The notes beneath the pieces are model-generated. The model ran no database searches and was not told where the DNA came from. It worked only from the letters and a program-made list of their open reading frames with translations. A stretch of DNA of 64,000 bases from Halichondria panicea. Lineage: Eukaryota > Porifera > Demospongiae > Suberitida > Halichondriidae. The stretch lies in assembly GCF_963675165.1 (NCBI RefSeq), contig NC_087392.1:4423442-4487441 (forward strand), written 5' to 3'. Shown here piece after piece: positions 1-64,000 of this stretch (positions within the stretch are counted from its first letter, which is position 1; the number at the start of each line of letters is the position of its first letter). A program made the translations under genes and the position numbers.

Positions 1-1
1 A

Positions 2-3000
2 AAGATATCAACAAGTAGCTCACAGCCTAGCAGTGACCCCACTCCAAAATGTGTTTTGAGGTACATCAGCTTGCTCAAAGACAGGTACAAACAGATATCA
101 ACTTTTCCAGACGATTGGCCACCGCCATTGAAAGAGAAATTTACAAAACTAGCTCTAATAGAGAGAAGTACACAGATTCGTTTAACTCAAGCTAAACACC
201 AACCATCAATCGAGTATGATTACGCTACTGGTAATGTGGACAATATTGTTAAGAGAAAGAAAGCGATTACGCTTGAACAGATCTTCGAGGTTTTAATTGA
301 CGATAACAAAATAGCTACACCAAACAGGTACATTGTTGTAATGGACGGTGCCCCAGGAGTAGGCAAAACCACACTCAGCAGGAAGATATGCATTGATTGG
401 GCACAAGGGAAGCTCATCAAGGACCACCACATTGTTATCCTCAAACCACTAAGGGAACTAAGAGGTCACACAGCTGCCTCACTCTCTGACCTATTAAACG
501 CTGACGACCTTAAGCAACATGAAAGAGAGGAAATCCTCGATCACATCAAGAGCACGTATGGTTCCGGAGTCATGTTCATCTTTGATGGTTTTGACGAGCT
601 GAGTGGCAAACAACGATCTGATAAGAATACTATTATCTGGGAAATAATTCGAGGGAATCGCCTACTCAACTGTTCTGTGCTGGTTACATCACGTTCATAC
701 GCCTCAGGCCCACTACAGGAACTCAATCGTGTCAATCGACATGTTGAAGTATTAGGATTCAAGAAAAAGGATATTGAACATTGTATTAAGCAAAACGTTA
801 CAGACAAGAGAAAAGCAAAAAAGCTAATACAGATGCTGAAAGAGAGGTTGGATATTGTCTCCCTATGCTATATCCCTCTAAACTGCAGGATTGTACTGTA
901 TGTCTACCAGCAACAAGATACCTTACCCGACACACTCACACAACTCTATGAATTATTTATTCTGTACACAGTCAAACACTACAAGAACAAAATATTTCAA
1001 GAACGAGAGCATGAAATTGACAATGACCAGATAGAACATGCTAATACTATAATGAAATTGCCAACTCAAATTATCAAATGTCTAGACTGTCTATCAGAAA
1101 CTGCATTCACAGGAATGACTCAAGACAAACTGGTATTTGAATATACAGAAGTCACCAAAGAAAGAGGTGCTTTGTCACTGGGACTGCTAAACCTAATAAA
1201 ATGTATGGGAGCTCATTATTATCAGTTCCTTCATTTAACCATTCAAGAGTTTCTAGCAGCCAGACATCTCGCACTAACAAAGAGCAACGAAGACAAATTA
1301 GTGTTTGTTACATCCAAAATTGATGATGCTAGATTTAGAATGACTTTACTTTTTCTCTCTGGACTGACTCAACTTGATTTTATTACCATTGAACAAGCCT
1401 TTCCAGCTCCGAAATCAATAGACACTCGTGTGGAGCATACATACAAAACCAAAACAAAGTCTCTTCAAAAACAAGTGAGATGTCGTTTCTTGTTCTTAGC
1501 CCATCTTCAATATGAAAGCCGACAAACAACGTACAACTGGCTTTTGCCCTGTCTAGTGACCAATTCACTCAACTTGTCAGAGCACAGTCTCTCTCAGTTC
1601 GACTGCCTTGTCTTGGCCAACTTTCTCGCCCTAACTCCCAAAGATCACGTGTGGGATGAGATAAACTTGTCCCAGTGTAGTCTTACTGATGACCGCTTCA
1701 AGACAATAATTACAAAGAAACATTTACAAAGAGACATTCCAGTATTGTGCTTAACTAAACAATTAGATGTCACCTCAAACAAAATCAATGCCGAGGATCT
1801 ACATGTGATGCCACTATTATCAGAAGAGTCGAAGGTGGACAGCATTAGTATCCCACACTACGAATCATGCACTAAGTTATCAGGGGCAATTGTGAAAGGT
1901 CTAAATAAATTAGTAACTTTCAATTTTTCTCAACACTCCGCAGATCACGATCAAACTGTACTATCAAGTAGAGAGATTACTGTTCCCACAGATTCAACAA
2001 TTTGCTCAGGGATGCTTACAACCATTTTTGAGGTTGTTCGACCTAAAGATTTGAAACGAGTATCACTGGATGGTCCCAAAGCTTTTGAAGATTGCCCAGA
2101 TTGTTCAGGCTCAGGAAATGAGGCTTGGAAAAGTGTTTGCAATGTCATACAAAATAGTAAGCATATACAACACATTCAAATTCACAAGAGCCAGTTCCAT
2201 TTACACAATATTTCATCACTGTTGATACATTTGCCAAACAAGAGAAACCTATGTACTATATATTTACATGGAAACAAAATAAGCCACAACGGTTTAATAC
2301 ACTTAAGAAATAACTTACCAGTGAATGTACGTGCTCACATTTCAATATCTGATAAGGTTAAATTGGCAATGTCAGTACACAAAGACAAACTTGTTCATGT
2401 TGATATTGAGTCACCTGACGAGTACATACAAGATGATGACTCAGAGGATCTATTTGTGCCCTTTATGCCCTTGCTAGAAGGAGATTTGCCATTGGAACTA
2501 CATGGAGTAACTGTTACCACTAAATCATTCGTGTCCAAGACTCTACTCAGATCAATAGGAAATAGCAAAGCGGTAACTAGTTTAACATTAGCCAATCTTT
2601 CTAATGAGAATTTCACAAAATGTTCTAGGGAATTTCAAGATATGCTTAAGAAAACCATCATTCTCCAAACACTGGAACTGGACTCATGTAAACTGAATGA
2701 CATATCTATCAAACAATTGGAGTGTGGACTGTTACTCAATGAAACAGTGGCGCTGAAGATAGAATACAGTTGGCAAAACAGCTGGCTCAAGGCACTACTT
2801 ACAGTGAGGTCTCAAAATCTTCGTGAGCTTGATTTTAAAAAAGGACCCGCTTTGAGTGAAGAACGTACGAGACAACTTTCAGAGATAGTCACAACATGCA
2901 AGCAGCTACGAGTCTTGAAAGTAAACTTAAGCTACAATTTAGAAACTTTCTTCCATGCTCTATCAGATAATCATAGCCTGAGAGAACTCAGTATCGAAAC

Positions 3001-3853
3001 TACTCGCAAGATGGCAACATTGTTGTTTCGAACACTCCCATCAACTTCTGTCACCACTTTAGACGTATCACAGACACTGTATAGTGGGGGATTTGGAAAT
3101 GAAGGATCTTTAGCATTTAAAAAGTATATTCATGGAAATAAAATGCTAACCGTTTTGAGAGCTAACTGGTGCGGTTTAACAGATGAAGCATTAAAGGGAA
3201 TTATTTTTACGAAGGAATCTCCTTTGAGGGAGCTTTCTCTTTCAGAGAATTATGAAGTAAAACAAGGTTGGACAGAATTTTTCAATGGTCTTTGTTCATC
3301 ATGCATCACCACACTGGACGTCAAGAACAATAGCTTGAATGGAGAGGAGTGCTGCACAGCTTTGAAATGTCTACTCATCAACAACAAAACACTGACTGTT
3401 CTAAAAATAGGTACTTATCAAAATAATGATGACGTGGTTTGTTGTATTGCTGACGCTCTATCACAAAATTGCTCGTTGATGGAACTAACAATTAGCAGTT
3501 ACACATTAAGCATTCTGGGATGGACAAAACTATTTGAAAGCTTACATGAAAACACAACTTTAGTTACATTAAACTGTAGTAGAGCTAAATTACAAGAACT
3601 TGAGCAAAATAATGAAGTCGCTAAATCTGTGTGGGAACTGCTAATACACAATCAAAGCCTTCAAAATCTAAACATTGCCGATGAATTGATTGAGGGACAT
3701 TTGAAAGAGTTTGCAATGGCATACATTCAGAGAAAGACTGTCCTGAATTTAACTGTTGGAAAATTGGAAGATGAGTTAGTGAAAGAGATCGAGAGACTTG
3801 AAACAGATAAGTACAACATCAAAAACAGAATGATAGAAAGTATACCACTGTAA
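2..3853 (+). CDS. NACHT-LRR (NLR-type) receptor, 5' end outside window
   Basis: The reading frame is open from the first bases of the window, and no ATG fits upstream of the NACHT domain, so the gene begins before the window; only its large last exon is seen. Counting from position 56, a Walker A motif GAPGVGKTT lies at about residues 98-106, a Walker B motif FIFDGFDEL at about 174-182, and a sensor-like VTSR follows. This is the NACHT ATPase typical of NLR innate sensors. The C-terminal half holds degenerate leucine-rich repeats (blocks such as LRELSLSENY and ITTLDVKNNSLNG near 3160-3720). Family knowledge: sponges carry many NLR genes with a death-fold domain before NACHT; that part is not visible here. 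The protein is expected to be a cytosolic sensor that oligomerises through NACHT. The 3' end is a TAA at 3851-3853 with no frame break seen. The ligand is unknown. Confidence 0.9.
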   Translation, partial: KISTSSSQPSSDPTPKCVLRYISLLKDRYKQISTFPDDWPPPLKEKFTKLALIERSTQIRLTQAKHQPSIEYDYATGNVDNIVKRKKAITLEQIFEVLIDDNKIATPNRYIVVMDGAPGVGKTTLSRKICIDWAQGKLIKDHHIVILKPLRELRGHTAASLSDLLNADDLKQHEREEILDHIKSTYGSGVMFIFDGFDELSGKQRSDKNTIIWEIIRGNRLLNCSVLVTSRSYASGPLQELNRVNRHVEVLGFKKKDIEHCIKQNVTDKRKAKKLIQMLKERLDIVSLCYIPLNCRIVLYVYQQQDTLPDTLTQLYELFILYTVKHYKNKIFQEREHEIDNDQIEHANTIMKLPTQIIKCLDCLSETAFTGMTQDKLVFEYTEVTKERGALSLGLLNLIKCMGAHYYQFLHLTIQEFLAARHLALTKSNEDKLVFVTSKIDDARFRMTLLFLSGLTQLDFITIEQAFPAPKSIDTRVEHTYKTKTKSLQKQVRCRFLFLAHLQYESRQTTYNWLLPCLVTNSLNLSEHSLSQFDCLVLANFLALTPKDHVWDEINLSQCSLTDDRFKTIITKKHLQRDIPVLCLTKQLDVTSNKINAEDLHVMPLLSEESKVDSISIPHYESCTKLSGAIVKGLNKLVTFNFSQHSADHDQTVLSSREITVPTDSTICSGMLTTIFEVVRPKDLKRVSLDGPKAFEDCPDCSGSGNEAWKSVCNVIQNSKHIQHIQIHKSQFHLHNISSLLIHLPNKRNLCTIYLHGNKISHNGLIHLRNNLPVNVRAHISISDKVKLAMSVHKDKLVHVDIESPDEYIQDDDSEDLFVPFMPLLEGDLPLELHGVTVTTKSFVSKTLLRSIGNSKAVTSLTLANLSNENFTKCSREFQDMLKKTIILQTLELDSCKLNDISIKQLECGLLLNETVALKIEYSWQNSWLKALLTVRSQNLRELDFKKGPALSEERTRQLSEIVTTCKQLRVLKVNLSYNLETFFHALSDNHSLRELSIETTRKMATLLFRTLPSTSVTTLDVSQTLYSGGFGNEGSLAFKKYIHGNKMLTVLRANWCGLTDEALKGIIFTKESPLRELSLSENYEVKQGWTEFFNGLCSSCITTLDVKNNSLNGEECCTALKCLLINNKTLTVLKIGTYQNNDDVVCCIADALSQNCSLMELTISSYTLSILGWTKLFESLHENTTLVTLNCSRAKLQELEQNNEVAKSVWELLIHNQSLQNLNIADELIEGHLKEFAMAYIQRKTVLNLTVGKLEDELVKEIERLETDKYNIKNRMIESIPL

Positions 3854-5126
3854 ATTTATAGGCTATTATAACACATAATTATTAGTTTCGTTCACAGTGT
3901 TATGGAAGGATGACTACTTGGAAGTGTATAATAGTACACAATGTGATTACCGTCTTACAAATTTTCTATCATTTTTAAGTATAATTATGGCTCAATACTA
4001 TACAAGCCTTATACACAAGGGATATCTACCTGTATTTTCATGAGGTATGCGTATTACATGCAGTAAGTGTTAGTTTGCGTCAAGCTTATAGACAGTCAAG
4101 AGAGAGCTTCCTAAAGAACTTCCTGTCCTCAGCCAGACCTACACATTTGTACCTGGGGGACCGAGAAATAGAAATGCTACATGTACCACAACTGCATGAT
4201 TCATTGAGTGAACAGATTCAACTGTGTGAGATCGATATAATTATACCAGTTATTTAGACACTATAGTTAATATAAGATCTAGGGAACTACATGGGAAAAG
4301 TGCCTATTATAATAGGAGGAGGTACTATGAGATTTTAGATCATGTTTGTCATAAATGCTGCAATCTGATTGGTTAGAGGAAATGTTCTATCCAATTTAGA
4401 AAATCATGTACTTCAATAGAAAATCATGTAGCAAAGATTAGATAAGAACATTCAAATCTGATTGGCTAAATACTCATGGTTGCTATGATCTAAAATGCTT
4501 AGACACTGTTTAGGAAGTTTCCACATGATTTAGAAGTCCTCAGGGCTAGTAGAACCCTCACTGCGTTCGGGATACTACAACCAGCCCTTTGGGCTTCTAA
4601 ATCATGTAGAAACTTCCTAAACAGTGTCTAACTATTATTTAGATCCCACTTGTGTGTGTTTAGCAGGGAATTATGAGCCATAATCTCATAGTTTCCCAGG
4701 GAATTATAAGCTTGAGGGTATAAAGTACAAGTATAATTTTTTTGAATGCACAGAAATGATAATAAAGCTGTAGCTAGCTGCATGATAATTAGCTATGGCT
4801 GTTCAGTTTTTTCACTACCAGTTTCTATAGCGTTTGCTGGGTTGATGGTAGGGTTCACCAGTATCTTTTCTTGTCTCTACGAGGAACACTAAGAGCCAAT
4901 GATTATAACAGTTCTGGGTCCATTGTCACAAGCATGAAAGCATGTCTTCAACTTGTAGTATTTGTCAACTTTGTCCTCCTGACTTCTGTTTCTATCCTGC
5001 AGCCATGTTTCAAACAGTAGACTCTTGTGTCTTTTTGGGAACGATAGTGCACTGTAGCATTGCTGCAAGCTGTTCCTTGCTAGCTAGCCGTACATATCAG
5101 AACAGTTTACTGAGAAGCTTGAGCTG
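3854..5126. other. Intergenic host DNA between NLR gene and element A
   Basis: No convincing gene is seen. A 60-codon ORF at 4075-4257 on + has no recognisable domain and no paralogue in the window; it could be a stray exon. The stretch contains a 131-bp foldback (listed separately). Its right edge is the target duplication of element A. Confidence 0.5.
4500..4630. repeat. Foldback MITE-like element with GAGGG-type centre
   Basis: The two halves are inverted copies: TTTAGGAAGTTT...TTTAGAAG on the left pairs with CTTCTAAATCATG...TTCCTAAA on the right, about 40 bp per arm. The centre is a short loop. Similar hairpins with related arm sequence lie at 32922-33043 and near 17735-17795, so this is a dispersed family. 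Target duplication is not clear. Confidence 0.7.
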
Positions 5127-5132
5127 GGGGTG
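5127..5132. repeat. Target site duplication of element A, left copy (GGGGTG)
   Basis: The six bases GGGGTG directly precede the terminal TATGG of element A and recur directly after its right end at 32477-32482. This defines the two ends of a single insertion event. Confidence 0.9.
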
Positions 5133-5269
5133 TATGGCACGCCAAGTGTAACAAAAATAAATAGCGCTATAGGACGTCATAAAGTAAGGGAAACGTCATG
5201 CATGCAAGACGTGCTGTAATCGTTACAAGACGTGCTGTAACGTTACAAGACGTGCTGTAATCGAGTGCG
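5133..5269 (+). repeat. Element A terminal inverted repeat, left tip with subterminal tandem repeats
   Basis: This tip is the reverse complement of 32339-32476 with only about two differences. It opens with TATGGCACGCCAAGTG and GTAACAAAAAT, which are shared with the tips of element B. Three tandem units of 20-22 bp (GTTACAAGACGTGCTGTAA-like, about 5200-5262) follow. Tandem subterminal repeats of this kind are commonly transposase binding sites, but that is inference here. Bases 5264-5269 (AGTGCG) are the intact, uninterrupted version of the site into which element B inserted on the other side. Confidence 0.88.
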
Positions 5270-5310
5270 AGGCTCAAGGTCAAAAGGTGACTGGGTGTTC
5301 ATTAATTAAA

Positions 5311-7006
5311 ATGGTTGATCAAAGAGCTGGAGCTGGAGATCGAGTGTGGGGATGGGAAACATTTCTCCAAGAAATGGAGACTTTCCTTACTACGGTAGAT
5401 AGAGAAATCGATTATACTCAGTCTACTAGTTATGCCCAGTTCGTTATTGAGAGGTTTGAGGTTTGTATACATGCTCTATCTTCCCTTCGTGTACAAATTG
5501 AAGATGATGGCGATGATGAGACGATTGAAGTTTGCACGGCATTGAAGGAAATAATGGACAGTTGTGTGTTGCTCAAGACAATGTGGTACACTCGACTTGA
5601 TGAGTTGGATGCACACACAGACGGAGGCTACCAAGTTCCCCAGGTTGCTAGGAGAGTAGGACGTGGCCGTCCCCAGCTATTTATTTGTCAAGACCAGTTG
5701 GAATACCTATGTAGTTTAAATTTCACTTGGACTGAGATTAGTAAACTATTGGGTGTCTCTCGAATGACTATCTATAGAAGAAGACGGGAGTTCGGCATTC
5801 TAGATGTTCATAGTGCTGCAAGAAGTATAAGTGACAGTGATCTACGTACAAAGCTCCAACAGGTGCGTCGAGAAATGCCAAATATGGGAGAGACACTGGT
5901 GATTGGGCGACTACGGTCATTGGGATATGCTGTCACTAGACAAAGGGTGCGTAATGCTATCCACGCAACCGATCCCCTGAATGCAGCTCTGAGATGGAGA
6001 GGAATCCTCACTGCTCGGCGCCCTTACTCTGTTCCCTCGCCCAACTCTCTATGGCACATGGGTAAGTCATATATAGGTGTTGTGTGACCAGGTTTATGGT
6101 TAATGTGTGTCAATTAAGTTTTAGATAAAGGAGCCCAGATGTGTGTACATGCATGTATATAGGTTGGAGCCTTATTATTATAGTAGTAGCAAGACTTGTG
6201 TATACAATACATGCATACTAATCATATCTTGTATTCGTACAGATGGCCACCACAAGCTTGTGAGATGGGGCATGGTAACGCACGGGGCTATTGACGGATA
6301 TAGCAGACTCGTCGTGTTTCTTCGCTGTAGCAATAATAACACTGCCGAAACAGTTTATAATCTCTTCCTTTCAGCTGTCCAACGGTTTGGACTACCGTCA
6401 AGAATGCGATCTGACTACGGTGGTGAAAATTATCGTGTAGCAGCACATATGCTAGAGAGTAGAGGATATGACCGCAACAGCATGATAACTGGCAGTTCCG
6501 TGCACAACCAGCGGATTGAGCGCCTCTGGCGCGATATGCATCGTTGCGTAACAGTGATATTTTACAAGTTATTCTATTACCTAGAGCAACATGGTTACTT
6601 GGATCCTGATAACATGTTTCATCGGTATTGTTTACAGTACGTCTATCTTCCACGTATCAACCAGTCACTGAAAGTATTTATGGAGGGTTGGAACTGTCAT
6701 GGGGTTCGAACGGAACACAATCTAACACCACATCAATTATTTGTGCGGGGAGCACTTCAAATGCAGAGAAGAGGACTTCAAGCCCTAGACTTTTTCGAAC
6801 ATATTGATGAAATGTATGGTGTAGACGAAGAAATCAGTACGGATGATGACGATTACACAGTTCGTATACCCCCAATTGGTCTTGCATTGTCTGATGAGAA
6901 TATGGCTTTGTTGAAGGAAAGAGTAAATCCTCTGGCAGACAGCGATAATTTTGGGATAGAACTGTATGTTGAAACACTTACTTTTTTACGTACTTTGATT
7001 AACTGA
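5311..7006 (+). CDS. DDE integrase-type transposase, element A copy 1 (intact)
   Basis: Two exons, 5311-6061 and 6243-7006, are joined by a phase-1 intron with GT/AG borders, giving 504 residues. I chose the ATG at 5311 (MVDQRAG) over the in-frame one at 5287. An AT-hook-like RGRP sits at 118-121, a helix-turn-helix at about 140-163 (FTWTEISKLLGVSRMTIYRRR), and a retroviral-integrase-fold core follows. The catalytic triad is readable as D251 (WHMDGHH, split by the intron), D308 (SDYGGEN) and E343 (QRIERLW), spaced as D-34-E. The C terminus is acidic. The protein should bind the element ends and carry out strand cleavage and transfer. It is the only uninterrupted transposase of element A, since copy 2 has a stop codon. 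Confidence 0.9.
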
Positions 7007-7078
7007 GATTTGTTAATGAATGTGCAGTGCGTAATGCCAGTAATAATTACAAATTTATATCCAAGTTGAATGATGGTA

Positions 7079-7226
7079 CAGTGCATGGAACCCCTCTATA
7101 ACGGACACCTTTAATTGGAGAACAAAAAGTTTTGGCCGTTGTTAAGGGGTTGTTTTGTATGCAAACTTTTGGGACCTGGGTGTCTGGCCGTTATGTCGCA
7201 GTTGGCCGTTAAGAGGGGTTCCACTG
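7079..7226. mobile_element. 148-bp MITE with TA duplication (left-arm copy)
   Basis: The ends are inverted (CAGTG..GGAACCCCTC and GAGGGGTTCCACTG) and flanked by TA at 7077-7078 and 7227-7228. The same MITE sits at the matching place in the right arm (22229-22376), so it was already there when the arms were duplicated. The TA target suggests a Tc1/mariner-mobilised element. Confidence 0.8.
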
Positions 7227-7716
7227 TATATAATTTTTATCATTTATGTTAATGAATGTCTGTCAGATGCAGGTACACATAATTATATAGACACACTATA
7301 AAGAGTATGACTAATATTATAGTAGTACTGCCAATACACAATGTTAGGACGTATATTATTATTATACTGGAATAGGTTGCAAGTACGTAGCCACTGTATA
7401 TACACTTGGTAGATATTGTCATATAGTTTTACAGATGCTGTTTGTTAGTCTGAGTCAAATTTCTCATTGGCTTGTGGCACCGTCTTCAATTATACCTGAA
7501 TCCGGATAGAAAAACATTTGCAATGTGAAAAATTGCTACAATCCTATGTACAACCTACTGATTCATATAGCATTTGAACGTGGAACATTTGTGGAACAAT
7601 CATAATTATTACATGCATGCTTGCAACATGATAATCATAAGCTCGTGCAGATAACTATATAATTATATCTTCACTGTGACAAATGCAAGCACATGCATGT
7701 ACTACTTGCATGCATG

Positions 7717-8400
7717 TATAGAAGGTCTTGCTAATTTTGCATTCATAAGTTATAGGTGTTATATATAACAATTCTCCTGGGACCAAAGCTTGCATGCTTT
7801 TTATTGGACCTATATACCTACATCACTCAGTAATACAAAAATCACAGCGATGAATGCTTTACAATACAATAACATCGTCATAAAGGTAATAATTATGGCC
7901 AAAAAACATTGACAGACATGCATGCAGTGTTATCAATATTGCAAACGTCAATAGCTGTCCATTCTCCACAAGTACTCGCTTGACAAACAAGCTCGGAACT
8001 CAGAAACAAACACTTGGTATGAAGGGTATGTTGAGGATAGAATCAGGGATGGTGCACAGGTGAGGGCAATGGGTCTACGTGAAGAACCGGTAAGAGCATT
8101 AAATTCTAGAGATATTTTCGAAGAGGAACACACCGAGCTGCCAGTAACGAAGCGCAGAAAAGTTCGCAATTCATCCAGTCCCATATTTCCTATAAATTGA
8201 CGCAGATAACCTAAAACCCTATTCACATGTATTTTACACATAGTTATGTGGAAGGTCTTGCTAATTTGATATGCTATCATTATAATAGCTGTTTTATAAC
8301 AATTCTGCCTTTATACACATGTATATATACCAACCAAAGCTCACATGCACAGTATTTTGATTTTATAGGACCTACTGAGTGTTCTACGTAATTATATAAC
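7717..8400. repeat. Diverged direct repeat spanning the inner edge of the left arm
   Basis: Bases ~7717-7830 (AGAAGGTCTTGCTAATTT ... ATAACAATTCT ... ATTGGACCTA) recur in diverged form at ~8250-8400 (GGAAGGTCTTGCTAATTT ... ATAACAATTCT ... ATAGGACCTA). The second copy lies just outside the arm. So sequence resembling the HECT 3' flank was already present near the arm breakpoint, and it may have helped to set the break. Confidence 0.55.
7948..8222 (-). pseudogene. Antisense-oriented fragment of the UBX-HECT gene 3' end
   Basis: On the minus strand this encodes the last ~92 residues of the HECT domain of the gene ending at 21198, including the catalytic region ALTCAPSL and the C-terminal LWRMDSY, with no visible change. 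It begins mid-exon at the inner edge of the left arm and has no upstream HECT exons. An ORF does run a little further upstream, but that part is unrelated sequence. It is a by-product of the arm duplication, not a gene. Confidence 0.88.
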
Positions 8401-11400
8401 CAGCGTGCTGTCCACAAACTGTTCTCTTGCAGATGATATAAGGGGTTGTATGGGATAAATATGTAAGAGTGTATGGATTGGTAAGTGTATAAAAACATGA
8501 TAGTGACGATCAAAACGGATGCAGTTAAATTGCAAATGGGTTGTTTTCCACAATAATTATCAACAATTTGAACGAACACTGGACAGTCTTGATCAAGTTT
8601 CTAAAGGATGACGGCTGGCTTTTACCATCCACTCTTATCCAATTTGCTCTAATAGGAACAATTGTCGTGCAACAATATACATAACAAATTAAAAATTCCG
8701 ATAATTAATAGTATCAAGGGCGTATAAAAGAAGAGAGGGCATGCAACTCCACTATCAGTACACGTAGCTAGCAGAGTTCAAACGTGGGCGGAGGAATGTG
8801 TGCATTTGCATGCAGTGCTAAAAATAGAAATGTCTATTTTTAGTATTTCATGCACAGTCATGCACATTTATCCGCCCACGTTTGAATTCTGCTCTTGGAG
8901 TTGCATGCCCTCTCTTCTTTTATACGCCCTTGATAGTATTACGTACATAAGTACATAACAGCCAGCTGTATAGGTATAGTCTTCACAGTCATGTAATAAC
9001 AACTTACCTACAGCTTCTTTTTGCAACTCCGGGCCTATACTCAGTGAGGCTACTGAATCACCCGGGGAGTATACACATGCACACAGTTATTCTTGCCCGT
9101 TGGTATGTGGTTAGGTATATATGCAGTGGTTTATAACTGTGCTACATGCAGAACCTGCTTTTACATAGGAATGATATATACGTCATGTATAGGGAATCAT
9201 ATACATGCATGTATAGGGAATCATATATATACAGATCCCTGTGGTTAGGGATGTTGATGCATGCATGTATGTTTTTCACATGCTTTTCATGTATATATCA
9301 CTTGTTTACATACGTAAAATCTATTTTCTTGCCATGGCCATACATGCAGCTGCAATTTAAAACTTCTTTGTCATTGCAGCATATAGAGCTTGAGTAACGC
9401 ATTTAGAATGAGTTATATAGACTATATCGATGTTTAGAAAGGACCCTTTTCATCAGAGAGGCACCTTCAGGGGCATGCATGCATGATCTCTCTTGAGTAG
9501 CCAACATGTATATAGTCTAGATTAAGAATTCATTCTCAACTCTATAACTTATGTATATACTCTTTGTTCTCAGTATGCCTTTTTATTGCTGTCATATAGC
9601 AACTGGCAATAAAATCATTATTGACCAATCACTCGGTTTGTATGGATACACTGAATTCTACCCTCCGGTATCATGCACCTGGACTAACATCCAGACGCTC
9701 CTGCATGTCCAAAGTAATCCCCCATGATGGAACATATATATAGCACTGCAGTAGCTGGTGACGTTTAACAAGAGTCCAACTGTAATTGCTGAACGAGTTT
9801 GAACGTACGTTTGGCCTAATATATATAGCTATACACTGACCAAACCTATATACAAGAGCATGGTTACATTTACCCCACTTGATACCCCATGCATGCATGC
9901 AGGGAGTTGCAACTAACACTATACAAGGATATAAAAATAATATACTGTCACAAAAAGCACATGCGTGCATGTCTTAACTATATCATGCAGGCATGCATGC
10001 ATGCATGTATACATTATATACATGCAGAGTATTTTACACCATAATTATATATAATTATAGCGGGTAAATTTGGCAATTTTCATTTGACGATGTTGCATGG
10101 AACAGCGCCCTATATAATATTATATGAACCTTGTGAGTTCGCATACACTCAATGCCTTTAATACTGCAAATCTTTGAGCATGCGCAATTAAAAAGGCTGC
10201 AGTAACACGCAGCGCGGGAACAAATATCTGGACAGCGATTTAGTAAATCAGGACACCGATTTAGTAAAGCGTGAGACCGGTACGTGAGACCGCTTTAATT
10301 ATAGTAGTGGGACACTGATATAGTGAAATAGTGAAGTGCATGACGTGGATTAGACATGCAGTTTTTACACATGGTGTTTTGACACAAACGACACTCCATA
10401 GTATACTACGGCACGGCATTATTAACCACGTGGGATATACTGGGCATTGGCGATTTTTAATTTTTGGTGACCCTCATGCATGCACCTTCATTCGCCAAAT
10501 CGACAATTACCCACTATAATTACCCACTATATACAGTATATATGTATACATGTGCACACTTACTCAATGATCAGTCTTGGTGCATGCATGCATCAGATAG
10601 TGCATTTTGGGGGCATCAGTATAGAGCTCACAAAAGGCTATTGAAGGGTTTTTGAGGTAAGCAACTTCATCTGAGTGTCGAGATCTGGGGAAAATAGATG
10701 GTCTGTGATTTCCAGCATGAGAAGGTAATTGCTCCAATGTGGGTTATCTTCAGGAACAAATTGGGCCACCATGCATGAAAGGAAACAGGCGGCTCAGTAA
10801 CCATGCACGACTGCATGCTGAAGGTAAATGCAAATCAATACCTTTTCTTTTGTTTCAGCTACTGTGGAAAAACACTGACGACAAGGCGGTCTGTATATGC
10901 ACTCGCTCCTTCCTTAAGCCTCCCATAAATGAACTAGCAGGATTATCATTGCATGCTAGCAACCATTGGTCAACCACTTCAGAGTGCCAAAAACTCTGAG
11001 GGGTTCACTCCCATGTATACCCACCACTTCTACTATACTGATTATCATTGACCCTGCATGCCCCACACTATTCCTACACTATTCGGAATTTCCAATATAA
11101 TATTGACTGAGTCCTATACACTATTACTTTAATTCATCGTCCTAACACTATATATAATCTGCAGCTATAATAATTATTGCACGAGAACATAATTATAACA
11201 TCAAATCTATATAAGGTATAGGGGTGGGCACATTATCATACTGGTATAATGATGGGCACACTTTCGACAGCACTGCCAAACATGATTCTACAGTTACTGT
11301 AGCACAGTGACATTCTGCACACATGCATGGTTGAGACGATTTTTGTAGATTCAATTGTAAGCATGTAGTGTAGTCACTCTGTGATGTTACATTATTTTTC

Positions 11401-11697
11401 ATGGTTGAAATCACTGAAATGGGTTTGAGCATATAGCACTTTTTCAAAAGTATTGCAAAGCATAATTATATTGGGAACATTTCTGAACATAATAAATGAT
11501 GGCCATTTCTGCAGCTTGCCAATTGTTGGAGTAGCCTGACCACAGCATGCATTCCTTCCTCACTAAATTGTAACACTTTTTGCTTCTGCTTGCTCCGTAT
11601 CCCTCCTGCGGCTACGCCTCGAGGCATAATTGAGTCGAATTATGTCATAATTGTGAGCATGCGCAGTGGACTATTAGACCATGTGCCGGAGAAGATG
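8223..11697. other. Element A interior without a recognised gene
   Basis: No supported coding region is seen. The stretch is AT-rich with many ATGCATGC runs. It holds a 222-bp foldback at 8713-8934. The ORFs at 9146-9397, 9671-9970, 10331-10655, 10739-10999 and 11193-11447 have low-complexity or unremarkable translations and no paralogue here. The promoter of the HECT gene should lie toward the right end. Confidence 0.5.
8713..8934. repeat. Foldback element, 222 bp, ends ATCAAGGGCG
   Basis: The outer ~39 bp are near-perfect inverted repeats (ATCAAGGGCGTATAAAAG ... CTTTTATACGCCCTTGAT), followed by a second inverted block (GTTCAAACGTGGGCGGA / TCCGCCCACGTTTGAA) and a central AAAATAGA/TCTATTTT hairpin. 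A relative with similar tips and an inner GCAACTCCA block lies at 44769-45087. Confidence 0.75.
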
Positions 11698-14600
11698 ATG
11701 GCAGAGCTAGAGATCGAGAAGACTTTCAGCCCTAATATCGTTCCATCGCAGAAGAAAGTGCTAGTTTGCTTTGGAGAAAGAAAAAGAGAGGTGTCCTTTA
11801 GCAGTGAGGGAGGAAATGGAGAGTTATTGAAGCAAACACAGCTCGTGTTTCGAGATATAGATCAAAACAAAAATTTAGTGCTTCAACTGAAAAGCGAGGA
11901 GTGGGACGGACTGTTCTTAGACGTGACCGATAATGTGTCCGTCGCTGATAAATCCGTACTGAGAGCTGTTTTGCCAAATCAACCCACAGCCAGTGCATCT
12001 GCATCTGCATCTGGTAGTACGTTGAGAGAAGAGGTGAGTACACTCTTTGTTCTAATTACAGATCACTCCAATAGTAGAACCAACTGTTAGTTTTAATTCT
12101 TCTTTTGTTCTACTGTAAGACCTTGATTTAAGGTGACCCTCCAAATATGCGACACCCTCGAGCTTAGACAATTTTCTGACCTCTAAAAGTAGCGACAGGT
12201 GCGTTCACAATTATTTTTTAGTGTCGCGTCCTAAATAGAGGTAAATGTAGCCACACCTATATCCTCGATTCTAGGCCACTGGAAAATCAGTGTTTTAAGC
12301 GGCCTGAAATCGAGGCTAGTAGACTTACCTCCAATTACCTCTAAATATGCGACACCTGGACTTCAATATAATTTTCGACCTCCAAAAGAAGCGACCTCCT
12401 TCGAAAAAGTGTCACCTTAAGTCGAGGTCTTACGGTATTCTAATATGAACCATTTAATATGAACCATTTCCATTTCGTAATTATTTTATTGTGGTTCTTA
12501 GCTAATTAGTTAGCACAAACCTCAAAGTCTGCAAGCCAAGCTCATAAAGCTTTGCCACCTCCACCGAGGCATCAGCACCCCGCGGTGCTTACATTATTAA
12601 CCCGAGGCCGAGCCGCGGCCACGGGTTATAGTAGTCTGTTGGTTTGTATGTTGGTTTGTTTGTCTGTGACATCTGAGTCTGCTCACCTGGCTGCCAAGGT
12701 ACTGCGTTTACAGTATGGATAGCCTCCACACAACAAGTTATTAGTTTCAATAGTGGCAGATTTTGGTGTTGAAGCTTCGTTGTCGAATAAAAGCTAGCAA
12801 AAGCTAAGAAGCTTGAACTCAAGGGGTAGCTAGCTACATCCGAGTCTGCTCACCTGGCTGCCATAGCACTGCGTTTACAGCATGAATAGCCTCCACACAA
12901 CAAGTTAACAGTGGCAGATCTTGATGTTAAAGCTTCGTTGTGAAGAAAAGCTAGCAAAAGTTAAGAAGCTTGAACTCACGGGGTACGGTTAGCTCTAGCT
13001 ACATGTGGCCTTTATTCGAGGCACTCTAATTACAGCCACGTGGAGCCTTATTTGGAATAGACTACTCGGGGACTTCCTTTGCTGGCTCTACTGTGAGACT
13101 ACTCCGGGTCCCACGCTGCATGTGTAAAACTCCAGGCAGCTGGGATCCTACTATACCGGTCCAGGACTCCCAGTGCATGTCAGGTGCCTTATTTGTAGCC
13201 TTCTTTGCTGACTAGACTCTGCTATGATCCTATAGTCCTGCTGCTCATAGCGCTCAAATCTGTATAGTTTAGGCTATATAGGTTTCTGTGTTCACAAGTT
13301 TTATTGCTCCTGCCTGCTCACTATACGGTTAAGTTGAGGCTCTGCTGGGAGTGAGTGGAGAACCTTGCCTGCTACATACTACTGCATTTATTGTAGAACA
13401 GTCTTCTGGTTTCTTATTATTGTCAACAGCCTAGCCGAGGGTTAGCACTTCAGTGCTCTAGTTTGTTTGTGATAGCCTATTCTACTCACCTGGATGCCAT
13501 GGCGCTGCGTTTACAGCATGGATAGCCTTCACACAACAAGTTATTAGTTTTAATAGTGGAAGATTTTTATGTTAAAGCTTCGTTGTCAAATAAAAGCTAA
13601 GAAGCTTGCTTCTGAGTCTGCTTACCTGGATGTCATAACGGTGCGCGTTTACAGCATGGATAGCTTTCACACAACAAGTTGTTAGTTTCATCAAGAGTGC
13701 ATAAGAAGAGAAGAGTATCGAACTACCGATACTGTACACAAACACTGTGCACAAAGTAACATGACTCGCACGTGATGAAGTATTGTAAACTTACTAGTAA
13801 TCTCCTAGTAAATGTTAACCGTGACGTTTTTAGGGGTGTGGTAAATTGAACAATATAATATGAGCTAGCTAGTTTCCCGTTTAGCGATCAGAGCTGCTCA
13901 CTGCACACTGATAGGAGACGATCCCTTCACAAAAATCATCTAAATAGAGACAATAGTCAGTTGATTCTCTTCACTTGCACTCTTTACTCACTATTAACAA
14001 ATTCTGTGCGTTGCGTAATTATGCGCAAACGTCATCAATTGCGCGTTGCTCACGTGCAATTGACCGGATGTCACGTTACTTTGTGCACAGTGTTTGTGCA
14101 GAGGTATTGGTAGTTCGATACTCTTCTCTTCTTATGCACTCTTGGTTTCATAGTGGCAGATCTTGATGTTAAAGCTTCCTTGTCGAATAAAAGCTAGCAA
14201 AAGCTAAGAACTAGAACAGCCACGTTGGACTAGCTACACGTGGCCTTTATTCGAGGTGCCATTTACAGCTGAAGTGATCCTTTACCAGGAACATTGGTAA
14301 ATGGAGAGCTCGCCCTCGTCAAAATTCTGAGAATTCAGGACGGGAAACTAAGTTCTTTGTTGGAGTGGCCTAAAGTAGAAAGATAGAATTATGATTGTGG
14401 TTGTTTCTTCTTTCATGTTCCTTGCTTATCTTAGCCCCATGAGCCATTTCTAAGAAGCCTGCTATGACTCAGGCCTTTGCATCTATGTGCATGTCTCATA
14501 ATCATGCACTACTAATCTCAGCTTGCCTCAATTTCTACTTTTCTCCTATTTACTTGCTGCTTAGCCAGCTACTTCCATGGCATCCTCATGCATACTACTA

Positions 14601-17600
14601 CATTCTCTTTTCTGGTTTTTATATATTCATGTCAACAGCTAGCCGAGGGTTAGCACTAGCCTCGTTCCCAGGCCTTACTTTTTCTTGCTGTTGTCACTGT
14701 TCATCCATAAACAAGACATAGTGAGGCAGCAAGGAAAGAAATGGGCGTACAGTTAAGAAAAAGTAAGGCCTGGTTTGGGAAATCGCGTGATCCACAAGGA
14801 TTTTTATGAACGTGGGCGATATGTAGCCCACAATCGTGACGTAAGGTATTCTCCCACGCATTCAGAGTAAGACTGTACTGTACTGCACTGCACTGAGACA
14901 ACCACCAAGCTGTGCTGCAAGTCAGATCAGAGAACCAGCATGGCCAGCTCTGGTGGCAGTAGCTACCTGCTATATGATAATGATGACTAAGCTATTCTAC
15001 TATAGCATGTAGAAAGACACAATAGTGATAGAATCTAAACACACAATCTAGACTAGTAGATCATCTAGCTAAGCCTAAGGTATAGCTAGCTATAGTGCTT
15101 GCAAACTTCCAGTTCCAAGTCCATGTCCAGCTTGCTGCAGGCAAAGTTTTATTAGTCGTAGACCTCTGCGTGGGCAGTCCAACATCTCTAGCTCAGTATG
15201 CCCACGCTCATTTTCACCCTTCTACCACCCTTCTACCCTCACGCGACTTCCCGATACAGGCTCTCCTTTTTCCTAACTTTACGTCTATTTCTTTCTTTAT
15301 TCCTCCAATTAATACCGTATTTTATCTCATTGAACGAATAATACAGTATTTTATCTTATTGAACGATTGTGATAAACAGAAAAAGGAGAGCCTGTGTAGA
15401 GGCTAGGTTAGCACTTCAGTGCTCTAGTTATTATTATTATAGAGGTTCAAATGACCACACCCCTACAGTAGATACAATACCGGAAGTAAACAATTATGCT
15501 GCTGATATACTTCAATAGAACACTACTTCGGGTACATACATTTTTGATTTTTGGAAGAAGCTAGAGGCACGTACAAAGAGTTCTTTTGTCACACTGAGTA
15601 CCTAGAATGCTTCTAATAATAGCTAAGACTGTGCAACTCATCGATGGTCTCAAGTGATATAAACATGTAGAATGTATGGTGTAGCTGTAGATAATTGGCT
15701 AAATAATAGTTATAGGCTGAGTCCAAGGTCTCTATGGGATTATGAGACCTGAAGGCCAGAGGCTGTAGTGTCCCGAGGGTGCTACTAAGGGCCTGATGTC
15801 TCATAATCCCATAGTGACCGTTGGACGAGGCCTATAACTGATTTAGAATAGCGCTAAGCTATTAACACAAAGGAGACTTTGCAACCAAGAGCTTCTACAG
15901 GCTTCTAGCAACGTTAAAGCTTCGTTCTCCGAGCTATGTCTAGTTTACATAACAAAAAAAAAATGAAGGCCGTTTCCGTCTCTTGAAATCATGCGTAGCA
16001 AAACTGCTAATAGAAAGTTGCTACTCTACTTAGTAGTTAGCTCTGTTAGAGCGCTAGCTATTGGTAGCTGCATGAGTGATCAAAAAGCTGCACTGCACAA
16101 CACAATAACTTTTACTTTTGCAAGTAGTCGCACCTCTGTATTGATTTTACAGCATCATCGTTACTATGACTTCAACATAAATGCCATAGGCAAGTACATA
16201 TAATGGACCTCCATAGAAGACCTCTGCTGAGGTGGGTCTCAAAGTGAAATAATGGACCTCTCAGTGACCAATCAGATTGCCGTATTTGTACAAGCATTTT
16301 CTAAGTAGGGTTATTTAATAGTATGGGACCAGGGCTTCAATTAAACAATCCTTTTACGACCATGTGTATTTTGTTTACAGTCTCGTAGTGTGACATCTAA
16401 AGCTGTGTCTGGCTTAAAGCGTATTTCGAAGACTAGTGGTGCCTGTGCGAAAGTGTTGGCAACTATTTTCCCTTCAACAAAAAGTGTTCCACCAAAAGAC
16501 CTCAATGTTTTTGATCCCCTGGACGATTGTGTTGCTCAATCAGCGCAAAACAAAAAAAAGTCGACCAGAGTCAAATCAATATCTGTCAAAGTAATTCTTG
16601 TACCCGGGTGTTCCACGTTAGTTCTACCCAAGGGAAGGAAGAGACTGAAGTTAATAGCAGATAAACGCATTGAGGCTATCGAAATTAAGCGAAGTATGTC
16701 TCCTGCTGATGTTCAAAACAGAATCAAACGTGGATTCAAGCACCTTAACTTGCAAAATTGGGAATATTTAGTTGCTGATGCGGGGAAGCTGTCAGTATCC
16801 ACAAACCAGGCCCCAGGAGGGGAGATAGTGGATAGACGAGGGGGGCTCTACATTAGGGAGAAGGAAGAAAAGGTAAATATTATACTGGTATCTGTTATGA
16901 TAAGCAGTACATAAACTTCTCTTTTGTTCAACCCAGACTGCAACAGTAATCGCATCCACTTTCCAAGGAACATCGTCTAGTACTGCTTCCACTTCCCAGG
17001 GAACAGCATCAATCATTGCGTTCACTTCCCAAGGAACATCATCTAGTATTGCTTCCACTTCAGCATCAATCATTGCGTCCACTTCCCAAGGAACATCATC
17101 TAGTATTGCTTCCACTTCAGCATCAATCATTGCGTCCACTTCCCAAGGAACATCATCAAGAATTGCATCCACAACATCACCAAGCATTGCATCCGTTTCT
17201 TATTTACAGGAAATAAGCACACCGATACTCAAGGTATGGCTGGTCATACTAGTAGTAGGTGTCACACTGTGAAGTAAGTAGCTGGTAGTAGATTTTTATG
17301 TTGCGAGTTTGTTGACTGAATAATAGAGACTTTTTTATACGGATGTTGAATGATGTGTTTATTCTTCATAAAGGATGATGCGAGCTCCATTATGTCATCT
17401 GATGAAGAGTTGCCACCTGCCTTTCTGTCTAGAGTTGTTCCAGGAAAGGTAGTGTATAGAGAATTGAAATTATTTTGTTGATTTTTACATACAGGTTAAT
17501 GAGAGTGTCGAACAAACAAGGATGATTGTTGCTGAGCAGGATCGTGTGTATGAAGAAGGGTTACGCATTGACCAGTCAAAAGAGCGAAAACGTCTTTGGA

Positions 17601-20600
17601 CAGAGGTGACTAAAATACCTTAGACACTACTTGATAAGAACTGTACTTGTGAAAAGTGCCTCAGAGGAATGTTGTCATACAAAAAAAGCTTGTTTATTTG
17701 AAACAATGTCAAGCCTCAAGGGCGCATGCGCACGTAGTATCTAAACACTGTTTTTGTCGATGCCCGGCACCCTCGCCCACAACAGTGTCTAACTGTTATT
17801 TAATTTGGCCAAATGAACAATTTTATGAACTTCTTTAACTTGTAGATGGTCCAGGCCAGTAAAATTTCTCTAAGAGAAAAACTGACCTCCACAAACCCGG
17901 ATGATGGAAAACAGATTTACATGCGGCTACCCAATGGCGACAGAGTGGGTTCTACCTTTTCCAATGAAGCTTCTTGTCAGGTAACATATAGTGTTATTGG
18001 ATAGTTTTTGTAGGCGTTGTCTTATTTTATTCTAGGTTCTCTACGAGTACGTTTTTGCAATGAGCGATTTGGAGGACCCGTATGGGATCTGTTGTATGTT
18101 TCCCCGATCAATTGTCACCACTGATCAGACAATCGCAGATGTCCAAGGAATCCTTATTGTTGATGAGAGGAATGGATACTTTGATCCTGTATCTTTGGTA
18201 AGCTCATGCTCTGCACAAACATACACACTCCCCCCCCAATGCCTACAAACTGTGTTTTAGTTGGCATTGAACACACACCAATTTGAAACTTGTATATAGA
18301 CAAGTAACCTATACTTCTACTACTTACATTGTACCAGTGTACATGCATGCATGATTATTATTGGAAAAGAGACAATTGTTGTGAGTTCATGATGGTAATA
18401 GTTGAAGATGCTGGTTGTGTTATACGTACATAGGTTCACCGTAAGGGAGGTGTCTGCGTGCCGGATAAGTCTAATGTGCCGGACAAGTCAGATGTGCTTT
18501 CTAAAGGTAAATCTGTATGATGTGACGATCAAAAGACATGATATATATCTTTGTACCAGGTCGTTTTTTCTTCTAATAGAACTCTAGGTTGAAAAGTAGG
18601 CCTGGGGAAGATCGTATCTGGGCGTGGTAAAACTACTATACGTGTGGTATTTACTCTGCTACAGTAATCTACAAAATTATTAATATCTCACGATGAAAGC
18701 AATTTAGCTAGCTCAGTGGTAGCTACTTGTATATAGTAGTTAAGTTTAGATGTCAAACAAGAAGGCCTGACTCTCAAAGCATCAAGTCCAAGCTTTCAAA
18801 CTCCTGTGAGAAGGAAAATATGATGTGATTTGGCAAGTCTTTGTGCTACCAGCTGCTGCAAACAATGAACTTGGAAGCCAGCTCAGCCATAGACACATAA
18901 CTAGATACATGTAGGATACTGTTACTTTCCTTGGCATTTTTCTGTATTTTCATTCACATTTTACGGCATGTTTTACAATACAGTTTACAATTTCTATAGA
19001 CACGCCCAGATACAATCTATCCCATCTCCCTACCTAAAGAAAAATTGGCCTGGGAACGAGGCTAAGTGTGATATTATGTTATAGTTATACTAGGGATTTA
19101 TGGCAGTAAACCACCGAGCACGAGGGCGAGGTGTGGTTTACGTTGCCATAAATCCCTAGCAACCATAGTATGAGTGTTATATATCCTATGTGATTGGCTA
19201 GCTATAATTGCGCATTTACTCCTCTACCATGGTAACTCAAGTTAAAACTATCAGAAAGTAAAAAGAAAGCATTGTGGGAAAGCTTGCTCTGTCAATAGCT
19301 AGCTAGCTACAGGTACAAAATGCTTACCGTTCGACGCCAGAGTTCTCCAGTTCCACGCTGTTAAAGAAATGCTGATCTAGCAAACACTTTGAGCCCTGTC
19401 CTGACTCCTCCTCCAAGATTAAAGCCTCACAAACAGCTAAAGCCACCCATACCCACAGAGCTGGAGCCAGACAGTGCGCGCGCAGAGTGGTGCCAAGGCT
19501 CCCACTTGCAAGCACTTGCACTAGCTCTAGCTTGAGAATACGAATGACCAGCTCTCTTATCAAGTGACAAGTGCCTCACTATCTTTGACAACTATGACTA
19601 GTCACTAGCTACAGTACAGCAAAGCAACCAAACATTGATATGGCTAGAAGTAGACAAAATTATCTACATGATCTTGTACCAAACATGTCTGGGGAAATAT
19701 CAGAGGGAATTATCATAGTTAACCCCAGTCATATCCTAGCAACTACATGAAAACAGGATATATAGTGATATTTGTATTTGATATTTATATTTGAACATGG
19801 TGATAGAACTTTGATGTGGAATTTTCAGCCATAGTCCTGCAACTTTGTTTACCGTGATAGAGGAGTTTGACAGGGTCAATAGGTCAAGGATTATTGCAGC
19901 AGAAAATTATTCCTACAATTTTTGGTCACAACATTTCTTACCTTCCCTTCCAGCTTGTAACTCAGGAGAACACTACATTTTCCGCTGCTTACAGTTGTAA
20001 AACATTAGGGGGCGAAATTGTATTTAGTGACCTTTTGACCCTGTTGAACCTCCCTCTTTATCCCCCTACCCATGCATACTTGATTGTTTGATATTATGTG
20101 TCTGTTTCTATCTGTTTAGCCAATGACACTCGAATGACCTTTGTGAACTCCCAACAATTCTACCTTGGACCATATCATTCTGTGAAACGTGGCGATGTAT
20201 TTAAGGATGTCATTTCTCTGTACCAAAACCAAGCGAATAAACTGTTGAAAGAATATCCAATGCGTATTTGCTTTGAGATGGAGAAAGGCATAGATGAAGG
20301 TGGAGTGTCGAGGGACATGTATTCAGCATTTTATGAATCTGCCTATGAGCGTCTCTTTGATGGTAGCTCACTCTTGTGTCCTGTAGTCCACCCTGAAATG
20401 GATAAAGCGTGTCTCTCCACCTTTGGTCTTGTACTTTCACATTCGTACATAATGTCAGGAATTCTTCCGATTCGGATTGCCTTCCCTTGTTTAGTTCAAT
20501 CTCTGCTAGGAACTTCCGTCTCATTAAGTGATACTGTTCTTTTGGAGTCATTCATCGATAGTGTAAGTATTCACGAGGCAGGTATTCTTAAGGAAGCTAT

Positions 20601-21198
20601 GGCTGTGGTTGGACAGCAAGTTCCTGTGTTTTCTTCTGAAATCAAATGCGAATTAATATCACTGTTCAGTCGATACAATAGCAGACAAGTGCCTACCCCA
20701 AATAGTTTAAAGCAGATGGTGGTAAACTTGGCTAGGTACGAGTTTGTTTCAAAGCCTGCTGCTGCTTTGTCTCTTATCCATTGCGGAGTGCCTGAGCAAC
20801 ACCAAGTGTTCTGGGATAACATGATGGTTGATGGTCTTCGAATGCTTTACTGGGCACTGAGTGTGTCTTCTGCCATGGTGTTGAAGATGCTCGAGGAAGC
20901 TGAAGGTGGTGATCAATCCCAAGATAGGGTTTTAGGTTATCTGCGTCAATTTATAGGAAATATGGGACTGGATGAATTGCGAACTTTTCTGCGCTTCGTT
21001 ACTGGCAGCTCGGTGTGTTCCTCCTCAAAAATATCTCTAGAATTTAACGCTCTTACCGGTTCTTCACGTAGACCCATTGCCCTCACCTGTGCACCATCCC
21101 TGATTCTATCCTCAACATACCCTTCATACCAAGTGTTTGTTTCTGAGTTCCGAGCTTGTTTGTCAAGCGAGTACTTATGGAGAATGGACAGCTATTGA
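11698..21198 (+). CDS. UBX-HECT E3 ubiquitin ligase carried by element A
   Basis: Nine exons keep one frame with GT/AG borders: 11698-12033, 16381-16872, 16937-17233, 17374-17448, 17495-17605, 17846-17980, 18036-18197, 18434-18506 and 20120-21198, giving 919 residues. The start is the ATG of MAELEIEK; others lie upstream at 11590 and 11695. Domains in order: a ubiquitin-like or PB1-like N-terminal domain (KVLVCFGERKREVSF...); a second conserved ~85-residue domain ending EIVDRRGGLYI; a Ser/Thr-rich tandem-repeat linker; a charged helix like that before the UBX of FAF1/FAF2 (EQDRVYEEGLRIDQSKERK); a UBX domain (MRLPNGDR...VLYEYVF...FPRSI); and HECT, with the thioester Cys about residue 884 in ALTCAPSL. 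HECT enzymes pass ubiquitin through this Cys, and UBX domains bind p97/Cdc48. The gene sits inside the transposon with transposase genes on both sides. A paralogue is at 24430-29054. Targets are unknown. Confidence 0.87.
12113..12435. mobile_element. 323-bp MITE with TA duplication
   Basis: The tips CTGTAAGACCTTGATTTAAG and the inverted CTTAAGTCGAGGTCTTACGG form a ~27-bp imperfect inverted repeat. TA lies on both sides (12111-12112, 12436-12437). Internal GCGACA/TGTCGC blocks recur. The tip motif CCGTA resembles that of the MITE at 21760-22029, so the two may share a mobilising transposase. Confidence 0.75.
12600..14250. repeat. Cluster of R1 interspersed repeats
   Basis: At least four ~150-bp copies are seen (about 12662-12830, 12836-13020, 13475-13605 and 13612-14250, the last split by a foldback). 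Each carries GCGTTTACAGCATG, CACACAACAAGTTA, and AAAGCTTCGTTGT...AAAAGCTA. Related copies are at ~25474-25605, and inverted at ~34010-34145 and ~39100-39262. Associated blocks (GCCGAGGGTTAGCACT, GGCCGAGCCGCGGCC) suggest a longer parent element. No coding capacity is seen; the type is undetermined. Confidence 0.65.
13692..14144. mobile_element. 453-bp foldback element inserted in an R1 repeat
   Basis: The ~70-bp terminal inverted repeats begin CAAGAGTGCATAAGAAGAG and end with the inverse. The 7 bp GTTTCAT occur at 13685-13691 and again at 14145-14151, and joining them restores the R1 repeat. The length of the duplication, with one further near-match, would suit a hAT-like source (8 bp), but 7 is what is seen. 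Confidence 0.78.
14668..14773. repeat. Small foldback (19-bp arms)
   Basis: CCAGGCCTTACTTTTTCTT at the left pairs exactly with AAGAAAAAGTAAGGCCTGG at the right. It lies inside intron 1. Confidence 0.6.
15256..15395. repeat. Small foldback with internal direct repeat
   Basis: ACAGGCTCTCCTTTTT pairs with the inverted copy near 15379-15395. Between them, a ~25-bp unit (GTATTTTATCTYATTGAACGA) occurs twice. Confidence 0.5.
15711..15836. repeat. Foldback, ~45-bp arms
   Basis: TATAGGCTGAGTCC...CTATGGGATTATGAGAC on the left pairs with TCTCATAATCCCATAG...GGACGAGGCCTATA on the right, with some mismatches. The loop contains CCCGAGGGTG, as in other hairpins of this window. Confidence 0.65.
16955..17190 (+). 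repeat. Minisatellite coding the Ser/Thr linker of HECT gene A
   Basis: Units of about 57 bp (ACTTCCCAAGGAACATCATC plus TAGTATTGCTTCCACTTCAG plus a short link), with shorter variants, encode repeats such as ASTSQGTSSSIASTSASII. They stay in frame inside exon 3. The repeat unit is unrelated to that in the paralogue at 26135-26790. Confidence 0.8.
18507..20119. other. Intron 8 of HECT gene A with inserted repeats
   Basis: No gene is supported. Near 18600-19060, GTATCTGGGCGTG and CACGCCCAGATAC form widely spaced inverted copies, and a strong hairpin lies at 19086-19160. The intron separates the UBX part from the HECT exon, as the shorter intron at 27523-27963 does in the paralogue. Confidence 0.6.
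19086..19160. repeat. Foldback hairpin, ~28-bp arms, CGAGGGCG loop
   Basis: CTAGGGATTTATGGCAG-TAAACCAC pairs with GTGGTTTACG-TTGCCATAAATCCCTAG. The loop GAGCACGAGGGCGAG is like the loops of other hairpins here. Confidence 0.7.
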
Positions 21199-21208
21199 CG
21201 TTTGCAAT

Positions 21209-21346
21209 ATTGATAACACTGCATGCATGTCTGTCAATGTTTTTTGGCCATAATTATTACCTTTATGACGATGTTATATTATTGATAACACTGCATGCAT
21301 GTCTGTCAATGTTTTTTGGCCATAATTATTACCTTTATGACGATGT
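21209..21346. repeat. Two-unit tandem duplication (~69 bp) in the right arm only
   Basis: A unit running from TTGATAACACTGCATGC to TTTATGACGATGTTAT occurs twice in a row. The left arm has a single unit (about 7872-7940), so this duplication came after the arms. Confidence 0.8.
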
Positions 21347-21759
21347 TATTGTATTGTAAAGCATTCATCGCTGTGATTTTTGTATTACTGAGTGATGTAG
21401 GTATATAGGTCCAATAAAAAGCATGCAAACTTTGGAGAATTGTTATATAACTATAACTTATGAATGCAAAATTAGCAAGACCTTCTATACATGCATGTGC
21501 TTGCATTTGTCACAGTGAAGATATAATTATATAGTTATCTGCATGAGCTTAACATGATTATCATGTTGCAAGCATGCATGTAATAATTATGATTGTTCCA
21601 CAAATGTTCCACGTTCAAATGCTATATGGTTGTACATAGGATTGTAGCAATTTTTCACATTGCAAATGTTTTTCTATCCGGATTCAGGTATAATTGAAGA
21701 CGGTGCCACAAGCCAATGAGAAATTTGACTCAGACTAACAAACAGCATCTGTAAAACTA

Positions 21760-22029
21760 CCGTATAGCGGGTATATTTCGAGGGTATAAATTTTCGCGGA
21801 TAGACCTCTACAAAGGATTTCGCGGATTTTATTTTCGTGGTCTGAATTCCAGCCTTTTGGCGCATGCGCACATCAACATGCAGCTGTACCTCCACACCGT
21901 GGTCAATAATACTGAACACGCCTACATTTTAATAAGATGTAAATTTTCGTGGGTAAAAATTTTCGCGGTACAGGCTCAATCCGCGAAAACCGCGAACATT
22001 TATACCCTCGAAATATACCCGCTATACGG
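21760..22029. mobile_element. 270-bp MITE with TA duplication, right arm only
   Basis: The ~31-bp terminal inverted repeats start CCGTATAGCGGGTATATTTC. TA flanks lie at 21758-21759 and 22030-22031. The left arm at about 7415-7435 is the empty site with a single TA, which fixes the element borders directly. CGCGG motifs are repeated inside. It is non-autonomous. Confidence 0.92.
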
Positions 22030-22228
22030 TATATGACAATATCTACCAAGTGTATATACAGTGGCTACGTACTTGCAACCTATTCCAGTATAATAATAAT
22101 ATACGTCCTAACATTGTGTATTGGCAGTACTACTATAATATTAGTCATACTCTTTATAGTGTGTCTATATAATTATGTGTACCTGCATCTGACAGACATT
22201 CATTAACATAAATGATAAAAATTATATA

Positions 22229-22376
22229 CAGTGGAACCCCTCTTAACGGCCAACTGCGACATAACGGCCAGACACCCAGGTCCCAAAAGTTTGCATACAA
22301 AACAACCCCTTAACAACGGCCAAAACTTTTTGTTCTCCAATTAAAGGTGTCCGTTATAGAGGGGTTCCATGCACTG
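22229..22376. mobile_element. 148-bp MITE with TA duplication (right-arm copy)
   Basis: This is the inverse of 7079-7226, with TA at 22227-22228 and 22377-22378. It is shared by both arms and so predates their duplication. Confidence 0.8.
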
Positions 22377-22448
22377 TACCATCATTCAACTTGGATATAA
22401 ATTTGTAATTATTACTGGCATTACGCACTGCACATTCATTAACAAATC

Positions 22449-24144
22449 TCAGTTAATCAAAGTACGTAAAAAAGTAAGTGTTTCAACATACAGTTCTATC
22501 CCAAAATTATCGCTGTCTGCCAGAGGATTTACTCTTTCCTTCAACAAAGCCATATTCTCATCAGACAATGCAAGACCAATTGGGGGTATACGAACTGTGT
22601 AATCGTCATCACCCGTACTGATTTCTTCGTCTACACCATACATTTCATCAATATGTTCGAAAAAGTCTAGGGCTTGAAGTCCTCTTCTCTGCATTTGAAG
22701 TGCTCCCCGCACAAATAATTGATGTGGTGTTAGATTGTGTTCCGTTCGAACCCCATGACAGTTCCAACCCTCCATAAATACTTTCAGTGACTGGTTGATA
22801 CGTGGAAGATAGACGTACTGTAAACAATACCGATGAAACATGTTATCAGGATCCAAGTAACCATGTTGCTCTAGGTAATAGAATAACTTGTAAAATATCA
22901 CTGTTACGCAACGATGCATATCGCGCCAGAGGCGCTCAATCCGCTGGTTGTGCACGGAACTGCCAGTTATCATGCTGTTGCGGTCATATCCTCTACTCTC
23001 TAGCATATGTGCTGCTACACGATAATTTTCACCACCGTAGTCAGATCACATTCTTGACGGTAGTCCAAACCGTTGGACAGCTGAAAGGAAGAGATTATAA
23101 ACTGTTTCGGCAGTGTTATTATTGCTACAGCGAAGAAACACGACGAGTCTGCTATATCCGTCAATAGCCCCGTGCGTTACCATGCCCCATCTCACAAGCT
23201 TGTGGTGGCCATCTGTACGAATACAAGATATGATTAGTATGCATGTATTGTATACACAAGTCTTGCTACTACTATAATAATAAGGCTCCAACCTATATAC
23301 ATGCATGTACACACATCTGGGCTCCTTTATCTAAAACTTAATTGACACACATTAACCATAAACCTGGTCACACAACACCTATATATGACTTACCCATGTG
23401 CCATAGAGAGTTGGGCGAGGGAACAGAGTAAGGGCGCCGAGCAGTGAGGATTCCTCTCCATCTCAGAGCTGCATTCAGGGGATCGGTTGCGTGGATAGCA
23501 TTACGCACCCTTTGTCTAGTGACAGCATATCCCAATGACCGTAGTCGCCCAATCACCAGTGTCTCTCCCATATTTGGCATTTCTCGACGCACCTGTTGGA
23601 GCTTTGTACGTAGATCACTGTCACTTATACTTCTTGCAGCACTATGAACATCTAGAATGCCGAACTCCCGTCTTCTTCTATAGATAGTCATTCGAGAGAC
23701 ACCCAATAGTTTACTAATCTCAGTCCAAGTGAAATTTAAACTACATAGGTATTCCAACTGGTCTTGACAAATAAATAGCTGGGGACGGCCACGTCCTACT
23801 CTCCTAGCAACCTGGGGAACTTGGTAGCCTCCGTCTGTGTGTGCATCCAACTCATCAAGTCGAGTGTACCACATTGTCTTGAGCAACACACAACTGTCCA
23901 TTATTTCCTTCAATGCCGTGCAAACTTCAATCGTCTCATCATCGCCATCATCTTCAATTTGTACACGAAGGGAAGATAGAGCATGTATACAAACCTCAAA
24001 CCTCTCAATAACGAACTGGGCATAACTAGTAGACTGAGTATAATCGATTTCTCTATCTACCGTAGTAAGGAAAGTCTCCATTTCTTGGAGAAATGTTTCC
24101 CATCCCCACACTCGATCTCCAGCTCCAGCTCTTTGATCAACCAT
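22449..24144 (-). pseudogene. DDE transposase, element A copy 2 (one premature stop)
   Basis: The exons are 23394-24144 and 22449-23212 (minus strand), with the same splice borders as copy 1 and near-identical sequence. The Arg codon CGA at residue 306, two residues before the second catalytic Asp, reads TGA here, a CpG-to-TpG type change. Translation would stop before the catalytic core is complete. Another difference is Asp to Gly in the acidic C-terminal part. The remaining N-terminal product would keep the helix-turn-helix and could act as a DNA-binding competitor, which is speculation. The gene converges on the HECT gene that ends at 21198. Confidence 0.88.
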
Positions 24145-24185
24145 TTTAATTAATGAACACCCAGTCACCTTTTGACCTTGAGCCT

Positions 24186-24191
24186 CGCACT
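24186..24191. repeat. Target site duplication of element B, left copy (CGCACT)
   Basis: CGCACT precedes the terminal TATGG of element B. The second copy is at 32339-32344, beyond the later MITE insertion. The uninterrupted site is seen inverted (AGTGCG) at 5264-5269. Confidence 0.9.
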
Positions 24192-24339
24192 TATGGAATG
24201 CCATTTGTAACAAAAATCAGAGGCTCGCAATACGCGTTCTGAGCTCTTCGCGACGCGTTGCGAGCTGCTCACGACGCGTTCTGAACTATAAGCCTCGCAA
24301 CGCGTTCCCAAATTCTCGCGACGCGTTGCCAGACAAAAT
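24192..24339 (+). repeat. Element B left terminal inverted repeat, ACGCGT-rich
   Basis: About 148 bp match the inverse of 31431-31566. The tip shares TATGG.A.GCCA and GTAACAAAAAT with element A. The inner part holds several ACGCGT palindromes set in AACGCGTTSC-like units. One unit more is present here than at the right end. These could be transposase sites; they also resemble MluI cell-cycle box sequences and lie just upstream of both genes of the element, so a promoter role is possible. Confidence 0.88.
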
Positions 24340-25283
24340 TTCTTTGCCGACAAAAATCAGGTGATTCTAACACGTGATTCTACCTAGTCCTAGCCACGTG
24401 GCTGCAATATCAAAAATTGCAAAAAAATCTTGGCAGATACTGGTAGTAAAGCTGTGTTAGTTTGTTTGGGAGAAAGAAAAAGAGAAGTTTGTTTTAGAGC
24501 TAATTCCACAGAGGAAGAAGAATGGAAAGCGTTTATGGATGCTGTGCGCTGTACGTTTGCTGATGTGCTCCCAGGGTCCTCATCAGGATCATCAGGCAAT
24601 TTGATCGTTCAATTAAAGAATGAGAATTGGGAGGGAGAATTTGTTGATTTCCCCAAAAACTCCAAGATTACACACCACTCTGTGCTGAGGATTATTCCTC
24701 AAAGTGAATCCCTTAAGGTATAAAATAGTTAGAAATTTCTATTCCAGTCTTTATTAATTATGTGTTTTTTCAGGGAAAAGGGTTAGCTGAGAAAGGCTCC
24801 TACCTGTGCAAAAAGATGGGGAATCCTTCCCTGACTCAGAAGGAAAGGTTGGGACAGCTTTTCCGAGGAGGATCTAAGATTGGAGGTGGATCTGGAAGTA
24901 GAAAACGAAGTTTTGACCCCCAATCAGAAAGCGTAGTCCTTTCAAACCAGCGGAAAAAAAGAGCTGCCATAAGGAGTGTTCGGCCAGTAACGAGGGAGGT
25001 GATGCTTTTGAGTGAATACACCCCAAAGATCCCAAAGGGTAGATTCCGGACTGAATTGAAAGACAATGGACGCATGAAATCCCTCCAGTTCACCCGAACC
25101 ATGACACCAAAGGAAGCCAGTGATGTAATCATGAAAGGGTTCCACACTCTTGAAGGATTTTCGAAGTTTCAGTATTTGGACACCAACAAAGATGTGCTTG
25201 ATCTGAGCAGTAATCAAGTTTTGGCCGGGAACGATGTCATTGACAGACGAGGTGCTTTATACCTGTGTGAGAAGTGGAATGAA

Positions 25284-26068
25284 GTGAGTGCCAACCAGTT
25301 TATTACGCGTACTCACCTGGAAATGTGCCCCTGGTCTAAAACTAGTCTATAACTTTAATGTTTATTTCTTGCCCTTGGCCCCTCGGGCTATTAGCTGCAC
25401 ATCCCTCGTGCATGTATAATAATTATGCTTATTGCCAGCGGGTATAGTAGTCGTCTGGTCTGTTTGTGACAAGTGAATATACTCACCTGGGCGCTGCGTT
25501 TACAGCATGGAACACAACAAGTTATTAGTTTTGAAAGTGGTAGATTTCGACGATCAAAAGCTAAGAAGCTTGAACTTGCACGTTGCCCGACCTTTATTCG
25601 AGGTAGATCACATATTTGCAGCTGAAGTGATCCTTTACAGGCCTCTAGAATTGTACGTGTTGCTTCCTCCTCTAGTTTGTATAGTGCCCCATAATTATAA
25701 GTGCATAGTAGTTTCGTATTACCAGCCTGTTCTCATTAGTAATGTGGGCGGGAGAGAACAGTCTGGTATCCTCTTAAAACTCTCTGTGTCATGTTATATC
25801 TATTATATCATGTGCGTACTATGCTATAATTATGCATGAAGTGGAGTAAGCAACTCCCTGCACACAGACGGGCATTGTGATATAATTGTGTCATTCTACG
25901 TAGACACATACATGCATTGCGCAAGTAGAATTCTGATTGTAGCCCACCTGCCTAGCCATACATGGTCATGTAAACCCACTGAGTGTTTGTTAGTATTTAT
26001 AGTAGTTGGGGCCGTATTTTCGGATGAGTACTATAATTTAAAGCTTAATTCACTGTTATCTAACGCAG
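25284..26068. other. Intron 2 of HECT gene B with an R1 repeat
   Basis: About 25474-25605 is an R1-related segment (GCGTTTACAGCATGGA, ACACAACAAGTTATTAG, AAAGCTAAGAAGCTTGAAC). No gene is supported; the ORF at 25507-25839 runs through this repeat. Confidence 0.6.
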
Positions 26069-26134
26069 GGTGTCATTGACGCTACTACTGAGAGAATGGA
26101 AGTCACTAGCACACTGCCTCCCAGTTTGTCTGCC

Positions 26135-26790
26135 GGAGACTCCACTCCAAGTGTGTCTGCTTCTGCAGGTGTGTCTCCTCTCACAACTCCTCCAAGTGTG
26201 TCTCCTCTCACAACTCCTCCAAGTGTGTCTCCTCTCACGACCCCTCCAAGTGTGTCTGCTTCTCCAGGTGTGTCTCCTCTCACGACCCCTCCAAGTGTGT
26301 CTGCTCCTGCACCTCTCACGACTCCTCCAAGTGTGTCTGCTCCTCCAGGTGTGTCTCCTCTCACGACCCCTTCAAGTGTGTCTGCTCCTCCAGGTGTGTC
26401 TCTTCTCACGACTCCTCCAAGTGTATCTGCTCCTCCAGGTGTGTCTCCTCTCACGACCCCTCCAAGTGTGTCTGCTCCTCCAGGTGTGTCTCGTCTCACG
26501 ACTCCTCCAAGTGTATTTGCTCCTCCAGGTGTGTCTCCTCTCACGACCCCTCCAAGTGTGTCTGCTCCTCCAGGTGTGTCTCCTCTCACGACCCCTCCAA
26601 GTGTGTCTGCTCCTCCAGGTGTGTCTCCTCTCACGACCCCTCCAAGTGTGTCTGCTCCTCCAGGTGTGTATCCTCTCACGACTCCTCCAAGTGTATCTGC
26701 CCCTCCAGGTGTGTCTCTTCTCACGACTGTGTCTGCTTCTCCAGGTGTGTCTCTTCTCACGATCCCTTCAAGTGTGTCAGAAGATATTAA
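26135..26790 (+). repeat. 45-bp minisatellite coding the linker of HECT gene B
   Basis: About a dozen full or partial copies of a 15-codon unit, PSVSAPPGVSPLTTP, lie in frame within exon 3, along with shorter 18- to 30-bp variants. The repeat keeps three reading frames open, which explains the overlapping ORFs here. High Ser, Thr and Pro content suggests a flexible, possibly O-glycosylated or phosphorylated linker. Copy number is likely to vary between individuals. Confidence 0.9.
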
Positions 26791-27522
26791 CCAGAGGAGA
26801 GAACTTATACGGGAACAGAACTGGGAATATGAGGAAAGCCTTAGAGCAGATGAAGAAAAGGTATGCTCGTAATGTTTATAGTATAGTAAGTAACTTACCG
26901 AAATCTATTAGGATGCAAGAAGGTTGATGGACAGAGAGAGGGTAGACGTGAGCTTTTGTACTTATTAATTACTTCCATGTCTAACTTTATAATTTTAGAG
27001 ACTGGCTAGTTTAAGGGAGCAACTGGCAGAGAGGCTTGTCGCCAGATACTGTATGGAGGGGCATGGGAAACAACTTATGTTGAGACTTCCAGATGGGAAG
27101 ACGTTATCTGTTCGATTTCTTCAAGGAACCTAGATACAGGTAAGTTACAGCTGTCACGTAAAAGTGCTTACCATGCATGCAATATTTTTGTAGGTGTTGT
27201 ATCAGTACGTTTTTGTCAAAGGTGGAATTGATGTTCCTTTTGGAATATTCAACCTTTTCCCTCGGACCCTGCTTGATCACAACTCAGATACTCTCGTTGA
27301 AGACATTAGAGATGCAGTGCTAGCTGTTGAGACCAGTGGAGACAACTCTAACTCTGTCTTGTTCAATCCCACAGATTTCATTGAAGAGGTAAATGTTAAT
27401 GCATTGATTATTGTGTATGCTTTCTGCTAGTCAATAAATAAAGGCATGCACGCACTAATTGGTACTTTTTGGATTTTAGGGTATGACTGAAATAAGTGAG
27501 GTGGAGAAGGTTTTAAAGAAAG

Positions 27523-27963
27523 GTACTTACACACATTCTTACATTACACATAATTATTATTAGTCTTGGCCCCCCCGCCCCCGTAATTTTTGAAAAAAAA
27601 ATTTGGTACTGAATTGTGGTGGGTTTTGAGGTTGCCTTTTCTCGTTTTGTATTTGAGTTAAGTTCTAAGGGTGTCAAAATTGGGTTTGGTTTTGTATTTT
27701 TCTATGTGCACGAGTCAGCAAAACGTGTGTGTGTGCTCTTGGAGTACTTTTGTTTTTCTGAAGTAGTAGGACTTATTATTTTGTCTTGTAAGAGATCAGT
27801 AGATGTCAGTGACAGTGCTATTTTGGTCCATGCATATATAATTATACTCAAACACAAAATTCTCTCTAAAATGAGGGGTATCCCCTCCCCTCCCCCCCCC
27901 CCCCCGCTGTATGACACCTTGATGATGCATGGGTTGACTTACCCTTCTTTTCTATTCATGCAG
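27523..27963. other. Intron 7 of HECT gene B, with a poly-C tract
   Basis: No gene is supported. A C-rich run at about 27886-27905 includes at least 13 consecutive C. It matches in position the much longer intron 8 of the element A gene. Confidence 0.6.
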
Positions 27964-29054
27964 CTGAAACAGATCGTGAAGCATACTTAGAAAGTATCAC
28001 TACCTGTCGCTGGAGGATTACTCGCACTGTTATTCGTTCCGACATATTTGACTCTGTTTTATCACTTTACAGTGGTGAGCACATCAATGCTTTGCTCTTA
28101 GAGAATCCGTTAACGATCCAGTTTGAAGGTGAACAAGCTATTGACCTAGGGGGTGTTTGCCGCGAAATGTATTCCGCTTTCTTTGAAGAAATGTATAGGA
28201 GAGCTTTTGATGGCAACATCCTTTTGTCTCCAGTGGTACACCCCCAAATCGATTTTGGTGTCCTACCAAAGATCGGCACCGTCATCTCACATTGTTATGT
28301 TGCTTGTGGTGTTCTACCGATACGAATAGCTTTCCCTGCTCTAGTTCAATGTCTGTTGGGATTGTCAGCTGTGGTGTCAGATTTCATTCTCTGTGAAACG
28401 TTCATTGACAGCCTCAGCACATACGAGGCTGATAGCTTCAAACAAGCATTTGCTCAGATTACAGATGATCCTCAGCGGAAAAGCTTTAGTGAGGAGTTAT
28501 CCAGCAAGCTCATTGCAACATTCAGTCGATTTGGCAGTAGGACATATCCTACACCTACCAAGCTGAAGCAGATGCTGCTCCAAGTTGCTTCTTACGAGTT
28601 TTTGTTAAAGCCCGCTGCTGCTATCACAGCAATTAATCGAGGAATTCCACCTCTTCATGCCCCCTTTTGGCAAAAGCTGGGTGTTGCAGGAATTTTAGCT
28701 GTTTATAGGGCACAGACTGTGTCTCCAGCAAAAGTTCTCGGTATGCTCGATGAAGAGCAGGGGAAAACAGAGAATGAAGAACGTGTATTAGGTTACCTCC
28801 GGCAGTTTGTTGCTAGCTTATCTGAGGAAGATCTCCGGCTGTTTTTAAGATTTTGCACTGGCAGCACAGTATGTAATGGAGGCAAACTTGGTGTATCATT
28901 CAATGCACTAGAAGGTGTTGGTCGCAGGCCCATTGCACACACGTGTGAGCCTTGTCTTGAGTTATCTTCCAATTACTATACATTCCCTGAGTTTGTTACT
29001 GAGTTCAAGGCTTACCTTGCCAACGAATACTCCTGGATTATGGATGCTCTTTGA

Positions 29055-29728
29055 ATTAATAGACTGAACGTGTTACTCATTATTTTATCATCATTAATGT
29101 CACTTATTATCGTACAAAGGCGTTGACTCACTTTTTTTTGCATGTGTTGTGTGATTCCCAAATAATTATAATAATGGTTTTTGTGTTAAAAACAATTTTG
29201 GAAGAATTTAACAAGATTATATTTCTGACCTGATATTTGGGCTACATGCCTCTGTGTACCTAATTAACGGTGACCCATGCACGCTGTGCTTTAATAGTCA
29301 TAAAATAAAGTCAAAAATCAAGACAATTATAATTATAGGTCACAATAAATAACTTTGCAAGTGGTGGCACATTCGAATTCCATGTAGTCTAAGGGCCAAT
29401 TCTTACAGATCTAATATAAAAGGCTTGCATGTGCCTATAAATTATTATTCTCAACATTGATTCTAAATTAAAGGTGCCTATTATGCCAGCAGAGCTGTGG
29501 CTATAATTATGACAAAATCAATGTGCGGTTTTTCCTGATAGTTTGCCACAATTATTATACTTCCATGTACATAATATTGCTTAGGTAATTATAATTATAA
29601 TTATGGCCATGCTTGCAGTACTGTGTATAAATAAAAAATTCATTACATGCATGTTTGTGTTGACAAAGCCTAAAACACAGCAGAATTATAATTATTATTA
29701 TGTACAAAACAGATTGATTTTTGTACGA
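29055..29728. other. Convergent 3' spacer between HECT gene B and transposase B
   Basis: AT-rich DNA rich in ATAATTAT is seen here. Likely polyadenylation signals include AATAAA at ~29305 on + and the inverted TTTATT near 29629. No ORF of note is present. Confidence 0.55.
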
Positions 29729-31308
29729 CTAAAAGGTAGCAAACCATCCATGTAAAAGAGATAAAGCTCTCTCATATTTCTCTATTGCATAGTTGTCGCT
29801 AGGAGATAGTGGGTCAACCTGGGTAGTTAAGAGCTCTACCTGTTCTGATGACAACTGAACTCTTGACTCTGGAACTTGAACACTGGTTTCTTGTTCACCA
29901 ATCAATGAGTAATCATCTTCGTCATCTGCACCATCAACTCCATACGTGCCGTCTGTACTATCGAGGAAGTCAAGTGCCACAAGGCCAGAATGCCTAAGTC
30001 TTAAGCAACCGGAAACAAACAGTTGCCTGGGCGATGAATGGTGCATGGTGCGAAGACCATGATTATTCCACGCTGCCGCGAACAATTTAATACTTCTTCT
30101 TATCCTTGGAAGATACACAAAGTGCAGTGCAAATATATGCATTTCATTAAGGGGATCCAGCAATCCATGATATTCTAGGAAATAAAATAAGCGGTAGTAC
30201 ATTTTCGTTACACTTCTGTGCACATCACTCCAGAGGCGTTCGATCCTTTGGTTGTGGGTCGAACTTCCAGTAATCACACTATTCCGATTCAAACCATGAT
30301 GTTGTAACATATGTGCAGCCACTCTAATATTCTCCCCACCATAGTCGCACCTAATACGTGATGGAAGGCCATACTTAGTAGCAGCTTCTAGGAACAAATT
30401 GTAAACTGTATCGCCTCTATTATTTGTGCTGCATTCAATAAAAGTAATCATTCGGGAGTAGCCATCTATACAGCCATGGGTGACGAATCTCCAGCGAATG
30501 AGTTTGTGGTGCCCATCTAAAGAGTAAAAACACACACACTCACATTGATTACACATCTATAATAATTACTAAGCTTACCTAAGTGCCAGAGGGAATTAGG
30601 TCCGGGAACTGAATAAGGTCTTCGGCTATGTAGATTCCCTTGCCAACGAAGAGGAATAGTAAGTGGATCTATTCGACGTATACAACGTCTACACTGTTCA
30701 CGAGTGACATCATATCCTCTGGAACGTAAAGCTCCAAGAACAATCACCTCTCCAATATATGGCAACTCTGCCTTAAGATCTTTTAAGAGTGCCTCTAAGT
30801 CATCATCACTCAGTCTATTTAATGGATTATTCAACATACCACAATCAACACGCCTGCGGTAGATGGTCATTCGTGTTACACCCAATAGCAAAGCAATAGA
30901 GCTCCAAGTGAAATTCAGAGACTTGAGGTACACCAACTGCTCTTTAGGGATCACGAACTTTGGTCGTCCCCGTGCACCAGTATGTTCAAGGGGAGCACTG
31001 TACTGTGCCTCGTGGGAACTAACATTTATGTTTCTTTCATAATCTGTCCATACAGATAACAATGACGACAAAATGTCAAGTAGCTCAGCACACATGTGAT
31101 CATAGGTTTCAAATGAAGGGTCAGCTGAATAACTACTGTCTTCAATGGTAAGGGTTAGTACTTGTTTTATTCGAGAAAGATTGGTGAAACAATTGCGGAT
31201 CCTTTCAATGGCATATTCGGTAAATGACTCACTGGCATAACCTAGTTGTTGTTCCAGACTGCGTAGGAAACTGCCTACTTCCTCGAAGTACTCTGACCAG
31301 CCTGCCAT
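29729..31308 (-). CDS. DDE integrase-type transposase of element B (intact)
   Basis: Exon 1 is 30579-31308 and exon 2 is 29729-30516 on the minus strand, giving 505 residues. The phase-1 intron falls at exactly the same codon as in element A (WHL-D-GHHK). An RGRP hook, a helix-turn-helix (FTWSSIALLLGVTRMTIYRRR) and the DDE core are visible; the catalytic residues are D244, D301 (CDYGGEN) and E336 (QRIERLW), with the same D-34-E spacing. By eye, more than half of the core residues match the element A enzyme. The tail is again acidic. It begins 122 bp inside the right terminal repeat. With copy 1 of element A, it is one of two uninterrupted transposases in the window. Confidence 0.9.
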
Positions 31309-31430
31309 AAAAGCTAAATTCGATATTCAGTGAAGAGAGTCAGTCTGTCTGGACTCCGCCCAACTAGGCACTGCACCATAAATAGTCTGACCTTGGCTGA
31401 CCTTTCTGTCGCAATTGTTTGCATCACCTC

Positions 31431-31566
31431 ATTTTGTCTGGCAACGCGTCGCGAGAATTTGGGAACGCGTTGCAAGGCTTATACTCATTATAGTTCAGAA
31501 CGCGTCGTGAGCAGCTCGCAACGCGTATTGCGAGCCCCTGATTTTTGTTACAAACGGCATTCCATA
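31431..31566 (-). repeat. Element B right terminal inverted repeat
   Basis: This is the inverse of 24192-24339, with one ACGCGT-bearing unit missing and a few extra bases (CTCATTATAG region). It ends GGCATTCCATA at the border with the CG of the target duplication. Confidence 0.88.
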
Positions 31567-31568
31567 CG

Positions 31569-32331
31569 TAGACTCGCAAGCCACTCCCTTTTCTCTGATT
31601 GGACGGGGGCGGGAGAAAAGGGACTGGTGACTCTGGGCTACAGCTTGTGTAAATCAGGAATGCTATTAAATATTAATGTCACGTGCAAATTATCCAATTT
31701 ATTCTGATGCGTCAAAAGCTAAAGACACACAGAAGACAAGTATACAGATCTATTTAGCCAGCCTTTTGATTTTATAGATCCTTGTACCAGTGTCTGTTGT
31801 GCCATAACTTGTGGATTAGCATGGAACAGCTGATGAACGTAGAAATCTTGGCAGTCCTTCTTTGAACCGAGGAGTGGCAGCGATTTAAGACAGCTTGTAC
31901 AAGTCTGACTACTCTCAATTCAACTGCTGCCGTCTGCCATTATCTGTCTTGTATTGTACAGGTTATTAAAAGCTTTAGGCAACCAATGACTTTCGGCTGC
32001 CAGTTCTCATCACGTAAAACTAAAACAAGCTAATCTCTGCTGGTGTCTTAGATGACTATATCCTAGCTGAATGCCTGATGATGTTATTACTCCATCATCT
32101 TCTCTTTTCTAGCACTAGCATCCATTCTTAAACTGTAGCTAAGAAGCCCGCGATCACTTTTGCAGGCTACGCAATTCTACTTAACCTCACGCAATTTTTG
32201 GATCACGTGGAAAAATCAATGAATAATCTCTACCCAAATTCTGGTAGAGACACAAAATGTGTCCCAGAGTCACCAGTCCCTTTTCTCCCGCCCCCGTCCA
32301 ATCAGAGAAAAGGGAGTGGCTTGCGAGTCTA
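31569..32331. mobile_element. 763-bp Mutator-like non-autonomous element
   Basis: The 69-bp perfect terminal inverted repeats start TAGACTCGCAAGCCACTCCC (31569-31637) and return inverted at 32263-32331. A 9-bp duplication TTCCATACG lies at 31560-31568 and 32332-32340. Long inverted repeats with a 9-bp duplication are the hallmark of Mutator-like elements. No transposase is encoded. The target spans the last seven bases of element B and the first two of its target duplication, so this insertion is the youngest of the three nested here. Confidence 0.92.
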
Positions 32332-32338
32332 TTCCATA

Positions 32339-32476
32339 CGCACTCGATTACAGCACGTCTTGTAACGTTACAGCACGTCTTGTAACGATTACAGCACGTC
32401 TTGCATGCATGACGTTTTCCCTTACTTTATGACGTCCTATAGCGCTATTTATTTTTGTTACACTTGGCGTGTCATA
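32339..32476 (-). repeat. Element A right terminal tip plus right CGCACT copy
   Basis: CGCACT (32339-32344) is the second copy of element B's target duplication and also belongs to A's terminal repeat. It is followed by the inverted tandem units (TTACAGCACGTCTTGTAAC-like) and the tip CACTTGGCGTGTCATA. It matches 5133-5269 almost perfectly. Confidence 0.88.
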
Positions 32477-32482
32477 GGGGTG
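32477..32482. repeat. Target site duplication of element A, right copy (GGGGTG)
   Basis: The same six bases as at 5127-5132, directly after the terminal ATA of element A. Confidence 0.9.
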
Positions 32483-32751
32483 GGGCTTGAGTGCAGAGAA
32501 AAGAGGAGGCTGGGCTCATTTGTTGCAGAGTGCTTCCTGCACAAGGTGGAGTCACTAGTTGTCCATTCCAATGTTGAAGCAAGGCCAATGCAAAGGTTTT
32601 TTAGCAGAGAAGCAGAAATCATCTAGCTTGTCAAAGCAGGACATTTTCAAAAATAAAGCTGTTGCTAAGGCTTGCTGCTTTTATAGATACACTTCTTGCC
32701 TGAGGCAGCCAATGAAAAGTGGGATCTAAATCAGTTAGCACATTTGCATTC

Positions 32752-32827
32752 GGTATCTATGTGTTATAGTGTCCCTCATCCCTCGGGCAAAGCCCTCGTG
32801 ATTGGGACACTATAACACATAGATACC
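32752..32827. repeat. Foldback hairpin, 24-bp arms, CCCTCGGGC loop
   Basis: GGTATCTATGTGTTATAGTG pairs with CACTATAACACATAGATACC; the loop is CTCATCCCTCGGGCAAAGCC. Confidence 0.7.
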
Positions 32828-32921
32828 TCATGCCCATGTACTATCTATAACATATCTATAACTTACTTGGTATATTCCGTTGTCAGTAATTGTATGTAGC
32901 CAAGGTTTGCTAAATGAACTG

Positions 32922-33043
32922 TTTTGTCGGTGTCCATGTGATTTAGAAGCCCTCGGCACTTGTAGTACCTGCTACGCTCGTATTTGCTAAAGCAGCACGT
33001 GTCTTTGGGCTTCTAAATCCCATAGACACCTCCGAAACACTAT
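32922..33043. repeat. Foldback, imperfect arms, related to 4500-4630
   Basis: TGTTTTGTCGGTGTCC...ATTTAGAAGCCC pairs with GGGCTTCTAAAT...GACACCTCCGAAACA. The inner part ATTTAGAAG/CTTCTAAAT is shared with the element at 4500-4630. Confidence 0.6.
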
Positions 33044-35411
33044 TATGTATATAGAAATTAATGTTGACGGTTGCTATTTTCAATCCTTCCTATAAGATGC
33101 ATCTATAGCATGCAATTGTCACCACCCCACACCAGCCCCGATGTTCCCTGTGGCCACATAGCGACCACCAGTATATACTGAACCCAGTGCACGAGACAGA
33201 GTCTTTGTGACCTGGAATATGTAATAGTGTCTGGTTATAAATACGATACGCTATTTTCGCTTAATTGTATAATGATTAAGTATAATATATATACAGTTTT
33301 GCTATGTTCCAATACATGCAGATGCAGACCCTATATTGTTGTACAAACTGCATGTATTCATTTGGCACACAATTAATAGCTAAGTGTACAAAATTAATAG
33401 CCAAACAACCAAATCATCACAACACACTATACTGCATGTGACAAAACGAGTACTGCAAGCTGCGCTGTGCCTCTTATCATTTTTTCCTGTCAATGTATAA
33501 GTAATTTCAGAGAAAGAGTTGTGTATCTACATGGTATATAGCATTGTGGCTTATACTATAATTATATAACCCAAGAAATGTACTGTTTGGATTGCGGAAT
33601 GCGCATGCGCTAGCTATTATATGCGACGATTTCCAATGGGTCATGTGCTAAGTGCTATGCGCTATATGCGAACTTCGATTGTGTCCTGAGTTCATGCAGG
33701 CATATAAATAGTATAGAGTCCATCCACTATCTAGTCCATAGATATAGATAGTAGGACCGCATCATGGACACTATAATTTTTATGGCCTCACGATGCGGTG
33801 GCTGAGGTGCCGTATCTCCTTCTCCCTATTAACATTATGCATTCGAGGAGCATGCAACTTATGTTGGATGACTATTACACAAGGAAGGGAGAAAAATATA
33901 AACAGCATGGCTATAAATATATACATGTAGTACGCACGTGCAATGTCAATGGTGTGCCTCACCACGTTTAACTAGCTATAGAGCGCTAGCATAGCCAACG
34001 TGAAGGGTAAGCTTTTTAGCTTTTGCTCGCTTTAATTCGACTTTAACATCAAAATCCATTACGGTGAGGCTATATCCATGCTGCAAACACAGCGCCATGG
34101 CATTCAGGTAAACAGACTCAGAATCACACCGGACGACTATAACCTGTGGCCGTGGCTCGGTCTTAGGTTAATAACACCACAAGCTATGTACATACAAGTG
34201 AAGTGATCCATAGGACCTGTCTATAATACTGAAAGTCTAGACATTACTTTCATGGGTGCGCGTGCTGCACCTCATCAGTTTTACTTTGCTTTTCGTTATG
34301 AGGCCTCAACTAAACTTGCTGGTCACATGATACGGCCCACACATCATGGGAAGAAACAGTACGGTATACTCAATATATTGATAGGGAGTAACGTACACAG
34401 CATTGTACACAAGCTCCCTGCTTCTTCGTGCACAGACAACAGGTCAAGTTCCATCTACTCAACTGTACACAAACAGTAACTCAAGTCTATTTGTGTTGAG
34501 TTTGACCTTCATAAAGTTGTCATAACTTTGTCATACAAAAACTTTACTGAAATTCAAAGTTTCATATACCATTGGATTCCTTGTTAAAAAGCGCTTCTAT
34601 CTATATGCTGTAGAGCTGGTAAGATCCAACCAGCTAAAAGTTAGCATTTTCCATGTCGAACTGAGTCCCAGGCAGTCTACTCGTCCACCACATAAAGCAT
34701 AAATGAAGCCATAATTGCCCACATAACTTCCGGGGTTGAACTCAATGCAAATAGACTTTACATCATTCAAAGCCAGTCAACAAGAACACCCACACACCCA
34801 CACACTTTGTACAAATTCGGACATTACATTCACACGAGGTTGAAATTGGGAGCAGCATCTCTGTGATCGGACTCCTTTATAGGATGGCCCTTACAATGCA
34901 GTGTAGGGTGTGGTCAGTGTAGTGGTGTCTCAGGAGTAGGGGGTGGTTGGTGACCTTTCAGCCAAAAGTCTACCATTTCCTTGCTGAGCTCATTACCTGC
35001 ATGTATAGTAGATAGGGAATACTCAGTATATATGTGGTACAAAACGTATAAGGCCACTCCAATTGATACTCTGGTTTCTGGTCCACATCCTGCATCAGAT
35101 TTTATTCTTGGATTTCTATCTCATTATTGGATTTCTATCTCATTATTTCTACTACGCATGCGCAGAATGGTCCATGCAGTACAAAATAGTGTGATAATGA
35201 TATTCATTTGCAAAATAATGAGATTCATAAGATGAAATTGATAATGAGAAAAGCCGCCCGCCCGCATGCAATTAGAAAAACTTCAGGACCAGAAACCAGA
35301 GTGTCACTTGGAGTGGCCTAAGCAATGTAAAGATACAATGAAAATGCCATTGGACTCACTGACTAACATGCACCATACAGCAACTTTCTTATGGCCATAC
35401 ATTCATTTATA

Positions 35412-35482
35412 GTTTTGTTCCTAGGTAACGGCCACCAAATTACAAGCTTTGAAACCATAGTTATTAACGATGCATATCCGCT
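35412..35482 (+). promoter_or_regulatory. Conserved upstream block of kinase-Kelch gene 1, X-box-like
   Basis: TTCCTAGGTAACGG, TTGAAACCATAG and ACGATGCATATCCG occur about 90-150 bp before the ATG. The same series precedes all or most of the five kinase-Kelch copies (see 40012, 48885, 63215 and, weaker, 46715). The first motif resembles an RFX X-box (GTTNCC..GNAAC). Confidence 0.5.
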
Positions 35483-35565
35483 TGACTGCCAAATGCCTAA
35501 CACACCCAACAAAAACCATGCATAGCTTACACTTTGCACCTTATTTTGCTAACAGGTGAATAGCT

Positions 35566-37732
35566 ATGGCTGAGAGACAAGACAATGAACAAGAGTACAT
35601 ATTCAGAAATGTTCAACTCTTCAAGAATGATACCCTTGGTACTGGCTCCTATGGGGCAGTGTGTAAAGCAAAGTGTGACCAGCTACTCTGTGCTGCCAAG
35701 CTACTCTATCCAGTGCTCTTCCAAATGACTGTTCCAGATCCTGGCAAAGAACATAGACACCCGTTTAGAAGATTTGAAACTGAGTGTGCATTTCTAAGTC
35801 GTATCAACCACCCCAACATTGTACAGTACTTGGGGACCTATCGCGATCCCGACACAAATGCACCAGTTCTTCTCATGGAGCTCATGGACGAGAGTCTGAC
35901 ACACTTCTTAGAGTCATCACCTGGAGACCTTCCCTACCACATCCAGGTCAACCTCTCCCATGACATAGCTCAAGCACTTGCCTTTCTCCACTCCAATGGG
36001 ATCATCCATCGTGACCTCTCAAGCAACAATGTCCTACTCATTGCAGGCAGTCGACACCGATTTCGGAATGTCTAAATTCAGGGACATAAACGTCACCCGA
36101 CTAGCCACAATGACCACATGCCCGGGAACACCAGCCTTCATGTCTCCCGAGGCACTAAACCAACCACCAGTGTACACAGAGAAACTAGACAACTTCTCAT
36201 TTGGTGTGCTTCTAGTTCAGACTACAACCCGACAGTTTCTAAAGCCAACAGATCCATTTGAGAATATTCAAGTTCCCAATCCACGAAATCCAGGTGGCAT
36301 AGTTGAAGCTAAATTGCCGATTCCAGAACTAGAAAGACGCCAAGCTCATATGAGCCTGATTGAGCCCACCCACCCTCTACTGCCGATTGCTCGTCACTGC
36401 CTCAAAGACAGAGATGTTGAACGACTATCTTCCCAACAGCTTTGTCAAACACTGAATGCTCTCAAGAGGACACCACGGTACCAGGAAAGCTCCCAACAAG
36501 ACCTGCACCAGATACTCAGAGAGAAAGATGAACAACTACAAAACATTATCACAGAAAAAGATGAGCAAATTGCAGAAAAAGTCACACAGCTACAAACAAA
36601 TGAACAGATTATAGCAGAAAATCAAGAGACGATTACACAAAACAATGAACAGTTAAAAACAAAGGACACTGAAATCCAAACTCTTCAACATGAGGTTGAA
36701 GCCAGGAAGAGACAGCTGAGGAGACTCAACCAAGAGTTGCAATCAAGTGAGGAGAACACTGCTGCCCTCCAACAAGCCATCGATCAACGAGACAGAGAAG
36801 TCACTCAACTGAGACAAACGTTGGCAAGTAAGAATGAGGAATCTCACGATCTATCGACTTGAATGCACCGAGTCGCACTGCAAGAAGAGCAAGCTACACT
36901 AATGCCACCTATTATACAATAGAGTCACTACCGGATGCACCTGTTGGTATGTGGTATGGATCATCAGCCGTGATTGGAGACAAGGCATACTTTAGTCCAT
37001 ATGGAAGTAAAACTGTTTATATGTTTAGCAACAATCAGTGGCATAAGTTACCACAACGCCCTAACAAGTGCTTCACTATCGTCAGTGTCGATGAGATACT
37101 CACAACTGTGGGGGGGCACACGTCTCTATAGTAACAAACTCTACAGCTACATGAACAACAAATGGGTCGAACGTTTCCCTCCCATGCCAACCAAACGGTC
37201 GACACCTGGAGCTGTGTACGCTAACAACACACTTGTAGTGGCTGGGGGAGTTTGTGATTATAACAATGTTAATACAGTCGAAGTATTAAACACTGCTAAC
37301 AGGCAATGGTCTATTGTTAGCTCACTACCTATGCCAACCGATGACCCATCAACAACGATCTGTGGAGACTATGTGTACATGCACCCACGAGCTGAGGATG
37401 CTCAAAAGAAGTATTCAGTGCACAAATGCTCATTAAGACAACTAACTCAGTCCCAGCCAAGCTCAGCTATATGGGAGGAGATTGCCCCTTTGCCAGTTCG
37501 CTATTCCTCTCTTGTTACCATCAATGGCCACCTGCTGGCAGTGGGTGGGCTGGACTCCAATAGAGATAACACTAAGGACATATATCAGTACAACGAGACA
37601 TCATGGATTGTTATTAGTCAAATGTCAACACTTCGATATGCATGCTCCACTGCTGCCCTCCCTGGGAACAAATTGATGGTAGTGGGTGGAGTTGGTGCAC
37701 TAACAAAATGTGAAATAGTTACTTTTAAATAG
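35566..37732 (+). pseudogene. Kinase / coiled-coil / Kelch gene copy 1, broken
   Basis: The family plan is kinase, coiled coil, Kelch repeats. Compared with the open copies, eight bases (GCCAAAGT) are missing just before DFG at about 36051, shifting the frame; a CGA-to-TGA change ends the coiled coil at 36860-36862; and a further shift lies in the Kelch part near 37110-37125. HRDLSSNNVLL is intact before the first break. The Kelch part (GAVYANNTLVVAGG...) is well preserved. No functional protein is expected. It forms a tandem pair with the copy at 40188, including the upstream sequence. Confidence 0.85.
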
Positions 37733-37854
37733 TGACTAATTTGTTTATTGTAATACGCATACAACATGCATTATGTAAAATATTAAATTTTGACAATAAT
37801 TATTGCAAATCACCGTGACAGCAGACAGCATTGAAGCAGACAATAAGTAAATCC

Positions 37855-38331
37855 GACTAGAAAAACATTTGTAATGTGAAAAATTGCTAGGATTGGCCAG
37901 GGGAACCACAAAAAAGTGTGGAAACAAGAAATCAGACGAGAGCATAACTCCAATCCGTTACAACGTCAATCACATGTACTTGTAGTTTTCCATTTTTTCC
38001 CGGCCAATATACCACGCTGGTGGGGGTGATAACCAATCCCTATATATATTTATTATACATCCATTGTGCGGGCATAATTATAATCATGATGATTTGTGAT
38101 GAATTGATGTTCCTAATACATGCAGTGTTGAGCACAGGTACACACAGTCCATCCATGCGTAGTAACATGCATGGACCGTACTGGTGACCTGCATGGAATG
38201 ATGTGGTGGATGGAAGCTGGTAGATGGATCTGGAACACAGTCTATACTATGTATTGTACATGTTCATGACGTTGTAACGGATTGGAGTTATGCTCTCGTC
38301 TGATTTCTTGTTTCCACGCTTTTTTGTGGTT
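37855..38331 (-). repeat. R2 inverted-repeat element, right end truncated
   Basis: The left end ATCCGACTAGAAAAACATTT and the block AACTCCAATCCGTTACAACG recur inverted at 38268-38331, where the match to the complete copy (54336-54876) stops within GTGGTT. The interior also matches that copy in inverse orientation. Confidence 0.75.
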
Positions 38332-38790
38332 CTCTGCCTCGTGGAAGCAATCGCAAATCTGAAGAAGCGCTTTGTAATCCAGGTTGTAGTCGTTTGGAAA
38401 CCCTGTGCAGGATGTCCTGGAGATGGCTGTACTTGGAGCAAATGCTGGGCAAGAAACTTACTTACTTACTTACTCACTTACTTACTTACTTACTTACTTA
38501 TAGTCAGTCAGACAAAGAGCGGTGAAACGTCGAAATAGTACAATTTTTAAAATGACAATATTCATTCATTAAAATGTTCATGGATTATCAAATGAGAGAT
38601 GCAAAGAGAGAAAAGGCTAAATAAACTATCTGTCTAGCCAGTTCCTTGATGTGGCCTTTCCCTGCAGAGATAGAACAGTTTGAACATGAGTCAAAATAAT
38701 TGAAATATTGCTAAACACGGGCAAACCCACTGCCAATCCTATGTAAAACCTATTGATTTGGTCAGCCTTAATCAAATGAAAGGTAATTGG
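38331..38790. repeat. R3 repeat with (TTAC)n run, inverted copy at 53545-53955
   Basis: The run of TTAC units (38456-38502) is flanked by GGTGAAACGTCGAAATAGT and AGAAGCGCTTTGTAATCCAG. The whole segment matches the inverse of 53545-53955. Both copies adjoin an R2 element or part of one, so R2 and R3 may be parts of one larger unit. Confidence 0.65.
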
Positions 38791-38924
38791 CAATTGACAC
38801 GCAGTTCCTAGAACATTGGGCGAACTATAAATATAAACTTAGATTAGTCAAATCGTTGTAAATAAACAAATTTATCAGTTGTATACAGTAGGTTAATTAC
38901 TTCAACTGAACGAGCAGTACACTC

Positions 38925-39290
38925 AGTAAACTAGAGCACTGAAGTGCTAACCCTCGGTTGTTGACATGAATAGATCTATAAAACCAGGAGTGTTCAGTTA
39001 TGTCTCTATAGCAACAAACTACTTTTAATAGAGACCGGTAAAAGATCACTTCAGCTGCAAATATGTAGATCTACCTTGAACAAAGGTCGCCAACGTGCAA
39101 ATTCAAGCTTCTTAGCTTTGCTCGCGTTTATACGACAACGAAGCTTTAACATCGAAATCTGCCACTTTTAAACTAATAACTTGTTGTGTGAAGACTATCC
39201 ATGCTGCAAACGCAGTGCCATGGCATCCAGGTGAGTAGACTCAGAATCACACCAGACGACTACTATAACCTGTGGCCGCGGCTCGGCCTT
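38925..39290 (-). repeat. R1-type repeat, inverted
   Basis: It carries the inverted R1 signatures (TAACTTGTTGTGTG, CTGCAAACGCAGTGCCATGG, ACAACGAAGCTTTAA) and the neighbouring GTGCTAACCCTCGG and GGCCGCGGCTCGGCC blocks seen near 12600-13460. Confidence 0.6.
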
Positions 39291-40011
39291 GGGTTACACA
39301 AGCTATGTACATACAAGTGAAGTGATCCATGCATAGGATCTATCTGAAAGTCTAGATAATTATTACTTTCAAGGGTGTGTGTATACTGTACCTCATCAGT
39401 ATCACTTTAATTTGCTCTTCGTTATGAGGCCTCCACTAAACTTGCTGGTCACATGATACTCCCCGCCTCACACATCATGAGTGCTGGAAAGAAACAGTAC
39501 GGTATACTCAATATATTGATAGGGAGTAACTTACACAGCATTGTACACAAGCTCCCTGCTTCTTCTTGCACAGGCAACAGGTCAAGTTCCATGTACTCCT
39601 CAACTGTACACAAACAGTATAACTACATCATTCAAAGCCAGTCAACAGGAACACCCACACACCCACACACCTTGTACAAATTCGGACATTACATTCACAC
39701 GATGTTGAATTGGGAGCAGCATCTCTGTGACTGGATATGACCCTTACAATGCAGTGTAGGGTGTGGTCAGTGTAGTGGTCTCAGGAGTAGGGGGTGGTTG
39801 GTGACCTTTCAGCCAAACGTCTACCGTCATGTCCATTTCCTTGATATTCCCTATCTACCTGTATAGTAGATAGGGAATACTGCAGTATGTGGTACAAAAC
39901 GTATAAGCAATGTAAAGATACACAATACACAATGAAAATTAAGTCATTGGACTCACTGAAATAACCTACTACACCATACAGCAACCTTCTTATCGCCATA
40001 CATTCATTTAT

Positions 40012-40100
40012 AGTTTTGTTCCTAGGTAACGGCCACGAATAATTTATAAGGCTTTGAAACCATAGTTATAACGATGCACATTCCGACAAGACTGACAAAT
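40012..40100 (+). promoter_or_regulatory. Conserved upstream block of kinase-Kelch gene 2, X-box-like
   Basis: TTCCTAGGTAACGGCCAC, TTTGAAACCATAG and ACGATGCACATTCCG occur in the same order and distance from the ATG as in the other copies. Confidence 0.5.
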
Positions 40101-40187
40101 GACAAATGACAAATGCGTATAACACACCCAACAAAAACCATGCATAGTTTAAACTGTACACCTTATTTTGCTAACAGGTGAATAGCT

Positions 40188-42515
40188 ATGGCTGAGAGAC
40201 AAGACAATGAACAAGAGTACATATTCAGAAATGTGCAACTCTTCAAGAATGATACCCTTGGTACTGGCTCCTATGGGGCGGTGTGCAAAGCCAAGTGTGA
40301 CCAGCTACTCTGTGCTGCCAAGCTACTCTATCCAGTGTTCTTCCAAATAGCCGTTCCAGATCCTGGCAAAGAACATAGACGTCTATTTATAAGATTCGAA
40401 ACAGAGTGTGCATTTCTGAGTCATATTAACCACCCCAACATTGTACAGTACTTGGGGACCTATCGCGATCCCGACACAAATGCACCAGTTCTTCTCATGG
40501 AGCTCATGGACAAGAGTCTGACACACTTCCTGGAATCATCACCTGGAGATATTCCCTATCACATCCAAGTCAACCTCTCCTATGACATAGCTCAAGCACT
40601 TGCCTTCCTCCACTCCAACGAGATCATCCATCGCGACCTCTCCAGCAACAATGTCCTACTCATTGCAGGCACTCGAGCCAAAGTCACCGATTTCGGAATG
40701 TCCAAATTGAGGGACATAAACGTCACCCGACTAGCCACAATGACTACATGCCCGGGAACACCAGCCTTAATGTCTCCTGAGGCACTAAACGAACCACCAG
40801 TGTACACAGAGAAACTAGACAACTTCTCATTTGGTGTGCTTCTAGTTCAGACCATAACACGGCAGTTTCCAAATCCAACCGATCCATTTAAATCAAGAGA
40901 ACTGGTTGATCCACAATTTCCAAATCAAGCAATTCAAGCTAACGTTCCAGTGCCCGAGATAGAGAGAAAACAAGCCCACATCAGCTTGATTGAGCCCACC
41001 CACCCTCTACTGCCGATTGCTCGTCACTGCCTCAAAGACAGAGATGTTGAACGACCATCTTCCCGACAGCTGTGCCAAACACTGGAAGCTCTCAAAAAGA
41101 CGGCCAGGTACCAGGAAAGCTCCCAACAAGGCTTGCACCAGATTATCAGGGAGAAAGATCAACAGTTACAAGCAAATCAATAGATGGTGACACAAAAAAA
41201 TGAGCAGTTACATATGTCCATCGAAATTCAAACCCTTCAACATGAGGCTGAAACCAGGGAGAGACAGCTAAGGCGATCCAACCAAGAGTTGCAATCCAGT
41301 GAGGAGAATACTGCTGCCCTCCAACAATCCATCGATCAACGAGACAGAGAAGTGACTCAACTGAGACAAACTTTGGCTAGTAAGAACGAGGAAATTGAGG
41401 ATCTATCGACTCGAATGCATCAATTGGCGCTGCAAGACGGGAGACAACTAAGGAGACTCAACCAAGAGTTGCAATCTAGTCAAGAGAACACTGCTGCCCT
41501 CCAACAAGCCATCGATCAACGAGACAGAGAAGTGACTGAACTGAGACCAACGCTGGCAAGCAAACATGAAGAAATTGATGATATATCGACTCGAACACAC
41601 CAATTTGCACTGCAAGACGGGAGACAAGCTCAAGCTACACCAATTGCAATAGTAAGGTGGGAAACACAACCTGATGCACCTGTTGATATGGGATATGGAT
41701 CATCAGCCGTAGTTGGAGACAAGGTATACATCACGTCGTGTGAAAGTGAAACTAGATCTATTTATGAGTTCAGCAACAATCAGTGGCACAAGTTACAACG
41801 TTGTCGAAATAGTAAATTCACTATTGTCAGTGTTGACAATATACTCACAACCGTAGGGGGAAAGTCAGGTACACAAAGCTATAGTAACAAACTCTACAGC
41901 TATGTTACCAACAAATGGGTGAAACATTTCCCTCCCATGCCAACCAGACGAAGGGGACCTGGAGCTGTGTACGCTAACAACACACTTGTAGTGGCTGGGG
42001 GGTTTTATGACACGAATTGGTTAACTGTTGTCGAGATAATGAACACTGCGAATAGGCAATGGTCTACTGTTAGTTCTCTTCCTGTGCCAATCGAGCACCC
42101 ATCATCAACGATCTGTGGAGACTATGTGTACATACAACCACGAACTAGTGATGATAAAGAGAAGTATTCAGTGTACAAATGCTCATTAAGACAACTAACT
42201 CAGTCCCAGCCAAGCTCAGCTATATGGGAGAAGATTTCCCCTTTGCCAGTTAGCAACTCCTCTCTTGTTGCTATCAATGGCCACCTCCTGGCAGTGGGTG
42301 GAGTTGACTCCAATCAAGATAGATCTAAGGACATATACAAATACAAAACGATACTATGGACTGTCTACCAATACAAAACGATACTATGGACTGTCATTAG
42401 TCAAATGTCAACACCTCGATATGCATGCCTCACTGCTGTCCTCCCTGGGAACAAACTAATGGTGGCGGGAGGATATGATACACAGAGAAAATGTGAAATA
42501 GCTACTTTTGTATAG
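40188..42515 (+). pseudogene. Kinase / coiled-coil / Kelch gene copy 2, one in-frame stop
   Basis: A single frame runs from MAERQDNEQEY to the final TAG, interrupted only by a TAG at 41181-41183 early in the coiled coil. Before it lies a whole kinase domain (LGTGSYGAV, HRDLSSNNVLL, DFGMSK, GTPALMSPEAL). After it, a coiled-coil block of about 55-60 residues (RQLRR.NQELQSS.ENTAALQ...) is tandemly doubled, and a ten-residue Kelch segment (YKTILWTV) is also doubled near 42344-42403. The protein would be a free kinase unless the stop is read through or absent in other individuals. The two duplications show ongoing repeat slippage. Confidence 0.85.
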
Positions 42516-44768
42516 TGTCATAAACTTGTTTGTGTCTTATTGTAGTTAGTATGTGCAAACGTAATCCTGTAGACACACAAAACATCAATTGTTACGATTT
42601 ATCATGTACTTCAGAATGCCAGTATTTTGTAATTATTGCACTCTAGTATGCACACAAGTGTGCATGGTACGAAAGGAAACTGTCTGGTTTCCAGGCAACA
42701 AAGTACATTGGAATGCTTGCCACAAATCTAATTATTGGCACTTATAGTACCGTATAGCTATTTGGCTCCAGAGCCCTCAGCAGAAATTGTTGTGGGAGCT
42801 AATAACCTCACCCACCAATAGCTTTGCATGTGAAACACACCGGTGCATGGGAGTTTATCCCAGTTATAATTTTTTGCCTTAACTGCTCTGCCCTCAAAAA
42901 AAGCGAAATTTTGCAAATTTCCCACTATTATTATTACTAATTCATATTACTGGAGTACGCTCATCTAGTGTATAGATATGTTATGTATAATTCACATAGA
43001 TCCCAATTTTAGAAGTATTCTCATCACCTCGATCTAATCATGTAAGCCTCCCTGAGTCTAACAGGTATGTATGCTACACAATCTCCGGCTAGTGCTATTG
43101 TTAGCATGCATCATTTAATGAAGGACACAATATTTTGGTCACTCCGGTAGGTTGGATTAAATTGCAATTGATTTTACAGCAGATGCACAACAGCAGCAGC
43201 TAGATAAATCTTTTCAACCTGACCTAGTGCTGGGGTTCTGACCAAAGTTTGTTCCAGCCGTTTCTCACAACCGCTTCCTCAGGCCAAATTAATTAACAGA
43301 GTAAGAAACTAGTATTGCCTGTTTGATACAAATAGTCTTGTAGCACATAATAAAAGTGTTGAGTTTTATGCTTGGAAAATGCTCATACTATAGATGTGTT
43401 GCAAAGATTCTGCAAACACCTGTCTATACAGACCACTATAGCTACTTACTACATTGTACTAGATCTATATTATGCCTTAACAAGAAACTGGTGGGCACTC
43501 ATAATTGCATGCCATGTAATCAGCATGCATGCGGAGCACTCATAATTCCAGCATGCATGCAGAGCATGTTTGGAGCGAGCGTGCACGAATTGTGTATCTG
43601 ATTTCAATGCTAGCCATTCGCTAAGTATTCCAAAGAACTGCCTAACAGGAAGAGCAAGGTTATCACAACAATTCTCTGGACCCAAGTACAAGAAAGCATT
43701 TGAGTCCGTATAGTGTGTATAAAGTGTAATTGCATCATAAATGTGGCCCACGCAGTTGTACACTGGTTATAGCAGCAACCATGCACTGCATGTGTACAGA
43801 TTCAGGAGTTCTACTACCCTGCTCGGTGGTGGTGGTGGTCAGTACTATATAATTATTATAACACCTGTATTAGGCAAAAATATCCCACCTCCTCGGCCTA
43901 GTTTACCACATGTAAGCAAGTTCTATATTCTTTCTGTATAATTGTTATTTGGGGGGTCGCTAAATTCTAGGACCTTTATTGCCCTGAGTCCTAGGATAGT
44001 GCATCAAGCTGGCTAACTGTCTTGTCAATTGAGCTAAAACTTTGGCTTTACACTCCACAAAAGAGTGTTTAACCCACGTGCCCCTTCAAATCGCCCCGTG
44101 GTTCCAACTTTAGCTTTATATAGGTACAATGTGTGCATCTGCTGTGAGCATTTCTGTACACAACTGCATGCTATAATTATAGATACCTCATCTCCTGATT
44201 TCATGCATGCACACAACAGTGATTCTGTTCACTCAATGCCTCAGTTATAGTTGTATATAATTCTCTACGATATACGCATTGCTATATGCGAGCATAGTGA
44301 CTCAGCTGAACGTTCCATTTAAGTAGATTCAAGTGCTCATTGATGACGCGTGCATGTCCAATCTCCTCTGTACCGTTAATTAGGGTGAGCAAAGCAACCG
44401 AGTCCCTACCTATCTAGTGCAGGTTAGAGCAGTTCAAGAAAGACTGCCTTGTTAGATGAGCTGGTCTATCATCCTGCATGCTGGTTCCTGGGCTGGAGCT
44501 ATCACCATTGTAAAGCATGCAGGCAGGAGCCTAACACAAACATTCACCATCTCTAAGTGAGCACAAACAAGGATCGCTTAATTAGTTACTGCTAAAGTCA
44601 GAAACGAATTTATTGAAACGATCATAATCATAGTATCTAATGTCTAGAATTGACATGCTAACACATGCACTGGTCTGGTCGACCCTGTGACAACGATCCT
44701 TGGCCTGCTTGTTATTGTAGGGGTAAAGTCTATATAATTATCATATGGATAATGACCACATTGATGTC

Positions 44769-45087
44769 ATCAAGAGTTCATTAGGAAGAGTACGCAACTC
44801 CACTTAAAACCATAGTAGGCGTTCCTTCAGTCCTACGTCGCAACCGCATGCTGTTGTATAAACTGTGAAACCAAATTTGCAATGAATAACATAGTGATGA
44901 TTATCACTAATGTTATTCATTTACAACTGCGGTAGGAAAGGCAATGAATAACAGCGTTACTAATTTTATTCATTGCCTTTCCTACTTTTTGCGGTTACAA
45001 CAGCTAGTATCTGTGACGTACGAGTGGAGGAATGCTTTTTGTGCACAGTCTATTGGAGTTGCGTACTCTTCCTAATGAACTCTTGAT
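44769..45087. repeat. Foldback element, 319 bp, relative of 8713-8934
   Basis: The ends ATCAAGAGTTCATTAGGAAG and the inverse form ~34-bp arms, with an inner GCAACTCCA as in 8713-8934. Two further inner hairpins are present (AATGAATAACA...TGTTATTCATT and GGAAAGGCAATGAATAA/TTATTCATTGCCTTTCC). GATGTCAT is found at both borders and may include the target duplication. Confidence 0.72.
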
Positions 45088-45132
45088 GTCATGTATACGT
45101 GTTCCGACTGTCTGCAGTCAAAGGGAGTCAAC

Positions 45133-45184
45133 ACATACGATAACTAAGCACACACACATGTGTGCTTAGTTATCATATGTGTTG
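45133..45184. repeat. Near-perfect 52-bp palindrome
   Basis: ACACATACGATAACTAAGCACAC on the left pairs with GTGTGCTTAGTTATCATATG on the right around a CACATGTG centre. Confidence 0.65.
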
Positions 45185-45692
45185 TAAAGTACCAGCTTTA
45201 TAATGTATTGTAAAGCTGGTATTATTGTATATTATAAGGCTCTACTGTATTGGTAGCCTGCTATAGAACATAATTATATGTAGGCTCCACTGTACATGTA
45301 CACATGTACTCTTGTCAAGTACAAAGTGAGCACCAGCAACTCACTTTTCAGTGAGTGACGAGTGTCTGGCCGTCCAGTATAGGAGGAGGGGGATGGTACA
45401 ATTATACACTTTTGCCATATCATTCCCCCCCTGTACATAGGGAACAAAGAGTGGAGGGGCACACTAATTGGATTCCTTATGATATGGGGAACAATTAAGG
45501 CCCTTACTCATACCCAATTGCAATTTGGCACAACTGCTTCATAATTATGTAATGTAACGTTTAATTGATTTAATAGCATGTACAGTTGTTGCAAGGCTGG
45601 GCAACTCCAAAATTGATATCGCCTGCTGATCAACAAAAATCAAGAACAATCTTAACAATTGTTTTAGCATACTACAAAGAACAAGTTAGGCA

Positions 45693-46604
45693 CTATACAA
45701 AAGTAGCTATTTCACATTTTTTCGTTGCACCATCTCCTCCCACCACCATCAGTTTGTTCCCAGGGAGGACAGTAGTGGCGCAAAATGATCGAGGGGTTGA
45801 CATTTGACTAGTGACAATCCATGATGTCTCGTTGTACTGATATATATCCTTAGATATATCTCCATTGGAGTCTACCCCACCCACTGCCAGCAGGTGACCA
45901 TTGAAAGTAACAAGAGAGGAATGCGTAACAGGCAAAGAGGTAATCTTCTCCCATTGGGACTGAGTTAGTTCTCTTAATGAGCATTTGTACACTGAATACT
46001 TCTCTTGATAATCATAACTTAGTGGGTGTATGTACACATAGTCTCCACAGATCGTTGTTGATGGGTGATTGGTTGGCACAGGTAGTGAGCTAACAATAGA
46101 CCATTGCATATTAGCAGTGTTTAATATTTCAACTACATTTAAATTTTCTGAATAACAATATCCCCCAGCTACTACAAGTGTGTTGTTAGCGTACACAGCT
46201 CCAGGTGTCGACCGTCTTGTTGGCATAGGAGGGAAGTGTTTGATCCATTTGTTATCAATGAAGCTGTAGAGTTTGTTACCATAAGGTTGTGTAACTGACC
46301 CTCCTCCCACAGCTGTAAGCATGTCAACAACACTGACAATAGTGAAAAGCTTGTTAGGGCAAGGTGGTACCTTGTGCCATTGATTGTTACTGAACTCATA
46401 AACATTGTTAAATCCAAATGGATGAAAGTATGCCCTGTCTCCAATCACGGCTGATGATGATCCATACCCAATATCCACAGCATTAGGTGGTGACTTTATT
46501 GTGATGGGTGTACCTTGAGCATCTTGCATTGCTTCGTAGGAGCCAGTACCAAGGGTATCATTCTTGAATACGTACTCTTGTTCAGGGTCTTGTCTCTCAG
46601 CCAT
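45693..46604 (-). CDS. Kelch-only derivative of the kinase-Kelch family (copy 3)
   Basis: An open 303-codon frame starts with the family N terminus MAERQDPEQEYVF and the first half of the glycine loop (LGTGSYEA), then jumps directly to the end of the coiled coil (MQDAQGTPITIK) and a full set of Kelch repeats. So an in-frame deletion of about 1.3 kb removed the kinase and coiled coil. Kelch motifs such as GAVYANNTLVVAGG, YGNKLYSF and HLLAVGGVDSNG are intact up to the end KKCEIATFV. The long open frame without stops suggests either a recent deletion or selection to keep a Kelch-only adaptor. Kelch propellers bind protein partners. Confidence 0.75.
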   Translation of the reverse strand: MAERQDPEQEYVFKNDTLGTGSYEAMQDAQGTPITIKSPPNAVDIGYGSSSAVIGDRAYFHPFGFNNVYEFSNNQWHKVPPCPNKLFTIVSVVDMLTAVGGGSVTQPYGNKLYSFIDNKWIKHFPPMPTRRSTPGAVYANNTLVVAGGYCYSENLNVVEILNTANMQWSIVSSLPVPTNHPSTTICGDYVYIHPLSYDYQEKYSVYKCSLRELTQSQWEKITSLPVTHSSLVTFNGHLLAVGGVDSNGDISKDIYQYNETSWIVTSQMSTPRSFCATTVLPGNKLMVVGGDGATKKCEIATFV

Positions 46605-46714
46605 CCACTAATAGTATAAGTGTATATCAGTGACTGTCTAATTCAGCTATCTAGATCGAAAAAGGGTGGATAGTTTTATGCTGTGTATGTTGGGTGTGTT
46701 AGATCATGTGCAGA

Positions 46715-46805
46715 GTAGATATTCACGACCCATTTGCATCATTAGTTACAATACCACGGAATGCCTTACATTGTGGTGGTCGTTCCTTAGCAACAATAAC
46801 TAACC
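46715..46805 (-). promoter_or_regulatory. Upstream block of kinase-Kelch copy 3, diverged
   Basis: On the minus strand it carries TTGTTGCTAAGGAACG and, nearer the gene, ATGCAAATGGGTCGTGAATATCTACTCTGC. This is a weaker match to the block before the other copies. Confidence 0.4.
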
Positions 46806-48884
46806 TTGCATGGTGGTGTTAATGGTTAGTGCATGTCATAACTAAGAACCAGTACTCTTGAGATACGACTATTATTGACGACATGCACTCTATACACTGC
46901 ATGGCGAGAGCCATCCTATAATATATAGAGCCCAGTCACAGAGATACTGCATGCTCCCAGCCTCGTGTGGGAGGATATGAGTCTAATGTCTGACTTTGAG
47001 TCACAAACTCTGCACACAATGCAAGCTGTGCACTGTGTGTGTGTGCAGTGGCGTAGGAAGCAAGCTTGGAAAAGTGCTTTATTGGCTGTATGTTAAACTG
47101 ATAAAATGTCGCTTAAAGAACATGCTCAGGGAAAAATGTGGTCTTCCTTTACAAATTGAGACCCAGTAGTAAAATGTGGACTAAACAGAAGTCGATTGCC
47201 CCACATTGCCCCCATGCACTTATAATATATATTACCACCACTTATATATTACCAGATGGCTACTAAGAAACTTTTTGCCGACATGTTGCAAGACACTTAT
47301 AGTAAGAGTGTCGTTGACAGCACTGTTATATACCTGCCCTAACAAATGACGACGATAATGTGGCCAGATATATTGTTGGATACGTTCCTTTCAAAATGCT
47401 AAGAAAGTATGAAAAGAGCTAGGTCTAGAAAGGCTCTTATAATACTGAAGTTGTAGGATGTCTGCACTCAATGGCAGTGAATGGAGAAGAAAGCAGTTCA
47501 GTAGATTATATACTAGAAGTAATTGCAAGTAATTGCAAGTGCAGTTGCTGCACATTAATGCAACATTAATGCAATTAATGTTGCTGCAACATTAATTCCA
47601 CCTACATTTACAAAACTGACCAGTTCACATGTGTGCTTATTAAAAACCAAATTAGAGTGAATTTTCATCTCATCCCATGCAGACAAGAACAATCTTTCTC
47701 TTCCAAAATTTGAGCTTCTTTAACCAACTGTGCATGCATCTACTTCTGCCGAAAAACCAACACCTGCTTTTATCCATGAGTATAATCGTGCAGAGTCTTT
47801 TCAGATGGTAGAGAAATCAATCCAACGCATTTGCTTAACACTTTTAACTCTATTAGCTGATAACTGCTAATCCCACAAATTACGCAAGGTCGAAGGAGTC
47901 TAGTATAGAAAATTTCTTAATAGCTGTAGTGAGCAAAACAGTTGTACCAATGTATATGCATGTTTCGAAATGGAAAGCACAACAAATCGATAATCGAGAT
48001 ATAGCTGCCAAATGCGGCTGCCAAATGCGGACCTGAAATATCAGTGAGGTGGCTTAGTTGGTTCCACTCACTTTGCGGAAAGGCTGGTGTGCGTTTGGGA
48101 GGCGTCTGTTTGGTACTCTTTGAGAGCTTTGCTTCACCTCCACCACTGCGTGTTCTGACATCATAGATTGATATATTGACATCACCGTGAAATTAGTTGC
48201 CCAACAATGCGACAACTGTATAGTGCATGTGTTTACATGTACATGCTATTAACGTTACATCACATAGTGAAATTGAGAAGCAGTTTTGCCGAATTGGGTA
48301 TGGGAAATATATATTTGTGAGAGTATGTAACAAATCGTGCTCTCCTACACACAATAATAATTATTATTACCTGATGCTAAGCTGTATTGCTGGTGAGTCC
48401 CAGAGCATTGGCCTCCAGCTCCCAGGAGTGAGATGTGTTGTAGAGTTGTTTTTTGTTTAGTCTCTCCCTCCTTTGGAGAAGTTACGAGCATGTGGAAGAT
48501 GATACGCCACCACCAGTACGGTATTCAATATACTGGAGTAAATTACACAACACTGTAACAGCACAAACTCCCTGCTTATTCTTGCACAGGCAGCAGGTCA
48601 TGTCTATTTACTCAACTGCACAAACAGGACATCATTCAAAGTCAGTCAACAGGCACGCACACGCACGCACATGCACACACTTTTTACTGTAAAGAGCTCA
48701 ATTAAAGTCGGACTCATATCTTCCCGTGGCCTTGCAAAAGTCTACTATCACGTCCATCCTTGGATCACATGTAGGTGCTCAGTATCTGGTATTCAATACA
48801 AACAAAAACTAGACCATTGGACTCATTGCACTAACCTACTGACACCACCAACCTTCAAAACCATAATTTATATTCATTTGCGTA

Positions 48885-48975
48885 TAGTTTGCTAGGTAAC
48901 GGTCACTAAATTATGGTTTTGAAACCATAGATATTAACGATGCACATCCGGCTAGAATATCTACTCTGCAAATGA
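48885..48975 (+). promoter_or_regulatory. Conserved upstream block of kinase-Kelch gene 4, X-box-like
   Basis: GTTTGCTAGGTAACGG, TTTGAAACCATAG and ACGATGCACATCCGGC, followed by GAATATCTACTCTGC, occur in the same order as in copy 5. The ATG is about 140 bp further on. Confidence 0.5.
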
Positions 48976-49114
48976 CAAATGCCTAACTATAGATATAATA
49001 TCTATGGCCTAACACACTCAACAAGCACGTAAAAAGTAAAAATCACCCACCTAGCTTTTCTGGCTGGTTTAAACTGTACACCTATATATAGTTAGCTAAC
49101 AAGTCTATATAGCT

Positions 49115-51322
49115 ATGGCCGAGAGAAAAGACAATGAACAAGAATACTTATTCAGAAATGTTCAACTCTTCAAGAATGCTACCCTTGGTACTGGCTCCTA
49201 CGGGGCAGTGTGTAAAGCCAAGTGTGACCAGCTACTCTGTGCTGCTAAGCTACTCTATCCAGTGCTCTTCCAAATGACTGTTCCAGATCCTGGCAAAGAA
49301 CATAGACACCCGTTTAGAAGATTCGAAACTGAGTGTGCGTTTCTGAGTCGTGTCAACCACCCCAACATTGTACAGTACCTGGGGACCTATCGCGATCCGG
49401 ACACAAATGCACCAGTTCTTCTCATGGAGCTCATGGACGAGAGTCTGACACACTTCCTGGAGTCATCACCTGGAGATATTCCCTACCACATCCAAGTCAA
49501 CATCTCCTATAACATAGTTCAAGCACTTGCCTTTCTCCACTCCAATGGGATCATCCATCGCGACCTCTCCAGCAACAATGTCCTACTCATTGCAGGCAAT
49601 CGAGCCAAAGTCACCGATTTCGGAATGTCCAAATTCAGGGACATAAACGCCACCCGACTAGCCACAATGACCACATGCCCGGGAACACCAGCCTTCATGT
49701 CTCCCGAGGCACTAAATGAACCACCAGTGTACACAGAGAAACTAGATACCTTCTCATTTGGTGTGCTTCTAGTTCAGACTACAACTCGACAATTTCCAAA
49801 GCCAACAGATTCATATGAAATGAGAGAACTGTTTGATCCACGATTTCCGAACCAAGCAATTCAAGCCAAAGTTGCAGTGCCTGAGATAGAGAGAAGACAA
49901 GCCCACATCAGCCTGATTGAGCCCACCCATCCTCTGCTGCCGATTGCTCATCATTGCCTCAAAGATAAAGATGCTGAACGACCATCTTCCCAGCAGCTTT
50001 GCCAAATACTAGATGCTCTCAAGAGGACACCACAGTACCAAGAAGGCTCCCAACAAGACCTGGACCAGGTGATTAGAGAGAAAGATGAACAAATTACTGA
50101 ACAACTACAAGCAAATCACCACCTTATAATAGAAAATGAAATGGTGATGAGAGAAAAGAATGAGCAAATTGCACAAAAAGACATGCAGCTACAAACACAT
50201 CAAGAGACATTAACAAAAAGCTATAAACAATTACATACACAAGCGAATGAAATTCAAACCCTCCAAGCAACCCTTCAACATGAGGCTGAAGCCAGAGAAA
50301 AACAGCTGAGGAAACTCAACCAAGAGTTGCAATCAAGTAAGGAGAATACTTTTGCCCTCCGACAAGTCATCGATCAACGAGACAGAGAAGTATCTCAACT
50401 GAGACAAACGTTGGCAAGTAAGAACGAGGAAATTCACGACCTATCGACTCGAATGCACCAAGTTGCACTGCAAGATGAACAAGCTACACTAATGAAACCT
50501 GTTACAATACAGTCACTACCTGAGGTACATGTGGATATTGGGTATGGATCATCAGCCGTGACTGGAAACAAGGCATACTTTAATTCATTTGGATCTACAA
50601 CTGTTTATGAATTCAGCAACAATCAGTGGCACAAGTTACCACCTTGCCCTAACAAGGACTTCACTATTGTCTGTGTTGATGATAAGATCACAACTGTGGG
50701 GGGACGGTCAGGGACACAACGCGGCTATAGTAACAAACTCTACAGCTACATTAACAACAAATGGGTCGAACACTTCCCTCCTATACCAACCGGACGGTGG
50801 GGACCTGGAGCTGTGTACGCTAACAACACACTTGTAGCGGCTGGGGGATATTGTGATTTAAAAAGTTTAAATACTGTCGAAATATTAAACAATGCTAATA
50901 TGCGATGGTCTATTGTTAGCTCACTACCTGTGCCAACCTATCAACCATCAACAACGATCTGTGGAGACTATGTGTACATACACCCACGTTTTAATGATGA
51001 GCAAGAGCAGTATTCCGTGTACAAATGCTCATTAAGACAACTAACTCAGTCCCAGCCAAGCTCAGCTATATGGGAGAAGATTACCCCTTTGCCAGTTACA
51101 CATTCCACTCTTGCTACCATCAATGGTCACCTGCTGGCAGTGGGTGGGGTGGACTCTAATAGAGATATAACTAAGGACATATATCAGTACAATGAGACAT
51201 CATGGACTGTCATCAGTCAAATGTCAACACCTCGATCAGTATGCCACACTGCTGCCCTCCATGGGAACAAACTGATGGTGGTAGGAGGAGATTGTACAGA
51301 CAGAAAATGTACTTTTGTATAG
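49115..51322 (+). CDS. Protein kinase / coiled-coil / Kelch-repeat protein, copy 4 (intact)
   Basis: A single exon encodes 735 residues. The kinase domain covers about residues 18-310: glycine loop LGTGSYGAV (24-32), Lys45 in CAAKLL, candidate helix-C Glu73, HRDLSSNNVLL (148-158), DFG (168-170) and the APE-like SPEAL. The catalytic-loop form HRDLSSNNVLL suggests the tyrosine-kinase-like (TKL) group, so Ser/Thr activity is likely. A coiled coil rich in Gln, Glu and Lys follows at about 320-455, then about five Kelch repeats (for example GAVYANNTLVAAGG, HLLAVGGVDSNR, KLMVVGGD) forming a probable propeller. No signal peptide or membrane segment is seen, so it is likely cytosolic; the coiled coil should allow dimerisation and the propeller partner binding. 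All catalytic residues are present. The ATG at 49115 matches the start in the other copies. Confidence 0.92.
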   Translation: MAERKDNEQEYLFRNVQLFKNATLGTGSYGAVCKAKCDQLLCAAKLLYPVLFQMTVPDPGKEHRHPFRRFETECAFLSRVNHPNIVQYLGTYRDPDTNAPVLLMELMDESLTHFLESSPGDIPYHIQVNISYNIVQALAFLHSNGIIHRDLSSNNVLLIAGNRAKVTDFGMSKFRDINATRLATMTTCPGTPAFMSPEALNEPPVYTEKLDTFSFGVLLVQTTTRQFPKPTDSYEMRELFDPRFPNQAIQAKVAVPEIERRQAHISLIEPTHPLLPIAHHCLKDKDAERPSSQQLCQILDALKRTPQYQEGSQQDLDQVIREKDEQITEQLQANHHLIIENEMVMREKNEQIAQKDMQLQTHQETLTKSYKQLHTQANEIQTLQATLQHEAEAREKQLRKLNQELQSSKENTFALRQVIDQRDREVSQLRQTLASKNEEIHDLSTRMHQVALQDEQATLMKPVTIQSLPEVHVDIGYGSSAVTGNKAYFNSFGSTTVYEFSNNQWHKLPPCPNKDFTIVCVDDKITTVGGRSGTQRGYSNKLYSYINNKWVEHFPPIPTGRWGPGAVYANNTLVAAGGYCDLKSLNTVEILNNANMRWSIVSSLPVPTYQPSTTICGDYVYIHPRFNDEQEQYSVYKCSLRQLTQSQPSSAIWEKITPLPVTHSTLATINGHLLAVGGVDSNRDITKDIYQYNETSWTVISQMSTPRSVCHTAALHGNKLMVVGGDCTDRKCTFV

Positions 51323-51804
51323 CTAGTGACTAATTTTTATTTTATTTAGCATTACAGCGTAGAAATAAAATTAATTTGGCAGAAATTAAATACGTTGCTT
51401 TGTTAATACCAAGTATGTGGGATAGATTAATAGAATTAATTAATCTACCAGTTCCTAAACATCGTCATTAATTGTATAATCATCAAATTTAGTCCTCCCA
51501 TTACTTACTGCAAAGGCTGTCAGTCGCAGTACAGCGTGGAAATGGCGGCCTCAGTAATGAGCACAATGGACTCGCAGACCCTCTCCCTCGAAACACTTTG
51601 AATTACACTACAATAATTAATATTATTGTTGTACGAATTACAAAAACAAAAACGAAAAAATCAGCTATATACATAGGTAAATTACTTCAACTATGCGAGC
51701 AGTGCACCCAGTAAATAATTATTAAGAGGTGCACGATAACTAGAACATGCCCCGAACACCTCATTACATCATACCGTATAATTATTATCTAATGCTAACC
51801 ATCG

Positions 51805-53307
51805 AGTAGAGGAAGGGGATTGGAAACGAGATCACGTGCGCAATAGAACATACATTGAGAGCTGAGGTCTATCCGCGTTAGACCGCGAATTGACTAATTT
51901 TGAGCGGGCACAAGATTTTTCAGAGTTTTACTCGGTTCTAAAGGTAAGAAACGACTATCTAAGAGCTTTAATGTCAGTATATTTATTAACAATATTTTGA
52001 GCGTTTTAAGTAAAAAGATGAGCTACAAGTTAGCTATGACTCACCATTCACCTGTTTTTAGCACTGTTTGGGGAGAATCTAGTTTCTGATACAGTTTTAG
52101 AAGCTAGTAAGCACATTGGCTGTTTCCTTGACTTGAGCATAGCCCCTTTTTTGATATGTAAGCTTTTTGTTGTTCTCCAGTGTTGTGAAATAGGTCGAAT
52201 GGGGTGCTTTCTTTATGCGGGGTGTCCTGATCTGACTGTTCACAATTGAAAGTTTTAGTCTGATTCTTTAAGCTTTCCTTCTATATAATTATATGAGAAT
52301 ATCTATTACATAATAGCTGTACTAACTCGAAAGAAGAATTTTTCCTCAATGAAAAAGTGTGAAAATGTCATGTAACAGTTGCTCTTTTCCCACACAGGTG
52401 TGATTGTAAATAATGGGTATGGGAAGTCAAAAATTGCATTTTTTCAGCAAAAGAAAAGCAAGAAGCAGCAGATATCCCTCTATAGTCCCATGAGCCTTTA
52501 CCTGAGTCGACCAGCAACTCTTGAATCTCTCCACTTCTTGGTTGCTAAGGCAGTGTTGAACTCTTGCTGTCAAGAACCTGCTCACCATTGTCAAGCTGCC
52601 AAAGTCGATGTCATCGCCACTTTGTGTGTTCATTGCCAGCTCATTTGGACCTTGTCAGTACGTTCTGAATATACCCTTAGATCCCTCTCTCAACTCATCA
52701 CTCCAGTTCTTTCAACCTAAGTTACCTTCACCAGCGTCCTGTGCTATTTCGATTGAGATCCATTGATTCCCTGAACTTTTGTGATGGAAATCCTGGCCTT
52801 AAAAGATTTGTGGAAGCATCACTCTTCTACCTTCTACACTACTATAAGTCTATAGTTGATCAGGTAAGTTCTGTCAAAAAATTGTTCACGAACCGTTACA
52901 CAAACGCAGAAGACTCGGACTCTGACAACACATTCTGACTCATATCGTTCATAATACATGTATCTTTACAATGTCATGGCTTGTCTACAGTTCATAGAAT
53001 GATGAGTTGTCATGGATATTTTATATTGAATGATTTATGATTATTATAGTATGGACACATTTCAAGAGTAACTAAAAAAAATGTCAAAACTAAAAGCCTG
53101 CACACACACATAGCTCAGAGTCCTACTTCCTTGATATGTCTTCACTAGCAGGAGGGCCCACAGAGGAGGCTGCAACCATACCCAGCAACACAGATCTATA
53201 TACTTCCTGTCTACTTCCGGCCATTCTGCTATGCTTCCGTCTAACATGCATGGACAGTCCATGAAATTGTGTTCACGTGATCTCGTTTCCAATCCCCTTC
53301 CTCTACT
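51805..53307. mobile_element. ~1.5-kb element bounded by 34-bp inverted repeats
   Basis: AGTAGAGGAAGGGGATTGGA...GAGATCACGTG at 51805-51838 returns inverted at 53274-53307, without mismatch as far as I can see. A clear target duplication is not found (GCTAAC occurs close to both ends). The inside has a few short ORFs but no recognisable transposase. It looks like a non-autonomous DNA element or one that has taken up other sequence. Confidence 0.65.
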
Positions 53308-53544
53308 ATCTATGTGCTAACGTTTAGTATATATAGTTCTAGCTAATCAATACATTGTTACATGCATGGAATATAAAAATTGTGGGTATAAATATTTGCG
53401 GTACATGCTTAACCCTTTCCTAGGCATAGCCGCCTTGGATAGAAGTGACAGAATGGGCCAGTTCCTTCTAGAACTATCGGTCTCAGTTTGAGGTGGCATG
53501 GCAACTAATAAAGCTTAAAAAATCACTGTAATACTATTAGTAAA

Positions 53545-53955
53545 ACCAGTAGGTTTTACATAGGATTGGCAGTGGGTTTGCCCGTGTTTAGCAATATTTC
53601 ACTTATTTTGACTCATGTTCAAACTGTTCTATCTCTGCAGGGAAAGGCCACATCACAAAACTGAATGGACAGATAGTTTATTTAGCCTTTTCTTTCTTTG
53701 TATCTCTCATTTCATAATCCATGAACGTTTAAAATGTATGAATATTGTCATTTTAAAAATTGCACTATTTCGACGTTTCACCGCTCTTTGTCTGACTGAC
53801 TAAGTAAGTAAGTAAGTGAGTGAGTAAGTTTTTTGCCCAGCATTTACTCTACAGCCCTCTCCAGGACATTCTGCACAGGGTTTCCAAACGACTACAACCT
53901 GGATTACAAAGCGCTTCTTCAGATTTGCGATTGCTTCCACGAGGCAGATGACCTC
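53545..53955. repeat. R3 repeat, inverted relative to 38331-38790
   Basis: It matches the inverse of 38331-38790, including a shorter run of (TAAG)n at about 53800-53830 and the ACTATTTCGACGTTTCACCG block. Copy length differs mainly in the tetranucleotide run. Confidence 0.65.
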
Positions 53956-54335
53956 TCAGTCTCTATTTCTCTTACCTAGACAATTCCGCCATCTTTAATG
54001 ACTCAGCAATTGCGTTGTGGCCAAATAATAGATAGGCGTGGCTAAGAAACCATGCTCCTAAAATCAGTGCAGTGCTTTTCCAGAGCCTGGGGTGTTGCTT
54101 TTCTTCACACTGTTCAGCTCTAGCTCCCTTTCTCTGACAAGCATGCTATATGCACTGGCTATATATCATGCTCTTAAAATGGCTGTCATTTAATACTGAT
54201 TCACAAATTCAACATATCAAGCAATATTACTATTAGTCCAGAGATATTTGAGAAGATATCTGATTAGTCCTGTCTTCTCTTCTTGAACTTCTGTACTGCC
54301 TCTTGACGTTCCACTTGTATTGAAAAAGAAAGGGA

Positions 54336-54876
54336 ATCCGACTAGAAAAACATTTGCAATGTGAAAAATTGCTAGGATTGGCCAGGGGAACCACAAAAAA
54401 GCGTGGAAACAAGAAATCCGACGAGAGCATAACTCCAATCCGTTACAACGTCATGAACATGTACAATACATAGTATAATTATAGACTGTGTTCCAGATCC
54501 ATCTACCAGCTTCCATCCACCACATCATTCCATGCAGGTCACCATGCAGTACGGTCCGTGCATGTTACTACGCATGGATGGACTGTGCATGTGTACCTGT
54601 GCTCAACACTGCATGTATTAGGAACATCAATTCATCACAAATCATCATGATTATATGCCCGCACATTCCAAAATGTAAAAGGATTGGTCATCCCCACCAG
54701 TAAAAATTGCGTATTTATATTATAATTATTGGCCGGGAAAACAACCAGTACATGTGATTGACGTTGTAACGGATTCGAGTTATGCTCTCGTCGGATTTCT
54801 TGTTTCCACGCTTTTTTGTGGTTCCCCTGGCCAATCCTAGCAATTTTTCACATTGCAAATGTTTTTCTAGTCGGAT
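54336..54876. mobile_element. Complete R2 element, 541 bp, ~130-bp inverted ends
   Basis: ATCCGACTAGAAAAACATTT...TCCGTTACAACGTCA on the left pairs with TGACGTTGTAACGGATTCGA...GTTTTTCTAGTCGGAT on the right. A truncated relative is at 37855-38331, and a short fragment of the tip occurs in both arms of element A (about 7498-7535 and 21655-21685). No obvious target duplication. Non-coding. Confidence 0.8.
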
Positions 54877-57302
54877 ACACACTATGTTTGAGCTATGCAC
54901 ATGCTGTAGATACCTGGACATCAGTCATGCGCCTTGATCGATCAGTACGTTGCTCTTTCCTGTGGTATTTTAATATGCTGACTCAATAGTTTGATTAGGA
55001 TTGTCGAAAAAAGCGACCGCACAACCTCGGAAAAGTTTTAGAGCAGCTAGAATATCTATGCATGCTTATGGCCTCATTGAGCCAATCATATATATATAGC
55101 TAAGTATATACAGCTTGAAAAAATAGGACGGAGGAACAAGCTCTTGTGAGATAGACTAAAACAGCTACACTAATGGTCATTAAAAAAATGTTGAATTGCC
55201 CCCCCTTCCAAAATTTTTGGATCTGCCCCTGCCGGCTATACGGTTTTTCTTAAGACTTGCAGGTAAATTTATACAACGATCTGCTACAATATTGAGGACA
55301 ACACAATGTGTAAAGGATTGTGCCAGAAAAAGGAAGCAATCTCTGCAAATCAAACCACACCCACTTCCTCTCTTACGACTAACCCACAATACAAACTATA
55401 GTCACAATGCCACACATGCATGCATTCCGCACATGATTCCCCTGCACTCACCATGTCGGCCCTGAGTAACCTCTCCACCACGCCTCTGTACAACGTCCAC
55501 TGAGTCTCCGCCAGATGAAAATGCTCTGTATTGGACACCTTGGCGGGGAGCTGACTCAATACTTGTGACTTGAGCCTCCTGATCTAGAGTGCATGAAGGG
55601 TGTCATGATCTGCTTGGCCTGTCTCACTTGCTCCTGGTAGATCTAGTAGGCACTCGACTCGTCCACTCTCTATGGGATGTGCGTGTGTGTGGGGGGGGGG
55701 CGGTGTAGTAATGGTTTAATAGGTCTTCTGCTTCATGCAGTATACAGTGCAATGGACCACAGTGACACAGTCGTCATTGTACATTTATAATAATTATGAC
55801 AGAGAGAGGACAAATATAAACCTACATGTAGGCCTACATAGATTATGCATGTATATAGTAGCACTTCTGCTTCCCTTGACATTCAATATAGATCTTCATT
55901 TGATTGTAGTTTTGACTTGACTGCAATCTGTGCATAGTTTTGAGGATTGACCTAGATCTAGCGTTCAATTAGAGAAAAGTCAAACCGGAAACGAGAGGGC
56001 CTCTACTTTCTTGACTTTCTTTGTTACCTCTGTCTATATATCATCAACATCCAAGGTCCATCCATCATCGCATCATGTCAAGCAGAATCTCAGAGGTTGA
56101 AGCTCTTATAAAATCTTGAGACTTTAGTGAGTCGCTTGAGAGGGTTAGATTATCACAGGTAGAGGTTTGGTTGGCCTGTACCATCTTGTAATAAGTAGGT
56201 TTTTACGTCACGCCCTTGTCACCAGTCCATGATGGTGTATATATACGTATGGGACCGGGAAATGGTGTGTATGAGTGTATATGTGTTTGTATGAGTTTTC
56301 TGAGGCTTCTAATAACCTGATGTCAATCTGGAAATTTAATGAACTTGCTGTACTTCTTCGTAATAAAACACCTCCCAAAAATAGTTTGGAAGTTTTCGAG
56401 ACTGTGTACAGTATCATTGTGGTCAGACATCAAAGTGTACTACTGTTGTAAATTCAGGGTAATAATTATGGGCATCACCCTGGATGTGGTCATTGATATT
56501 GATATTACCCGGATGCAAACCATGCATCCCCCTAAAGCACCATGCACCCACCACCCTATTAGCTTGCATTGCTTTTGTAATGCATTGATGCGTGGCAAAT
56601 CAGGGGCGGATCCAGGAATTTTGAAAAGGGGGGGGCAGTTTAAAGAAAAATTTTTACTAGGTCAACAGTTTTTTTTTAAGCCCAACCAGTGTAACTTTTC
56701 TGATCACGTATTGATTGATGACAGTATGACATACATAGTAGCAAGAGATAGCAGAAATGGATGAAACCTTGCTCTTCAGCTTCAAAAGTCTACACTAGAT
56801 ATCGTCTGCTATTCAATAATTGATTGCTGCTCTAAGCCACACCCACTTCGTGAGCCAGAAAGGGGGGGCACATGCCCCTTGTGCCCTGCACTGGATCTGC
56901 CACTGCAAATCCCAATGCAGTCGAGTAGAATCCTGCATGTAATCTGATTGGTCCATAAGATAATGATCCATGATTCTTGAATTTGACCTGAAATTATTAC
57001 ACCGATCAGCAATAAGTAGGTTTTTACGTACGCCCTTGTGCTGTACTGCTAACACAATCTTGCCCTATAGGGCTCGAGTATAGTATTAGCTCAGTGTACA
57101 TCCCTCGTGCATGCATGAGTAATAACCCGCTATATACTTATAGTGCTATTGTATATTAATGTCCAAGTGGTGCTTAATAAAGGGTTTCAAAGAAGTATGA
57201 TAATTATGCCCTGTGTTCGGAAGCTACACTCGCTCCCCCTCCCCCGCTCACAATGATTATCTTTTGTTGTTGCTCATTAATGCAGAATGTAGCTACACTG
57301 TA
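54877..57302. other. Intergenic region with MITEs and a possible stray exon
   Basis: A MITE-like element lies at 56602-56905, and a solo inverted end of it near 55195-55232. A ~27-bp block (AATAAGTAGGTTTTTACGT...CGCCCTTGT) occurs at 56190 and again at 57008. On the minus strand, about 55453-55600 encodes SQLPAKVSNTEHFHLAETQW... followed by VERLLRADM and a GTGAGT donor, which looks exon-like, but I do not recognise it and see no neighbouring exon. Confidence 0.45.
56602..56905. mobile_element. ~300-bp MITE-like element with GGATCCAG/CTGGATCTGCC ends
   Basis: CAGGGGCGGATCCAGGAATT on the left pairs imperfectly with CACTGGATCTGCCACTG on the right; a G-rich tract lies beside each end. A solo end (TTTTTGGATCTGCCCCTGCC) is near 55215-55234. 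Ends of this sort are common in invertebrate MITEs. Confidence 0.55.
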
Positions 57303-58673
57303 TCTGAAGTCATCAGTCGCCAGGCATGCAACCATAAGAGCTAATTCTTTGCTACTCCGATGCTCACTTGGTACTGTTGGGCATGTATAGCTCACGGCAA
57401 GTCCACTCTGGTCAAAGCTATCTCAGGAGTTCAGGTATAGAATAGCGGAATATCTACCATTGCACTGAAATCAGTGCTGTCTAGACCACTTGCATTCAAA
57501 GACTTTTGATACCATTCCTTATAGAGGCCTGTAATTGGTTGCATCAGGAGTAGTAGCGTAGTACATCATGCAGTTATGTGCCTGAATTAGTGGCGTGGGT
57601 CTATACTGTACAGCTGCTGCACATGCATGGCCTAATGGTTGCAGGCATAAAAGTCTATTGCAGTATATACATGCTGGACACTTCTGTGATGCTATAATTA
57701 TGTGTTTTGTTTGTGTGCAGACTGAAACATCACCATCAAGCTGGAATATGCCACGCTAAGGTAGGTACAGTTTTATTTATGTTTCTGCCCAAGAAAAGAT
57801 CTTCAGTTCTGAAATGTCTTAAAAATGGCAGCTACAATTGTTTATATCTTCATCTATGCCCTTTAAGTGTGTTTAGAGACTACTTTCCCAATAAGAGGTG
57901 TCCTCGACCTGGTTGCTATCGGTCGTGCAGCAGCTAAGGAAAATATATGTGTTAAACTATTCCCCTGCGCTAGACCAGGCTGCAAGAGACACTTTAGATA
58001 ACTCACGTGTGTTTATAGAGCTTTAGATAAGATCACCTTTGCCATGTTTATACGGCCTCAATATAATTATGTCAAAGTCTGCCTTATAGTTACAGTGCCA
58101 CAAACAATAATGAAGTGCAATAACTGACTATTACTAATTACATACAGGTATGTATAATCGTTTGTGGACTGTCCCAGTCACGATATTCTCAGGTGCAAAG
58201 AAACACCCCGGATAGTTCTTATAGCAATCATGCTGAACGGAGCATGCTGTTATGGACGCAGCACTCTTATTAATAGGTACAGAATGTGCATGGTACGGCA
58301 TGACACTGTATGAATTTAATGATACCTCATTAGTGCAAATGATGTGATCGCTCTGTTTGAAGGTATTCTACTGATATCAACACCTTGCTAGATAGTATCT
58401 GATGCACTGACTTATTGTATCCCTTTCTTTTCCCATTCTAACAAGCCTCACTGGACACGCACACTCCACCTGCTCTCATGCATGCACACACACCCCACCA
58501 CCCCTCACACAGCGGGCAACGAGAGTCGTGTTCCCAGCCCCAAACATCCGAGCATCTGGCAGCCATTAGGATTATGAAGGTGGCACATTCTCACCCAGTC
58601 CCTTGATTGACTTAATCCGAGACACACATGCAAGCCAAAGACAAGTACCAGGAGGTCCTCAAGTTTGTACAAG
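57303..58673 (+). pseudogene. Decayed exons of an eIF2-gamma gene
   Basis: Scattered exon remnants in the right order match the translation factor eIF2 subunit gamma: EVISRQA...GHV then AHGKSTLVKAISGVQ (57303-57434, the GTPase P-loop, with an inserted TA and other disruptions), NITIKLEYA (57721-57760), RCPRPGCYRSCSS (57888-57935), MLNGA...AVMDAAL (58215-58270) and AGNES...HLAAI.IMK then SQAKDKYQEVLKFVQ (58513-58673). A possible later piece is near 59468-59532. Splice-like GT and AG sites remain at exon edges, so it is a duplicated gene, not a processed copy. Several frame breaks rule out function. Confidence 0.72.
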
Positions 58674-58878
58674 GTAGCCATTAATTATCATGTGCATGTA
58701 GGTTATTTTGCTTTGGTTAATTATGAAAATGTAGTATTGAATAATTCTCACTTTGTTGGGCGTAAAAATTAGAGGTGCCTATGCTTGTTGCTTTGAGTCA
58801 GTGCAAATGATGTGATTGCTCTTTTTGAAGATATTCTACTGATATCAGCACCTTGCTAGATAGTATCTGATGCACTGA
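58333..58878. repeat. Pair of ~78-bp direct repeats 468 bp apart
   Basis: GTGCAAATGATGTGAT...TAGTATCTGATGCACTGA occurs at 58333-58410 and 58801-58878 with a few differences. The repeats flank the last eIF2-gamma-like exon piece, so they may be relics of a local duplication. Confidence 0.65.
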
Positions 58879-60125
58879 TTTCCCCCTACACACGTGTGCC
58901 TGCACAATACAGTGGAGGAACAGCTATAGAAATTACTGTCCCGATTACTTTTCTCTATAATAGTGCAGTAAGCTATACTTTTTCCTAGCAATACTTTGAC
59001 CACCCACGACAGGACGCCTCCTTTATATTTAATCATCTCCCCCAAATTTACCCATCCACTACCACCCACCCCCTACACATGCACACGTAGGTACAGTGGA
59101 AGAAGGTGCTCCAATAATTCCCAGCTCAAGTATGTAATCATCATACTTCATATCAGAGGCAGGATAATAGAATCCAGTAGTATAGTGCAAAAGTAAAGCA
59201 TTCCGCCGACGCGGAATGAATAATAACAGATAAAGTTTGATTAGTCTGAGAATAGCCGAGTTGTATTTTTTATAACCTGGTGATACCATTGCCTTTAGCC
59301 ATGAGATTGTGAGTATTCGCTATAGGCTGCCTGCTAAAGCCTTGTGCCCCCCCCACACACACACAGTATTATAGCAAGAGTAGATATAGTTATGAGTACT
59401 CTTGATTATCGTTACAAAATGTCAGCCCTAACTTCAATATCATAATAATTATACCCTCACACACACACAGCGAGATTCCCTGGCCAACCCACAGGGCCTC
59501 ATCACGATCGACCATAATGATTGATATGAACAGAAGAAAGAAAATTACCATGTGGAAATCACAAGGTGAGCTACTCATTAATGTATAAGCTTTTATACTA
59601 GCTCAGATTTGTTTGCGCCTGGCATACAATGTGTAGTGAATCAAGGCCCCGGCCAACCTCTATAGGATCATCTCTATTTATCAATGTTATCTATTTATCG
59701 ATGTTTATTGTTCCCTGCTTCAGTGGAGATGAAGACTACTAGAGATGTGCACACATGCAGATGAAGGTGAGTGTATAATATAGAGTCAATCCGTTACAAT
59801 ATGTCATGACATGTACAGCTAGTGTTGATACATTACATTCACATCACTATAATATTCCCGGTTGAAAATTAGTGGTTGAATTTGTAATTGAAGTTGTAAT
59901 TGTCTATTGACTGTGTTCCCGCTCCATGCATTTACTAGTTTATACTCATGATGTTACAACAGATAGACGTACGGCTCATTCCTGCTTGCTTGTTTCTACG
60001 CTATAATTTTGGTGCTTTCCCCGACGAATCCTATAGCGATTTTTCAGATTGACAATGAATGTGTGTTTTGGAAAGATGTACTGTAATTTTGTATCACCAG
60101 AATGGCAGATAGCTTTCCCTTGTAG

Positions 60126-60565
60126 ACGATTGGGTTCGTGAGTTTGAGGCCTGGTGTCCAGCCATGACAGTCATAGCGCACTAGGGTGAGTGCTTGTGTG
60201 TACAGTACTGCTCTCACTAGAGCATGTCATCTACACAGTGTATGGTATTTGCTCTATGCATGTGAAGGGGCTGACTTGTATATGATTCACTGCAGGTTCC
60301 CAACAGGACATCAATCGTGATAACTTTGATGTCATCCTCACAACGTATGTATACAGTCACTATAATTTTATATTATACTCTGGCACTTGTTTGTTCCCGT
60401 GGTTCCAACTTCCAACTTATTGTTGACATTTGGAGGTACAATGTGTCAGGCTGAGGACAGGAAGAGTTCTTAGGAAGCTCTCTATAGACTGTCTCGTATA
60501 CTGGACGAGGGACACATGCTCAAGAACATGAACCTATTGCGATACACACACCTCTGAAAATACAG
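60126..60565 (+). pseudogene. Exon remnants of a SMARCAD1-like SNF2 helicase gene
   Basis: Three exon-like pieces with splice borders are read in order: DWVREFEAWCPAMTVI (60126-60185), GSQQDINRDNFDVILTT (60296-60344) and a piece ending RILDEGHMLKNMNLLRYTHL (60450-60565). They match the SNF2 ATPase core of SMARCAD1-type remodellers, where DEGHMLKNM is the Walker B (DEGH) region. Stop codons fall in the first and third pieces. Other exons are not found, so this is a fragment left by duplication. Confidence 0.65.
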
Positions 60566-60873
60566 GTATAATAATTATACTCATATGCAAACATTCACAG
60601 TCCCTCAAACATTGTGTTGTCCTCAATATTATCGTAGCAGATGGTTGTAAATTGACCTACGTATATACCGTATAGCTATTAATTTTGATGATTAGGTTAG
60701 CTAGGGATCACCTTAGTTTGCTAGTGTTATAGGAACTGCTTATGCTATCCAACAAATTTAATGCTCGCCAAATTTACTTTTACAACTGTTATGCTGATAA
60801 CTTTCAACATAATTATCATATCTGATAATGTTGTATAGCGTACTATAATAAGACATAAAGAACTAGTTAAGTA

Positions 60874-63090
60874 CTATACAAAAGTAATTGTTTCACATTT
60901 TCTTTCTGTACGATCTCCACCCACTACCATCAGTTTGTTCCCGGGGAGGGCAGCAGTAAGGCATGCTGCTCGAGATATCGACATTTGACTAATAACAATC
61001 CATGATGTCTCGTTGTACTGATATATGTCCTTAGTGTTATCTCCTTTGGAGTCCAGCCCACCCACTGCCAGCAGATGGCCATTGATGGTAATAAGAGAGG
61101 AATAGTAAATTGGCAAAAGGGAAATTTTCTCCCATATAGCTGAGCTTGGCTGGGACCGAATTAGTTGTCTTAATGAGCATTTGTACACTGAATACTTCTC
61201 TTCAGCATCACTAGTTCGTGGGTGCATGTACACATAGTCTCCACAGATCGTTGTTGATGGGTTATCGGTTGGTACAGGTAGTGAGCTAACAATAGACCAT
61301 TGCATGTTAGCAGTGTTTAGTATTTCGACTGTATTTAAATATTTTGGATCGCACCATCCCCCAGTCACTACAAGTGTGTTGTTATCGTACACAGCTCTTG
61401 GTCTCCTCCGTCCAGTTGGCATGGGAGCGAAGTGTTCGTCCCATTTGTTATTAAAGTAGGTGTAGAGTTTGTTACTATACTTTTGTGTGTCTGACCACCC
61501 CCCCACAGTTGTGAGCATGTCGTCAACACTGACGATAGTGAACTCTTTGTTAGGGCAAGGTGGTAACTTGTACCACTGATTGTTGCTGAACGCATAAATA
61601 GTTTTACGTCCGTATGTATTAAAGTATGCCTCGTCTCTAATTACGGCTGATGATGATCCATACCCCATACTAACAGGTGCATCAGGTAGTGATTCTATTG
61701 TAACAGGTTTCATTGATGTAGCTTGCTCATCTTGCAGTGCGACTTGATGCATTTGAGTCGATAGATCGTGAATTTCCTCGTTTTTGCTTTCCAACGTTTG
61801 TTTCAGTTGAGTCACTTCTCTGTCTCGTTGATCGATGGCTTGTTGGAGGGCAGCAGTGTTCCCCTCACTTAATTGCAACTCTTGGTTGAGTCTCCTCAGC
61901 TGTCTCTCCCTGGCTTCAGCCTCCTGTTGAAGGGTTACTTTGTCTTGTTGAAGTGTTTGGTTTTTTTGCATTGCTTGGCCCAGTCTTGTAGTGACTTGAC
62001 AAATTTCAATGTCTTTTGTATATAACTGTTCATTGTTACGTGTTATTGTTTCTTGATTTTCTGCTGTAATCTGTTCATTTGCTTGTATTTGCTCAGTTAA
62101 AATCTGTTGATTTGCTTGTAGTTGTTCTCTAAGCATCTGGTGCAGGTCTTGTTGGGAGCTTTCCTCGTACCGTTGTGTCCTCTTGAGAGCATCTAGTGTT
62201 TGGCAAAGCTGTTGGGAAGATGGCCGTTCAACATCTCTGTCTTTGAGACAGTGACGAGCAATCAGCAGTAGAGGGTGGGTTGGCTCAATCAGGTTCATGT
62301 GTGCTTCTCGTCTTTCCAGTTCTGGAATCGGCAATCTAGCTTCAACTGTGCGACCTGGACTTCGTGGATCAGGAAGTTGAACAGTGTCAAATCGATCTGT
62401 TGGCTTTGGAAACTGTCGAGTTGTGGTCTGAACTAGAAGCACACCAAATGAGAAGTTGTCTAGTTTCTCTGTGTACACTGGTGGTTCGTTTAGTGCCTCG
62501 GGAGACATGAAGGCTGGTGTTCCCGGGCATGTGGTCATTGTGGCTAGTCGGGAGACGTTTATGTCCGTGAATTTGGACATTCCGAAATCGGTGACTTTGG
62601 CTCGACTGCCTGCAATCAGTAGGACATTGTTGCTGGAGAGATCGCGATGGATGATCCCATTGGAGTGGAGAAAGGCAAGTGCTTGAGCTATGTCATAGCA
62701 TACGTTGATTTGGATGTGGTATGGAATGTCTCCAGGTGATGACTCCAGGAAGTGCGTCAGACTCTCGTCCATGAGCTCCATGAGAAGAACTGGTGCATTT
62801 GTATCGAGATCGCGATAGGTCCCCAAGTACTGTACAATGTTAGGGTGGTTGATACGACTCAGAAATGCACACTCTGTTTCGAATCTTCTAAACGGGTGTC
62901 TATGTTCTTTACCAGGATCTGGAGCAGTCATTTGGAAGAGCACTGGATAGAGTAGCTTGGCAGCACAGGGTAGCTGGTCACACTTGGCTTTACACACTGC
63001 CCCGTAGGAGCCAGTACCAAGGATATCATTCTTAAAGAGTTGAACATTTCTGAATATGTACTCTTGTTCACTTTCTTGTCTCTCAGCCAT
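60874..63090 (-). CDS. Protein kinase / coiled-coil / Kelch-repeat protein, copy 5 (intact)
   Basis: A single exon on the minus strand encodes 738 residues from MAERQESEQEY; an in-frame ATG eight codons upstream is not shared with the other copies, so I prefer the inner start. The kinase part has LGTGSYGAV, CAAKLL, HRDLSSNNVLL, DFGMSKF and FMSPEAL, all intact. The coiled coil is Gln-rich (LQANQQILTEQIQANEQI...) and longer than in copy 4. The Kelch part ends GGDRTERKCETITFV. The 5' flank carries the best X-box-like site of the family. With copy 4 it is one of two copies that look functional. Orientation is opposite to copies 1, 2 and 4. Confidence 0.92.
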   Translation of the reverse strand: MAERQESEQEYIFRNVQLFKNDILGTGSYGAVCKAKCDQLPCAAKLLYPVLFQMTAPDPGKEHRHPFRRFETECAFLSRINHPNIVQYLGTYRDLDTNAPVLLMELMDESLTHFLESSPGDIPYHIQINVCYDIAQALAFLHSNGIIHRDLSSNNVLLIAGSRAKVTDFGMSKFTDINVSRLATMTTCPGTPAFMSPEALNEPPVYTEKLDNFSFGVLLVQTTTRQFPKPTDRFDTVQLPDPRSPGRTVEARLPIPELERREAHMNLIEPTHPLLLIARHCLKDRDVERPSSQQLCQTLDALKRTQRYEESSQQDLHQMLREQLQANQQILTEQIQANEQITAENQETITRNNEQLYTKDIEICQVTTRLGQAMQKNQTLQQDKVTLQQEAEARERQLRRLNQELQLSEGNTAALQQAIDQRDREVTQLKQTLESKNEEIHDLSTQMHQVALQDEQATSMKPVTIESLPDAPVSMGYGSSSAVIRDEAYFNTYGRKTIYAFSNNQWYKLPPCPNKEFTIVSVDDMLTTVGGWSDTQKYSNKLYTYFNNKWDEHFAPMPTGRRRPRAVYDNNTLVVTGGWCDPKYLNTVEILNTANMQWSIVSSLPVPTDNPSTTICGDYVYMHPRTSDAEEKYSVYKCSLRQLIRSQPSSAIWEKISLLPIYYSSLITINGHLLAVGGLDSKGDNTKDIYQYNETSWIVISQMSISRAACLTAALPGNKLMVVGGDRTERKCETITFV

Positions 63091-63214
63091 AGCTATATAG
63101 TGACTTGTTAGCAATTAAACTATACAGGAGTGTACAAACTATAGTGAATAGTTATTTGTGCATGTGCTTGTTGGGTGTTTTAGATTATAGCCCTTGATTA
63201 TAGTGATTATGTGC

Positions 63215-63305
63215 AGAGTAGGTATTCTAGCCGGATGTGCATCATTAATATCTATGGTTTCAAAACCTTATAAAAATTGATGGCGGTTACCTAGCAACAA
63301 AACTT
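63215..63305 (-). promoter_or_regulatory. Conserved upstream block of kinase-Kelch gene 5 with X-box-like site
   Basis: On the plus strand it reads TATTCTAGCCGGATGTGCAT, CTATGGTTTCAAAACC and GGTTACCTAGCAACAAA. GTTACCTAGCAAC fits the RFX X-box pattern well. The block starts about 125 bp before the ATG. Confidence 0.5.
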
Positions 63306-63606
63306 CATTGAATGTATGACCTGCATGTTCATTGTAGATTTTTGTACCCCATACTGAGCACCGTCTGTCTCTCCACTATATACAGGGGATGAGCTCCAAG
63401 AAGAGGATGGATGTGATGGTAGACTTTTGCAAGGCCACCAACCATCCCCTATTCCTGAGACACTGACGACACCCTCCACTGCATTCATGGTGAGGGCCAT
63501 CCGAAAGGAGTCCAGTCACAGAGATACTGCTCCCAACCTCGTGTGGGAAGATAATTATGAGTGTAATGTTCGACTTTAAGCTGCACAAACTCTGCATTGC
63601 AGTACA

Positions 63607-63901
<295 letters not shown>

Positions 63902-64000
63902 AGATTGGAAAATAAAAAATAAAGTCGCGTGTATACACGTCCATTGAAATCCGGGTCTCTGACTCAAACGGGATTTCTATCAAAAGATGACCGTCTTCCT

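Follow-up and report, generated by a model that had tools for sequence, protein, structure and literature searches.

The window, a stretch of 64,000 nucleotides from the genome of the sponge Halichondria panicea, contains two DNA transposons, A and B, each with a HECT ubiquitin ligase gene between its tips. Their features are listed in positions of the window, with the strand where one applies.

5127..5132, left target site duplication (TSD) of A, GGGGTG, matching the right TSD 6/6
5133..32476, element A, palindromic two-transposase form, IS3EU/GingerRoot-like, with terminal inverted repeat and 6-bp TSD GGGGTG, split by B and by a small insert
5311..7006, + strand, left-arm transposase of A (exons 5311-6061 and 6243-7006)
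11752..21198, + strand, UBX-HECT gene of A, conserved pieces with UBX and HECT matches (11752-11970; 16510-16878; UBX 17867-17992 and 18036-18176; HECT 20176-21198)
22449..24144, - strand, right-arm transposase of A, mirror of the left arm, from which its coordinates are derived; its second exon has one TGA
24186..24191, left TSD of B, CGCACT
24192..31566, element B, nested in the right end of A
24448..29054, + strand, UBX-HECT gene of B (24448-24696; 24912-25289; UBX 27008-27151 and 27194-27340; HECT 28023-29054)
29729..31308, - strand, transposase of B (exons 31308-30579 and 30516-29729)
31569..32331, 763-bp palindromic insert between the right end of B and its TSD
32339..32344, right TSD of B, CGCACT, displaced by the insert
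32477..32482, right TSD of A, GGGGTG, matching the left TSD 6/6

The original prediction described A and B as two separate elements, each with one transposase gene. Both proved to be real elements: each has TA..TA tips and 6-bp duplications and encodes an integrase-type transposase (Pfam rva_4), with a UBX-HECT gene in convergent orientation; however, B is nested inside A, and A possesses two inverted copies of its transposase. The tips of A are TATGGCACGCC and TATGACACGCC, and its terminal inverted repeat displays 98.6% identity over 138 aligned columns. The inverted arms (5264-7425 and 22030-24191) are reported as 100% complementary, a rounded value, and complementarity extends piecewise to 8222 and 20924. 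A profile search matched the transposase core of A to PF24764 (E 3.6e-77), with HTH_23 above its cut-off. The HECT domain of A reaches 24.6 bits against PF00632 (cut-off 23.9), and its UBX domain 35.7 bits against PF00789 (cut-off 21).

Both tips of B are TATGGAATGCC. The claim that each element has its own 6-bp duplication is borne out at the flanks of A, but the right duplication of B has been displaced. The six bases directly right of B (CGTAGA) do not match CGCACT because the 763-bp insert, bounded by its own 9-bp duplication TTCCATACG at 31560-31568 and 32332-32340, spans the junction; the uninterrupted site, AGTGCG, is present in the left arm of A. The transposase core of B also matches PF24764 (E 1.7e-78 in the profile search), with a weak HTH_23 match and the acidic residues D244, D301 and E336; a single-sequence model of a transposase was too poor for use (pLDDT 38). 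The HECT domain of B falls under the Pfam cut-off of 23.9 with 22.1 bits, and its UBX domain passes the cut-off of 21 with 22.2 bits. All 50 PDB matches listed for a moderate model of the B HECT domain (pLDDT 68.7) are HECT domains, with query-normalised TM-scores from 0.25 to 0.48 among them. The first UBX exon of B (27008-27151) contains an in-frame TAG upstream of the likely donor site, and this copy of the ligase may therefore be broken.

Three more elements in the genome, L068, L070 and L071, hold both genes between perfect 25/25-bp tips with 6-bp TSDs (GGAGGT, CCCGGC and CTGGTA, respectively), as found by a scan that demanded TA at both ends. A-type ends with their own matching flanks also occur on C8 (GAATCG) and C9 (GCTCCG). 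The flanks of the pair at C1:4125-4154 differ and gave no TSD match, no partner end was found for the ends at C1:8834, C3 and C13, and the tips of L069, L072, L073 and L078 were not found within the genomic slices examined. A-type transposase exons are present in near-identical copies (93-99% identity), and transposases of different families share about 40% identity.

A HECT match lies within 6 kb at 73 of the 114 rva_4 loci of the H. panicea genome, versus a mean of 1.5 and a maximum of 8 loci in 2000 trials of random placement, a control that used approximate lengths for some contigs. With Pfam HECT and the HECT domain of B as queries the count was 53/114 and the L071 ligase was missed; adding two queries of the G2E3-like HECT type raised it to 73/114. 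The association table drew on 95/95 matches of one search, 39/43 B-type HECT matches, and 110/110 plus 21/128 matches to the G2E3-like queries, the 21 being places absent from earlier lists; three pairs among the 114 loci are separated by less than 3 kb and may represent double counts. Most well-preserved relatives carry the ligase: among the 66 transposase loci with the best scores, 52 have it within 6 kb, and three more do with a wider radius or a closer look. Seen from the other gene, a transposase lies within 10 kb of 26 of the 31 clusters formed by the 39/43 B-type HECT matches; of the other five, one sits between a pair of A-type ends, whereas the remainder are short, broken or at 25% identity. 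The other 41 of the 114 loci showed no HECT match at 6 kb or less. Many of these are fragments, and seven that score well belong to a single family whose transposase cores have a TAA in common.

The HECT match is convergent with and downstream of the transposase in 65 of the 73 cases. Same-strand cases on C15, C4 (two) and at C7:4194514 were considered as exceptions and rejected, for L046-L049 show opposite-strand transposase remnants just beyond HECT; judged by these remnants, they have the two-transposase layout of A and account for four of the eight non-convergent cases. One such ligase is annotated in RefSeq as LOC135336110. Searches of viral contigs with the transposase and with G2E3-like HECT found nothing. 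A bacterial MAG from another sponge has transposases on three short contigs, with no ligase seen within 3.4-4.2 kb.

HECT is a catalytic ubiquitin ligase domain, and UBX is a p97/Cdc48 adaptor. The catalytic-Cys motif was found by pattern in B and nine other elements, and is present also in the HECT sequence of A. Pfam HECT scores above the cut-off in A, L068, L069, L070, L071 and barely L078, and below it in B, L044 and L062; the HECT piece of L060 had no Pfam match. The element ligases carry HECT domains with a catalytic-Cys motif and are predicted from sequence to transfer ubiquitin. UBX-like exons occur in six families, which fall in two groups. They pass the Pfam cut-off of 21 in A, B and L044 and stay below it in L070 (18.0) and L060 (20.3), and the call in the C4/C15/C7 family rests on tblastn E-values of 0.006-0.011. 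A UBX domain with the FPR motif is present in both A and B, for which p97/Cdc48 binding is predicted. The remaining families have a second type of HECT, which we take to resemble animal G2E3 ligases and whose relatives are found in cnidarians and a mollusc. Like animal G2E3-like ligases, it follows an N-terminal beta-grasp-like stretch (by eye); the mollusc protein P0198 and L069 have GGFELLRC, IRPIQK and a CxxC..HxxxxxxC stretch in common. At its front end the L069 gene encodes a C2HC finger along with a UIM-like motif. UBX was looked for in G2E3-like elements and not found, so a role of p97 cannot be general. In a tree with a single host HECT, which shares 14-21% identity with the element ligases, the host gene was placed beside the UBX-type ligases at a weak support of 0.686. 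The element HECTs may therefore not form one clade apart from host genes, and the transposons may have gained the ligase on two occasions.

In a comparison of 11 elements, the distances between HECTs track those between transposases (Mantel r 0.876, p 5e-5), as expected if the ligase follows its transposase. The correlation is 0.749 without one near-duplicate and 0.892 within the seven UBX-type elements, the range over four subsets being 0.749-0.892 with p at most 0.0013; L071 takes differing positions in the two trees. The proteins of A and B were described as well diverged with their order kept, and indeed HECT and transposase are each 51% identical while the conserved pieces follow in the same sequence. 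Between A and B, dN is 0.47 for HECT and 0.48 for the transposase (pS 0.77 and 0.81), and the other protein pieces evolve faster (dN 0.53-0.83). Three other pairs gave HECT versus transposase dN values of 0.47 vs 0.37, 0.65 vs 0.59 and 0.56 vs 0.49, and seven further HECT comparisons gave pN 0.29-0.43 vs pS 0.71-0.87; no dN/dS ratio is given because most dS values are saturated. By these estimates HECT is constrained as the transposase is between A and B, and slightly more weakly in the three other pairs.

The usual view of cut-and-paste DNA transposons is that little is needed beyond the transposase. A and B belong to a diverse, IS3EU/GingerRoot-like superfamily of sponge DNA transposons in which the second gene facing the transposase, in many copies, encodes a HECT ligase; an intact element has two facing genes, one for an integrase-type transposase and one for a HECT ligase whose front-end domains are ubiquitin-related. 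Retained in deeply diverged families, where it has evolved alongside the transposase, the HECT gene looks like a working transposon part. We consider it probable (about 0.75) that this gene, inside the tips, superfamily-wide in this genome, co-descended, similarly constrained and with its Cys motif kept, has a job for the element. On both checks proposed for it, whether relatives carry a HECT gene and whether HECT descent follows that of the transposase, the idea of a lasting component is supported as far as this one genome, to which the look at gene context was confined, allows. The ligase would serve its element in trans by attaching ubiquitin to proteins that sit on element DNA, and in its UBX forms would recruit p97/Cdc48 to pull these proteins off. 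The likeliest substrate would be the element's own transposase-DNA complex, at somewhat under even odds.

Host silencing or defence proteins are the next likeliest substrates, and by analogy the ligase might possibly counter the host by ubiquitylating chromatin or small-RNA pathway proteins. Front-end domains vary between lineages, as if substrates vary, and the IS3EU elements of fungi contain genes for TET/JBP and for an alpha-kinase, the former being read as an escape from methylation silencing in the consulted part of PMC12730594; HECT, however, has the same dN as the transposase between A and B and lacks the sign of fast evolution seen in the other pieces. Co-inheritance and shared constraint would also fit a dedicated partner that limits the element, turning over its transposase so that copy number stays low, which we regard as rather unlikely since the near-identical multi-copy families indicate that ligase-bearing elements still amplify.

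It is improbable that host HECT genes were captured by chance, perhaps twice, as passengers with no function for the element. The minority of loci without HECT matches and the two HECT types with a host gene weakly between them could be so explained, but the conserved place and orientation, co-inheritance, constraint and retained catalytic-Cys motif argue against it, as does the low identity of the one host HECT compared. That HECT and transposase genes are no more than neighbours, by location or misassembly, is very improbable: nested and palindromic over 27 kb, A is a structure of a kind that assemblies can confuse, yet there are compact elements, bounded by perfect tips and TSDs, that enclose both genes, and the A-type ends on C8 and C9 have matching flanks of their own.

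Returning to a ligase that works for its element, we tentatively suggest, with more doubt than confidence, that animal IS3EU/GingerRoot elements are generally two-gene, the transposase depending on its own HECT ligase as a ubiquitylate-and-extract module, p97-coupled in UBX lineages, that clears element DNA of protein. If true, the expanded and unexplained set of G2E3-like HECT genes annotated in invertebrates and fish would in large part consist of transposon genes. In this genome a ubiquitin ligase is kept as a second core gene by families that share only about 40% transposase identity. Whether eukaryotic transposons steer the ubiquitin-p97 system, in transposition or against silencing, thereby becomes testable, and many 'host' HECT copies in animal genomes could be reclassified as transposon genes.

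Polintons have many genes, including PolB and capsid; B, at only 7.4 kb and with no PolB-size ORF in its ORF list, does not look like one of them. Ginger1 and Ginger2, with TSDs of 4 or 5 bp in the consulted text of PMC10045372, are excluded by the 6-bp TSDs. The superfamily itself is known, and open-access literature searches found no report of a HECT gene in IS3EU/GingerRoot. IS3EU/GingerRoot elements are described with TA..TA termini, usually 6-bp TSDs and an integrase-type DDD/E transposase (Repbase; portions of PMC10045372). The same termini are found here, together with 6-bp TSDs in A, B, L068, L070, L071 and the A-type ends on C8 and C9, and a DDD/E core (PF24764) with an HTH-like N-terminus; the assignment was made from these features. 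Unlike the described elements, most well-preserved copies here have a convergent HECT gene, and neither 'hect' nor 'ubiquitin' occurs in the available text of PMC10045372 or of PMC12730594. As far as the latter's accessible sections go, rust-fungus IS3EU families share the TAYGG..CCRTA tips and 6-bp TSDs, and rust-fungus and Tuber elements have TET/JBP dioxygenase and alpha-kinase accessory genes, the kinase opposite the transposase and TET/JBP in between, whereas the accessory enzyme here is a HECT ligase. In a Cottus fish paper (PMC5638112), an unclassified repeat is mentioned that matches G2E3 by blastx; this is a lead only. VANC of Arabidopsis VANDAL transposons is described, in the abstract of PMC10398659, as a sequence-specific anti-silencing protein; the element HECT would resemble it as a second gene helping the element against the host, and differs in being a ubiquitin ligase, which VANC is not.

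Pairing of the integrase-type transposase with a HECT ubiquitin ligase gene is widespread in the H. panicea genome. A search with PF24764 (rva_4) gave at least 156 matches, and the listed matches were merged by hand into 114 loci, on one of which each of the retyped PF24764 matches falls (150/150). With PF00632, the HECT of element B and two G2E3-like HECTs as queries, a HECT match was found within 6 kb of the transposase at 73 of the 114 loci, and it lies convergent and downstream at 65 of these, while random placement of the loci (2000 trials) yielded a mean of 1.5 and a maximum of 8 loci with such a match. The proportion among the best-scoring transposase loci is 52/66. Our account of the 14 exceptions covers eleven: seven form one family with a common TAA in the transposase core, in one A-type copy the HECT match is at a distance of 7.7 kb, the element L077 is 1.8 kb long and its transposase is truncated, L078 has a decayed HECT, and C10:3899528 has a weak HECT match at 9.9 kb. 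The last locus (slice L072, 4320-4887) belongs to an intact transposase family and has an unrelated ORF downstream. Three more elements (L068, L070 and L071) carry both genes inside perfect 25-bp tips and 6-bp duplications. The original inference that the ligase is a lasting component of these transposons is supported within this genome. Contigs with sponge-type transposases are also filed under a Cycloclasticus symbiont MAG (L074-L076), probably through contamination by host DNA.

The window (C16:4423442-4487441 within the 131.5-Mb assembly) contains the following features.

56-3853, NLR-type gene with NACHT domain, adjoining the elements
5133-32476, element A; terminal repeats about 137 bp long (98.6% identity), 6-bp target site duplication (TSD) GGGGTG
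5133-8222 and 20924-32476, left and right arms of A, inverted duplicates, each with one two-exon transposase gene
10375-10400, isolated right-end-like sequence inside A (..GACACTCCATA)
24192-31566, element B, nested close to the right end of A
26056-26872, 45-bp tandem repeats in B encoding Pro/Ser/Thr-rich repeats, which separate the N-terminal pieces of the ligase from its UBX
31569-32331, palindromic insert of 763 bp with its own 9-bp duplication
35566-63114, several related genes, by eye a protein-kinase-like half fused to kelch-like repeats

A and B are real elements, as had been claimed, but with corrections to their description: A has two inverted transposase copies, B is nested in A, and the right TSD of B is displaced. 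The latter seems mismatched because the insert, which we take to be MULE-like from its duplication length, entered two bases into it and separated it from B. The left arm of A contains a fragment of the 3' end of HECT, which suggests that this arm is a copy of the right one. The right-end-like sequence may be a third element's tip or, alternatively, the original end that A has lost. The two-arm layout is not a local accident, since searches with the A transposase recovered inverted pairs from several contigs, and the ends of A type at C8 and C9 have their own matching 6-bp flanks (GAATCG and GCTCCG, respectively); the two-transposase unit therefore seems mobile itself. No common flanking duplication was found for the pair of ends at C1:4125-4154, and pairing was not achieved for those at C1:8834, C3 and C13.

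The transposase cores of A and B match PF24764, and an HTH domain passes its Pfam cut-off in A but scores weakly in B. The triad of B is D244, D301 and E336, and 34 residues separate D301 from E336. Both ligases consist of two N-terminal pieces, with no Pfam family above its cut-off, an intron-split UBX, and HECT in a single large exon. UBX passes the Pfam cut-off in both; the two best hits of the B domain among PDB sequences are UBX domains, at weak E values (0.03 and 0.06). The predicted model of the B HECT matched HECT domains in 50 of the 50 rows listed. An in-frame TAG in the first UBX exon of B and a TGA in the right-arm transposase of A indicate that these copies are partly decayed. UBX-HECT was also found in L044, where UBX is above its cut-off; UBX scores 18.0 and 20.3 bits in L070 and L060 (cut-off 21), and one weak tblastn exon represents it in the C4/C15/C7 family. 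A repeat stretch in L070 resembles by look that of B. Elements L068, L069 and L071 possess the G2E3-like HECT type. The L069 ligase gene matches a RefSeq model and presumably encodes a C2HC finger and a UIM-like motif, for which no Pfam match exceeds a cut-off. Relatives of this type occur in Corticium and, among the matches listed (120 of 162 proteins), in several cnidarians and a mollusc; some of their clusters hold many member sequences.

Transposase and HECT distances among 11 elements are correlated (r 0.876, permutation p 5e-5), and the main groups are the same in both trees, L071 being the exception, as anticipated if the ligase follows its transposase. The correlation persists without L049 (r 0.749, p 1e-4), without both it and its near-duplicate L046 (r 0.772, p 5e-5), without the four elements that have the shortest transposase pieces (r 0.768, p 0.0013), and in the seven UBX-type elements (r 0.892, p 8e-4). 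A and B are well diverged, as noted originally, with 51% identity in both HECT and transposase and dN of 0.47 and 0.48, respectively; synonymous sites between them are saturated. Constraint on the HECT genes is also seen in seven further comparisons, with pN of 0.29-0.43 below pS of 0.71-0.87; where the transposase was also computed, HECT evolves slightly faster (dN 0.47 vs 0.37, 0.65 vs 0.59, 0.56 vs 0.49). The catalytic-cysteine motif is present in 11/11 elements. The single host HECT compared (14-21% identity to element ligases) stands beside the UBX-type in a small tree (support 0.686), between it and the G2E3-like type, so the ligases of the elements may not share a single origin.

A HECT ligase, in many families with a p97 adaptor domain, is most plausibly a device for tagging proteins and extracting them from DNA. 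Integrase-type transposases leave stable complexes on their product, and Mu needs ClpX; by this analogy the transposase complex would be the first candidate substrate, and host silencing proteins the second. UBX was not detected in the G2E3-like elements, which argues for ubiquitylation, rather than p97 recruitment, as the function that all the ligases have in common.

Among the open-access papers that the literature searches listed, none reported a HECT gene within IS3EU-type elements. According to PMC10045372, IS3EU elements have TA..TA termini and usually 6-bp TSDs. The accessory genes of fungal IS3EU elements described in PMC12730594 are TET/JBP and alpha-kinase genes, whereas the sponge elements carry a HECT ligase.
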